Shown here piece after piece: positions 1 through 42,539 of a DNA stretch of 42,539 bases. The position numbers were made by a program, and so were the translations under genes. The notes under the pieces were generated by a model. That model searched no databases and was not told where the DNA came from. It worked only from the letters and a program-made list of their open reading frames with translations. The stretch lies in NCBI GenBank assembly GCA_021846025.1, contig JAJZDV010000009.1, positions 1-42,539 on the forward strand, read 5' to 3'. The DNA comes from Pseudomonadota bacterium (GTDB taxonomy: Bacteria > Pseudomonadota > Gammaproteobacteria > Burkholderiales > Burkholderiaceae_C). Numbering within the stretch: the stretch's first letter is position 1; the number at the start of each line of letters is the position of its first letter.

Positions 1-1
1 T

Positions 2-1042
2 GTGGACCGGTTCAACGCGATGGTGGCCGACTACAACAGTCGCTGCGGGAGCTTCCGTTATCGCAGCGGCGCGCTGGAAAGTTCGCGACGGGACATTGAG
101 CCATACCGGAGCCAGCTTCAGTCTGAGGGCAGGAGCCGGTTCGCACGCAGTCCGTCCACTGGCTCGCTGTCGACGCCTGCACCGTCTCGTCCTGCACCGG
201 ATGCGACGGTGCAGGCCATCCAGCGCAAGCTCAACGAACTCGGTTACGAAGCTGGAACCGCTGACGGGTTGATGGGGCGAGGAACACGCTCGGCGATATT
301 GAATTTCCAGCGCGACATGGGACTTACTCAGGATGGGCAGCCGAATAGAGACCTGCTTGCCGCTCTGAATTCAGCCAAATCGGTCAATACGAAAAGCAGC
401 ATGCCAAGCCGCAGCCAGGACTCCGCTCCTGAGCGGAGCGCAGCACTCCCGTCGAGTCCGACGCCAGAACCAGTGCCTTCACGACAAGTGCAAACTGCTC
501 CCGCAAGTAGGGACGCCAAGAATTTCAGTGTCTGCGCTTCGGGGCAATACCCGTCACTTTGCAACTATGCGCTGCTTACACCAGACGAGAAGGTGCAGGT
601 GGCAGTTGCAGAAAGGCGTGTCAATTTCCAAACCTGCGTATCTGGGAACTACCCTTCGCTTTGCAAGCGATCGTTGCTAACACCAGAGGAAGCCACTCAA
701 GTAGTTGCCGCTGAGCGGCGCGTAAATCTTCAGACCTGTATTTCTGGAAGATACCCATCGTTGTGCAAACGAAATCTGCTCACCCCAGACGAAGCTGCGC
801 AAGTCGCCGCGGCAGAGCGACGAGTCAACCTTCAGACCTGCATTTCCGGCAACTACCCGTCTTTATGTAAGCACTCTTTGCTTACATCTGATGAAGCAAC
901 GCAGGTAGCTGCCGCAGAACGACGAGTCAACTATCAGACGTGCATATCCGGACAGTACCCTTCATTGTGCAAACACTCCCTGCTGACTTCAGATGAAGCC
1001 GCGCGTGTTGCAGATGCTGAACGACGGGCGGGGAACAGATGA
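2..1042 (+). CDS. Peptidoglycan-binding protein with five C-terminal Cys repeats (5' partial)
   Basis: The reading frame is open at the window edge, so the N-terminus is probably missing; the GTG at position 2 is only the first possible codon. Residues about 70-122 match a PG_binding_1 domain (IQRKLNELGYEAG, then DGLMGRGTRSAILNFQ), a cell-wall-binding fold. A Ser/Pro-rich linker follows, then five 34-residue repeats with the pattern TC-SG-YPSLC and an E(R)RRV tail. Each repeat carries a CX8C cysteine pair, which would suit disulfides in the periplasm. The role is unknown; an envelope protein is likely. The next gene starts 42 bp downstream. The domain call is firm, the function is not. Confidence 0.75.
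   Translation: MDRFNAMVADYNSRCGSFRYRSGALESSRRDIEPYRSQLQSEGRSRFARSPSTGSLSTPAPSRPAPDATVQAIQRKLNELGYEAGTADGLMGRGTRSAILNFQRDMGLTQDGQPNRDLLAALNSAKSVNTKSSMPSRSQDSAPERSAALPSSPTPEPVPSRQVQTAPASRDAKNFSVCASGQYPSLCNYALLTPDEKVQVAVAERRVNFQTCVSGNYPSLCKRSLLTPEEATQVVAAERRVNLQTCISGRYPSLCKRNLLTPDEAAQVAAAERRVNLQTCISGNYPSLCKHSLLTSDEATQVAAAERRVNYQTCISGQYPSLCKHSLLTSDEAARVADAERRAGNR
521..1030 (+). repeat. Five in-frame 102-bp tandem repeats
   Basis: Repeat units begin at 521, 623, 725, 827 and 929, each exactly 102 bp (34 codons) with no spacer. The protein pattern is much better conserved than the DNA, and the first unit is the most divergent (CASGQYPSLCNY). This indicates old duplication kept under protein-level selection rather than a recent slippage array. 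The number of units could vary between strains. Confidence 0.95.
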
Positions 1043-1084
1043 AGCGCATCAATAACTCCGGGCAATGGGTAGAGGACTGAGTAG

Positions 1085-3109
1085 ATGGCGATGGCAATCT
1101 GTTTTAAATGCGGTTCTGCAAAATCCGGCGCGCTGACGGCCTGCCGGAGTTGTAACGCTGTGCCGCGCACAAACAGGGAGTATGCCGTTTCGCTCGCGCT
1201 GTCCGACCATCTGTCGTCCAAAGATCAACTGGCCCAGTACAGCCACGAGCTTCGCAACGGCAACAAGTTATCCGTGCCTCGCGAGGCGCTTGCTCAAGCG
1301 TTGGAGGCATTGAAAGACTCGCAACTCTTGACGATGCTGGGTGCGCAATCAGCGACCTCCGCGCCAGCGACATCAGCCACAGCAGCAACGCGTCAGCTTC
1401 CACCGGCCCCTTCTGCAGTCCCACAGCGAACTGCTCCACCGCCACGGTCTATCAAGCCGGAACTTCGCCTCACCAAGACTGCCCTGCATCATTCCCCGTT
1501 TGCCGTCTTGGGCGTGACGACACGCGATGACCGCAGACGCGTCGTCGAGCTTGCAGAAGAGAAGTCGCTGGATCTAGATCACGAGGTTTGCCAGAAGGCG
1601 CGTTCTGATCTCACCAATCCTCGCAGCCGTTTGAGTGTGGAGATGGCATGGCTTCCTGGCGTCTCGCCACGCAAGGCATCTCAACTGGTTGTGAGGCTGT
1701 TGCAAGACCCAATGGCGATTCGTGAAGAGTCTGGTCTGCCTACGCTGGCACACCTGAACTTGCTGGCCGCCGCGTTCGAGTCTGTGGATGACGGGCACGA
1801 TGCGGATGATTTGGCGGAGTTCATCATGGAGACCGCCTACCTTGCCGAGAAGCTAAGCCCAGAGGATGTCCTGCGCGACATCAACGAGGATCGCGCCGTA
1901 TCCGGCTTTCCGGAAGTGCGTGCACTCGACCAGATCGAAGCCGAACTGACCGAGCGCAAGCGGTACTACCGTGGTGCCATCAAGGATGCGCTCGACAGGC
2001 TGCCGCCAATGACGCTCATCCAGGTGATGACCGAAACGGTCGACGGCGTGACCTCCGGCGGTGAGGATCATGCGCCGGGGCTGATAGATGACCTCGTGGA
2101 CAGCTACGAGGTGGAAACCCAAGGCGTCCTGCAAATAGAGGCCGAGAACGTCCACAAGCTCATCAAGGTGGCCAGAGAGCACGCTGGCTCCGGCGAAGCA
2201 GCCGTCAAGCCCTACGTGGACAAGCTCGATGCGGTTGCACGTAATTGGGACAAGATCGCCCAGCCCATTCAATTGAGTTTGAAAGCGCGCGGCATCGACC
2301 ACGAAGCAAGCCGTGACTTGGCGTATGAGATTCGCAGCCTCGCCATCGACCTATTCAACAAGCATGACATGCTTGCGCAGTCTCAGCGCCTGACAGGTCT
2401 GATTCAGGAACTTTTTTCTGAAGTTCCGGAAATCTCGGATCGAGTCGAACAAGACGCGGATGCGCTTGCGAACATCGTCCAACAGCGCAAGCAGGCAGCA
2501 GCGAGTCAGGACGAGTTGGCGCGTGAAATCACCTACCGTGCCGAGATTGGCGTCATGTTCAAAGACACACTGAGCATTTTGCCCCAAGGCATATCGTGGA
2601 AAGGCCAAAACTTTCCGCTCGACTCGATCACGCGCGTTCGTTGGGGTGGCGTCAGTCATTCCGTCAATGGCATTCCCACCGGGACGACCTACACGATTGC
2701 GTTCGGCAACCGGAATTCCGAAGCTGTCGTGGAACTGAAGAAGCAAGACATCTACAGCACGTTTACTGACAAGCTATGGCGTGCTGTCTGCGTGCGTCTT
2801 CTTACCGAGATGCTCGAAGCCCTGAAGGAAGGGCGCGACCTGCACTTCGGCGACGCGCTCCTGCACAACGACGGCATCACGCTGGTGAAGCGCAAGTTCC
2901 TCGGTTCCAACGAGAGGGTGCGCTGCTCATGGAGCCAAGTCCATGTATGGAGCGCCGATGGTTCGTTCTGCATAGGAGCAAAGGACGACAAGAAGGTCAA
3001 CGTCGGGATTTCCTACATTCACAGCGCGAACACACACATCCTGGAACAGGCTATTCGAATGGCCTTCAAGAAGCCAGGACTGCGCCGTTTGAGTGATTTG
3101 TTGCAGTGA
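1085..3109 (+). CDS. Zinc-ribbon / J-like / PH-like multidomain protein of unknown function
   Basis: The protein has 674 residues and no signal peptide, so it is probably cytoplasmic. An N-terminal zinc ribbon is visible as C6-x2-C9 and C20-x2-C23. An Ala/Pro-rich linker follows (about 88-125). Around residues 136-200 lies a J-domain-like segment (PFAVLGVTTRDDRRR, later LTNPRSRLSVEMAWLPG) without an obvious HPD motif. The middle is helical and charged. The last 170 residues look like two PH-like beta modules (ISWKGQNFPLDSITRVRWGG and ITLVKRKF). An AGAGGA-like ribosome site lies 8 bases before ATG 1085. No function is recognised; association with other island-type genes is the only context. 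Confidence 0.7.
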   Translation: MAMAICFKCGSAKSGALTACRSCNAVPRTNREYAVSLALSDHLSSKDQLAQYSHELRNGNKLSVPREALAQALEALKDSQLLTMLGAQSATSAPATSATAATRQLPPAPSAVPQRTAPPPRSIKPELRLTKTALHHSPFAVLGVTTRDDRRRVVELAEEKSLDLDHEVCQKARSDLTNPRSRLSVEMAWLPGVSPRKASQLVVRLLQDPMAIREESGLPTLAHLNLLAAAFESVDDGHDADDLAEFIMETAYLAEKLSPEDVLRDINEDRAVSGFPEVRALDQIEAELTERKRYYRGAIKDALDRLPPMTLIQVMTETVDGVTSGGEDHAPGLIDDLVDSYEVETQGVLQIEAENVHKLIKVAREHAGSGEAAVKPYVDKLDAVARNWDKIAQPIQLSLKARGIDHEASRDLAYEIRSLAIDLFNKHDMLAQSQRLTGLIQELFSEVPEISDRVEQDADALANIVQQRKQAAASQDELAREITYRAEIGVMFKDTLSILPQGISWKGQNFPLDSITRVRWGGVSHSVNGIPTGTTYTIAFGNRNSEAVVELKKQDIYSTFTDKLWRAVCVRLLTEMLEALKEGRDLHFGDALLHNDGITLVKRKFLGSNERVRCSWSQVHVWSADGSFCIGAKDDKKVNVGISYIHSANTHILEQAIRMAFKKPGLRRLSDLLQ

Positions 3110-3138
3110 TTTAACCAGGTATCCAGCGGAGCAGATTT

Positions 3139-3780
3139 ATGGGATTTCTGTCCAACTTATTCGGTGGCAACAAAGAAGACAAGGCGCTGCGCGAAGCAAT
3201 GGCGCACATCCACCGCATCCTCGATGACGAGAAATTTCAGTTGGAACTCGTTCATCCGGCGATGAAATCCATGTTGGAGTCGGCACCGGCCTACGACAAA
3301 GACCCGAACGGCACCGGCCCGTTTGGCTTCATCGAGACCAATCCGATCCCGGTCAACGGGCCCATCGGCCAGTTGGCGTATCTGTCCAGACTCGAAACCC
3401 AGTCTGGCCAGCGCATCCTCTTCCACCGACTCGGAGCCATCGGCACAGTGGACGTGTTCGAGGCGGTGTCGTTCAACGGAGCCGAGTGGTTCATTCTGTT
3501 TGTCGATCTCTACCATCCCCGACGCTCGCGCCTCACCCCGGACGGCTTCCGTTTCACGAAAGATGTCGCCCAATTCTCCGGCTTCCACAAGTTCTGCGAG
3601 AACTTCCCCTACGACTTCGTCGAGAAGAAGGGGTCGGAGTGCGAGTCGGGCCTGAGCATGGCATACATCGCCATCGGCAAGGTGTCTGACCAAATTCAGA
3701 ATCGTGTTTTCAACAGACCGCTGGCCCACAAAGCAAAGCTCGACCTTGTGAAGACCCACTTGTCGAGCCGCCAATCGTAA
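3139..3780 (+). CDS. Unknown soluble protein
   Basis: The protein has 213 residues and starts with MGFLSNLFGGNKEDK, an N-terminus common in small cytoplasmic or membrane-peripheral proteins. No signal peptide or transmembrane segment is visible. The body is mixed alpha/beta, with an aromatic-rich core (EWFILFVDLYHPRRSR) and a conserved-looking SGFHKFCENFPYDFVEKKG segment. The gene lies 29 bp after the zinc-ribbon gene and is probably co-transcribed with it. I do not recognise the family. Confidence 0.65.
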   Translation: MGFLSNLFGGNKEDKALREAMAHIHRILDDEKFQLELVHPAMKSMLESAPAYDKDPNGTGPFGFIETNPIPVNGPIGQLAYLSRLETQSGQRILFHRLGAIGTVDVFEAVSFNGAEWFILFVDLYHPRRSRLTPDGFRFTKDVAQFSGFHKFCENFPYDFVEKKGSECESGLSMAYIAIGKVSDQIQNRVFNRPLAHKAKLDLVKTHLSSRQS

Positions 3781-3792
3781 TAGGTCAGGCCA

Positions 3793-3972
3793 ATGAAGAA
3801 GACACACCTGGCGACGTTCGCCGCATTGATGAGCCTTCAAACAGCACCAGCTCTGGCCGAGAACTACGAGGCGAACTCCAGAGGTGGCTTGCCACCTCGA
3901 CCTCCGCGATCGGAGGGTGCTTCGGATTGCAGAGGGAGCTGTACCCAATTGTCCAGAAACCTGCGAAGTTGA
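3793..3972 (+). CDS. Small exported protein, 59 aa
   Basis: An ATG at 3793 opens a 59-codon frame ending in TGA at 3970-3972. The first 22 residues form a clear Sec signal peptide (MKKTHLATFAALMSLQTA, then PALA), with cleavage expected after ALA. The mature part is only about 37 residues, Pro/Arg-rich with two cysteines (SDCRGSCTQ), which could form one disulfide. It starts 12 bp after the preceding stop, so it is probably the last gene of that set. It could be the 5' remnant of a longer exported protein, since the mature part is very short. Confidence 0.55.
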   Translation: MKKTHLATFAALMSLQTAPALAENYEANSRGGLPPRPPRSEGASDCRGSCTQLSRNLRS

Positions 3973-4632
3973 TGTAGGAAACGGTATTGACCAGGGGCGC
4001 GCTTTGGCTTCGCGCGCGCCAACGCTGCGACGCTGAGCCCCATCTACCCGCCTTCGATCCGTCGCCCCGCCTATTGCATGAACTCGAGCGGGTCGCGTAC
4101 TCGCTTCGTCCAGCTGCGTCATGCACGCTTCTCCTTGCCCGGGCTGAACCCCTCGGCAAGCGCGATGTTTTCCGGTGGCAAGATCACTCGAGGATGCAAA
4201 TCCGAGGAGAAAATTCCGCAATCCCGAGAAAATCGACCCAGGCTGTGCGATAACCGAGAAAATGCTCATCATGAGCAATTGCATGATCCATAGCATGATC
4301 GTTTACTGGAAATCGAGAGTTAATCTTCGATTCTCAAACAGCCAATTCGAAATTCAAATCATGGATACGCACCAAGTTCTCGTAACCGATGCCAACATCA
4401 GCGTGACGGCAGCGCATACAAAGCGTTACCCTTGCATCGACGACCCGCCACTCGATGCGCGTCCAGAGGGCGTCGCGAGGGCGTGATAAAAAATACGGAT
4501 CGGGGTTTTAGCTAATGCACTTCCAGGTTGTGTTCGAAAATAATAGATCGGTTTCTTTCCGAGGGGTCGCGCCATCCACCTCGGTGATTTTTTTGTAACC
4601 AATTGGCGGAGCACTTAAAACAGGAGAGCTAA
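3973..4632. other. Gene-poor, partly AT-rich stretch before the catabolic cluster
   Basis: I see no convincing gene here. Between 4200 and 4350 the composition turns AT-richer, with small repeats: GCATGATC at 4281 and again at 4293, and arms AATCGA (4311-4316) and TCGATT (4327-4332). A frame running to 4486 ends in a non-distinctive peptide. On the minus strand, around 4110, a short segment starting MTQLDEASTRPAR vaguely recalls IS66-type OrfA N-termini, but it is too short to call. The final 130 bp should hold the promoter of the downstream binding-protein gene. Confidence 0.5.
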
Positions 4633-5790
4633 GTGAAATATTCCAAATTTGCAACCATTGCCGCATCGCTGGCGGTTGTCTTTTCTGCCTATTCGGTGGG
4701 GGCCTGCGCCGCGCCGACCGTGAAGATCGATGCGATCAACGAACTGTCTGGCGCTGGAGCCATTTCTGGCACCAATTTCAACAACGGTGTCAAGATGGCG
4801 ACGCAGCAGATCAACGCCGCCGGCGGGATCCTGGGCCACAAGATCGATCTGGAAAGCTTCGACACGCAATCCAATCCCGGCATCGCGAGTGCGTTGATCC
4901 GCCGCGCCGCGGGCGACGGTGCCTACGCGGTGCTCGGGCCTGGGTTCTCCGGTTCCGTGATCGTCAGCATGAAACAGGCTGAACTGAACAAGATTCCCAA
5001 CCTCGTCGGGGCTGAGGCCAACAACATCAGCGCCCAGGGCAATCAATACATTTTCCGGACCTCACTGGATCAGGCGCAGTCGATGCCGTCGGTCGCTGCC
5101 TACATGACCAAGGAACTGCACGCCAAGAAAGTCGCGGTGGTCTGGGTGAACAACGACTTCGGCAAGGACGGGCGCAACAGCATCATCTCCAACCTCGAGA
5201 AGGATGGTGCGCAAATCGTGACCGACATCCCCGAAGAGCAGGGCCAGATCGACTTCACCAGCGCAATCCTGAAGATCAAGGATTCGAAGGCCGATTCGCT
5301 GTTCCTCTACCTGAACGAGGACGGCGCTGCGCGCTTCCTGGTGCAACTGCGCAAGTTCGGCTTCGACGGCACGGTGGTTGGCCAGTCTTCCCTGGCCAAT
5401 CCGTCGGTGATCGCGCTGGCCAAGAGTGCTGCCAACGGGGTGTACTGCCAGGTCGGCCTGACCACCGCCGACAAGGATCCGCTGGTGCAGAAGTTCATCT
5501 CGCAGTACGAAAGCCTGTACCACTCGGTGCCCGACCAGAACAGCTTCAAGGGCTATATCGCGATGCAGACCGTGGCCGCCGCCACGGAGAAGCTGGGTAA
5601 ATTCGACCGCCAGGCCCTGGCCGACGAATTGCACCACATCAAGCTCAGCGTCAAGCAATATCCAGGCATCCTGTACGACCTGAGCTACGAGCCGAATGGA
5701 AACATTCTGCGCAAGAGCTTTATGGTGCAAGTTCAGAACGGCAAGCAAGTCATCGTGAAGGAATATCCGGCAAGCGCTGCCAAAGGCTGA
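4633..5790 (+). CDS. ABC transporter periplasmic binding protein, LivK type
   Basis: This is a 385-residue type I periplasmic binding protein of the branched-chain-amino-acid (HAAT) family. A signal peptide ends near ACAA at residue 27. The mature part has the family's hallmarks: the VKIDAINELSGAGA start, the INAAGGILGHKI segment, the ALIRRA helix and an FRTSLDQAQ stretch. The start is GTG at 4633, supported by AGGAG at 4622-4626 with 6-7 bases of spacing. It probably delivers ligand to the LivHMGF importer at 10882-14171, although it is separated from those genes and on the other strand. Homologues near aromatic-acid genes often bind aromatic or cyclic carboxylates; the ligand here is unknown. 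Confidence 0.9.
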   Translation: MKYSKFATIAASLAVVFSAYSVGACAAPTVKIDAINELSGAGAISGTNFNNGVKMATQQINAAGGILGHKIDLESFDTQSNPGIASALIRRAAGDGAYAVLGPGFSGSVIVSMKQAELNKIPNLVGAEANNISAQGNQYIFRTSLDQAQSMPSVAAYMTKELHAKKVAVVWVNNDFGKDGRNSIISNLEKDGAQIVTDIPEEQGQIDFTSAILKIKDSKADSLFLYLNEDGAARFLVQLRKFGFDGTVVGQSSLANPSVIALAKSAANGVYCQVGLTTADKDPLVQKFISQYESLYHSVPDQNSFKGYIAMQTVAAATEKLGKFDRQALADELHHIKLSVKQYPGILYDLSYEPNGNILRKSFMVQVQNGKQVIVKEYPASAAKG

Positions 5791-6089
5791 TCACACAAGA
5801 CGGTGTCTGCATGGCGTCGGCGACCGGACGGACTCGGTTGCCGACGCGGCTTGGCGGGGTGACGCAGGGCTGCTCGCGGGCCCAGATCGCCTCGGGAAGA
5901 TCTGCCCGAGCCCTTCGTCGACACCCGGCGGGTGCCCTGCGGCCGAGGTGTTCAGGACGATCGCACCACAGACGTTGCGCCGTGGGTGAAGCGGCCGATT
6001 GCGCCTCGCCCTGTTGTGACTCGCAGCCCCGGCTGAACCGGCCGCACAGAGTCGAGCTGTTCGTCAGCCGTGGGGTGGAGCCTGCAGCA

Positions 6090-6395
6090 TCAGCGCGATC
6101 TGAACCGTGGTGAGGCTGCGGCCGCCGTGCATCGGCCTCCCAGTTGGGCGATCTGCTGCGTGGCTTGCACGATTTCCTTGTCGACGCGCCGCGCGTGCTC
6201 CAGCAGCAGGTTGCCCTGCACGGTGGGAATCACGCCGCGTGTGTTGCGCACCAGCAGCGGCGCAGCCAGTTCGAGCTCCAGGTCCTGGATCATCTTGGTG
6301 AGCGCGGGCTGTGAATAGCCCAGGCGCTTACCGGCTTTGCGCAAGCTGCCATCCTCGATGGCGGCGACGAGGGCCTGCAAGGCGTTCAGTTTCAT
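6090..6395 (-). pseudogene. Truncated LysR-type regulator (DNA-binding domain only)
   Basis: From ATG 6395 the frame encodes a standard LysR winged-helix domain (MKLNALQALVAAIEDGSL, then GYSQPALTKMIQDLE, LLVRNTRGVIPTVQG) and the start of the linker helix (VDKEIVQATQQIAQLGG). It then runs into an unrelated tail and stops after 101 residues, where the family normally has about 300. I could not find the effector-binding half in the 300 bp beyond the stop in any frame. It is therefore probably a 3'-deleted remnant, although a free DNA-binding domain could still be made and could bind operators. Confidence 0.75.
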
Positions 6396-6822
6396 GGCGA
6401 TGCCTACCAATTCAATGGGAAAACAGTTCGGTTCAACCCGGCGGATGCAGCCCGGATCCGGCGCTCGGGCGGCGGCTCCGGGCTGCCCGTCGACGTCAGG
6501 CGCCGCCGTCGGCGTGTCGGGGCATGCCAACATGTTGCGCAGATGCGGTAGCCCTGTCCACGGCGAGGCCCGTCCGCATGCCACCGCCCACGGGACGGCA
6601 CCGGTTGCCGCCCATTCCGTCGGCTTTCTCCCGGTACGCCGGAAGTCGTGCGGAGATGCTGACCATGGTTCAAAGCGTAGCGTCATGGCTCACGCTCATG
6701 GCGTGCGCCAGGAAAAAATCGACCGGATAGCGCGCACCTCGGCGCGAAAATCGCGCGGATGTCGCGCCGCGGGCTCGTGTTGCGCGACGCACACCGCTTG
6801 CCTGTCCCGGGCGGACGTGTCG
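6396..6822. other. Intergenic stretch between LysR remnant and HbpS-like gene
   Basis: The stretch is 427 bp and GC-rich. No gene with recognisable features was seen on either strand. Open frames exist because stop codons are rare at this GC content, but they show no domain, signal peptide or ribosome site. Confidence 0.4.
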
Positions 6823-7242
6823 TCAGGATTGCAGGGCATCCGCGCCGGCCAGTGCGACCAGACCATCCTGATCGGATCGCGCCCCTGACACGCCAATGGC
6901 GCCGACCAATTGGCCGTCACGCAGCAACGGGATGCCGCCTTCGAACAGGCAGAATTCCCGCGCCGACAAGAGCCGCAGACCGATGCCGCCCTGCGCGATG
7001 GTGTCTTCGAACAGCTTGGTCGGACGTTTGAAATGCGTGGCGGTTCTCGCCTTGGCCTCGGCGAGCTCAATGCTGCCGTATTGCGCGTGATCCATCCTGT
7101 GCAGGACCATCAGATGGCCCGTGCTGTCCAGCACGGCAATGACCATGGCCCAGCCGTGGCGGCTCGCCAGCGCTTCTGCGGCTTCTGCGATGTGCTTCGC
7201 CTCGGCGAGCGAAAGTGGAGGTCCGTATTCAGGTGGCGTCAT
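6823..7242 (-). CDS. GlcG/HbpS-like small protein
   Basis: The protein has 139 residues and matches the Haem_degrading/GlcG-HbpS family (PF03928). The pattern is visible as LAEAKHIAEAAEALA, VIAVLDSTGHLMVLHRMD, AEAKARTATHFKRPT, LFEGGIPLLRDGQLVGAIGVSG and a C-terminal DG-VALAGADAL. It is full length for the family and lacks a signal peptide. Members occur next to many catabolic genes (glycolate, propanediol, aromatic compounds), and their biochemical role is mostly undefined. It lies downstream of the AroE-like gene and probably ends the leftward transcript. Confidence 0.85.
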   Translation of the reverse strand: MTPPEYGPPLSLAEAKHIAEAAEALASRHGWAMVIAVLDSTGHLMVLHRMDHAQYGSIELAEAKARTATHFKRPTKLFEDTIAQGGIGLRLLSAREFCLFEGGIPLLRDGQLVGAIGVSGARSDQDGLVALAGADALQS

Positions 7243-7352
7243 GGTGGTTCCCTGGGCGCTTGTGCCGCGGCGCCCGCTGTGCGAAAAAATAGCCCGAGGT
7301 GTCGGGCCATGGAAATGGGCAGGTTATCAGCCTGCCCTGGAGACGAACGGTG

Positions 7353-8186
7353 TCAATCACGCAATTGCGCAGCCGCGCGGAGTTCGTCGGCTGTTGCCGC
7401 CGGGTAGCCGAAGAACTCCAGATAGGCTGGAATCATTTCGAACAGCATGTCGGTGCCGACCTGAAACAGGCACCCTCGGCTGCGCGCGGCTGCAAGCAGC
7501 GGCGTGATTTCTCGCTTCATCACGACCTCGCCGACATAGGTCGTCGGTGCCAGCCGCGAGATGTCGAATGGGAGCGGATCGTCGTCGCGCATGCCCAGCG
7601 GGGTGGCGTTGCAGACCAGGTCGAAGCCGTCGGGATCGTTCGAGCCCATCGACACTCGCAGGTTCGGGTAGTGCTCGCGAAGGCGCTGCGCCAACTGCGT
7701 GCAGCTCGGCGCATCGATGTCGTGGAGCTGAATCTCGGCAATGCCCGCCGCGGCCAGCGCAGCCGCGATCGGCGAGCCCACCCCGCCGCAACCCGCGATC
7801 AGCACGCGCATGCCGGCGAGGCGCAGCCCCTTGCGCTGGGCGGCACGAACGAAGCCGATGCCGTCGAACTGGTCTCCCGCCAGCGAGCCGTCGGGCAGCC
7901 GAGCGACCGCGTTGCAAGCACCGGCGATGCGCGCGCTCACCGACAGCGAGTCGACCAGCGGTACCGTCGCGACCTTGTGCGGCATGGTGATCAGCGCGCC
8001 ACGCAGATTGGTCAGGCGAAAGATGGACTCGAAGGTCGCGGTGTAGTCCTCGGCCTTGACACCCATCGGCACCACGACGGCGTTGATCGCCTTGCTGGCA
8101 AACCAGGGGTTGTAGATCATGGGCGCGCGGAATGCCTCGGTCGGATACCCGATGTGGGCGATGAGCTGGGTTGCTCCGTTGATCAC
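7353..8186 (-). CDS. Shikimate/quinate dehydrogenase-like oxidoreductase, divergent
   Basis: The protein has 277 residues from GTG 8186; GAGGA at 8194-8198 gives 7 bases of spacing. It has the two-domain AroE fold: an N-terminal substrate domain with the catalytic lysine in LITMPHK (K71), an asparagine in GACNAV (N92), an aspartate in DQFDGIG (D108), and a Rossmann motif VLIAGCGGVGSP. The Ser-x-Ser pair that grips the shikimate carboxylate in classical AroE is replaced (PTEAFRAP, with F19 and A21). The enzyme therefore belongs to an AroE-like side branch, and its substrate may not be shikimate. It is separated from the upstream TIM-barrel gene by 662 bp. Confidence 0.85.
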   Translation of the reverse strand: MINGATQLIAHIGYPTEAFRAPMIYNPWFASKAINAVVVPMGVKAEDYTATFESIFRLTNLRGALITMPHKVATVPLVDSLSVSARIAGACNAVARLPDGSLAGDQFDGIGFVRAAQRKGLRLAGMRVLIAGCGGVGSPIAAALAAAGIAEIQLHDIDAPSCTQLAQRLREHYPNLRVSMGSNDPDGFDLVCNATPLGMRDDDPLPFDISRLAPTTYVGEVVMKREITPLLAAARSRGCLFQVGTDMLFEMIPAYLEFFGYPAATADELRAAAQLRD

Positions 8187-8848
8187 GATGGTGTCCTCAG
8201 GAAAATGGGAGACAGGTGCATGCGAAGGTCTTGGCGCGGGCGCTTGTGTGCCGAGTTGCCGAGTCTGTGTCAAACCGCCCGAGTCCACAACGCTGCCGCC
8301 AGCTTTGCTTCGGCGCAGCCACGCGGCACGCCGCCGATCGCATGCCCGGGCGCGCAGTCACCGGCCCGGGGCAGCGCCACCAGGGCGCCGGGCCGCGCGG
8401 AGCCCACGGTGGCTGCGGTCATCGGCACCACCCCGTGCCGTGGGTTGGCAGACGGGCCGGCATCCTTCGGCGGCCGCCGCGGGGCTGAAATGGCATCTGG
8501 CATGAAGCGGGTCACGGCGAATCGGTGCGATCGGAATCCATCTCGATGGGTGAAATCATGCTAAGCAGTGCGGCGGGTGCCCTCAACACGCGAAAGCACG
8601 CAGTGCGCGCATACCGGGCGAGGCTGTCCAGCTTGCGCGCAGCATTTGAGGGCATGAGCGGTCGGGAACTGGGTTCGACCGGGTTCAAGCGTGCCCCACG
8701 CGCGCGGAGTTGCGCGGCATGTCCTGCCTCCGGCTGGCCTTGACCAGGCTGCCCACCCGTGTGCTTGACCGCCACGAGCACGGCAGCTCGATCGACTCCA
8801 GGCGAACGCATCCACGCCGGCGACGGCGGGGCAAACCCGGCGATCGCC
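8187..8848. other. Long intergenic stretch between AroE-like and TIM-barrel genes
   Basis: The stretch is 662 bp and very GC-rich. No protein with recognisable motifs was found on either strand. It probably carries the leader and promoter of the AroE-like gene, but no convincing promoter or hairpin with a T-tract was seen. The size is odd for the inside of a leftward operon and suggests a deleted gene. Confidence 0.4.
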
Positions 8849-9727
8849 TCAGGCGTCGCGCGAGGACGGCGGCAGCCGTGGCTGCAGCGCGCGTCGCAGA
8901 ACCTGGTTGGTCAGCCAGCTGGCCGAGCGTCTGGCGTGGTCGGTGACGACAGACGCCGGCAACTGCCGGTAGTCGTCGTTCATCACCAGGAAGCTGTAGT
9001 CGCCGCGGTAGCCGATGCGGTCGATGGCCCTGACCATCTCGGTCAGCCGGGTGCTGTGGCCGCCGTCACCCGGGAAGACGCGGCTGTGATTCGCCGCGGC
9101 CCTGCGGTCGGGATCGGTCACCATGGCCGCCTCGCTGAAGTCGGCCAGTTGCACCAGCGCGATGCGGTTCGGATCGACGTCTTCGAGAAGCGCCAGGTCC
9201 GCGCCCGTCATCAGCATGTGCAGCGTGTCGAGCACCAGGTGGAAATTTTCGTGGTCGACGTCGGCGACCACCGACCAGGCATCGCTTGCGCTGCGCACGC
9301 TGTGCGCCCATGGCACGGCCTTGTAGCCGATGCGCACGTTGAAGGGAACGCCCAGGTTCGCCAGTTTGCGCAGGTCGTGCAGGTCGCTCTGCGCATCCGG
9401 TGCGGGCTCCTCGGTGCTCGACGTCACCACGAGCATCGGCGCGCCGACGGCCTTGCAGAGCTTCAGCGTCTCCTTGGCGATGTCCAGCTTGTACTGGTGC
9501 CGTGCCGGACTGCGTCCCTCGTAGTCGCGAAGCAGCTGCATGCCCGTGATGCGCAATTCGCTGGCACGCACCAGCCGGACGGCCTCGTCGCAGCCGCCTG
9601 GATGGTTGGCCAAATCGCTGCCCCAGAGCATGATCTGGTCGAATCCTGCGGCGCGCACCTGCTGCAGCTTGACCAGGAGCGACCCCGGGAGTGAGGCTGG
9701 ATCGAGGCTGAAATTGCTCTGGATCAT
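8849..9727 (-). CDS. Sugar-phosphate-isomerase-type TIM barrel, 3-dehydroshikimate dehydratase-like, metal site altered
   Basis: The protein has 292 residues and starts at ATG 9727, overlapping the upstream stop in ATGA. It resembles the N-terminal dehydratase domain of QuiC1-type enzymes, which convert 3-dehydroshikimate to protocatechuate: KLQQVRAAGFDQIMLW, LLRDYEG, VLDTLHML, LVQLADF, VFPGDGGH, GYRGDYSF-VMNDD. Of the four expected metal ligands, D167 (VLDT) and Q193 (VQLAD) are present. The two glutamates appear replaced by K136 (IGYKAVPW) and L247 (YSFLVMND). Either the enzyme uses other ligands or its activity is lost or changed. The family call is firm, the loss rests on alignment by eye. 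Confidence 0.8.
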   Translation of the reverse strand: MIQSNFSLDPASLPGSLLVKLQQVRAAGFDQIMLWGSDLANHPGGCDEAVRLVRASELRITGMQLLRDYEGRSPARHQYKLDIAKETLKLCKAVGAPMLVVTSSTEEPAPDAQSDLHDLRKLANLGVPFNVRIGYKAVPWAHSVRSASDAWSVVADVDHENFHLVLDTLHMLMTGADLALLEDVDPNRIALVQLADFSEAAMVTDPDRRAAANHSRVFPGDGGHSTRLTEMVRAIDRIGYRGDYSFLVMNDDYRQLPASVVTDHARRSASWLTNQVLRRALQPRLPPSSRDA

Positions 9728-10587
9728 CGCTGGCGATCCCGGTTCACGAACCCGAACTGCGCTCCGCCACGCACGCTGCGCGTGAGCGCGGCAGTCGCCG
9801 TGCTGCGCGAGTCGAACTCGAAGCCCTTGCTGCGCAGGGACGCGACGGTTGCGGCCAGATCCGTTGTGCTGAACACGAGGCGCGTGAATGCCTCGTCCCA
9901 ATGCGGGTCGCGCGCGAAGTCCTCGGGTAGTTCGAGCAATTCCACCTCGAACTTGCCGCAGGGGCTCGACAGCACCGCGCCGTAGGCGTCGTCGCTGTTC
10001 GTGGTCGTCGGCATGAAGCCGAACAACTGGCCGTAGAAGTCGAACCAGACGTCCGTGCGCCGGGTGTCGGCAGTCTGCACGACACCGCGGAACTCCAGTC
10101 CATGCAGCACTGGCGGATTGCGGTCGACATCGGGCTCGAAGTTGAAGTCAACGTCGTAGAAGGAGATGTCGTGGTAGCGATCGACGAGGTACAGGATGGA
10201 GTCGCCGACGCCGTGCACGCCCGGGATGTTCAACTCCATCGCTTCGGCGCGACTCGGAATAGGCCAGGCCCCGTTTCCGACCAGGCGCTGATAGGCTTTG
10301 CGAGCGTCGGCGACGCGCAATGCCAGCGCACTCAATGCAACGTCGTCGGGTTGCAAGGTGCTGCTGGCGATGACATCCGGATCGGCGTCGACCACGATAT
10401 TCATGGTCCCCTGCCGGTACAGCAACACACGTCGCGATCGATGCCGAGCGACCAGAACGAAGCCGATCTTCTCCAGGACGGTGCCAAACGCTTCCGGGTT
10501 CGCCGTCGCATACTCCACGAACTCCAGCCCATCCATGCCGAGAACGTTTGCGCCACTGCCTGCTGCATGATCTATCGATCCTGACAT
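9724..10587 (-). CDS. HPPD-like VOC-superfamily protein lacking recognisable metal ligands
   Basis: The protein has 287 residues from ATG 10587, chosen because GAGGA lies about 8 bases upstream. It has two VOC halves as in 4-hydroxyphenylpyruvate dioxygenase: an N-terminal module (MDGLEFVEYATANPEAFG, VLLYRQGTMNIVVDAD) and a C-terminal module (WFDFYGQLFGF, VELLELPED, LVFSTTDLAATVASLRSKG). Aligned by eye to HPPD, the three iron ligands fall on G163 (next to H162), L237 and G279, so the iron site seems lost. It is coupled to the dehydratase-like gene by a 4-bp ATGA overlap. QuiC1 enzymes carry the two domains fused in the opposite order. A structural or regulatory partner role is possible. Confidence 0.8.
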   Translation of the reverse strand: MSGSIDHAAGSGANVLGMDGLEFVEYATANPEAFGTVLEKIGFVLVARHRSRRVLLYRQGTMNIVVDADPDVIASSTLQPDDVALSALALRVADARKAYQRLVGNGAWPIPSRAEAMELNIPGVHGVGDSILYLVDRYHDISFYDVDFNFEPDVDRNPPVLHGLEFRGVVQTADTRRTDVWFDFYGQLFGFMPTTTNSDDAYGAVLSSPCGKFEVELLELPEDFARDPHWDEAFTRLVFSTTDLAATVASLRSKGFEFDSRSTATAALTRSVRGGAQFGFVNRDRQR

Positions 10588-10881
10588 CTGGTTGTCCTCG
10601 TGAGGTTCACGCAATGTGTCCGGTTCGCGGCGGTTGCCGCGTGGTCATCCGGTCGGCTCGAGCGCCCGAATTCTAGGGCCACACCACCCAGGCGGAGCCT
10701 GCCGACGTCGAACCTCGCGAAGCCGGTTCAACCGATGGCCCGAGGTCGAGCCTCGTCCTGAAGGCTGTGTCCGGCAGCGACAAGATCGTGGCCTCGAGCG
10801 GGGTCTCCACGCGCACACCGCTTGGCCGATGGCGCATGGGTGGGCAGCGGCCGGGTGCTGTCGCGCAACGCTGCACCCGGC

Positions 10882-11616
10882 TCAGGCCGCCTCGGGAACA
10901 TGGCCGCCGAGCAGAAGGCGGGTGAACGCGGGGTCGTCCATGACGCGGTCCGCCGGCATGTCGATGACGATGCGTCCAATTTCCATGCCGTAGACGTGGT
11001 GCGCCACCTTCAGCGCACTGCGCACATTCTGTTCCACGAGCAGGATGGTCTTGCCGTCGGTGGCCAGCTTGCCCAGCAAATCGAAGACTTCGCCGACGAT
11101 TTTCGGCGACAGGCCGATCGACGGCTCGTCGATCAACAGGATGCTCGGGCGCAGCAACAGTGCACGGGCGATCTCCAGTTGTTTGCGCTCGCCACCGGAG
11201 AGCGTGGAGGCCTGGCTGTTGACGCGCTCGCGCAGTCGCGGGAAGCGCTCAAGCACCTCCTCGATGCGCGGGCGGATCTGCTTGCGCGGCAACATGATCC
11301 CGCCGAGTTCGAGATTGTGGAAGACGCTCAGGCTCGGAAACAGGCTGCGGTCCTGCGGCACATAGGCCATTCCGAGATCGATCATCTTGCGCGGCGAGTG
11401 GCCGACGATCGACTTGCCGCCCAGACGGATGTCGCCGGAGGTTGGGCGGATGACGCCGAACAGCGCCTTGAGCGCGGTCGACTTGCCGGCGCCGTTGGCC
11501 CCGGTGAGCAGGGTGATCAGACCCTCGCGGACGTTCAAGCTGGCCTTCTGGAGGATGGTCAGCGTGCCATACCCGGCTTCGACAAGGTCGAACTCGATCA
11601 ACGCTTCAGTTCCCAA
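10882..11616 (-). CDS. livF: ABC transporter ATPase, LivF type
   Basis: The protein has 244 residues and is the second ATPase of a branched-chain-amino-acid-type importer. Walker A (GANGAGKST), Q-loop (YVPQDRSLFPSLSV), signature (LSGGERKQ), Walker B (ILLIDEPS) and switch-region sequences (LLVEQNV) are all intact. The start at 11616 overlaps the end of livG by 11 bp. It forms the cytoplasmic motor together with LivG. The gene symbol denotes the family; the ligand need not be leucine, and the setting suggests an organic acid. Confidence 0.92.
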   Translation of the reverse strand: MGTEALIEFDLVEAGYGTLTILQKASLNVREGLITLLTGANGAGKSTALKALFGVIRPTSGDIRLGGKSIVGHSPRKMIDLGMAYVPQDRSLFPSLSVFHNLELGGIMLPRKQIRPRIEEVLERFPRLRERVNSQASTLSGGERKQLEIARALLLRPSILLIDEPSIGLSPKIVGEVFDLLGKLATDGKTILLVEQNVRSALKVAHHVYGMEIGRIVIDMPADRVMDDPAFTRLLLGGHVPEAA

Positions 11617-12361
11617 GATAGGCCTCCAGGACTTGCTTGTTCGACCGGATCTCGTCGGGCGTTCCCTCGGCCAGGACCCGACCTTCCAGCATGCAGATGA
11701 TGTGGGGGCACAGCTTCATGATGAATTCCATGTTGTGCTCGATCACGACGTAGCTGCCGCCATGCGTGCGGTTCAGGGTCTTGAGGATCTCGCGCAGTTC
11801 GTCGACCATGCTGGCATTGATCCCGGCGCAGGGCTCATCGAGCAGCACAAGGCGGGGCGCAGGCATGAAGGCCATGGCCACGTCGATGAGTTTCTGCTGG
11901 CCGTAGGCCAGGCTGCCCGCATACTTGTGCGCGACCTTCTGCAGGTGGAACAGCTCGATCATCTCATCGGCCCGCGCTCCCAGTCCGGCGTCGGGGCGCA
12001 TCCACAGACGCTTGGCCATCGTGCCGACGAACTCCTGGCCGGCAATGATCAGGTTGTCGCGGACCGACAGATTCCCGAAGACCTGCAGGCTCTGGAAGGT
12101 GCGACCGATGCCGCGGCGCGACAGCTCCAGCGGCGACTTGCCGGTGATCGGTTCCTCGCAGTACGACACCGAACCCGACGTCGGCACGATTTGCCCCAGG
12201 ATGGAATTGAACAGCGTGGTCTTGCCGCATCCGTTCGGCCCGATCACTCCGACGATCTCGCTGAGGCCGACGTTGAAGCTCACGCCGTCGACCGCCTTGA
12301 TGGTGCCGTAGTGCTTGCGCAACTCGTGCACGCAAAGCGAGGAATGGGCGCTGTTGCTCAT
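11606..12361 (-). CDS. livG: ABC transporter ATPase, LivG type
   Basis: The protein has 251 residues from ATG 12361, which overlaps the livM stop in ATGA. Walker A is GPNGCGKTT, followed by the LivG-specific GIGRTFQSLQVF, a Walker B LVLLDEPCAGIN and a C-terminal IEHNMEFIM segment. The signature loop reads LAYGQQKLIDVA rather than LSGGQ, which is normal for LivG proteins. It pairs with LivF to drive import through LivH/LivM. Confidence 0.92.
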   Translation of the reverse strand: MSNSAHSSLCVHELRKHYGTIKAVDGVSFNVGLSEIVGVIGPNGCGKTTLFNSILGQIVPTSGSVSYCEEPITGKSPLELSRRGIGRTFQSLQVFGNLSVRDNLIIAGQEFVGTMAKRLWMRPDAGLGARADEMIELFHLQKVAHKYAGSLAYGQQKLIDVAMAFMPAPRLVLLDEPCAGINASMVDELREILKTLNRTHGGSYVVIEHNMEFIMKLCPHIICMLEGRVLAEGTPDEIRSNKQVLEAYLGN

Positions 12362-13296
12362 GCCTTGTCTCCAAATCCCAAACGCTCGGGCAGGGCCAGT
12401 AAACCGCCGGGCAGCCAGATCATCAGCGCGACGATCGCGAAGCCGAAGATCACCAAATACCAGTCCTGGGCGAAGCGCAGCCATTCTGGAAGCAGCACCA
12501 CAATCGCGGCGCCGACCACCGGTCCGAAGAAGCGCCCGGAACCCCCCGCAATCACGGCCAGAAGCAGCATCAGCGACGCCGAGTAGGAGAAGGGGATCGG
12601 GTCGATGAACTGCACCAGCGTGGCGTAGAACGTGCCGGCCACACCGGCGAAAACCGCACCGATGGCGAACGCCAGCAACGTGTAGAGCGTGATGTTGACC
12701 CCAAGGCTCTCGGCGCGGATCGGGTTGTCGCGCAGCGCGGTGAACGCACGCCCCCACGGCGACCGCAACAGCCAGGCCATCAGGGCGGCCAGCACCACGG
12801 TGCTGGCAAGGATCAGGTAGTAGAACGGCACCGAACCGTTGAGCACGTGGCCGAACACCGAAGGACGCGGCACGTTGGCGATGCCGAACGGGCCGCCCGT
12901 GAGCCACTGTTCGTTGCGCATGAACAGAGACACCAGCACGTTGAACCCGAGGGTCGCGAACGCCAGGTAGTGGTGCTGCACGCGCAGCGCCGGAAAGCCG
13001 ATCAGCAGTCCCAGCAGGAAGCAGTTCAGCGCCGCCACGGGCACCACGACCCAGAAGGAGAACCCCATGTTCATCAGGATGCCTGCGGTGTACGCGCCGA
13101 TGCCGAGGAACGCCGCCTGGCACAGCGACATCAATCCGGCATAGCCGACAACCAGATTGAGCCCGAAGTTGGCCATGACGTACACGCACCACAGGGACAG
13201 CAGGTAGACACCGTAGCCCTTGAGGCCGAGCGGCAGCAGCGCCAGCGCGGCCACACCTGCAACCATCACGATCCATTGCGCTGTTGTGATTTTCAT
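12358..13296 (-). CDS. livM: ABC transporter permease, LivM type
   Basis: The protein has 312 residues with about eight hydrophobic segments. The family motifs NFGLNLVVGYAGLMSLCQAAFLGIGAY (shown here as one region near residues 43-70) and RDNPIRAESLGVN are intact. ATG 13296 overlaps the livH stop (ATGA), and its own stop overlaps the livG start the same way, so all four importer genes are translationally coupled. It forms half of the inner-membrane channel. The N-terminus MKITTAQWIVMVAG is the first membrane helix. Confidence 0.9.
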   Translation of the reverse strand: MKITTAQWIVMVAGVAALALLPLGLKGYGVYLLSLWCVYVMANFGLNLVVGYAGLMSLCQAAFLGIGAYTAGILMNMGFSFWVVVPVAALNCFLLGLLIGFPALRVQHHYLAFATLGFNVLVSLFMRNEQWLTGGPFGIANVPRPSVFGHVLNGSVPFYYLILASTVVLAALMAWLLRSPWGRAFTALRDNPIRAESLGVNITLYTLLAFAIGAVFAGVAGTFYATLVQFIDPIPFSYSASLMLLLAVIAGGSGRFFGPVVGAAIVVLLPEWLRFAQDWYLVIFGFAIVALMIWLPGGLLALPERLGFGDKA

Positions 13297-14171
13297 ACTT
13301 TTCTCTCTTCGACTTTGCCCAGCAGTCCCTGCGGGCGGAACATGATCACGACCATGAACAGCAACAGCGCGACCCCGTCCTTGTACCCCGGCGAGATGTA
13401 GCTGGCGACCAGGTTTTCCGTGACGCCGATCAGCAGACCGCCGACCAGCGCTCCCCGGGTCTCGTTGAAGCCGCCGATGATTGCCGCGTAGAAGGCCTTG
13501 AGGCTCAAGGTGCTGCCCATGTCGAAGGTGGCCAGGTACGTCGGGGTCACCAGCAGGGCGGCGACGCACGCGAGCACTGCGTTGGCCAGGAAGGTCAGCA
13601 GCACCATGCGCTTGACATTGATGCCCAGGACTTCGGCGCCTTCGGTGTTCTGCGCCACCGCCTGCATCGCGCGTCCGGTCAGGGTTTTCTCCAGCAGTAG
13701 CTGCATGCCGAACACCATCACCCCGGCCAGCACCAGGGTGCCCACGTCGGCCCAGGACAGGGTCAGCTCGCCGATGTGGATCAGGGTCGAGGGGAAGATG
13801 CTCGGAAAGGGCTGAGGCTCGGCGCCGAACACCGCCTTGACGGTCGACTGCAGGCCCGTCGACAGTCCGAGGGTTGCGATCACCAACGGGATCACCCCGT
13901 GGCGCCGCAGCGGGGCAACGATGACACGGTTGAACACGAAACCCATCATGAGCATGGCCAGGCCGCAGGTGATCAGGAACGCCAGCCACAACGGCAGGTG
14001 CAGGGTCTCGATGCAGAAAAGCATGGAGAACGCGGGGAGCATGACAAATTCGCCCTGCGCGAAATTGATCGTTCCAGACGCCTGCCAAAGCAGGCTGAAA
14101 CCGAGTCCGACCAAGGCGTAGATGGCCCCGGTGGCAAGCCCCGAAAGGGTCAACTGAAGGAAGGTGAACAT
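13293..14171 (-). CDS. livH: ABC transporter permease, LivH type
   Basis: The protein has 292 residues and multiple membrane segments. It begins with MFTFLQLTLSGLATGAIYAL and has the LivH hallmarks of a GTINFAQGEF segment and a FNETRGALVGGLLIG loop. It is the first gene of the leftward set livH-livM-livG-livF and is transcribed divergently from the IclR gene. No strong ribosome site precedes the ATG. It forms the inner-membrane channel with LivM. Confidence 0.9.
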   Translation of the reverse strand: MFTFLQLTLSGLATGAIYALVGLGFSLLWQASGTINFAQGEFVMLPAFSMLFCIETLHLPLWLAFLITCGLAMLMMGFVFNRVIVAPLRRHGVIPLVIATLGLSTGLQSTVKAVFGAEPQPFPSIFPSTLIHIGELTLSWADVGTLVLAGVMVFGMQLLLEKTLTGRAMQAVAQNTEGAEVLGINVKRMVLLTFLANAVLACVAALLVTPTYLATFDMGSTLSLKAFYAAIIGGFNETRGALVGGLLIGVTENLVASYISPGYKDGVALLLFMVVIMFRPQGLLGKVEERKV

Positions 14172-14845
14172 GGTGGATGGTCCTGGTCGTCCAGTCGGAT
14201 CAAGGGTTGGTGGCCACTCGCGCCAGCCGTGCGATGGACGTGGCGTGGTCGGGCGGGGTGGTGAACATCGGTTTGCGTAGCGTCATCCATGTCTCCAATG
14301 GTGGTGTCCTGGCGTGGTGTCCTGGCCCAAGGGCCCTGCAGGCCCAGCGCGGTCAAGGCAAGGGCGCGAGGGTTTCCCGGCGCGCGACGATCGAGGCAGG
14401 CCCGGCCTGTGCGCAGCACCTCGGCGGCGAGCCGCTTGCGGTGCAAGCACCGGAGCAGGCCAAGGCGCGCTAGGCTGCGGTGAAACCGGTCTTTCACGCC
14501 CTCCAGAGCCGGCTGGGTTGACCCCTGCCACGGCGGCTGCAGGCTCAAAATCCATCGGAATCGTTCGCTGTCCATCTTGATGGCCCTCGCATTCGAACGT
14601 TCGGCGTCCGGTCACGCAACACTCGGCGCGACCCTGGCCTGCGTCAGGTTGACGGCGGCGATGGTGAATGCCTGGGAAGGTCGGATGGTGTTCAAGGGTT
14701 GTCTCGCTCTGTGAGGCGTGCCGCGTGCCTTGTTTTTGTCTGGTCATCGTAGTCAGTCGCAAGCTGGCGAACCATTGCGGACTTGGAGCTTGCGCGCGAA
14801 AATCGCTACAGGGCGTACGCTATTCGCGCAATTTGGTGGCAGGAG
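14172..14845. other. Divergent control region between livH and the IclR gene
   Basis: The region is 674 bp and should contain the promoters of both the leftward importer operon and the rightward IclR gene. The only clear symmetry is near the IclR start: TTGCGCG at 14790-14796 and its complement CGCGCAA at 14825-14831. No gene with recognisable features was seen in the rest, which is GC-rich. Confidence 0.5.
14790..14831. promoter_or_regulatory. Candidate IclR operator, spaced inverted half-sites
   Basis: Arms TTGCGCG (14790-14796) and CGCGCAA (14825-14831) form an inverted repeat just upstream of the IclR start. The same half-site pair occurs back to back upstream of 16086. Self-regulation is common in IclR regulators. 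The arms are short and GC-rich, so chance is not excluded. Confidence 0.4.
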
Positions 14846-15622
14846 ATGACCGTGGTGGATGACGACAACATCAAGCGGGACAGTGTTGCGGGAATCGAGA
14901 AGGGATTGCGGGTGATTGAAGCTTTCGCCGATGCCCACCCGCGGCTGAGCGCGTCGACGGCCGCCAAACGCACCGGCCTAAGCCGCACGGCGGCCCGTCG
15001 CTACCTGCTGACCTTGTTTCGCCTGGGTTACCTGGAAAGCGACGGCTCGATGTTTTGGCTGACGCCGCGGGTGTTGCGCCTGGGCTGGTCCTATTTCGAT
15101 TCGGCGCGGCTGCCGCGTACCGTGCAGCCTTTCCTGCAGCAGATCAGTCGCGAACTGGGCGGGATCACGGCTTCCTTTGGCGTGCTCGACGACGGGGATT
15201 TGGTCTTCATTGCGCGCAACGTGTCGAGCAACTACCAGACCCTGAGCTTCATGCTCGGGTCGCGGGTGCCGGCGAATGTGGCCTCCGCGGGGATCGCCCT
15301 GCTGTCCTGCCTGTCGCGGGCAGAGGTCGACGTCTGGCTGGCGCGGCAGAAGCTCATTCCCTACACGTCGATGACGGTGACGCGTCACGACGAGGTGCGT
15401 GCCGTGATCGACCGCGCGCGCCAGGACGGCTTCGCGATGCTTGAGCAGCAAATGGAGCGGGACCGGCGCGGCATCGCCGTGCCGGTGCAGGCGCGCAACG
15501 GCCGAGTCGTCGGCGCGCTGAGCGTCAGCCTGCCGATGAGCGGAGAGACCGCCAAGTCGGCGATCGCCCGCGTGCTCCCGCTGCTGCGCTTGGCCGAGCA
15601 TTCGCTGCTGTCGTTGCTCTGA
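14846..15622 (+). CDS. IclR-family regulator, PcaU/PobR-like
   Basis: The protein has 258 residues from ATG 14846; a GTG at 14852, with better spacing from the AGGAG at 14841-14845, is an alternative. An N-terminal winged helix (SVAGIEKGLRVIEAFAD, then AAKRTGLSRTAARRYLLTL) is followed by the IclR effector domain (FLQQISRELGG, NVSSNYQTLSFMLGSRVP, RRGIAVPVQARNG). The sequence resembles the PcaR/PcaU/PobR group, which senses protocatechuate, beta-ketoadipate or 4-hydroxybenzoate. It sits between the divergent gene sets and is the best candidate for their controller. The effector is unknown. Confidence 0.88.
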   Translation: MTVVDDDNIKRDSVAGIEKGLRVIEAFADAHPRLSASTAAKRTGLSRTAARRYLLTLFRLGYLESDGSMFWLTPRVLRLGWSYFDSARLPRTVQPFLQQISRELGGITASFGVLDDGDLVFIARNVSSNYQTLSFMLGSRVPANVASAGIALLSCLSRAEVDVWLARQKLIPYTSMTVTRHDEVRAVIDRARQDGFAMLEQQMERDRRGIAVPVQARNGRVVGALSVSLPMSGETAKSAIARVLPLLRLAEHSLLSLL

Positions 15623-15967
15623 GCGCCTGTGGGCCACGGCCCGCACGGCATGCCCGGCCCGTGGCCTGCGCTGGCACGCTGGCCACGGGTCCGGCCGGCA
15701 CAGCTGGAGCGCACCGGGAGCCGGGCCGCGAGTCCACGCGGAACATGGCTTGCACCGCGGGCCTGCCTGCAAGCCCCCGGGAGCGGCCGCGCGCACCGTG
15801 CGGCGAGATGAACGGGTGCCCGCTCCGGGCCCTCCGTCGGTCCGAACCGTCGACTCCAGAGCCGCCGGTGGCGCGCGCCGTGACGCCCTCGACCCAATGG
15901 GGTGAGTGGGGGTGAAAGACGACGAAGCCGTGCGGCAAAGTGCGCGATATTTGGCGTCGGGTGCGCG

Positions 15968-15981
15968 TATTGCGCGCAATA
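15968..15981. promoter_or_regulatory. Perfect 14-bp palindrome, candidate operator
   Basis: TATTGCGCGCAATA reads identically on both strands. It lies 15 bp upstream of a candidate -35 element, a suitable position for an activator. Its TTGCGCG half-site matches the spaced pair in front of the IclR gene. Confidence 0.5.
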
Positions 15982-15996
15982 ACGCCATCCCTCAGA

Positions 15997-16025
15997 TTGT
16001 TGGGGGGGGAGGGGATTTCTAGCAT
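15997..16025 (+). promoter_or_regulatory. Candidate sigma-70 promoter of the rightward operon
   Basis: TTGTTG at 15997-16002 and TAGCAT at 16020-16025 are separated by 17 bases. Both boxes are imperfect (3/6 and 4/6 to consensus), as expected for an activated promoter. A poly-G tract fills much of the spacer. Confidence 0.4.
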
Positions 16026-16042
16026 GAAGCACTGACAAGCTT

Positions 16043-16067
16043 ATCGGCCTTTCGAGCGCCGATTTTT
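16043..16067 (+). terminator. Small hairpin with T-tract in the leader (possible attenuator)
   Basis: ATCGGC (16043-16048) pairs with GCCGAT (16058-16063) over a 9-base loop, and the right arm runs into five T residues. It lies just downstream of the candidate promoter and ends 18 bases before the start of the first gene. The 6-bp stem is short, so termination would be partial at best. Confidence 0.35.
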
Positions 16068-16085
16068 GCTGCCGAAGAGACGCTG

Positions 16086-16919
16086 ATGCCAATCCGTTAT
16101 TCCCTCGCCCACCTCACCGTGCTGGGTTGCCCGACGCCCGAAATGGTCTATGTGGCCAGCAGGGCTGGGTACGATTATGTGAGCCCTCGCCTGATCTACA
16201 TGGGGCTGCCCGGCGAGCCCAACTACGCGCTGGCCGACAACCCGGAATTGATGCGTCAGACCCGGCGCGCGCTGGCCGAGACCGGGCTGCGGGTCCACGA
16301 CATCGAACTGGCACGCGTGCACGACAACATGCACCCGACCAAGTACCTTCCGGCGATGGAGGTGGCTGCGGAACTGGGTGCCAAGGCGGTGCTCTCCAGC
16401 ATCTGGACCCAGGATATCCCCTATGCGACGGAAAAATTCGCGCAGATCTGCGATCTCGCGGCCCCGTTCGGGCTGACTGTCGACCTGGAGTACGTTCCGA
16501 TTTCCAGCGTGAACACCCTTGCCGGCGCCGCCTCGGTGCTGCGTGCGGTGCAAAAGCCCAATGCCGGGTTGATGGTGGACATGCACCATTTCCACCGGGC
16601 ACAAGACAACCCTGCAGATCTGGACATGCTGCCGCGCGCGTGGTTCCACTTCGCGCACCTGTGCGACGCCGTCGGGGAAATCCCGACAGACCGCGCAGAA
16701 ATGACGCGGATCCTGCGGGAAGAGCGGCTGTATGTCGGCGAAGGTGGAATCGACGTCGCCTCGATCCTGCGGCATCTTCCGCTGGAGGTGTATTCGATCG
16801 AACTCCCGCACCTGAAGCGGGCGAAGGAGTTCGGTTTTGCCGAGCACGCCTTCCGCTGCCTGGAATCGGCCAAGACCTACGTGGCACGGCACGCGATCAC
16901 GCCCGGGAGCGCCGGATGA
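16086..16919 (+). CDS. Sugar phosphate isomerase/epimerase-type TIM barrel, metal site complete
   Basis: The protein has 277 residues of the AP_endonuc_2 fold. All four expected metal ligands can be placed: E135 (VDLEYVP), D165 (LMVDMHHFH), H191 (FAHLCDA) and E239 (YSIELPH). A GEGGID loop precedes the last ligand. Enzymes of this fold include epimerases, isomerases, inosose dehydratase and 3-dehydroshikimate dehydratase. With AroD and AroE homologues downstream, dehydration or epimerisation of a cyclic polyol acid is likely, but the substrate is not fixed. It is the first gene of the rightward set, 48 bp before the DMT carrier gene. Confidence 0.82.
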   Translation: MPIRYSLAHLTVLGCPTPEMVYVASRAGYDYVSPRLIYMGLPGEPNYALADNPELMRQTRRALAETGLRVHDIELARVHDNMHPTKYLPAMEVAAELGAKAVLSSIWTQDIPYATEKFAQICDLAAPFGLTVDLEYVPISSVNTLAGAASVLRAVQKPNAGLMVDMHHFHRAQDNPADLDMLPRAWFHFAHLCDAVGEIPTDRAEMTRILREERLYVGEGGIDVASILRHLPLEVYSIELPHLKRAKEFGFAEHAFRCLESAKTYVARHAITPGSAG

Positions 16920-16967
16920 TCGTGTTGCGGCCGACGCTCGGACCGGCGCGCCCGCGGAGCCTGCGCG

Positions 16968-17855
16968 ATGCTTGATGTCGCGCACCGTCATCGTCACGGG
17001 CATGGTGTCGCCCTGGCTTTCGCCGCGACACTGATGTTCGCCAGCGCCGACACGCTGTCGAAGTATCTCGCCGGCATTTATCCGATCAACCAGATCGTCT
17101 TTGCGCGCTACGTGGTTCCGCTGCTGCTCGTGGTGGCGATGTACGGCCCACGCCGCGGCGTCGCGCTGGTGCGCACGCAGCATCCCTGGCTGCAGGTGCT
17201 GCGGGGGCTCCTGCTGACCAGCTGCACCGTGACCATCGTGCTGGCGATGCGCATGATGCCGATTGCCGAGGCGCAGGCCATCAGCTTCATCCACCCCCTG
17301 TTGCTGACGCTGATCGCGGTTGTATTCCTGCGCGAGCGTGTCAACCCGCTGGTCTGGCTGGCGATCGCGATGGGGTTCGGCGGCGTGCTGTTGATCGTGC
17401 GGCCCGGAGGCGGGTTCGACACTCCGGCCGTGCTGCTGCCACTGATCATGGCCTTGAGCTACGCGTTGTACCAGGCGCTGACGCGCTATGTGACAGCTCG
17501 CGACGCGGTGGCCAACTCGATGTTTTTCGTGATGCTGGTGGGCGCCGCGGTGACCGGAATTTCGTTGATGCTCTCGCACAAATCTCCCGACCTGCGCGGT
17601 GGATTGCTGCTCGGCTGCGCCGGATTGTTTTCGGGATCGGGGCACTTTTGCATGATCCGCGCGCTGGAATCGGCGCCGGCGTCGCGTGTGGCGCCGGTGG
17701 CTTACGTGCAGGTGCTGTGGGTCATCCTGCTCGGGGCATGGGTGTTCGGAAACCTTCCGGTCGGGCTGACCCTGCTGGGCATCGCCATGGTTGTCGGCGG
17801 AGGCCTGTTCGCAACCATGGCGCGCCCGGCGCCGGTGGCCGCAGCCCTGACCTGA
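16968..17855 (+). CDS. DMT-superfamily (EamA) transporter
   Basis: The protein has 295 residues with ten hydrophobic segments arranged as two EamA repeats. The first includes FAATLMFASADTLSKYLAG and the second LPLIMALSYALYQALTRY. The sequence GVALAF before the first helix and the Lys/Arg-rich inner loops suggest an inner-membrane protein with cytoplasmic termini. Such carriers export or import metabolites; the direction cannot be told here. It lies between the TIM-barrel gene and the CoA-transferase gene, probably in one transcript. Confidence 0.88.
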   Translation: MLDVAHRHRHGHGVALAFAATLMFASADTLSKYLAGIYPINQIVFARYVVPLLLVVAMYGPRRGVALVRTQHPWLQVLRGLLLTSCTVTIVLAMRMMPIAEAQAISFIHPLLLTLIAVVFLRERVNPLVWLAIAMGFGGVLLIVRPGGGFDTPAVLLPLIMALSYALYQALTRYVTARDAVANSMFFVMLVGAAVTGISLMLSHKSPDLRGGLLLGCAGLFSGSGHFCMIRALESAPASRVAPVAYVQVLWVILLGAWVFGNLPVGLTLLGIAMVVGGGLFATMARPAPVAAALT

Positions 17856-17933
17856 AGCCCAGCGCATGAAACAGCGTGTCTGGCGAGCCGGGCGATCGCC
17901 ATTTTGCGGTGCAGCAGCCTTCTGTCGTTTTCC

Positions 17934-19202
17934 ATGGATATGAATCAGACTCCCAACACATCACAGGCTCCCGCCGGGGGCGAGTCGCAGTCGAAGTCGA
18001 AGTCGCAGTCGCTGGCGGCCATCCGCGTGCTCGACCTGACCAATGTTCTGGCAGGCCCGTTCTGCGCCTACCAGCTGGCCTTGCTCGGAGCTGAGGTGAT
18101 CAAGGTCGAGGAGCCACGCCGGGGAGATCTTGCGCGCCAGCTCGGCGCCGACGCTGGCCTCAACGCCCGTTTCATGGGCGCGTCATTCATCGCGCAGAAC
18201 GCGGGCAAGAAATCCCTTGCACTCGACCTGAAGCAACCGGCAGGGCGCGAGGCACTGATGCGCCTGGTCGATAGCGCCGACGTGCTGATCGAGAACTTCC
18301 GCCCCGGCGTGATGGACCGCCTGGGACTGGGCTACGACGTGCTCCGCCAGCGCAATCCGCAACTGGTGTACTGCGCGATCTCCGGCTTCGGCCAGGACGG
18401 GCCGATGAGGTCCGCGCCCGCCTACGACCAGATCGTGCAGGGGCTCTCGGGAGTCATGAGCATCACGGGCGACGCCGAAAGTGCGCCGCTGCGTGTGGGG
18501 TACCCGATCTGCGACTCCATCGGCGGGCTCACCGCGGCGTTCGCGGTGACCAGCGCGCTGGTCGGCCGGGCCCAACACGGGCGCGGCCAGTTCATCGATG
18601 TCTCGATGCTCGATGCGACGCTGGTGACCATGGGGTGGGTGGTTTCCAACTTCCTCATCGCCGGACGCGAGCCGCAGCCGCTGGGCAACGAAAACTTCAC
18701 CGCAGCGCCTTCCGGCACCTTCGCCACAGGCGAGGGACTGCTCAACATCGCCGCCAATCGGCAAGAGCAGTTCGTCGCGCTCACCGAGCTCATCGGACGC
18801 CCCGAGCTGGCGCAGGATCCGAGATTCGCCGAACGCGAAGCGCGCAAGCGCCATCGCGCGCAGCTCAAGGAACAGATTGAACAGGCGCTGGCGGCGCGGC
18901 CGGCCCATGAATGGGAGCGGCTTCTGGCCGAGAAAGGGGTTCCGGCAGGTCGGGTGCTGAGCGTGCCCGATGCCCTGGCCCATCCGCAGGTCAGGCAGCG
19001 CGAGCTGCTGGCGCACTTCGATTCCGCAGCCGGTGTGGACCGGCCGTTCGACGTCGTGCGCAGCGGCTTCAAGACGAGCGAAGGCAACCCCGACGTGACC
19101 CTGCCGCCGCCGCGGCTGGGCGAGCACAGCGAGGAAATCCTGGGCTCGATCGGCTATTCGGCAGACGCGATTGCGGCCATGCGCGCACAGGCGGTGATCT
19201 GA
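17934..19202 (+). CDS. CaiB/BaiF family (class III) CoA-transferase
   Basis: The protein has 422 residues if started at ATG 17934; an in-frame ATG at 17904 adds a 10-residue, unlikely N-terminus. Class III features are clear: LDLTNVLAGPFCAYQLALLGAEVIKVE, ENFRPGVMDRLGL, YCAISGFGQDGP, the catalytic aspartate in GYPICDSIGG (D194) and DVSMLDA. The family transfers CoA between carboxylic acids or acts as an acyl-CoA lyase/racemase. Here it may activate the substrate acid or an intermediate. The short SKSKSQS stretch near residue 22 comes from a small direct repeat. No clear ribosome site precedes the start. Confidence 0.88.
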   Translation: MDMNQTPNTSQAPAGGESQSKSKSQSLAAIRVLDLTNVLAGPFCAYQLALLGAEVIKVEEPRRGDLARQLGADAGLNARFMGASFIAQNAGKKSLALDLKQPAGREALMRLVDSADVLIENFRPGVMDRLGLGYDVLRQRNPQLVYCAISGFGQDGPMRSAPAYDQIVQGLSGVMSITGDAESAPLRVGYPICDSIGGLTAAFAVTSALVGRAQHGRGQFIDVSMLDATLVTMGWVVSNFLIAGREPQPLGNENFTAAPSGTFATGEGLLNIAANRQEQFVALTELIGRPELAQDPRFAEREARKRHRAQLKEQIEQALAARPAHEWERLLAEKGVPAGRVLSVPDALAHPQVRQRELLAHFDSAAGVDRPFDVVRSGFKTSEGNPDVTLPPPRLGEHSEEILGSIGYSADAIAAMRAQAVI

Positions 19203-19260
19203 TTTCGACGACACACCGGGCCGCGCTGCACAGGGCGGCTCGCAACACCAGGAGACCGGC

Positions 19261-21024
19261 ATGAAACAACTTATCTCGCATCAACTCGTCCGCTACCTCG
19301 AAGACCGTGGCGTCAAGCACATCTTCGGGCTTTGCGGTCACACCAACATCGCGGTGCTGTCCGCGCTGGAAAACAGCTCGATTCGCTTCATCAACACGCG
19401 GCACGAGCAGATTGCCGCGCATGCCGCCGATGGCTACGCGCGGGCTCGCAACGAAACGGCCGTGGTTCTCAGCCACCTTGGCCCGGGGCTGACCAATGCC
19501 GCCACCGGAGTGGCCAACGCCGCGCTCGATTCGATCCCGATGGTGGTGATCGCCGGGGACATCCCCAGCTACTACTACGGCAAGCATCCTCACCAGGAGG
19601 TCAACATGCATGCCGACGCGGCGCAATGGGAGATCTACCGACCCTTCGTCAAGCGCGCATGGCGCGTGGACCGCGCCGACCTCTTCCCGGAGATCATCGA
19701 CAAGGCCTTTCAACTGGCCGAGAGCGGTCGCCCAGGGCCGGTGCTGGTGTCCGTGCCGATGGACATCTTCTCGGCCGAGATCGACGAGGCCTTGTTCGCC
19801 AGGGTCAGCCGCCACACGCGCAAGCTGACCAAGCCGTCGATCGACGATCCGACCGCACGACGCATCGTGCAGTCGCTGCTCGACGCAAGCAGCCCGCTGA
19901 TCTACGCCGGTGGCGGCGTGATCCTGGCCGGCGCTGCCGATGAACTGCGCCGTCTCGTCGACCACCTGAGCCTGCCGGTTGCGCATTCGCTGATGGGCAA
20001 GGGGGTGCTGCCCGACGACCATGACCTGACGCTGGGCATGACCGGGTTCTGGGGCACGCAGTTCGTCAACGACCGCTGCCTCGGTGCCGACTGGATCCTG
20101 GGGCTGGGCACGCGCTTTTGCGAGGCCGACTGCAGCTCGTGGGAAAGCGCCTACACCTTCAATATTCCGGGTGCGAGCAAGCTCATCCATATCGACGTCG
20201 ATCCCAGCGAGATCGGGCGCAACTACCCGGCCGAGATCGGCGTCGTCGCCGATTTGCGCCAGGCGCTCGCGGTGCTCAATCGCGTGGCGCGCGAGATGCT
20301 GCCCGAGGGGCGGCGCGACGACGCGTTGCGCCAATCGATCGCCGAATACCGCAAGGAATTCGTCGCCGGAAATCGCGCCTTCGCCGAAGATGACAGCTTC
20401 CCGATGATGCCCGAGCGCATTCTCGCGGTGGCGCGCGATGTGCTGCCGCGCGACGCGATCATCACCACCGACGTCGGTTGGAACAAGAACGGCGTCGGCC
20501 AGCAGTTCCCGGTCTATGAACCGGGATCGATCCTGACCCCGGGCGGCTACGCGACGATGGGATTCGGTGCGCCGGCGGCGATGGGGGCCAAGCTCGCGTT
20601 CCCGCACCGCGTGGTCGTCTCGCTAGTGGGCGACGGCGGCTTCGGCCAGAACCCGGCGCTGCTGGCCACTGCGGTCGAAGAGAACATCCCGGTGGTGTGG
20701 GTGGTCATGAACAACTTCGCGTTCGGCACGATCGCCGGGTTGCAGAAGGCGCATTTCGGCACGACGCTGGGAACGGTGTTCGTGAAAGACGGCAAACCCT
20801 ACCAGGCGGACTTCGCGGCGGTCGCCCGCGCCTACGGAGCGCTGGGCGAGAAGGTTGAATCGGCGGCCGCATTCAAGGAGATCCTCGAGCGCGCGATCGC
20901 GTCGAACAAGCCCTTCGTCATCGACGTCGCCATGCGCAACAACCCGGTGCCGACCTCGGGCCACTGGAACATCCTCGACATTTACTCGCCGCAAGGCGGC
21001 GTGTCGCATGTCAGCACCGATTGA
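19261..21024 (+). CDS. Thiamine-diphosphate enzyme, acetolactate-synthase-like
   Basis: The protein has 587 residues with the three-domain ThDP fold. The catalytic glutamate is E49 (NTRHEQIAAHAADGYAR), and the cofactor motif starts with GDGG at 457 and ends with VMNN. The N-terminal motif GLCGHTNIAVL and the loop HPHQEVNMHAD are not those of classical IlvB. It does not look like sulfoacetaldehyde acetyltransferase. Relatives include IolD and cyclohexane-1,2-dione hydrolase, which open rings, as well as decarboxylases and ligases. Together with two aldehyde dehydrogenases downstream, it may produce an aldehyde from a 2-oxo acid or cyclic dione. AGGAG lies 6 bases before the start. Confidence 0.85.
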   Translation: MKQLISHQLVRYLEDRGVKHIFGLCGHTNIAVLSALENSSIRFINTRHEQIAAHAADGYARARNETAVVLSHLGPGLTNAATGVANAALDSIPMVVIAGDIPSYYYGKHPHQEVNMHADAAQWEIYRPFVKRAWRVDRADLFPEIIDKAFQLAESGRPGPVLVSVPMDIFSAEIDEALFARVSRHTRKLTKPSIDDPTARRIVQSLLDASSPLIYAGGGVILAGAADELRRLVDHLSLPVAHSLMGKGVLPDDHDLTLGMTGFWGTQFVNDRCLGADWILGLGTRFCEADCSSWESAYTFNIPGASKLIHIDVDPSEIGRNYPAEIGVVADLRQALAVLNRVAREMLPEGRRDDALRQSIAEYRKEFVAGNRAFAEDDSFPMMPERILAVARDVLPRDAIITTDVGWNKNGVGQQFPVYEPGSILTPGGYATMGFGAPAAMGAKLAFPHRVVVSLVGDGGFGQNPALLATAVEENIPVVWVVMNNFAFGTIAGLQKAHFGTTLGTVFVKDGKPYQADFAAVARAYGALGEKVESAAAFKEILERAIASNKPFVIDVAMRNNPVPTSGHWNILDIYSPQGGVSHVSTD

Positions 21025-21082
21025 TGCATTTGCAGTTCTACCAACCGCCGGAAACGGCTCATAACCACGAAGGAGGAGTTCT

Positions 21083-22405
21083 ATGTCCACACTCAAATCG
21101 CTCAGCGCCGCGCTGTTTTCGGCGGGCATCCTGGTCGCCGCGCTGCCGGCGGCACATGCCGACGAGATTGCCGACCTCAAGTCCGCGGTGCAACAACTGC
21201 AGGCCGAAGTGCAACAACTGAAGGCGCAGCAGACGCAGACTGCGCAACAGACGGCCGCCACGCAGAAGATGGTCGCGGAGAAGCCCGCCAGCACCACGCC
21301 GATCTGGAATCCGAACGACCCGCTGCGCCTCGGCGGCAAGGACAACTTCGTCAAGCTGTATGGCGATGTCGACGAGTTCGGCGCCTACCTGCACAGCAGC
21401 TCGGGTGCGAACCTGACGTCCCTGTACGACGGCGCCCTGCTGCGCAGCCGCCTGGGCTTGACCGGCAGCCGCGTCGTCGCTCCCGACTATGCGATGAACT
21501 TCGTCCTCGAGCAGAGCCTGGACTTCCGCAACGGCGGCAATCCGGGCGCCGGACGCCTGTTCGACCGCCAGGCCTGGGCCGGCGTGCAGACTCCCGTGGG
21601 TGAATTCCGCGTCGGCCGCCAGAACACCATCGCCTTCTTCGACGGCGGCAAGATCGACTTCACGTCGCGCACCCTGGGTTCGGTGGTCAACGCCTTCGGC
21701 GTGCCGTCGCGCTTCGATCGCGACATTTCGTACAGCTCGCCACGCATGGCCGGCCTGCATCTGCAGGCGCACTACGCCTTGTCGTCAGCCAACGGCAGCA
21801 CCGTGGGCAGCAACGGCGCGGTCTACCAGCTGGGCGCCGATTACACGAATGGCCCGATCGATGTCGGCTACAACGGTCTGTGGGGCAATGCTCCGGCCGG
21901 CGCGACCTACAACACCAAGGCCGAGTACCAGAATCTCTACGCCGACTACAACTACGGCCGCGGCAAGGTCTACCTGACCTATGTGCGCTCCAACGTCGGC
22001 CCGAACAGCGGCTTCAGCAACATCGGTGGTGCCTATTCGGCGGCGACGGGCGTGACGACACCGCTGACCGGAACCGGCGCCGGCATCAACAACTACTACA
22101 ACATCTACCAGATTTCGGCCGACTACGATGTCACCGAGGCGCTGCGTTTGGGTGCGCTGTACGGCCAAATCCGCAGCAGCACCGTCTCCAATGCCGGAGC
22201 CAAGGGCTGGGCGGCCGGGGCCTTCTACACCGGCTACAAGAGCACCACCCTGTACGCCCTCGTCAACGGCCTGAGCAACGATTCCAACGCAGCCTTCATG
22301 GAAGCTGGCTCGTCGGGTCCGCTGAACAGTCCGGGGTTCTCGCAAGCCGATCTGACGGGCAAGAGGATCACCGGGATCGAAGCGGGTTTCTTGTACAAGT
22401 TCTAA
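21083..22405 (+). CDS. Outer-membrane porin
   Basis: The protein has 440 residues. A signal peptide ends at AHA (residue 26), followed by a coiled-coil segment with LKSAVQQLQAEVQQL, a Thr/Gln linker and a beta-barrel domain rich in alternating hydrophobic residues. It ends in aromatic Phe (GFLYKF), the usual outer-membrane assembly signal. An N-terminal coiled coil before the barrel is typical of long porins that trimerise and may bind peptidoglycan. A strong GGAGGAG ribosome site precedes the ATG. It probably lets the catabolic substrate into the periplasm for the LivK-type binding protein. Confidence 0.9.
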   Translation: MSTLKSLSAALFSAGILVAALPAAHADEIADLKSAVQQLQAEVQQLKAQQTQTAQQTAATQKMVAEKPASTTPIWNPNDPLRLGGKDNFVKLYGDVDEFGAYLHSSSGANLTSLYDGALLRSRLGLTGSRVVAPDYAMNFVLEQSLDFRNGGNPGAGRLFDRQAWAGVQTPVGEFRVGRQNTIAFFDGGKIDFTSRTLGSVVNAFGVPSRFDRDISYSSPRMAGLHLQAHYALSSANGSTVGSNGAVYQLGADYTNGPIDVGYNGLWGNAPAGATYNTKAEYQNLYADYNYGRGKVYLTYVRSNVGPNSGFSNIGGAYSAATGVTTPLTGTGAGINNYYNIYQISADYDVTEALRLGALYGQIRSSTVSNAGAKGWAAGAFYTGYKSTTLYALVNGLSNDSNAAFMEAGSSGPLNSPGFSQADLTGKRITGIEAGFLYKF

Positions 22406-22472
22406 CGGTCTGCGGTCTGCAAGCGTCCTGCGCCCTGCGGCGCGGGACGCCGATGGCCAGGAGGTGATGGCA

Positions 22473-23255
22473 ATGAACATGAGTCGATCGATCCAGTTGC
22501 GCGGGCGCGTGGTCGCCGGTGGCGCTGAACCCCTGGTCTGCGCGCCACTGGTCGCACGCGACCTGGACAGCCTGCGTGCCGAGGCGGCGACGGTGGTGGC
22601 GAAGCAACCCGACCTGCTGGAATGGCGGGTGGACTTCTTCGAGGCGCTTGGCGATGTCGACCGCATCGCCGGGGCCGCGCGCGAGCTGCGGCGTATCGCC
22701 AGGGACATCCCGATCATCTACACGAGGCGGTCGATCCGGGAGGGCGGGCAGCCCATCACGGCTTCGGAGGACACCGTCAGTCGCGGCATCGAGACGGTGT
22801 GCGCGGACGGATCCGTCGATTTCGTCGATTGCGAACTCGGCAGCGCCCCCGAGCATTTCCAGCGCGCCCTGCGGGCGGCGAAGGCTTCGGGCGCGCTGCT
22901 GATCGGCTCGTTCCACGACTTCCAGCGCACGCCGAGCCTGAGCGACTTGGCCGAGAAATTCGCCACGGCCGAGCGCCTGGGCGCCGACGTGGCGAAGGTG
23001 GCCGTGATGCCGGGCGACGTCGGCGACGTGCTGGCTCTGCTGCAGGCGACGCTGGATGCATCGAGGCGCCATGCCATGCCCCTGATCACCATGTCGATGG
23101 GACCGTACGGCGCGCTGACCCGGCTGTTCGGCTGGATGTTCGGCTCGACCGTCAGTTTTGCCGTCGGTTCGCGCGCGTCGGCTCCCGGCCAGGTGCCGAT
23201 CGACGATGTGCGAAGCGTGCTGGAGGTCCTCAGGCGCTCGCTCAGCGCGCGTTGA
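22473..23255 (+). CDS. aroD: Type I 3-dehydroquinate dehydratase
   Basis: The protein has 260 residues from ATG 22473, chosen for AGGAGG at 22459-22464; a GTG at 22464 and an ATG at 22467 lie in frame upstream but sit on or too near this site. Type I features are intact: DLLEWRVDFF, the catalytic His148 in GSFHDFQRTP, the Schiff-base Lys175 in VAKVAVMP, and ITMSMGPYG with FAVGSRASAPGQ at the end. It interconverts 3-dehydroquinate and 3-dehydroshikimate. Many betaproteobacteria use a type II enzyme for biosynthesis, so this copy in a catabolic operon is probably degradative. The enzyme identity is firm. Confidence 0.92.
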   Translation: MNMSRSIQLRGRVVAGGAEPLVCAPLVARDLDSLRAEAATVVAKQPDLLEWRVDFFEALGDVDRIAGAARELRRIARDIPIIYTRRSIREGGQPITASEDTVSRGIETVCADGSVDFVDCELGSAPEHFQRALRAAKASGALLIGSFHDFQRTPSLSDLAEKFATAERLGADVAKVAVMPGDVGDVLALLQATLDASRRHAMPLITMSMGPYGALTRLFGWMFGSTVSFAVGSRASAPGQVPIDDVRSVLEVLRRSLSAR

Positions 23256-23362
23256 ACCAGCGGGGGCAGCCCCGCGTTCGCGCCCGCCGATTGAATCGAA
23301 CGGCATTTTTCCCAACGAATCACACGAGGACCGTCGCCGGCACGATCGGCACGGAGAACGCG

Positions 23363-24853
23363 ATGTCACAAGTCGAAGCGCTGGCGCGTTACGAGCTCTT
23401 CATCGACGGCGAGTCGGTGGCGCCCGCCGGGGGCGAATACTTCGCCAGCCAGGATCCGTTCACCGGCAAGGACTGGGCGATGATCGCCCGCGGCTCGCAG
23501 GCCGATGTCGACCGCGCGGTGCGTGCGGCCCGGCGCGCCTTCGAGACGGGCGCTTGGCCGGCGTTGAGCGCCTCGGGGCGCGGCGCGCTGCTGCGGCGTC
23601 TTGCCGACCTGATTGGCGAGAGCGCGCCGCGCCTAGCCGAGATCGAGCGGCGCGACAACGGCAAGCTCGCGGCGGAAGTGGTCACCCAGGTCAACTACCT
23701 GTCCGAGTACTTTCATTACTACGCCGGCCTGGCCGACAAGGTGCAGGGCACGGTGATCCCGACGGACAAGCCGGGGGTGCTGGCGTTCACGCGCCACGAG
23801 CCCAAGGGTGTTGTGGCGATCATCACGCCATGGAACTCGCCGCTGACCCTGACCAGCTGGAAGCTGGCGCCGGCGCTGGCGGCGGGTTGCACCGTGGTCA
23901 TCAAGCCCTCCGAATTCACCTCGGCGTCGATGCTGGAATTCGCCGAGCTGTTCGCCCGCGCAGGCTTCCCGCCGGGCGTGGTCAACGTCGTCACCGGCTT
24001 CGGCCCCGAGGTCGGCGCGCCCTTGGTGGCGCACCCGGACGTGGCGCACATCGGCTTCACCGGCGGCGAGATCGCGGGGCAGAAGATCTACGAGGCTGCG
24101 GCGCGCGGCCTCAAGACGGTCACTCTCGAGCTCGGTGGGAAGTCGCCGAACATCGTGTTCGACGACGCCGACCTTGATCGCGCGTTGCTGGGCGTGGTCA
24201 GTGGAATCTTCGCCGCGGCGGGGCAGACCTGCCAGGCCGGATCGAGGCTTCTGGTGCAGGAGAGCATCCACGATGCCTTCGTCCAGCGCCTGGTCGGCTT
24301 CGTCTCCAACGTCCGGCTCGGCGATCCTGCCGATCCGCAAACCCAGATCGGCCCGATCGCGACCCGGCCGCAGTTCGAGAAGATTCTTTCCTACATCGAG
24401 ATTGCCAGGGCGGAGGGCGCGCGCTGCGTGACGGGCGGCCGCGCACGCCCCGACATCGGCTCGGGACAGTTTGTCGAGCCGACCGTCTTCGTCGGTGTCG
24501 ACAACCGCATGCGCATCGCCCAGGAGGAGGTGTTCGGGCCCGTGCTCTCGGTGATTGCGTTCAAGGACGAGGCCGATGCGGTGCGCATCGCCAACGATGT
24601 GCAGTTCGGCCTGGCTGCCGGTGTCTGGACCCGCAGCCTTCAGCGAGCGTTGTATGTCACCGAGAAGATCAAGGCCGGCACGGTTTGGGTCAACAACTAC
24701 CGCGCCACCAGCTACACCTCGCCGTTCGGCGGATTCAAGCGATCGGGGATCGGTCGTGAATCAGGGATCGAGGCGATCCAGGACTACTTCGAGACCAAGT
24801 GCGTCTGGCTGTCTTCGGACCTTGACGTCCAGAACCCATTCGTGCGCCGCTGA
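23363..24853 (+). CDS. NAD(P)-dependent aldehyde dehydrogenase
   Basis: The protein has 496 residues and is a classical ALDH. It shows the nucleotide segment ITPWNSPL and KPSEFTS, the general base Glu256 in LELGGKSP and the nucleophile Cys290 in GQTCQAGSR. The C-terminal GGFKRSGIGRESG and EEVFGPVLSV blocks are typical. It oxidises an aldehyde to the acid; the substrate is unknown. The gene lies 107 bp after aroD and 47 bp before the CoA-acylating dehydrogenase, and an aldehyde from the ThDP enzyme is a plausible substrate. GGAG lies 6 bases upstream of the start. Confidence 0.92.
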   Translation: MSQVEALARYELFIDGESVAPAGGEYFASQDPFTGKDWAMIARGSQADVDRAVRAARRAFETGAWPALSASGRGALLRRLADLIGESAPRLAEIERRDNGKLAAEVVTQVNYLSEYFHYYAGLADKVQGTVIPTDKPGVLAFTRHEPKGVVAIITPWNSPLTLTSWKLAPALAAGCTVVIKPSEFTSASMLEFAELFARAGFPPGVVNVVTGFGPEVGAPLVAHPDVAHIGFTGGEIAGQKIYEAAARGLKTVTLELGGKSPNIVFDDADLDRALLGVVSGIFAAAGQTCQAGSRLLVQESIHDAFVQRLVGFVSNVRLGDPADPQTQIGPIATRPQFEKILSYIEIARAEGARCVTGGRARPDIGSGQFVEPTVFVGVDNRMRIAQEEVFGPVLSVIAFKDEADAVRIANDVQFGLAAGVWTRSLQRALYVTEKIKAGTVWVNNYRATSYTSPFGGFKRSGIGRESGIEAIQDYFETKCVWLSSDLDVQNPFVRR

Positions 24854-24900
24854 TCCAGCGGCCGCACCCAATCCTACCCAACCGAGTGGAGCAACGCGAC

Positions 24901-26325
24901 ATGGCAGAAGCCGAGGTCAAAAAGAGCATCACCGAAGAGCAGCAACACGAACTCGATCAGGCGTTCGAGCGCGCCCGCAAGGCGCTGGCCATCGTCGAAA
25001 CCTACGATCAGGCCCGGGTCGACCGGCTGTGCCAGGCGGTCGCCTGGGCGGTTGCCAACAAGACCACCTTCACCCGCCTGGTGGCCGAAGGCATCGCCGA
25101 GAGCGGCCTGGGAGATCCCGAAAGCCGCATGGGCAAGCGCATGAAGATCCGCGGCGTGCTGCGCGATGCGCTGCGGCAAAAGAGTGTGGGCATCATCGAG
25201 GAGGTTCCCGAGAAGGGCATCGTCAAGTACGGCAAGCCGGTCGGGGTGATTGCGTGCATCGTGCCGACCACCAACCCCGACCTCACCCCCGCGGGCAACG
25301 CGATTTACGCACTCAAAGCTCGCGACGCGGTGATCTTCTCGCCGCACCCACGCTCGAAGAAAACCTCTTTCGAGACCGTGCGCCTGATGCGCGAGGCGTT
25401 GGTGCGCGAAGGCGCGCCGCCCGACCTGTTGCAGTGCCTGACCAGGGTGAACATCCCGATGTCCCAGGCGCTGATGGCGCGTGCCGACCTGATCATCGCG
25501 ACCGGCGGCCAGCCGATGGTGCGCGCCGCGTACAGCTCGGGCACGCCGGCGTACGGCGTGGGGGCGGGCAACTCGACCATGATCATCGACGAGACGGCCG
25601 ACATCGCCGAAGCGGCGCGCAACACCCGCTTGTCCAAGACGTCGGACTTCGGCTCGGGCTGCTCGGCGGATGGCAACCTCATCATCGAAGCGACAATCTT
25701 TCAAGCCGTCCTGGAGCAGCTTCAGGCCGAGGGTGGCTACCTGGCGAGCGAGCAGGAAAAAGACATGCTGCGCCGCGCCATGTGGGATGACGACGGCCAT
25801 CGGCTGGCGGACACGGTCGCGATTGCGCCGCAGCAGTTGGCACGCGCAGCCGGGTTCACGGTTGCGGATGACCGCAAGTTCATCATCGTGCATGGTGACG
25901 GCATCGGCAAACAGCACCGGTTTTCGGGCGAAAAGCTGACGACTTTGCTGGCGGTCTACCCGTACAGCGGTTTCGACCAGGCGCTGGAGATGATGCGGGC
26001 AATCTACGAAGTGGGTGGCAAGGGACATTCCTGCGGCATCTACTCCTTCGCCCAGGACCACATCCATCGCCTGGCGATGGCCGCGCCGGTCAGCCGCATC
26101 ATGGTGCGCCAGCCGCAGTCCAAGGCGAACGCCGGGGCATTCAACAACGGCATGCCGATGACCTCCAGCCTGGGTTGCGGCACCTGGGGCGGCAACATCG
26201 TGTCGGAGAACGTGCATCTCAAGCACTACCTCAACACCACCTGGGTGTCGGTGCCCATCCAGGAGGACCGTCCGTCCGACGCCGAGCTGTTCGGCGACTT
26301 CTACGACCCGGCATGCGAAGCCTGA
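24901..26325 (+). CDS. CoA-acylating aldehyde dehydrogenase, SauS/EutE-like
   Basis: The protein has 474 residues and resembles CoA-acylating aldehyde dehydrogenases such as sulfoacetaldehyde dehydrogenase SauS. Motifs include KYGKPVGVIACIVPTTNP, a GVGAGNS loop and the catalytic cysteine in GSGCSADGN (C254). The C-terminal part (SSLGCGTWGGN and LNTTWVS) is typical of the group. It converts an aldehyde to an acyl-CoA, or the reverse. It begins 47 bp after the classical ALDH and ends 14 bp before the citryl-CoA-lyase-like gene. The SauS resemblance does not prove sulfonate metabolism; the other Sau genes are not present. Confidence 0.86.
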   Translation: MAEAEVKKSITEEQQHELDQAFERARKALAIVETYDQARVDRLCQAVAWAVANKTTFTRLVAEGIAESGLGDPESRMGKRMKIRGVLRDALRQKSVGIIEEVPEKGIVKYGKPVGVIACIVPTTNPDLTPAGNAIYALKARDAVIFSPHPRSKKTSFETVRLMREALVREGAPPDLLQCLTRVNIPMSQALMARADLIIATGGQPMVRAAYSSGTPAYGVGAGNSTMIIDETADIAEAARNTRLSKTSDFGSGCSADGNLIIEATIFQAVLEQLQAEGGYLASEQEKDMLRRAMWDDDGHRLADTVAIAPQQLARAAGFTVADDRKFIIVHGDGIGKQHRFSGEKLTTLLAVYPYSGFDQALEMMRAIYEVGGKGHSCGIYSFAQDHIHRLAMAAPVSRIMVRQPQSKANAGAFNNGMPMTSSLGCGTWGGNIVSENVHLKHYLNTTWVSVPIQEDRPSDAELFGDFYDPACEA

Positions 26326-26339
26326 AGCGGGATTTCAAG

Positions 26340-27194
26340 ATGAACGACAAGCAGAGTGCCGAGCTGGTGCAAGCCGCATCCGACTGGTGGTCAACCTCCA
26401 TCATCGACATCCACCCCGGCAAGATCGCCATCCGAGGCTACCCGATCGAGCAATTGATCGGACAGGTGCGTTTTCCCGAGATGATCTGGCTGATGCTCCG
26501 CGGCGAGTTGCCGAGCCGCGCGCAGTCCGATCTGCTCGAAGCCGCCCTTGTGCCGGGAGTCGACCATGGACCCCATGCGCCGTCGATCGCGATTTCGCGC
26601 ATGGCGGTGAGCTGCGGCCTGCCGGTCAACGGGGCGATGGCCTCGGCGATCAACGTGCTCGACGACGTGCATGGCGGCGCCGGCCAGCAATGCATGGAGC
26701 TCTATCGCGCCATCGACGCCGAGGCGGGCCCGGCAGGCGACCTGCAGTTGGCTGCCAGCGCGGTTCTGGCACGCTGGCGCGAGGCTGGGGTCAAGATCGT
26801 GCCCGGCTTCGGGCACCGCTTCCACCCGATCGACCCACGCACCGCGCCACTGTTCGAACTCGTGGCGAAAGCGGTGCAGGCCGGTGCGGTCAGCGGGCGT
26901 TACGCCGCGATCGGGCATGCTGTCGAAGCCGCACTCGGTGCAGCCAAGGGGCGGCACATCCCGATGAACATCGACGGCATCACCGCGGTGATTTTTTGCG
27001 AACTCGGCTTCGAACCCGAACTCGGCCGCGGCTTGTTCATCCTGTCGCGATCGGTGGGCATCCTCGCGCATGCCTGGGAGCAAAAGCAGCAGGGCGCGCG
27101 CATCAAGGGTCCGATGCCGAAGGACATCGACTACACCTACACCGGACCGGCTCGGCGCGACCTTCCCCCCAGGTCCGAGTCGAACCCGCATTGA
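26340..27194 (+). CDS. Short citrate synthase-fold protein, citryl-CoA lyase-like
   Basis: The protein has 284 residues, much shorter than citrate synthase (about 430), and matches the citryl-CoA lyase group. The catalytic triad can be placed: H111 (DDVHGGAG), H159 (VPGFGHRFH) and D212 (MNIDGITA). IKGPMPKDIDYTYTGP near the end fits this group too. The reaction would be a retro-Claisen or Claisen step on a CoA ester, e.g. citryl-CoA to acetyl-CoA and oxaloacetate or an analogue. An upstream in-frame ATG at 26313 would overlap the previous gene. It follows the acylating dehydrogenase, which may supply or use its CoA ester. Confidence 0.83.
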   Translation: MNDKQSAELVQAASDWWSTSIIDIHPGKIAIRGYPIEQLIGQVRFPEMIWLMLRGELPSRAQSDLLEAALVPGVDHGPHAPSIAISRMAVSCGLPVNGAMASAINVLDDVHGGAGQQCMELYRAIDAEAGPAGDLQLAASAVLARWREAGVKIVPGFGHRFHPIDPRTAPLFELVAKAVQAGAVSGRYAAIGHAVEAALGAAKGRHIPMNIDGITAVIFCELGFEPELGRGLFILSRSVGILAHAWEQKQQGARIKGPMPKDIDYTYTGPARRDLPPRSESNPH

Positions 27195-27213
27195 CGCGGC
27201 AATGGAGATGAGC

Positions 27214-28050
27214 ATGGACAAGACTTTCAAATTCGCGGGAGTGATGGGATGGCCGGTCGCGCATTCGCGCTCACCGGTGATCCACAACTTCTGGGTGCGT
27301 CAGCACAAGCTCCAGGCCGCGTATGGGCTGTTCCCGGTCAAGCCGGAGCATCTCACCGACGCCGTGCGTGGAATCCGCGCCTTGGGCATCGCCGGCTGCA
27401 ACGTGACCATTCCGCACAAGGTGGCGATCATGCCCATGCTGGATGTGATCCATCCGCTGGCTCGCCGCATGGGCGCGGTCAACACGGTGGTCGCCGGAGT
27501 CGACGGCTCGCTGACGGGCTACAACTTCGATGGCTACGGCTACATCCAATGCCTGCGCGATGCCAAGCCGGACTGGAAAGCCGGCGCTGGGCCGGTGACC
27601 GTGCTGGGCGCCGGCGGCGCGGCACGCGCGGTGGTGCTGAGCCTGCTGGACGAAGGCGCGCCGCGCATCCGCTTGATCAACCGCACGCGCGGCAAGGCCG
27701 AGGCGATGGCCGCCGAGTTCGGCGCGGCCGTGGAGGTGCACGGCTGGGATGAGCGCCACGAGGCCCTGGCCGACGTGGCGCTGCTGGTCAACACCACCAA
27801 CCAGGGCATGCACGGGCATCCCGCGCTGGACCTGCATCTCGACCGTCTGCCGAAGACTGCGCTGGTGTCCGACGTGATTTACATCCCGCTCGAGACTCCG
27901 CTGCTGGCGGCCGCGCGCGCACGCGGCAACCCGACGGTCAACGGCCTGGGGATGTTGCTCAACCAGGCACGTCGCGGCTTCGAACTCTGGTTCGGCGTGC
28001 AGCCGCAGATCGCCGACGAGCTGCGCGCCGCGCTGGCCGCGACATTCTGA
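27214..28050 (+). CDS. Shikimate dehydrogenase (AroE family)
   Basis: The protein has 278 residues from ATG 27214, preceded by GGAG about 6 bases upstream; an ATG at 27202 has no ribosome site. AroE features are intact: S18 and S20 in HSRSP for carboxylate binding, K69 in NVTIPHK, N90 in GAVNTVV, D106 in YNFDGYG and the Rossmann motif VLGAGGAARAV. It is thus a canonical shikimate or quinate dehydrogenase, in contrast to the divergent copy at 7353. Its position after the citryl-CoA-lyase gene suggests a degradative role on quinate, shikimate or a related ring, not the housekeeping biosynthetic step. Confidence 0.88.
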   Translation: MDKTFKFAGVMGWPVAHSRSPVIHNFWVRQHKLQAAYGLFPVKPEHLTDAVRGIRALGIAGCNVTIPHKVAIMPMLDVIHPLARRMGAVNTVVAGVDGSLTGYNFDGYGYIQCLRDAKPDWKAGAGPVTVLGAGGAARAVVLSLLDEGAPRIRLINRTRGKAEAMAAEFGAAVEVHGWDERHEALADVALLVNTTNQGMHGHPALDLHLDRLPKTALVSDVIYIPLETPLLAAARARGNPTVNGLGMLLNQARRGFELWFGVQPQIADELRAALAATF

Positions 28051-28078
28051 GCTGCCCATCCCCCGCCCGGCCATCGCC

Positions 28079-28906
28079 ATGAGCGTTTTCGACCAGCCCA
28101 AGATCGACACCCACTGCCATCTGCTCGACCCCGACCATTTTCCCTATGCGCCGGATGTCGCATACCGCCCAGCGGGTCAGGAAATCGGCGCGCAGGGCTA
28201 CTTCGAGCAGGTCATGGCCTGCTTCCATGTGACCCACGCACTGCTGGTCGGGCCGAACTCGGGCTACAACATCGACAACCGCTGCCTGCTGCATGCCCTG
28301 GACACCGGGGGCGGCAAGTTCAAGGGCATCGTCGTGCTGCCGCAGGACGCGTCGCTGGAAACTCTGGCGGCGCTGAAGGCGCGGGGCGTGCTGGGTGTCG
28401 CGTTCAACCCGGCGATGCACGGCGTGGCCTACTGCGCCGGACTGCGCCCGCTGTTGCTGCGCCTGGCCGAGCTAGGCCTGTGGGCGCAGTTCCAGATCGA
28501 GGGCGACCAACTCGTCGAGCTGCTGCCGATGCTCAACAGCGTCCCCGATCTGCGGCTGATGTTCGATCACTGCGGGCGCCCCGTCGTCTCGCGCGGCCTG
28601 CAGCAGCCCGGGTTCCAGGCACTGCTGGCGCTGGGGCGGGAGCGGCGCGCGGCGGTCAAGCTATCGGGCGAGGCCAAGTTTGCCGAGACCCCGTTCCCCT
28701 TCCCCGACGTCGAACCGTACATCGAGGCGCTGGTGCAGGCCTTCGGCACGGAGCACTGCATGTGGGCTTCCGACTGGCCGTACCTGAAGGCGCCGTTCCG
28801 CCTGGATTTCGGACCGATGCTGCGGCGCTGGGAGCGAATGTTCACCGCGGCCGAGCGCCGGCAGCTGATGCACGACACGGCCGCCAGGCTGTTCGATTTC
28901 GCCTGA
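28079..28906 (+). CDS. Amidohydrolase_2 family hydrolase, LigI-like
   Basis: The protein has 275 residues of the PF04909 family. Visible features are the metal or substrate-binding HxH (THCH, residues 12 and 14), a FDHCG motif near residue 163 and the late aspartate in ASDWPYLKAPF. Members include 2-pyrone-4,6-dicarboxylate lactonase (LigI), which acts in the protocatechuate 4,5-cleavage route, and other lactonases or decarboxylases. It is the last gene of the rightward set, 28 bp after the AroE gene, and it faces the convergent srkA gene. A lactone or enol-lactone hydrolysis step is the most reasonable role. Confidence 0.82.
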   Translation: MSVFDQPKIDTHCHLLDPDHFPYAPDVAYRPAGQEIGAQGYFEQVMACFHVTHALLVGPNSGYNIDNRCLLHALDTGGGKFKGIVVLPQDASLETLAALKARGVLGVAFNPAMHGVAYCAGLRPLLLRLAELGLWAQFQIEGDQLVELLPMLNSVPDLRLMFDHCGRPVVSRGLQQPGFQALLALGRERRAAVKLSGEAKFAETPFPFPDVEPYIEALVQAFGTEHCMWASDWPYLKAPFRLDFGPMLRRWERMFTAAERRQLMHDTAARLFDFA

Positions 28907-29008
28907 CCTGGCGCTGCCGCGACCGCCTGCGAAAGACGGACAAGCCGGCGGTGCACGGTGTTGCGTCTTGCTTTTGCGCCGCGCCGCGCTGATTCCCGCA
29001 GCGGCGGC

Positions 29009-29986
29009 TCAGAGCAACGGCGGGTCCTGCATCAGCGCCACTTGTTCGCGCAGCTCGAGGATGCGGTCCTGCCAGTAGCGGGCGCTGCCAAACCAGGGAA
29101 AGGCGGCAGGGAAGGCCGGGTCGTGCCAGCGGCTGGCGATCCAGGCGCTGTAGTGGATCAGGCGCAGCGTGCGCAGCGCTTCGACGAGATGCAGCTCGCG
29201 GTTGTCGAAGGCGCGGAACATCGCGTAACCGCGCATCAGCGCCGCGAGCTGGCGGCGCATGTCCGCCGCGTCGCCGGACAGGAGCATCCACAGATCCTGC
29301 ACCGCGGGGCCGCTGCGACTGTCGTCGAAGTCGACGAAATGCGGGCCGCTGCCGGTCCAGAGGATATTGCCGGCGTGGCAGTCACCGTGCAGCCGCAGCA
29401 CCTGCACGTCACCGGCAACCTGATAGGCGCGGTTCACGCCCTCGAGCGCCTGGTCGGCGACGCTGATCCAGGCCGCCCGCAAGTCCTCGGGCAACCAATC
29501 TCCGGCAGCGAGCAGATTGCGCGGCTCGACGCCGAAGCTCCGGATGCCGAGCGAGGGCCGCGCCCGGTACATGCCACCGGCACCAACCGCATGCAGGCGA
29601 CCGAGAAAACGCCCCAGCCACTCGAGGGTCTCGTCGCGCTCGAGTTCCGGCGTCCTGCCGCCCTGGCTGGCGAACAGCGCGAAACGATGGCCATCGCCAT
29701 GGTGCAGCGTTTGGCCGTTGAACGACAGCGGTGCTACGGCGGGAATTTCCCGCTGCGCCAACTCGAGCGTGAACGCATGCTCTTCGAGGATCGCCGCATC
29801 GCTCCAGCGTCCGGGCCGGTAGAACTTGGCGACGCGCTGGCTGCCGTCTTCGAGTCCGACCTGGTAGACGCGGTTCTCGAAACTGTTCAATTGCAGCAGC
29901 CGGCCATCGCAACGCGTGCCGAGGGTGTCGATTGCGTTGAGGAGGCAATCGGGCGTCAGGTCGGCATAGGCCGTGTCGGGAGTCAC
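29009..29986 (-). CDS. srkA: Stress response kinase A (YihE/RdoA family)
   Basis: The protein has 325 residues and is a Ser/Thr protein kinase-like protein of the APH fold. It has NSFENRVYQVGLEDG at the N-terminus, RVAKFYRPGRW with the ATP-binding lysine, the catalytic loop LHGDCHAGNILW and the metal motif FVDFDDS. Length and architecture match SrkA. In E. coli the enzyme limits stress-induced cell death. It is on the minus strand, convergent with the amidohydrolase, and marks the return to housekeeping genes. Confidence 0.9.
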   Translation of the reverse strand: MTPDTAYADLTPDCLLNAIDTLGTRCDGRLLQLNSFENRVYQVGLEDGSQRVAKFYRPGRWSDAAILEEHAFTLELAQREIPAVAPLSFNGQTLHHGDGHRFALFASQGGRTPELERDETLEWLGRFLGRLHAVGAGGMYRARPSLGIRSFGVEPRNLLAAGDWLPEDLRAAWISVADQALEGVNRAYQVAGDVQVLRLHGDCHAGNILWTGSGPHFVDFDDSRSGPAVQDLWMLLSGDAADMRRQLAALMRGYAMFRAFDNRELHLVEALRTLRLIHYSAWIASRWHDPAFPAAFPWFGSARYWQDRILELREQVALMQDPPLL

Positions 29987-30390
29987 GTCGATGGGTGGTC
30001 AGAGGGGCCGGAGCCTGGGCGGTTGAGTGAACGCGTCGTTGTCCTGCTCTTGCAGCCTGAGCGCCAACGCCGGATCGCTGGCAGCAAGATAGCCGAAGGC
30101 TGCAAACGACGGGCGGCGAGCGCTCTGTGCAACCCCGGCACACGCTCGCCGGACGGCACGGTGCCAGCCCGGATGCTGGCACCGAGAGTGCCATGCAGCC
30201 GCCCCGTGCCGTCCGGCACGCCCTCCGGGCCCAGGCAGGGTTGGCCAAGACCTCGCCTGCGGGAGTCGCGCATGCGGCTCAGGCCACAAGGCGGGCGTTT
30301 AACATCGAGCATCCATTGCGCGTTCGAGTCGACCGTGTTTTGTAAGCTCCTGATGCCCTTCACTCCCATCGCCAGCCACGCGGATCGTCC
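29987..30390. other. Divergent intergenic region between srkA and rmlA
   Basis: The region is 404 bp and contains a strong nested inverted repeat (30148-30217, listed separately). A minus-strand frame ends at 29999, 12 bp before srkA, with a plausible C-terminal peptide (FAAFGYLAASDPALALR), but its upstream part runs through the inverted repeat and looks non-coding. It could be a gene remnant. Promoters of both srkA and rmlA are expected here, but none was clear. Confidence 0.5.
30148..30217. repeat. Nested perfect inverted repeats (three-way-junction-like)
   Basis: The outer arms GCCGGACGGCACGG (30148-30161) and CCGTGCCGTCCGGC (30204-30217) are perfectly complementary over 14 bp. Inside lies a second perfect hairpin, GTGCCAGC (30161-30168) with GCTGGCAC (30175-30182), loop CCGGAT. 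No T-tract follows on either strand, so it is not a standard terminator. Confidence 0.8.
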
Positions 30391-31284
30391 ATGAACTTGC
30401 CCCAGTCACGCAAAGGCCTCATCCTCGCCGGCGGTTCCGGCACGCGGCTCTATCCCGTCACCCAGGCGGTGAGCAAGCAACTGCTGCCGGTGTACGACAA
30501 GCCCATGATCTACTACCCGCTGTCGGCGCTGATGCTGGCGGGCATGCGCGACGTGCTCGTCATCTCCACCCCGCAGGACACGCCGCGCTTCACCCAGTTG
30601 CTGGGCGACGGCCGCCAGTGGGGCCTGAACCTGCAGTACGCCGTGCAGCCCAGCCCCGACGGGCTGGCGCAGGCCTTCGTCATCGGCCGCGACTTCGTCG
30701 GCCAGGCCCCCTGCAGCCTGGTGCTGGGCGACAACCTGTTCTGGGGGCACGATTTTCAGACCCAGCTGCAGCAGGCCAGCGCCCAGGACCATGGCGCCAC
30801 GGTCTTCGCCTACCACGTGCACGACCCCGAACGCTACGGCGTGGTCGAGTTCGACGCGCAAGGACGCGCCGTGAGTCTGGAAGAAAAACCGGCCAAGCCC
30901 AAGAGCAGCTACGCCGTCACCGGGCTGTACTTCTACGACAACGCGGTGCTCGACATCGCCGCCACGCTCCAGCCCTCGCCGCGCGGCGAACTGGAGATCA
31001 CCGACGTCAACCGCGTCTACCTGGAGCAGGGCACGCTGCAGGTGCAGACCCTGGGCCGCGGCTACGCCTGGCTCGACACCGGCACCCACGACAGCCTGCT
31101 GGACGCCGGCCAGTTCATCGCCACGATCGAGAAGCGCCAGGGCCTGAAGGTGGCCTGCCCGGAGGAGATCGCCTACCGTCAGGGCTGGATCGACGCCGCG
31201 CAACTGCAGCGCCTGGCCGAGCCGATGAACAAGAACGGCTACGGCCAGTACCTGCTGCGGCTGCTCAACGAGCCGACGTCTTGA
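30391..31284 (+). CDS. rmlA: Glucose-1-phosphate thymidylyltransferase
   Basis: The protein has 297 residues. It makes dTDP-glucose from dTTP and glucose-1-phosphate, the first step to dTDP-L-rhamnose. The nucleotide-binding signature [17 protein letters not shown] and KPMIYYPLS, plus the metal-site segment [11 protein letters not shown], are intact. The enzyme has the family's usual length. It is followed 28 bp later by rmlC, but rmlB and rmlD are not in the window upstream, where srkA lies on the other strand. They are presumably elsewhere. Identity is firm. Confidence 0.95.
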
Positions 31285-31312
31285 CCCCGTCCATCAACCT
31301 ACGTCCCGATCC

Positions 31313-31882
31313 ATGCCCTGCACCGCAACCCCCACGGCTTTGCCCGGTGTGCTCGTGCTCGAGCCCCGGATCTTCGGCGACGCGCGCGGCTTCTTTTTCG
31401 AGAGCTACAGCCGCCGCGACTTCCTGACCGCCACCGGCGTCGATGCGGACTTCGTGCAGGACAACCATTCGCGCTCGGTCCAGGGCGTGCTGCGCGGCCT
31501 GCACTACCAGCTCGTCAGGCCTCAGGGCAAGCTGGTGCGCGTGACCCAGGGCCGCGTCTGGGACGTGGCGGTCGACCTGCGCCGCCACTCACCCCATTTC
31601 GGCCGCTGGACCGGCGTCGAACTGAGCGCCGAGAACCAGCGCCAGTTGTGGGTTCCGCCGGGCTTTGGACACGGCTTCCTGACGTTGAGCGAAAGCGCGG
31701 AATTCCTCTACAAGACCACGGATTACTGGTACCCCGAGCACGAGCGCAGCCTGCTGTGGAACGATGATGACCTGGCCATCGCCTGGCCGCTGCAGGACTT
31801 GGCGGCCGTCGGCAAGCAACCCAGCCTGGCGGCCAAGGATGCCGCCGCGCCCAGCCTCAGGCACGCCGAGCTGTACGACTGA
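31313..31882 (+). CDS. rmlC: dTDP-4-dehydrorhamnose 3,5-epimerase
   Basis: The protein has 189 residues of the cupin-fold RmlC family. Visible are the N-terminal LPGVLVLEPRIFGDARGFFFESY, the catalytic histidine region SVQGVLRGLHYQ, RVTQGRVWDVAVDLR, and PPGFGHGFLTLSE. It epimerises C3 and C5 of dTDP-4-dehydro-6-deoxyglucose for rhamnose synthesis. It is cotranscribed with rmlA. Later genes of the pathway are absent here. Confidence 0.95.
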   Translation: MPCTATPTALPGVLVLEPRIFGDARGFFFESYSRRDFLTATGVDADFVQDNHSRSVQGVLRGLHYQLVRPQGKLVRVTQGRVWDVAVDLRRHSPHFGRWTGVELSAENQRQLWVPPGFGHGFLTLSESAEFLYKTTDYWYPEHERSLLWNDDDLAIAWPLQDLAAVGKQPSLAAKDAAAPSLRHAELYD

Positions 31883-32015
31883 GATCGCGCCCGTCGATCC
31901 CCGCGAAGTGTCGGCCAAGGGGTTGCGGCTGCTACCATTTTGGCCTGCGCTGCGTGCCTGTCGGGCCCTGCGGCAAGTTCAGGTCGAACGACCTTCACGC
32001 CTCTGGATCAACACC

Positions 32016-32405
32016 ATGAACCGCGTGTTTCGCACCAAATTTCTACGCTCGGCGGGCCTTCAGCTCGGCTTGGCCATGCTGCTCGGCACGCTTGGCGCCG
32101 GTCCAGCGCAAGCCCAGTTGCAACGCCTGTTCCCAGGGGGCAGCCTCAAGGGCGTGGCCACTTTCGGTGACTGGCCCGGCATCACCATCAACTGCATTCC
32201 CTACACCCTGGGTCCGGGTGTGCGCGTGCTCGACGCCGAGCAGCGCGTGGTGCTGACCGGCCAGTTGCCGGGGCTGCAGAGCGCGGTCGTGTTTCTGCGC
32301 GACGCCTCGGGCAGCGTGTTCCGCGTTTGGCTCGTCAGCCCCAAGGACCCATCGCTGGCCACGGTGCCCAGTGCCGCTTCGAACTGCGGCTTCGGCGCGG
32401 GCTGA
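32016..32405 (+). CDS. Exported protein of unknown function
   Basis: The protein has 129 residues from ATG 32016. A long signal peptide ([18 protein letters not shown], then a hydrophobic run ending in AQA at residue 34) directs it to the periplasm. The mature part is small with two cysteines (NCIPY and SNCGFGAG) that could form a disulfide. No domain is recognised. It lies between rmlC and miaB and ends 88 bp before miaB. Confidence 0.65.
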
Positions 32406-32493
32406 ATTCGCGCCGCCACGCCGCACCGTCAGCCAGATCGCGCTCCATGAGGCCGCCGCAGCGCGCCTGGGCGCCCCACCTGCATGCATCATC

Positions 32494-33846
32494 ATGAAAA
32501 AGCTCTACATCAAGACCTTCGGTTGTCAGATGAACGCGTACGACTCGGCCAAGATGGCCGATGTGCTCGACGCCGATCAGCCCTATGAAAAAACCGACAA
32601 ACCGGAAGACGCCGATCTCATCCTGCTCAACACCTGCTCGATTCGCGAGAAGGCGCAGGACAAGGTGTTCAGCGACCTTGGCCGGCTGCGCGCGTTGAAG
32701 GCCGGTAAGCCCGGGCTGCGCATCGGCGTGGGCGGTTGCGTGGCCAGCCAGGAAGGTGCGGCCATCGTCGCGCGCGTGCCGTTCGTCGACCTGGTCTTCG
32801 GCCCGCAAACCCTGCATCGCCTGCCCGAACTGTTGGCGGCGCGCGAGCGAACCGGCCAGGCACAGGTGGATATCAGCTTTCCAGAGGTCGAGAAATTCGA
32901 CCATCTGCCGCCGGCGCGTGCCGAAGGCATCACCGCGTTCGTCTCCATCATGGAAGGCTGCAGCAAATATTGCAGTTATTGCGTCGTGCCCTACACCCGC
33001 GGCGAAGAGGTTTCGCGGCCGCTGGAAGACGTGCTCACCGAAGTGGCGGAACTCGCGGCGCAAGGGGTGAAGGAAATCACCCTGCTGGGGCAGAACGTCA
33101 ATGCCTGGCGTGCACCGGTGGAGGGGGAGGATGGCGATTTCGCATTGCTTCTGGAGTATGTGGCCGCCATTCCTGGCATCGAGCGCCTGCGCTACACCAC
33201 CAGCCACCCCAACGAATTCACCGAACGTCTGATCGAAGCGCATGGCCGCATCGCGCAGCTCGTGCCGCATGTGCATCTGCCGGTGCAGCACGGCTGCGAC
33301 CGCATTCTGGCGGCGATGAAGCGGGGCTACACCGCGCTGCAGTTCAAGCACATCGTGCGCCGGCTGCGCGCGGTGCGTCCCGGCATCACCATCTCCTCGG
33401 ATTTCATCGTCGGTTTCCCCGGCGAGACCGACGCCGACTTCGCACAGCTCATGAAGCTGGTGGACGATGTCGGTTTCGATGCCAGCTACAGCTTCATCTT
33501 CAGCCCTCGCCCGGGTACACCGGCGGCCAACCTGGTCGACGGCACACCGGCCGCGGTGAAGCTGGCGCGGCTGCAGACCTTGCAGGCTCGCATCGAGGCC
33601 CATGCGCAGGCCATCTCGCAAGCCATGGTCGGCACGTTGCAGCAGGTGCTGGTGGAAGGCGCCAGCCGCAAGAGCGCCGACGAGCTGCAGGGACGCACCG
33701 GCAACAACCGCATCGTCAATTTCGCCGTGCCGGCGCACCGGGCGAGCGAACTGGTGGGTGCGTTGCTGCAGGTGCGCATCAGCGCAGCGATGCCGCATTC
33801 GCTGCGGGGCGAGTGGCCGGAGCATGAAGCGGCGATCGCGGCCTGA
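32494..33846 (+). CDS. miaB: tRNA-2-methylthio-N6-isopentenyladenosine synthase
   Basis: The protein has 450 residues and is a methylthiotransferase of the radical SAM family. The N-terminal UPF0004 domain carries three cluster cysteines (TFGCQMN, LNTCSIR and VGGCVA). The radical SAM motif is CSKYCSYC, followed by [13 protein letters not shown]-like domain closes the protein. It adds a 2-methylthio group to i6A37 of tRNAs. ATG 32494 matches the family start [14 protein letters not shown]. The identity is firm. Confidence 0.95.
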
Positions 33847-33987
33847 GCGGCCACCGCCGGCATCCACCGGCGTCAGCCGTGACGCGCGGCGCTCGCGACA
33901 AACCCATGCAAACGACCGGGCGAACGGCGTGGCAACCGGACGTGCGTCATCGCCGCGGGCGGCGGTTTCGCGCCACCCCGATCGGCG

Positions 33988-35241
33988 TCATTTGATCGCC
34001 AAGCGCAGTGAGTCCCACACGCGCTTGAAGAAACCGGCTTGCGGCACGGCGTCCAGCGCCACCAGCGGGTAGCTGGCAATGGGCTTGCCGTCGAGCGTGA
34101 CTTGCAGGGTGCCGATGCTCTGACCTCGGGCAATGGGCGCCACCAGGGGGTCGGGGCGCTGCACCGTGGTCTTGATCTTGGCGCCGTCGCCGCGCGGCAC
34201 GCTCACCGCCAGGGTGTCGAAGCTGCCGAGTTGCACATGGTCGTTCTCACCCTTCCAGACATGGGCGTCGAGCACGGGCTTGTTGGCCGTCACCACATGA
34301 ATGTCGTCGAAGTTCTGGAACGCCCAGTTCAACAGTTTCTCGCTTTCAGCGCCGCGCGCGTGCTCGCTCGGTGTCCCCATGACCACAGTCAGCAGCCGGC
34401 GAGGGCCGTTGGGGAAGTTGCGCTGCGCCGAGGTGATCATGCAGTAGCCCGCCTCCTTGGTGTAGCCGGTTTTCATGCCGTCCACCGAAGGGTCGGTGAA
34501 CAGCAGGCTCACGCGATTGGGCTGGGTGATGTGGTTGTAGGTGAATTCCTTGACCTTGAAGTAGCGGGCATAGTCGGCGGGAAAGTCGCGGATGATGTGC
34601 GCGGCGATGACGGAGAGGTCATGCGCGGTGGTGTGATGGCCCGGATCGGGCAGGCCGGTCGGGTCCATGAAATGCGTGCCCTTCAAGTCCCACTGCTGCG
34701 CCTGGCGGTTCATCATGCCGACGAAGGCCGAGACCGAGCCGCCCACGGTCTGTGCCAGGGTCATCGCCGCGTCGTTGCCCGATTGCACGATCATGCCCAG
34801 GATCAGGTCGTTGACCGACACCGGCACGCGCGGATCGATGAACATGCGCGACCCACCGGTGCGCCAGGCCTCGTTGGTTTCGGTCACCATCTGGTTGAGC
34901 TTGACGGAGCCGTCTTTCAGCGCCTTGAAGGTGAGGTAAGCCGTCATCAGCTTGGTCAGCGACGCCGGAGCCTCCTGCTGGCTGGCATTCTGCTCGGCCA
35001 GGATCTGGTTGCTGGTCATGTCCAGCACCAGCCAGCTGCGCGCCTGCATATTGGGCAGCGGCACGGATTCGAGCAGCGCCGCGGTGGGCCCGGTGGGCAC
35101 ATTGCCGACACCCGTCGTGAGCGGGGCGGAGGTCGACGTGGGCGCCGCGGCGGGTTTCGGAGCGGCTTGGGCAAGGCAGGCGCAGCTCAGTGCTGCCGCC
35201 ACGGCGAGCAGGGCCAGAGGTTGGGGCATCTTGAAAGACAT
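33988..35241 (-). CDS. dacC: D-alanyl-D-alanine carboxypeptidase (PBP5/6 type)
   Basis: The protein has 417 residues from ATG 35241. A signal peptide (ending near AQAA) precedes a peptidase S11 domain with the active-site motifs SLTK, SGND and KTGYT, and a C-terminal PBP5_C domain with an amphipathic end (FFKRVWDSLRLAIK) for membrane attachment. It trims the terminal D-Ala of peptidoglycan stem peptides. The symbol dacC is used by family resemblance; dacA would be equally possible. It is the last gene of a leftward run that begins with hemJ. Confidence 0.9.
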   Translation of the reverse strand: MSFKMPQPLALLAVAAALSCACLAQAAPKPAAAPTSTSAPLTTGVGNVPTGPTAALLESVPLPNMQARSWLVLDMTSNQILAEQNASQQEAPASLTKLMTAYLTFKALKDGSVKLNQMVTETNEAWRTGGSRMFIDPRVPVSVNDLILGMIVQSGNDAAMTLAQTVGGSVSAFVGMMNRQAQQWDLKGTHFMDPTGLPDPGHHTTAHDLSVIAAHIIRDFPADYARYFKVKEFTYNHITQPNRVSLLFTDPSVDGMKTGYTKEAGYCMITSAQRNFPNGPRRLLTVVMGTPSEHARGAESEKLLNWAFQNFDDIHVVTANKPVLDAHVWKGENDHVQLGSFDTLAVSVPRGDGAKIKTTVQRPDPLVAPIARGQSIGTLQVTLDGKPIASYPLVALDAVPQAGFFKRVWDSLRLAIK

Positions 35242-35480
35242 GGTTCGAGCGGGAAAGATGAAAACAGTTGAACAAAGCGACCGGTTGGGGGCTGCGGTAA
35301 CCCGGTGCAGCCCAGTCGTGACACTGCGCACCATAGCAGCGCCGCGCAGGGCAAGCCGTTAAAAAGAATGTCGGTTTGGAGTGCCCCAGCGGTGAAATTG
35401 TTCACCTGCCGCTGGCGGGATTGCATCGACCTGTATCCCCGGCAAGGATGGCTGCAGCCGATGCGGTGGACGGGGCTGGA

Positions 35481-36164
35481 TCAATCGCTCTGCGCGCTGC
35501 CATGCCAGGTGCTGACCCAGTCCTTGAGGGGCGTGAGCAGGCCGTGGAAGAAATGTCCAGCTCCGGGCATCACCAAGACCGGCTGTGGCTGCGGTCGAGC
35601 CCAGTCCAGCACGGCGGCGAGCGGGACCACATCGTCTTGCTCGCCGTGGATGACGAGCACACGGTCGGCGAGTTGTGGGCCATCGCCCTGCCGCAGGGCG
35701 GGCACGGCAAAGTTGACCACTGCCGGGCCCACCAGCGTGAGGTGGCCGACGCCGCGGCCCTCGGCGCGCAGCGTTTGGGCGAGTTGCGCAGCGACGAAGG
35801 CGCCGAAGGAAAAGCCGGCGAGCGCAAGTGGCAGGGCCGCGGCTTGCAACCCGAGCCGCGCGGCCAGTGCTGCCGCGTAATGGTGCAGCAAGGCGCGCAG
35901 ATCGTCGGTTTCGCCGCGCCCGGCGTCATAGCTGCCTTCGCTGCCGCCAACGCCGCGAAAATTCGGTCGCACGGTGCAGTAACCCAGTTGCAGCCAGGCA
36001 CGCGCCAGGGTCTGCGCCACTTTGTTGTCCAGCGTGCCGCCATGCAAGGGATGAGGGTGGGCGATCAGCGCCAAGCCGCGCGGCGGTTGCACCGGTGTGT
36101 CGATCGCCACTTCGATCCAGCCCACCGGGCCGGCAATGCGCTCGCGCAGGGTGTTGCGGTTCAT
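35481..36164 (-). CDS. Alpha/beta hydrolase
   Basis: The protein has 227 residues, starting at ATG 36164, which overlaps the upstream ferredoxin stop (ATGA). The fold is seen from the HPHPLHGGTLDNKV oxyanion segment, the nucleophile elbow GFSFGAF, a VIHGEQDDVV acid segment and a PGAGHFFHG histidine. This set matches the small dienelactone-hydrolase-like group often found beside a CbiX/ferredoxin gene. The substrate is unknown. Confidence 0.85.
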   Translation of the reverse strand: MNRNTLRERIAGPVGWIEVAIDTPVQPPRGLALIAHPHPLHGGTLDNKVAQTLARAWLQLGYCTVRPNFRGVGGSEGSYDAGRGETDDLRALLHHYAAALAARLGLQAAALPLALAGFSFGAFVAAQLAQTLRAEGRGVGHLTLVGPAVVNFAVPALRQGDGPQLADRVLVIHGEQDDVVPLAAVLDWARPQPQPVLVMPGAGHFFHGLLTPLKDWVSTWHGSAQSD

Positions 36165-36502
36165 GGTGAGGGGGTCGTGACTGGGGCAGCATCGGGCAGC
36201 AGCAGGCGCTCGACCACCTCGCCGGCCTTGAGGTGGCGTTCGACGATTTCGTCCACGTCCTGCGCATCGACGAAGGTGTACCAGACGCCTTCGGGGTAAA
36301 CCACGCAGGCTGGGCCTTCCTCGCAACGGTCGAGGCAACCGGCACGGTTCACCCGCACCTGGCCGGGGCCGGACAGGCCGGCGGCTTTCACCGCTTGTTT
36401 GCAGTGGTCGAAGGCGGCTTCGGCGCCGCGCGCTGCGCAGCTGGAACGACCGCCCTCGCGGTGATTGAGGCAGAAAAAAACATGGTGGGCGTAGTAGCTC
36501 AT
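36161..36502 (-). CDS. Thioredoxin-like [2Fe-2S] ferredoxin
   Basis: The protein has 113 residues. Four cluster cysteines are placed at C11, C22, C56 and C60 (VFFCLN, GGRSSCA, AGCLDRCEEGP), the pattern of the thioredoxin-like 2Fe-2S ferredoxins. Conserved VVYPEGVWYTFVD follows. It is likely an electron carrier of unknown partner. It is coupled by ATGA overlap to the alpha/beta hydrolase gene. Confidence 0.9.
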   Translation of the reverse strand: MSYYAHHVFFCLNHREGGRSSCAARGAEAAFDHCKQAVKAAGLSGPGQVRVNRAGCLDRCEEGPACVVYPEGVWYTFVDAQDVDEIVERHLKAGEVVERLLLPDAAPVTTPSP

Positions 36503-36514
36503 GGGGCGATGGCT

Positions 36515-37648
36515 TCAAGTTGTTGCGCCAGGACGCACGACGCGCCCCAGCAGATAGAGCACGGCGGCGTACGGCCACAGCCAGCTCAACCATTGAGGCA
36601 GGCCGAACATGCGGATGAACAGGCCCTGGCTCCAGGTTTGCAGATTTTGCGCGTAATACGGATCGGGCCCTGCCTGGTTGATCCACCACAGGGCGCAGAG
36701 CAGCGCGACCAGCGCCAAGGCGGCGCACAGCCGGCGCGGCAGATGGGTGAGCGGCAGGCCGATGACCAGGCCCAGCGTCAGGCCGTGGATGGCTGCGGGG
36801 GTGGCCCAGGCCAGTGCGTGCTCCGGGCCGAAACCCAGCGCGGCCGACAGGGTCATCGCCATCAGTGCGGCCAGCATCAGCGCCAGGCCGATGCGCACCC
36901 GTGGCGCGCCGTTGTGCGTCAACGCCGCGCTGGTCCACAGTGCCGCCATCAGCATGGTCGCGGCAATCCAGACCTGCTGCCGCGCACCCATGGGATGCGG
37001 CGTGGTCAAGGCCAACAGTGCGTCGGAATTGAACCAGCGCGCGAACGGGGCCGCGACATCAGGCGCCGTCAGGCTGGTATCGATCAGGCTTTGCGCCAAA
37101 GTGCCCGCAACCTGACCGGTGGCAAACAGCGCTGGAGGAGGCCAGAGCAAGGCCAGCGGCCAGGTCGCCAGCAGCAGCAGGCCGAGGCTGGCGTCGCGCG
37201 CGAACCAGCGTTCACGCAATCGGCGCACTCGCTGGCTGAGCGATAGCCGCGGCAGCAGCCACACCGCCAGTGCCGCGCCCAGCAAGCCTCCCAGTGTGTT
37301 GGTGATCCAGTCGACATTGGACGACACCCGCACCGGCAGGAAGGCCTGGGAGGTTTCCATGGCGAACGACGTCAGGCTGCAAGCGACCGACGCCAGCAGC
37401 CAGGCGCGCCAGCCCGTCCATCGCGGCCGCAAGCTGGCGGCCGCCAGCAGCCCCAGCGGCAGATAGCCGGCGATGTTCAGCCCGATGTCGCCGAGCGTGA
37501 GGTAGCGCGGCAGCGGCGCCGTGACGAAGTCGAGCGGACTCAGGCCCTGCCAGCGCCAGCCGGAAAATGGGTACAGGCTGGCGTACAGCACCAGCAGCCA
37601 GTACGCCGCCAGCGCGTAGCGCGAAAACACCGAAGATGTGTGCTTCAC
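36515..37648 (-). CDS. VanZ-family membrane protein, long form
   Basis: The protein has 377 residues from GTG 37648. The N-terminal third is a VanZ-like domain (LYPFSGWR, TLGDIGLNIAGYLPLG, METSQAFLPVRVSSNVDWITNTLGGLLGA). About five more membrane segments follow, making it over twice the length of the minimal VanZ domain. The VanZ domain is named for low-level teicoplanin resistance, but its role in Gram-negatives is unknown. It starts 11 bp after hemJ. Confidence 0.85.
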   Translation of the reverse strand: MKHTSSVFSRYALAAYWLLVLYASLYPFSGWRWQGLSPLDFVTAPLPRYLTLGDIGLNIAGYLPLGLLAAASLRPRWTGWRAWLLASVACSLTSFAMETSQAFLPVRVSSNVDWITNTLGGLLGAALAVWLLPRLSLSQRVRRLRERWFARDASLGLLLLATWPLALLWPPPALFATGQVAGTLAQSLIDTSLTAPDVAAPFARWFNSDALLALTTPHPMGARQQVWIAATMLMAALWTSAALTHNGAPRVRIGLALMLAALMAMTLSAALGFGPEHALAWATPAAIHGLTLGLVIGLPLTHLPRRLCAALALVALLCALWWINQAGPDPYYAQNLQTWSQGLFIRMFGLPQWLSWLWPYAAVLYLLGRVVRPGATT

Positions 37649-37659
37649 CGCATGCCAGC

Positions 37660-38100
37660 TCAGAACGATGGCCTGATGACGACCAGGGGCACGATGATGA
37701 ACATGGCGATGGTGGGCACCTCGTTGAACCACCGAAACCACAGGTGGCTGCGGGTGTTGCGGCCCTGCTCGAACGTGCGCAGCACGCGTGAGCAGGCATG
37801 GTGGAAGCCGAGCAGCACCAGCACCAGGGTCAGCTTGGCATGCATCCAGCCGTTGCCTGGACCGTGCAGGCCGATGCCGTAATGCAGCCATAGCACCAGG
37901 CCAAAACCGATGGCGGGGATCATCAGGATGGTCATGAAGCGGTAGAGCTTGCGGGCCATCCGCAGCAGTCGCTGAAGCTCGGCTTGGCTGCCGGGCGGCA
38001 CCATGGCCAGGTTGACGAAGATGCGAGGCAGGTAGAACAGGCCGGCGAACCAGGAGATGACGAAAATGATGTGCAGAGCCTTGACCCAGAGCAAAACCAT
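37660..38100 (-). CDS. hemJ: Protoporphyrinogen IX oxidase, HemJ type
   Basis: The protein has 146 residues with four membrane helices. The conserved histidine and arginine region LWVKALHIIFVISWFAGLFYLPR (residues 4-26) and RWFNEVPT near the end are hallmarks of HemJ (UPF0093). It oxidises protoporphyrinogen IX in heme synthesis. It lies divergently from hemB, another heme gene, across a 295-bp region with a strong leftward terminator-like hairpin. Confidence 0.88.
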   Translation of the reverse strand: MVLLWVKALHIIFVISWFAGLFYLPRIFVNLAMVPPGSQAELQRLLRMARKLYRFMTILMIPAIGFGLVLWLHYGIGLHGPGNGWMHAKLTLVLVLLGFHHACSRVLRTFEQGRNTRSHLWFRWFNEVPTIAMFIIVPLVVIRPSF

Positions 38101-38131
38101 GACTGTTCCTTGTTGGTAACCGCCAGTTTAA

Positions 38132-39397
<1,266 letters not shown>

Positions 39398-39416
39398 AGG
39401 AGCGCGAACCCCGCCC

Positions 39417-39863
39417 TCAGTGCCAGAGCGTGACCAACGCGATGGCGATCCAGCCGAGCGTGAAATTGATCACCACCAGTTTGTGAATCTGCTGCAGCGA
39501 CTGGGCCACCCGGCTCCAGTCCTGCTCGGCTGCCGCACGGCGCGCGCGCTTGAACGGCGCGAAATGGATGTGCCCGAACAGTGCCATCATCACCAAGCCG
39601 ATGCCGAACATGGCATGCCAGGCCGGCGGGGCATGGGCGAAGCCCGTCTGCAGCATGAGCCACAACCCGCTGCTCAGCAGCAGCGCGATGCTGATCCAGA
39701 CCCAAGGAAAGAAACGCCGCAGCGTCGCGAACAAGAAGCGCGGCCGCAAGGCAGGCTCCAGTTCGGCGAAGGCGGCGGGTCTGAGGCTCGACAGGACGAA
39801 GGCCATGCCGCCCATCCAGACCATCGCGCCCGCCAGGTGGGCAAAAATCAGCAAGCTGCTCAT
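39417..39863 (-). CDS. CopD-like membrane protein
   Basis: The protein has 148 residues from ATG 39863, preceded by GGAGG. Four hydrophobic segments and conserved histidines (FAHLAGAMVWMGGMAF, WHAMFGIGL and HIHFAPF) match the CopD/YeaQ-like group of small integral proteins with possible heme or copper binding. The function is unknown. It is convergent with hemB and divergent from the atp operon. Confidence 0.78.
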   Translation of the reverse strand: MSSLLIFAHLAGAMVWMGGMAFVLSSLRPAAFAELEPALRPRFLFATLRRFFPWVWISIALLLSSGLWLMLQTGFAHAPPAWHAMFGIGLVMMALFGHIHFAPFKRARRAAAEQDWSRVAQSLQQIHKLVVINFTLGWIAIALVTLWH

Positions 39864-40288
39864 GGAACCTCCGGGGACAGTGCCCGCAGGGCACGGCAAG
39901 CCAAGCCCTTTTCATGGGCGAGCAAACCCCGGGACCATCCCTCGGGTTTGCGGGTGAACGAGCACGCATTCGAACATGCCCAGGTTCAGGCCGTGCAACT
40001 CGGGCGTTGACTGTTGCTTCGCAACCTCGGAAACCTTGATGGGCAACAAATCCAGGCTTTGGACATTGGAAAGCGATGGAACGGGAATAACCATCTCGTA
40101 TACTTCCGCTGCTTCGCCGCCCTCTGAATTGTTACAACTCAAACACAAAAATACGTCAGTGGCTTGGGTGCGGCAGCGTGCAGTCCTTGGTCGGCCGTGC
40201 ACGACGCGACAAACCCTGTTGAGCCTGTGTCCGCTCAACCGCTCCAGTGGCGCCGCATGGACCCGACGAACGAATTTCCCCTGGTCAA
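39864..40288. other. Region upstream of the atp operon
   Basis: The region is 425 bp and lies between the CopD-like gene and atpI. The segment around 40130-40170 is relatively A-rich (ACAAAAATACG) and may hold the atp operon promoter, but no clear -10/-35 pair was found. No gene with recognisable features was seen. Confidence 0.45.
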
Positions 40289-40774
40289 GTGAGACAAGTG
40301 CAAGCTTCCGATTCCTGGCAGGACGATGCCGAGACAACCGAGCGCAAGCCGCTGACGCGCGAACAGGCGCAGGCGTTGATGCTGGCCAAGCCGGGCGTGT
40401 CGGTGTGGACCGTCGTCGGGCTCCAGGCCCTGGTGGGCGCGGTGGTCGCGATGGCGGCCTACGGTCTCGCTGGCCTTGCGGCTGCGTCCTCGGCTTTGTA
40501 TGGCTGCTTCGTGGTCATGCTGCCGGCGGCATTGTTCGCCGGGGGGATGCGCGCTTGGCTGGTGAAGTTGCAACCTGCATTGGCGCTGTTCGGATTCGCT
40601 TTTGGTGAGTTGCTGAAAATTGCGCTGACCGTGATGCTTCTGCTCCTGGCGCCCCGTCTGCTTCCCGGGCTGAGCTGGCCGGCGATGTTGGCGGGCCTGG
40701 CAGCGACCTTGCAGGTGTACTGGATGGCGCTGGTCTTGCGCGGCAGGTTGCGCAGCAGGACGCCCGAAGCCTGA
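40289..40774 (+). CDS. atpI: ATP synthase subunit I
   Basis: The protein has 161 residues from GTG 40289 (another GTG lies at 40298). A hydrophilic N-terminus is followed by four membrane helices (VVGLQALVGAVVAMAAYG, then ALYGCFVVMLPAALFAGG). It matches the AtpI-type assembly protein that helps form the c-ring. It is the first gene of the atp operon, 58 bp before atpB. The start is not certain. Confidence 0.8.
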   Translation: MRQVQASDSWQDDAETTERKPLTREQAQALMLAKPGVSVWTVVGLQALVGAVVAMAAYGLAGLAAASSALYGCFVVMLPAALFAGGMRAWLVKLQPALALFGFAFGELLKIALTVMLLLLAPRLLPGLSWPAMLAGLAATLQVYWMALVLRGRLRSRTPEA

Positions 40775-40832
40775 GCCCGCCCCACGGATCGTCCCCTTAC
40801 TGTCCGCGATCGTTCAATCGACTGATCTACCC

Positions 40833-41693
40833 ATGTCTGCAGACCAGCAATCCATCACCGCCGGTGACTACATCATCCACCACCTGACGCAATGGACCAG
40901 TGGTCCGCGTGCCGGTGTGATCGATTTCGGCATCGTCGACATCGACTCGATCATCGTCTCGGTGGCGCTCGGCTTGTTCGCCTGCTTCCTGCTCTGGCGC
41001 GTGGCCAGGCGCATGACCAGCGGCACGCCGGGCCGCATGCAGGCGGCGGTCGAATTTTTGGTCGAATTCGTCGATGAGCAGGCGCGCGGCATCGTGCGCA
41101 ACGCCAGGTCGCGCGAATTCGTCGCGCCGCTGGCTTTCATCTCCTTTGTCTGGATCGTGATGATGAACGCGATGGACTTGTTGCCCGTCGACCTCCTGCC
41201 GCGCCTGTGGCAAGGTGCCGGCGCCATGGCCGGGCACAACCCGGAACACATGTACCTGCGCGTCGTGCCAACCGCAGACTTGTCCATAGCCCTGGGCATG
41301 TCCATCACCATTTTGCTGCTGAGCCTGTATTACGGCATGCGGATCAAGGGCGTCGGTGGCTGGGTCCACGAGCTGTTCACCGCCCCATTCGGCAACCATG
41401 TTCTGCTGTGGCCGTTGAACTTCGCCATGCAGCTGCTCGAATACCTGGCCAAGACCCTGTCGCATGGCATGCGACTGTTCGGCAATCTGTACGCCGAAGA
41501 AATCCTGTTCATGATCATTGCCCTCATGGGGGCTGCGGGGCTGAGCAGCCTGACCGGATGGGCGCTGTTTTTCGGCAACATCGTGGCGGGCTTCGCCTGG
41601 TCCGTTTTCAGCTTGCTGATCATCGTGCTGCAGGGTTTCATTTTCATGATGCTGACCCTGGTCTACATCGGCCAGGCTCACGATCATCATTGA
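40833..41693 (+). CDS. atpB: F0F1 ATP synthase subunit a
   Basis: The protein has 286 residues with several membrane helices. The essential arginine is R214 in SHGMRLFGNLYAEE. The N-terminus is extended before the first helix, which is usual in this class. It makes the proton half-channels and interacts with the c-ring. It is 61 bp upstream of atpE. Confidence 0.95.
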   Translation: MSADQQSITAGDYIIHHLTQWTSGPRAGVIDFGIVDIDSIIVSVALGLFACFLLWRVARRMTSGTPGRMQAAVEFLVEFVDEQARGIVRNARSREFVAPLAFISFVWIVMMNAMDLLPVDLLPRLWQGAGAMAGHNPEHMYLRVVPTADLSIALGMSITILLLSLYYGMRIKGVGGWVHELFTAPFGNHVLLWPLNFAMQLLEYLAKTLSHGMRLFGNLYAEEILFMIIALMGAAGLSSLTGWALFFGNIVAGFAWSVFSLLIIVLQGFIFMMLTLVYIGQAHDHH

Positions 41694-41727
41694 TTCAGGT
41701 TCGACGCACCCTTTGATTTCTCACTGA

Positions 41728-42003
<276 letters not shown>

Positions 42004-42049
42004 TTGCAGCGCACCACCCACCGACTGATTCAACGCAAAGGTTAGCGCC

Positions 42050-42520
42050 ATGCATCTGGACGCAACACTGATTGCGCAGCTCGTGGTGTTCTTGCTGCTG
42101 GCGTGGTTCACGGCGAAGTTCGTCTGGCCACCCATCACCAAGGCATTGGACGAGCGCGCCAAGAAAATCGCCGATGGCTTGGCCGCGGCGGACCGTGCCA
42201 AGGCCGAACTGGCCTCGGCCAACGAAGAGGTCGAGCAGGAGCTCGCCCGCTCGCATCATGCAAGCGCGCAACGTCTGGCCGAAGCCGAACGCCGCGCGCA
42301 GGCCATCGTCGAGGATGCGCGCAAGAAGGCCGAGGAAGCGGGGGAAGTCATCATCGCCCAGGCCCGGGCCGAGGCCGAGCAGCAACTGATCAAGGCCCGC
42401 GAGAGTCTGCGCGACCAGGTTGCCGGGTTGGCCGTGAAGGGCGCCGAGGCCATCCTGCGCCGCGAGGTCAATGCGCAGGTTCACGCCGATTTGCTCGACC
42501 GGCTCAAGGCCGAACTGTGA
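42050..42520 (+). CDS. atpF: F0F1 ATP synthase subunit b
   Basis: The protein has 156 residues: one N-terminal membrane helix ([18 protein letters not shown]) followed by a long charged coiled coil, as expected for the peripheral stalk. It dimerises and holds delta and the F1 head. It lies 46 bp after atpE. Confidence 0.94.
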
Positions 42521-42532
42521 TCGGAATCCGTC

Positions 42533-42539
42533 ATGGCTG
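42533..42539 (+). CDS. atpH: Start of ATP synthase subunit delta (3' partial)
   Basis: ATG GCT begins 12 bp after the atpF stop and runs off the window. A seven-base fragment cannot be identified from its own sequence; the call rests only on the conserved order of atp operons (atpB, E, F, H, A, G, D, C). Confidence 0.6.

Follow-up and report, generated by a model that had tools for sequence, protein, structure and literature searches.

What could be the substrate of an operon in which a dehydroquinase and an AroE-type dehydrogenase stand beside a ThDP enzyme, two aldehyde dehydrogenases and a citryl-CoA-lyase homologue? The operon is found in a MAG close to Thiomonas, within the window, that is the whole stretch of 42,539 nucleotides analysed here. 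Both quinate and shikimate abound in plants, and the degradation of these acids is taught as a route through protocatechuate followed by oxygen-dependent ring cleavage. The preliminary description of the window had suggested a distinct route for a carbocyclic or polyhydroxy acid, with CoA thioesters and central metabolites as its end products. Such a route is supported by comparative evidence, and we propose a chemistry for it: the operon would break down quinate and shikimate without oxygen and without an aromatic intermediate, working like inositol catabolism. We estimate the probability of this reading at roughly 0.6.

Gene content of the operon

Every gene named in the preliminary description was found, intact and co-directional. 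The operon contains 12 such genes (14846-28906, forward strand), separated by 7-107 bp from the TIM barrel gene onward, whereas the IclR gene is set off by 463 bp.

14846-15622, +, IclR-family regulator, PcaR/PcaU/PobR subgroup (Pfam IclR_C and HTH_IclR; NCBIfam TIGR02431 245 bits, cutoff 285)
15937-15981, no strand, putative operator: AAAGTGCGCG and palindrome TATTGCGCGCAATA, a footprint common to relatives
16086-16919, +, AP_endonuc_2 TIM barrel (PF01261), proposed 3-dehydroquinate C5-dehydratase giving the 3,4-dione
16968-17855, +, EamA-family transporter (PF00892)
17934-19202, +, class III CoA-transferase (CaiB; PF02515, 413 bits), proposed to transfer CoA to homocitrate
19261-21024, +, ThDP enzyme (TPP_enzyme N/M/C; GHTN motif), proposed ring-opening hydrolase
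21083-22405, +, porin, for uptake (PF13609)
22473-23255, +, type I 3-dehydroquinase (AroD; PF01487, TIGR01093), proposed for a reversible dehydroshikimate-dehydroquinate step
23363-24853, +, oxidising aldehyde dehydrogenase (ALDH; PF00171, 587 bits), proposed homocitrate-semialdehyde dehydrogenase
24901-26325, +, acylating aldehyde dehydrogenase, SauS-like (NF047625, below cutoff), proposed direct route to homocitryl-CoA
26340-27194, +, short citrate-synthase-fold lyase (Ccl; NF004864, above cutoff), proposed homocitryl-CoA lyase
27202-28050, +, AroE (NF001312, above cutoff), proposed quinate/shikimate 3-dehydrogenase
28079-28906, +, lactonase-type amidohydrolase (PF04909; NF042924), speculatively a homocitrate-lactone hydrolase

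AroD and AroE exceed the curated cutoffs for type I dehydroquinase (185.5 bits against 139.3) and shikimate dehydrogenase (342.7 against 295). Ccl exceeds that for citryl-CoA lyase (441.6 against 261), its substrate being predicted only, and has the citryl-CoA lyase 6hxp as best PDB match. Below their cutoffs fall the ThDP enzyme on the acetolactate synthase model TIGR00118 (415.6 bits, AHAS cutoff 538), the SauS-like enzyme on sulfoacetaldehyde dehydrogenase (478 against 600), the CoA-transferase on its best NCBIfam model, succinate-glutarate CoA-transferase (298 against 750), and the amidohydrolase on sulfomuconolactone hydrolase (78 against 500). For the oxidising ALDH, all 25 NCBIfam models listed stay below their cutoffs. 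The best PDB matches of the SauS-like enzyme include acylating ALDHs, and the SGC cysteine motif is present in 62 of 63 SauS-family matches.

Recurrence and replacement across genomes

The discovery set (set 1) was drawn from the best 80 of at least 589 relatives, of which the 57 ThDP neighbourhoods flanked by 7.5 kb or more on either side were counted. For validation (set 2), 26 of 33 places from one search (7 were left out, being near contig ends or of the same genus) were joined to 31 of 37 from another (6 were already in set 1); removal of 8 loci near-identical to set 1 and of 3 with short flanks reduced these 57 to 46. HMM thresholds were of our own choice, and the HMMs for set 2 were built from the set-1 loci and three plasmid loci. 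Motifs were counted in 141 loci, near-duplicates included: the window, the 80 of set 1, L036, L043, L044 and the 57 of set 2.

Among the 103 neighbourhoods tabulated (set 1 from the best 80 of at least 589), the TIM barrel occurs in 78, ALDH or SauS in 97, Ccl in 54 and an HMG-CoA-lyase-like protein (HMGL) in 26. The counts for the 57 loci of set 1, with the same origin, and the 46 of set 2 are respectively: TIM barrel 42 and 36, ALDH 31 and 25, CaiB 28 and 15, Ccl 25 and 29, SauS 25 and 23, AroD 23 and 11, Zn-ADH 22 and 12, AroE 17 and 10, HMGL 17 and 9, AroQ 12 and 5. As a control, 20 other ThDP loci were taken from 11 carrier genomes; in the 16 with full flanks, none of these families was found (0/16). 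The acylating ALDH and Ccl genes, whose co-occurrence with the ThDP gene the preliminary description had proposed to look for, each recur beside it in both sets. The gene set also behaves as a real unit, its order being conserved over most of the operon length in four close relatives (L045, L047, L048, L121) and its core recurring in other phyla.

Several families replace each other. In set 1 (57 loci from the best 80 of at least 589) and set 2 (46 loci), Ccl and HMGL share a locus in 0/57 and 0/46 cases, as do AroE and Zn-ADH (0/57 and 0/46). SauS or ALDH is present in 51/57 and 46/46 loci, both together in 5/57 and 2/46, and SauS with CaiB in 5/57 and 0/46. A substitute lyase had been expected beforehand, and a frequent neighbour family then turned out to be HMGL-like; both members scanned exceed the NCBIfam HMG-CoA-lyase cutoff of 246 (343 and 299 bits). 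A small cupin adjoins the ThDP gene only where the TIM barrel is absent, but it is found in only 6 of the 25 loci, out of 103 (set 1 from the best 80 of at least 589), that miss the TIM barrel. Neither this exclusion nor that of AroD and AroQ is significant in the 46 validation loci. On the ThDP tree of the 103 loci, at least six switches are counted for the lyase and at least six for the dehydrogenase; a kinship-corrected sign test on independent pairs of this tree is not significant (median p 0.125 and 0.25, respectively).

No lyase gene lies nearby in 23 of the 103 loci (15/57, from the best 80 of at least 589, and 8/46). In the 14 genomes behind the 15 lyase-free loci of set 1, Ccl was found in none at E 1e-15; HMGL occurs elsewhere in five Bacilli at 62-75%, and its best matches reach 43-44% in six Rhodoferax, 47% in Anaerospora, 39% in UASB270 and 39% in a Geobacteraceae.

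A proposed route through homocitryl-CoA

From the gene content, recurrence, replacement pattern, motifs and predicted fold observed here, we infer the substrate, every intermediate, and the direction and regiochemistry of each step. AroE, or in many relatives a Zn-alcohol dehydrogenase, would oxidise C3 of quinate to give 3-dehydroquinate. With shikimate, the same oxidation would give 3-dehydroshikimate, to which the dehydroquinase (type I here, the unrelated type II, AroQ, in other clusters), running backwards, would add water to form dehydroquinate and restore the tertiary C1-OH. The IolI/IolE-like TIM barrel would then take off the C5-OH; the quaternary C1 of the product, 1-hydroxy-3,4-dioxocyclohexane-1-carboxylate, prevents aromatisation. 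Hydrolysis of the C3-C4 bond by the ThDP enzyme, as in cyclohexane-1,2-dione hydrolase (CDH) and IolD, would convert C3 into the aldehyde of homocitrate semialdehyde. Homocitryl-CoA may be reached directly with the acylating dehydrogenase, or by the oxidising dehydrogenase together with the CoA-transferase; genes for both options lie in the window. Finally, the citryl-CoA-lyase homologue would release acetyl-CoA and 2-oxoglutarate, in which all seven carbons would be recovered. The net reaction, quinate + CoA + 2 NAD+ = acetyl-CoA + 2-oxoglutarate + 2 NADH + 2 H+, balances without O2 or CO2. That these steps (3,4-dione, ThDP hydrolysis, homocitryl-CoA cleavage) make up a widespread new pathway, in which unrelated enzymes can stand in for one another (Ccl or HMGL; SauS or ALDH plus CaiB; AroD or AroQ; AroE or Zn-ADH; TIM barrel or cupin), appears slightly better than an even bet.

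Both citryl-CoA lyase (NF004864; 6hxp) and HMG-CoA lyase (PRK05692) release acetyl-CoA from a tertiary, 3-hydroxy-3-substituted acyl-CoA. This shared cleavage agrees with a dehydroquinate whose C1 bears the tertiary OH and whose C3 would become the thioester; unlike in the known systems, the two lyases would here act on homocitryl-CoA and substitute for each other between clusters. Homocitrate also forms a lactone, on which the amidohydrolase might act.

The TIM barrel was modelled with AF2 (pLDDT 94.8). A Foldseek search with this model places IolI on top, then a sugar isomerase and the QuiC1-type fusion 5hmq, with IolE lower. E135, D165 and E239, presumably metal ligands, are invariant among 27 homologues.

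The ThDP family is compact (60-92% identity across the counted loci). On the IolD model TIGR04377, homologues from 12 genomes reach about 258-281 bits, so far under the cutoff of 715 that membership of IolD was rejected; among below-cutoff matches to that model, this enzyme nevertheless ranks first in 11 of the 12 genomes. His28 of CDH aligns with the GHTN motif, present in 141/141 loci, near-duplicates included. At the same position, five IolD carry GHGN, whereas four other ThDP paralogues of A. diolicum, which we take to be those named acetolactate-synthase-like or Gcl-like, carry GGA, GGA, GAA and GSA. The histidine also occurs outside ring hydrolases of known function, in the uncharacterised ThDP protein L205. 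Of the CDH residues H31, H76 and N484, the first and the last are not conserved, and a histidine lies one column off H76 in the aligned sequences, its motif occurring in 113/141 loci. PMC12247030 names the CDH variant H28A/N484A. When CDH and IolD were included in a deep ThDP tree, the branches were long and unresolved; this tree does not settle kinship to either and was left out of the evidence.

Alternative explanations, known systems and the upstream region

The protocatechuate route has its own traces in this organism. On the minus strand of the window, the following features were identified:

7353-8288, -, second AroE-like dehydrogenase (PF08501; NF001319 135 bits, cutoff 252)
8849-9727, -, QuiC-like TIM barrel, first half of a split 3-dehydroshikimate dehydratase (NF042435 126.6 bits, model positions 5-269)
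9724-10614, -, HPPD-like VOC protein, second half of the split QuiC (NF042435 about 86 bits, positions 286-484)
10882-14171, -, branched-chain-type ABC transporter: LivF, an ATPase with an N-terminal extension (probably a LivM-LivG fusion) and LivH

A homologue (L101) of the QuiC-like TIM barrel has the fusion 5hmq as best PDB match, and the transporter genes adjoin the operon in the same four close relatives. The preliminary description had seen no ring-cleaving dioxygenase; this holds for the window, but LigA and LigB lie side by side on contig 179 of the same genome. In view of LigAB and the split QuiC, the protocatechuate route probably coexists with that of the operon, and growth on quinate need not depend on the latter. 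The earlier idea of a distinct route thus stands, the textbook one being probably alongside rather than replaced.

It could be argued that the operon itself belongs to the textbook route, with its TIM barrel as the 3-dehydroshikimate dehydratase that yields protocatechuate, and that the genes for the ThDP, aldehyde, CoA and lyase functions form another pathway that merely adjoins it. AroD, AroE and AP_endonuc_2 match the textbook set, the regulator is PcaR/PcaU-like and LigAB is at hand. We nevertheless find this improbable: the operon TIM barrel scores only 21.9 bits on the QuiC model NF042435 (full-length cutoff 1200) and was rejected as QuiC, which exists separately in split form, and the ThDP, TIM barrel, SauS, AroD and lyase genes travel together across phyla, but not with control ThDP genes. 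Moreover, 22 of 34 genomes have neither of the two dioxygenase families searched, intradiol PF00775 and LigA PF07746. PF07746 was used because PF02900 (LigB) is non-diagnostic, matching in 28 of the 34 and also in control genomes such as E. coli. Each of the 34 genomes except G001 showed the ThDP gene; G001 showed only the neighbouring SauS-Ccl-AroE-amidohydrolase stretch, at 97-98% identity.

With the same substrate and cluster, the ThDP enzyme might instead be an acyloin lyase cutting dehydroquinate or an isomer directly to a dialdehyde, with the TIM barrel or cupin as a ketol isomerase preceding or following this step, and with SauS and ALDH acting on different aldehydes. The closeness of the TIM barrel to IolI, its nearest solved relative and presumably an isomerase, and the presence of both ALDH types in the window and its close kin would agree with this. 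It is still unlikely, as in most loci one of ALDH and SauS stands in for the other, which suggests one aldehyde, no dedicated gene is seen for the hydroxylated semialdehyde product, and the histidine shared with CDH and IolD favours a dione hydrolase. Another carbocycle (inositol, a cyclitol acid or a hydroxy-cyclohexane carboxylate), with AroD and AroE paralogues acting on quinate analogues, may also be envisaged given the iol-like workings, the Zn-ADH scanned, nearest to threonine and polyol dehydrogenases, and the 23/57 (from the best 80 of at least 589) and 30/46 loci without a dehydroquinase within 7.5 kb. Its probability is small: AroD and AroE pass curated cutoffs whereas the ThDP enzyme fails that of IolD, and 5 of 12 carrier genomes have an additional protein above it. 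Names among the NCBIfam matches (SauS, glyoxylate carboligase, CoA:oxalate CoA-transferase, sulfomuconolactone hydrolase) and a TauE/SafE exporter adjoining the Azoarcus KH32C cluster suggest a pathway for sulfonates or C2 compounds (sulfoacetaldehyde, oxalate, glyoxylate) that would combine SauS with a ThDP enzyme acting as carboligase or decarboxylase and a CoA-transferase of the formyl/oxalyl type. As every such match is under its curated cutoff, and as two unrelated dehydroquinase types, AroE and the HMG-CoA/citryl-CoA lyases would be left unexplained, it was set aside as very improbable.

The proposed quinate and shikimate route can be compared with known systems. It would share with myo-inositol catabolism (IolG, IolE/IolI, IolD, IolA) a dehydrogenase, an AP_endonuc_2 TIM barrel, ThDP ring opening of a cyclic 1,2-dione by enzymes with a common GH motif, and later an acylating ALDH; it differs by the low IolD score, a carboxylic-acid substrate and the added dehydroquinase, CoA-transferase and acetyl-CoA-releasing lyase. 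With CDH of Azoarcus 22Lin (PDB 2pgn), the ThDP enzyme shares the superfamily, His28 and, as proposed, ring C-C hydrolysis, but only about 30% identity; Azoarcus 22Lin carries both families. With the protocatechuate route (QuiA/QuiB/QuiC, Pca or Lig), the proposed route has in common an AroE-type dehydrogenase, a dehydroquinase, the PcaR/PcaU-like regulator and upper intermediates. However, it lacks QuiC, needs no dioxygenase and would open the ring while alicyclic, with a dehydroquinase needed for shikimate, not quinate.

Among the open-access literature matches listed, no description of this route was found, nor a usable phenotype for growth of Bacillus on quinic acid. Non-aromatic fermentation of hydroaromatic acids was reportedly observed in the 1990s. 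If true, the route would explain how hydroaromatic acids can be used anaerobically without aromatisation, as well as carriers, presumably anaerobes, without the two dioxygenase families searched. Homocitryl-CoA would become an intermediate of catabolism, with the dehydroquinase step running in reverse. The route would also conserve all seven carbons of quinate and shikimate and give functions to several families now named acetolactate synthase, sulfoacetaldehyde dehydrogenase, and citryl-CoA or HMG-CoA lyase. As unrelated enzymes swap at single steps, the chemistry is testable stepwise.

Upstream of the operon enzymes, regulation may be considered. PMC8222616 includes quinate/shikimate and 4-hydroxyphenylpyruvate COGs in an IclR regulon set. 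Scans returned 0 sigma-70 promoter sites (shuffles 1.4) and 7 terminators, at chance (shuffles 8.0). Upstream of the TIM barrel gene, AAAGTGCGCG is identical in the window and five close relatives, and TGCGCG..AT.GCGCGCA.TAAC is nearly so; among these six, the palindrome TATTGCGCGCAATA is perfect in the window only.

The operon and its recurrence

The gene list proposed for the operon in the preliminary description was borne out, all twelve genes being intact and on the plus strand. The source MAG comprises 2.93 Mb in 203 contigs (89.8% completeness), of which the window is contig 145; among the matches listed, Thiomonas are the closest named relatives by the ThDP gene. The gene order is as follows.

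14846-28906, plus strand: twelve intact genes, beginning with IclR, TIM barrel (AP_endonuc_2), EamA, class III CoA-transferase (CaiB), ThDP enzyme and porin
Up to 28906, plus strand: the rest, namely type I dehydroquinase (AroD), oxidising aldehyde dehydrogenase (ALDH), acylating aldehyde dehydrogenase (SauS-like), short citrate-synthase-fold lyase (citryl-CoA-lyase homologue, Ccl), AroE and lactonase-type amidohydrolase

Upstream of the TIM gene, at 15937-15981, AAAGTGCGCG and the palindrome TATTGCGCGCAATA are largely common to the window and five close relatives, and this stretch is a candidate IclR operator.

The 80 homologues of the discovery set (set 1, the best 80 of at least 589) share 70-92% identity with the ThDP protein and come from taxa including Thiomonas, Aromatoleum, Rhodoferax, Bacilli, Geobacteraceae, Desulfuromonas and Negativicutes. 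Identity is 60-76% to the homologues of the validation set (set 2), and for a pair of actinobacterial copies it is 53%. With a limit of E 1e-150, the protein was found in 4 of the 397 genomes sampled from the window's phylum, its own genome apart; the figures were 32 of 390 for one order of that phylum and 31 of 397 for the order to which B. safensis belongs.

The cluster is both conserved and specific. Neighbours were scored inside 7.5 kb, at the 57 of the 80 set-1 loci whose flanks reach 7.5 kb or more in either direction. At these 57 loci, drawn from the best 80 of at least 589, the counts were TIM 42, ALDH 31, CaiB 28, Ccl 25, SauS-like 25, AroD 23, Zn-ADH (a proposed alternative to AroE) 22, AroE 17, HMG-CoA-lyase-like protein (HMGL) 17 and type II dehydroquinase (AroQ) 12. 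As a control, the surroundings of other ThDP genes in carrier genomes were scored at 16 loci, and none of these ten families occurred there.

In Azoarcus KH32C the cluster lies on plasmid pAZKH, predicted to be mobilizable, and is followed by a TauE/SafE-family transporter. At seven retrieved loci (L035, L037-L042), Ccl homologues stand next to CoA-transferases with no ThDP gene of the operon family in the stretch (the ThDP protein of L035 is 31% identical), amid succinate-semialdehyde dehydrogenases, FAD oxidoreductases or tripartite transporters. They may be modules of CoA-transferase and lyase that serve other acids resembling citrate.

Proposed chemistry and the ThDP enzyme

The carbon skeleton was suggested by the succession of a ThDP enzyme, an aldehyde, an acyl-CoA and two unrelated lyases, both of which release acetyl-CoA from a tertiary 3-hydroxyacyl-CoA. 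In 3-dehydroquinate, C1 bears a hydroxyl and a carboxyl group, C2 is a CH2 and C3 a ketone. The TIM barrel would remove the C5 hydroxyl, a reaction of the type catalysed by QuiC (the protocatechuate-forming 3-dehydroshikimate dehydratase) and IolE, to give a 3,4-dione; cyclic diones of this type are what cyclohexane-1,2-dione hydrolase (CDH) and IolD hydrolyse. The ThDP enzyme would then open the ring between C3 and C4, leaving C3 as the aldehyde of homocitrate semialdehyde, which would be converted to homocitryl-CoA with its thioester at C3. A retro-Claisen reaction would then split C1 from C2, yielding acetyl-CoA (C2, C3) and a 2-oxo acid, 2-oxoglutarate. This thioester position and this cleavage would call for a ring opening at the C3-C4 bond that leaves the aldehyde on C3. 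The net reaction would be quinate + CoA + 2 NAD+ = acetyl-CoA + 2-oxoglutarate + 2 NADH + 2 H+.

In the protocatechuate route, dehydroquinase is needed for quinate; here it would hydrate dehydroshikimate and be needed for shikimate, so that the proposed route would account for its presence in the cluster. We infer the whole scheme from the enzyme families. Quinate/shikimate is proposed as the substrate on the basis of the dehydroquinases, of AroE and of the subgroup to which the regulator belongs. That the lactonase-type amidohydrolase acts on homocitrate lactone is speculation. No phenotype was found, and a literature search on growth of Bacillus on quinic acid yielded none that was usable. 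This main reading is given a probability of about 0.6; the rival readings overlap in part, and their figures and the main one need not total 1.

The best NCBIfam and PDB relatives of the ThDP protein are acetolactate synthases, with scores below cutoff. Aromatoleum diolicum 22Lin carries both the operon-type family (82% identity) and a CDH candidate, the first 184 residues of which match PDB 2pgn (E 1.6e-121). In the alignment, the position of CDH His28 is taken by the histidine of a GHTN motif in the window protein and by that of a GHGN motif in five IolD proteins. At this position, four further paralogues from A. diolicum read GGA, GGA, GAA and GSA. GHTN occurs at 141/141 ThDP loci. A second histidine lies one column off CDH H76 in the aligned sequences, its motif being found at 113/141 loci, and neither H31 nor N484 of CDH is conserved. 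In 11 of 12 genomes, the operon-type protein is the highest-scoring of those that stay under the cutoff of the IolD model. In the remaining genome it is preceded by L205, an uncharacterised 622-aa ThDP protein (Bacillus, G173 contig 9; 321 bits) with GHGC at the His28 position. A deep ThDP tree did not settle the kinship with CDH or IolD.

Replacement of parts between clusters

A substitute lyase had been expected beforehand where Ccl is absent, and a frequent neighbour family then proved to be HMGL-like; two members scanned gave 343 and 299 bits, above the HMG-CoA-lyase cutoff of 246.

Co-occurrence of paired families near the ThDP gene (both / first only / second only / neither; Fisher p, loci being related; set 1 n=57, set 2 n=46)
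Ccl and HMGL: set 1 0/25/17/15, p 4.5e-6; set 2 0/29/9/8, p 2.2e-5
SauS-like and ALDH: set 1 5/20/26/6, p 4.4e-6; set 2 2/21/23/0, p 7e-11
AroE and Zn-ADH: set 1 0/17/22/18, p 4.8e-5; set 2 0/10/12/24, p 0.044
AroD and AroQ: set 1 1/22/11/23, p 0.018; set 2 0/11/5/30, p 0.32
TIM and cupin: set 1 0/42/5/10, p 7e-4; set 2 0/36/1/9, p 0.22

Loci with CaiB usually have ALDH (25/28 in set 1, 15/15 in set 2), and CaiB with SauS is rare (5/57 and 0/46). A small Cupin_2 protein adjoins the ThDP gene at 8 set-1 loci (for example L111:11785-12162), all without TIM, and is a possible unrelated stand-in for the TIM barrel as the proposed dehydratase; TIM is absent from 25 of the 103 loci, just 6 of which have a cupin. 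On the ThDP tree of the 103 loci, at least six lyase and at least six dehydrogenase switches are counted. The loci are related, and independent-pair sign tests on this tree exceeded 0.05 (median 0.125 for the lyases, 0.25 for the dehydrogenases). The recurrence thus stands on firmer ground than do the exclusion statistics.

No lyase lies near the ThDP gene at 15/57 set-1 and 8/46 set-2 loci. A whole-genome search covered the 14 genomes behind the 15 set-1 loci: five Bacilli have an HMGL elsewhere, 62-75% identical to the cluster type, the best HMGL reaches 43-44% in six Rhodoferax and 39-47% in the three others, and Ccl was found in 0/14 at E 1e-15. In Desulfuromonas, a 62% Ccl lies outside the short locus L102, which was left out of the counts.

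Relation to the protocatechuate route and to published work

The AlphaFold2 model of the operon TIM barrel (pLDDT 94.8) has as best Foldseek matches IolI, a putative sugar isomerase and the TIM/HPPD fusion 5hmq, with IolE lower. Its 27 aligned homologues all keep E135, D165 and E239, which we take to be the probable ligands of a metal. Against the QuiC model it scores 21.9 bits. QuiC itself appears split:

8849-10614, minus strand: TIM barrel and HPPD-like protein in two genes, matching QuiC positions 5-269 and 286-484

As the two halves of QuiC, this pair is probably the protocatechuate-forming enzyme, distinct from the operon TIM barrel; it also stands beside the ThDP cluster at Aromatoleum, Azoarcus and some Rhodoferax loci. 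Since the genome also has LigAB, the ring-cleaving protocatechuate dioxygenase, the organism seems to hold oxygen-dependent and oxygen-independent routes side by side. Among 34 genomes, the intradiol dioxygenase family PF00775 occurs in 7, the LigA family PF07746 in 7 and neither of the two in 22. Eleven carriers (G156-G166), presumably mostly anaerobes going by their names, have PF07746 in 0/11 and PF00775 in two, weakly (28-29 bits). PF02900 also takes in unrelated proteins and has matches in 28/34 genomes, so that other extradiol dioxygenases are possible in them.

A description of a homocitryl-CoA route for quinate/shikimate was not found in the open-access literature searched. Every enzyme family and the logic of ring hydrolysis have precedent; the pathway as a whole would be new. 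In a passage of an IclR regulon study, a COG set joins quinate/shikimate with 4-hydroxyphenylpyruvate metabolism, in agreement with the split QuiC, and that passage names no pathway of the homocitryl-CoA kind (PMC8222616).

Elsewhere in the window, 11606-13276 (minus strand) encodes a LivG-type ABC ATPase that is much extended at its N-terminus and is probably a fusion of LivM and LivG; Pfam gave no match to the permease half. The G+C content is lower at positions 1-6000 (about 0.57-0.58) than over most of the remaining window (0.64-0.68), and this first stretch encodes a peptidoglycan-binding protein and several proteins of unassigned family.
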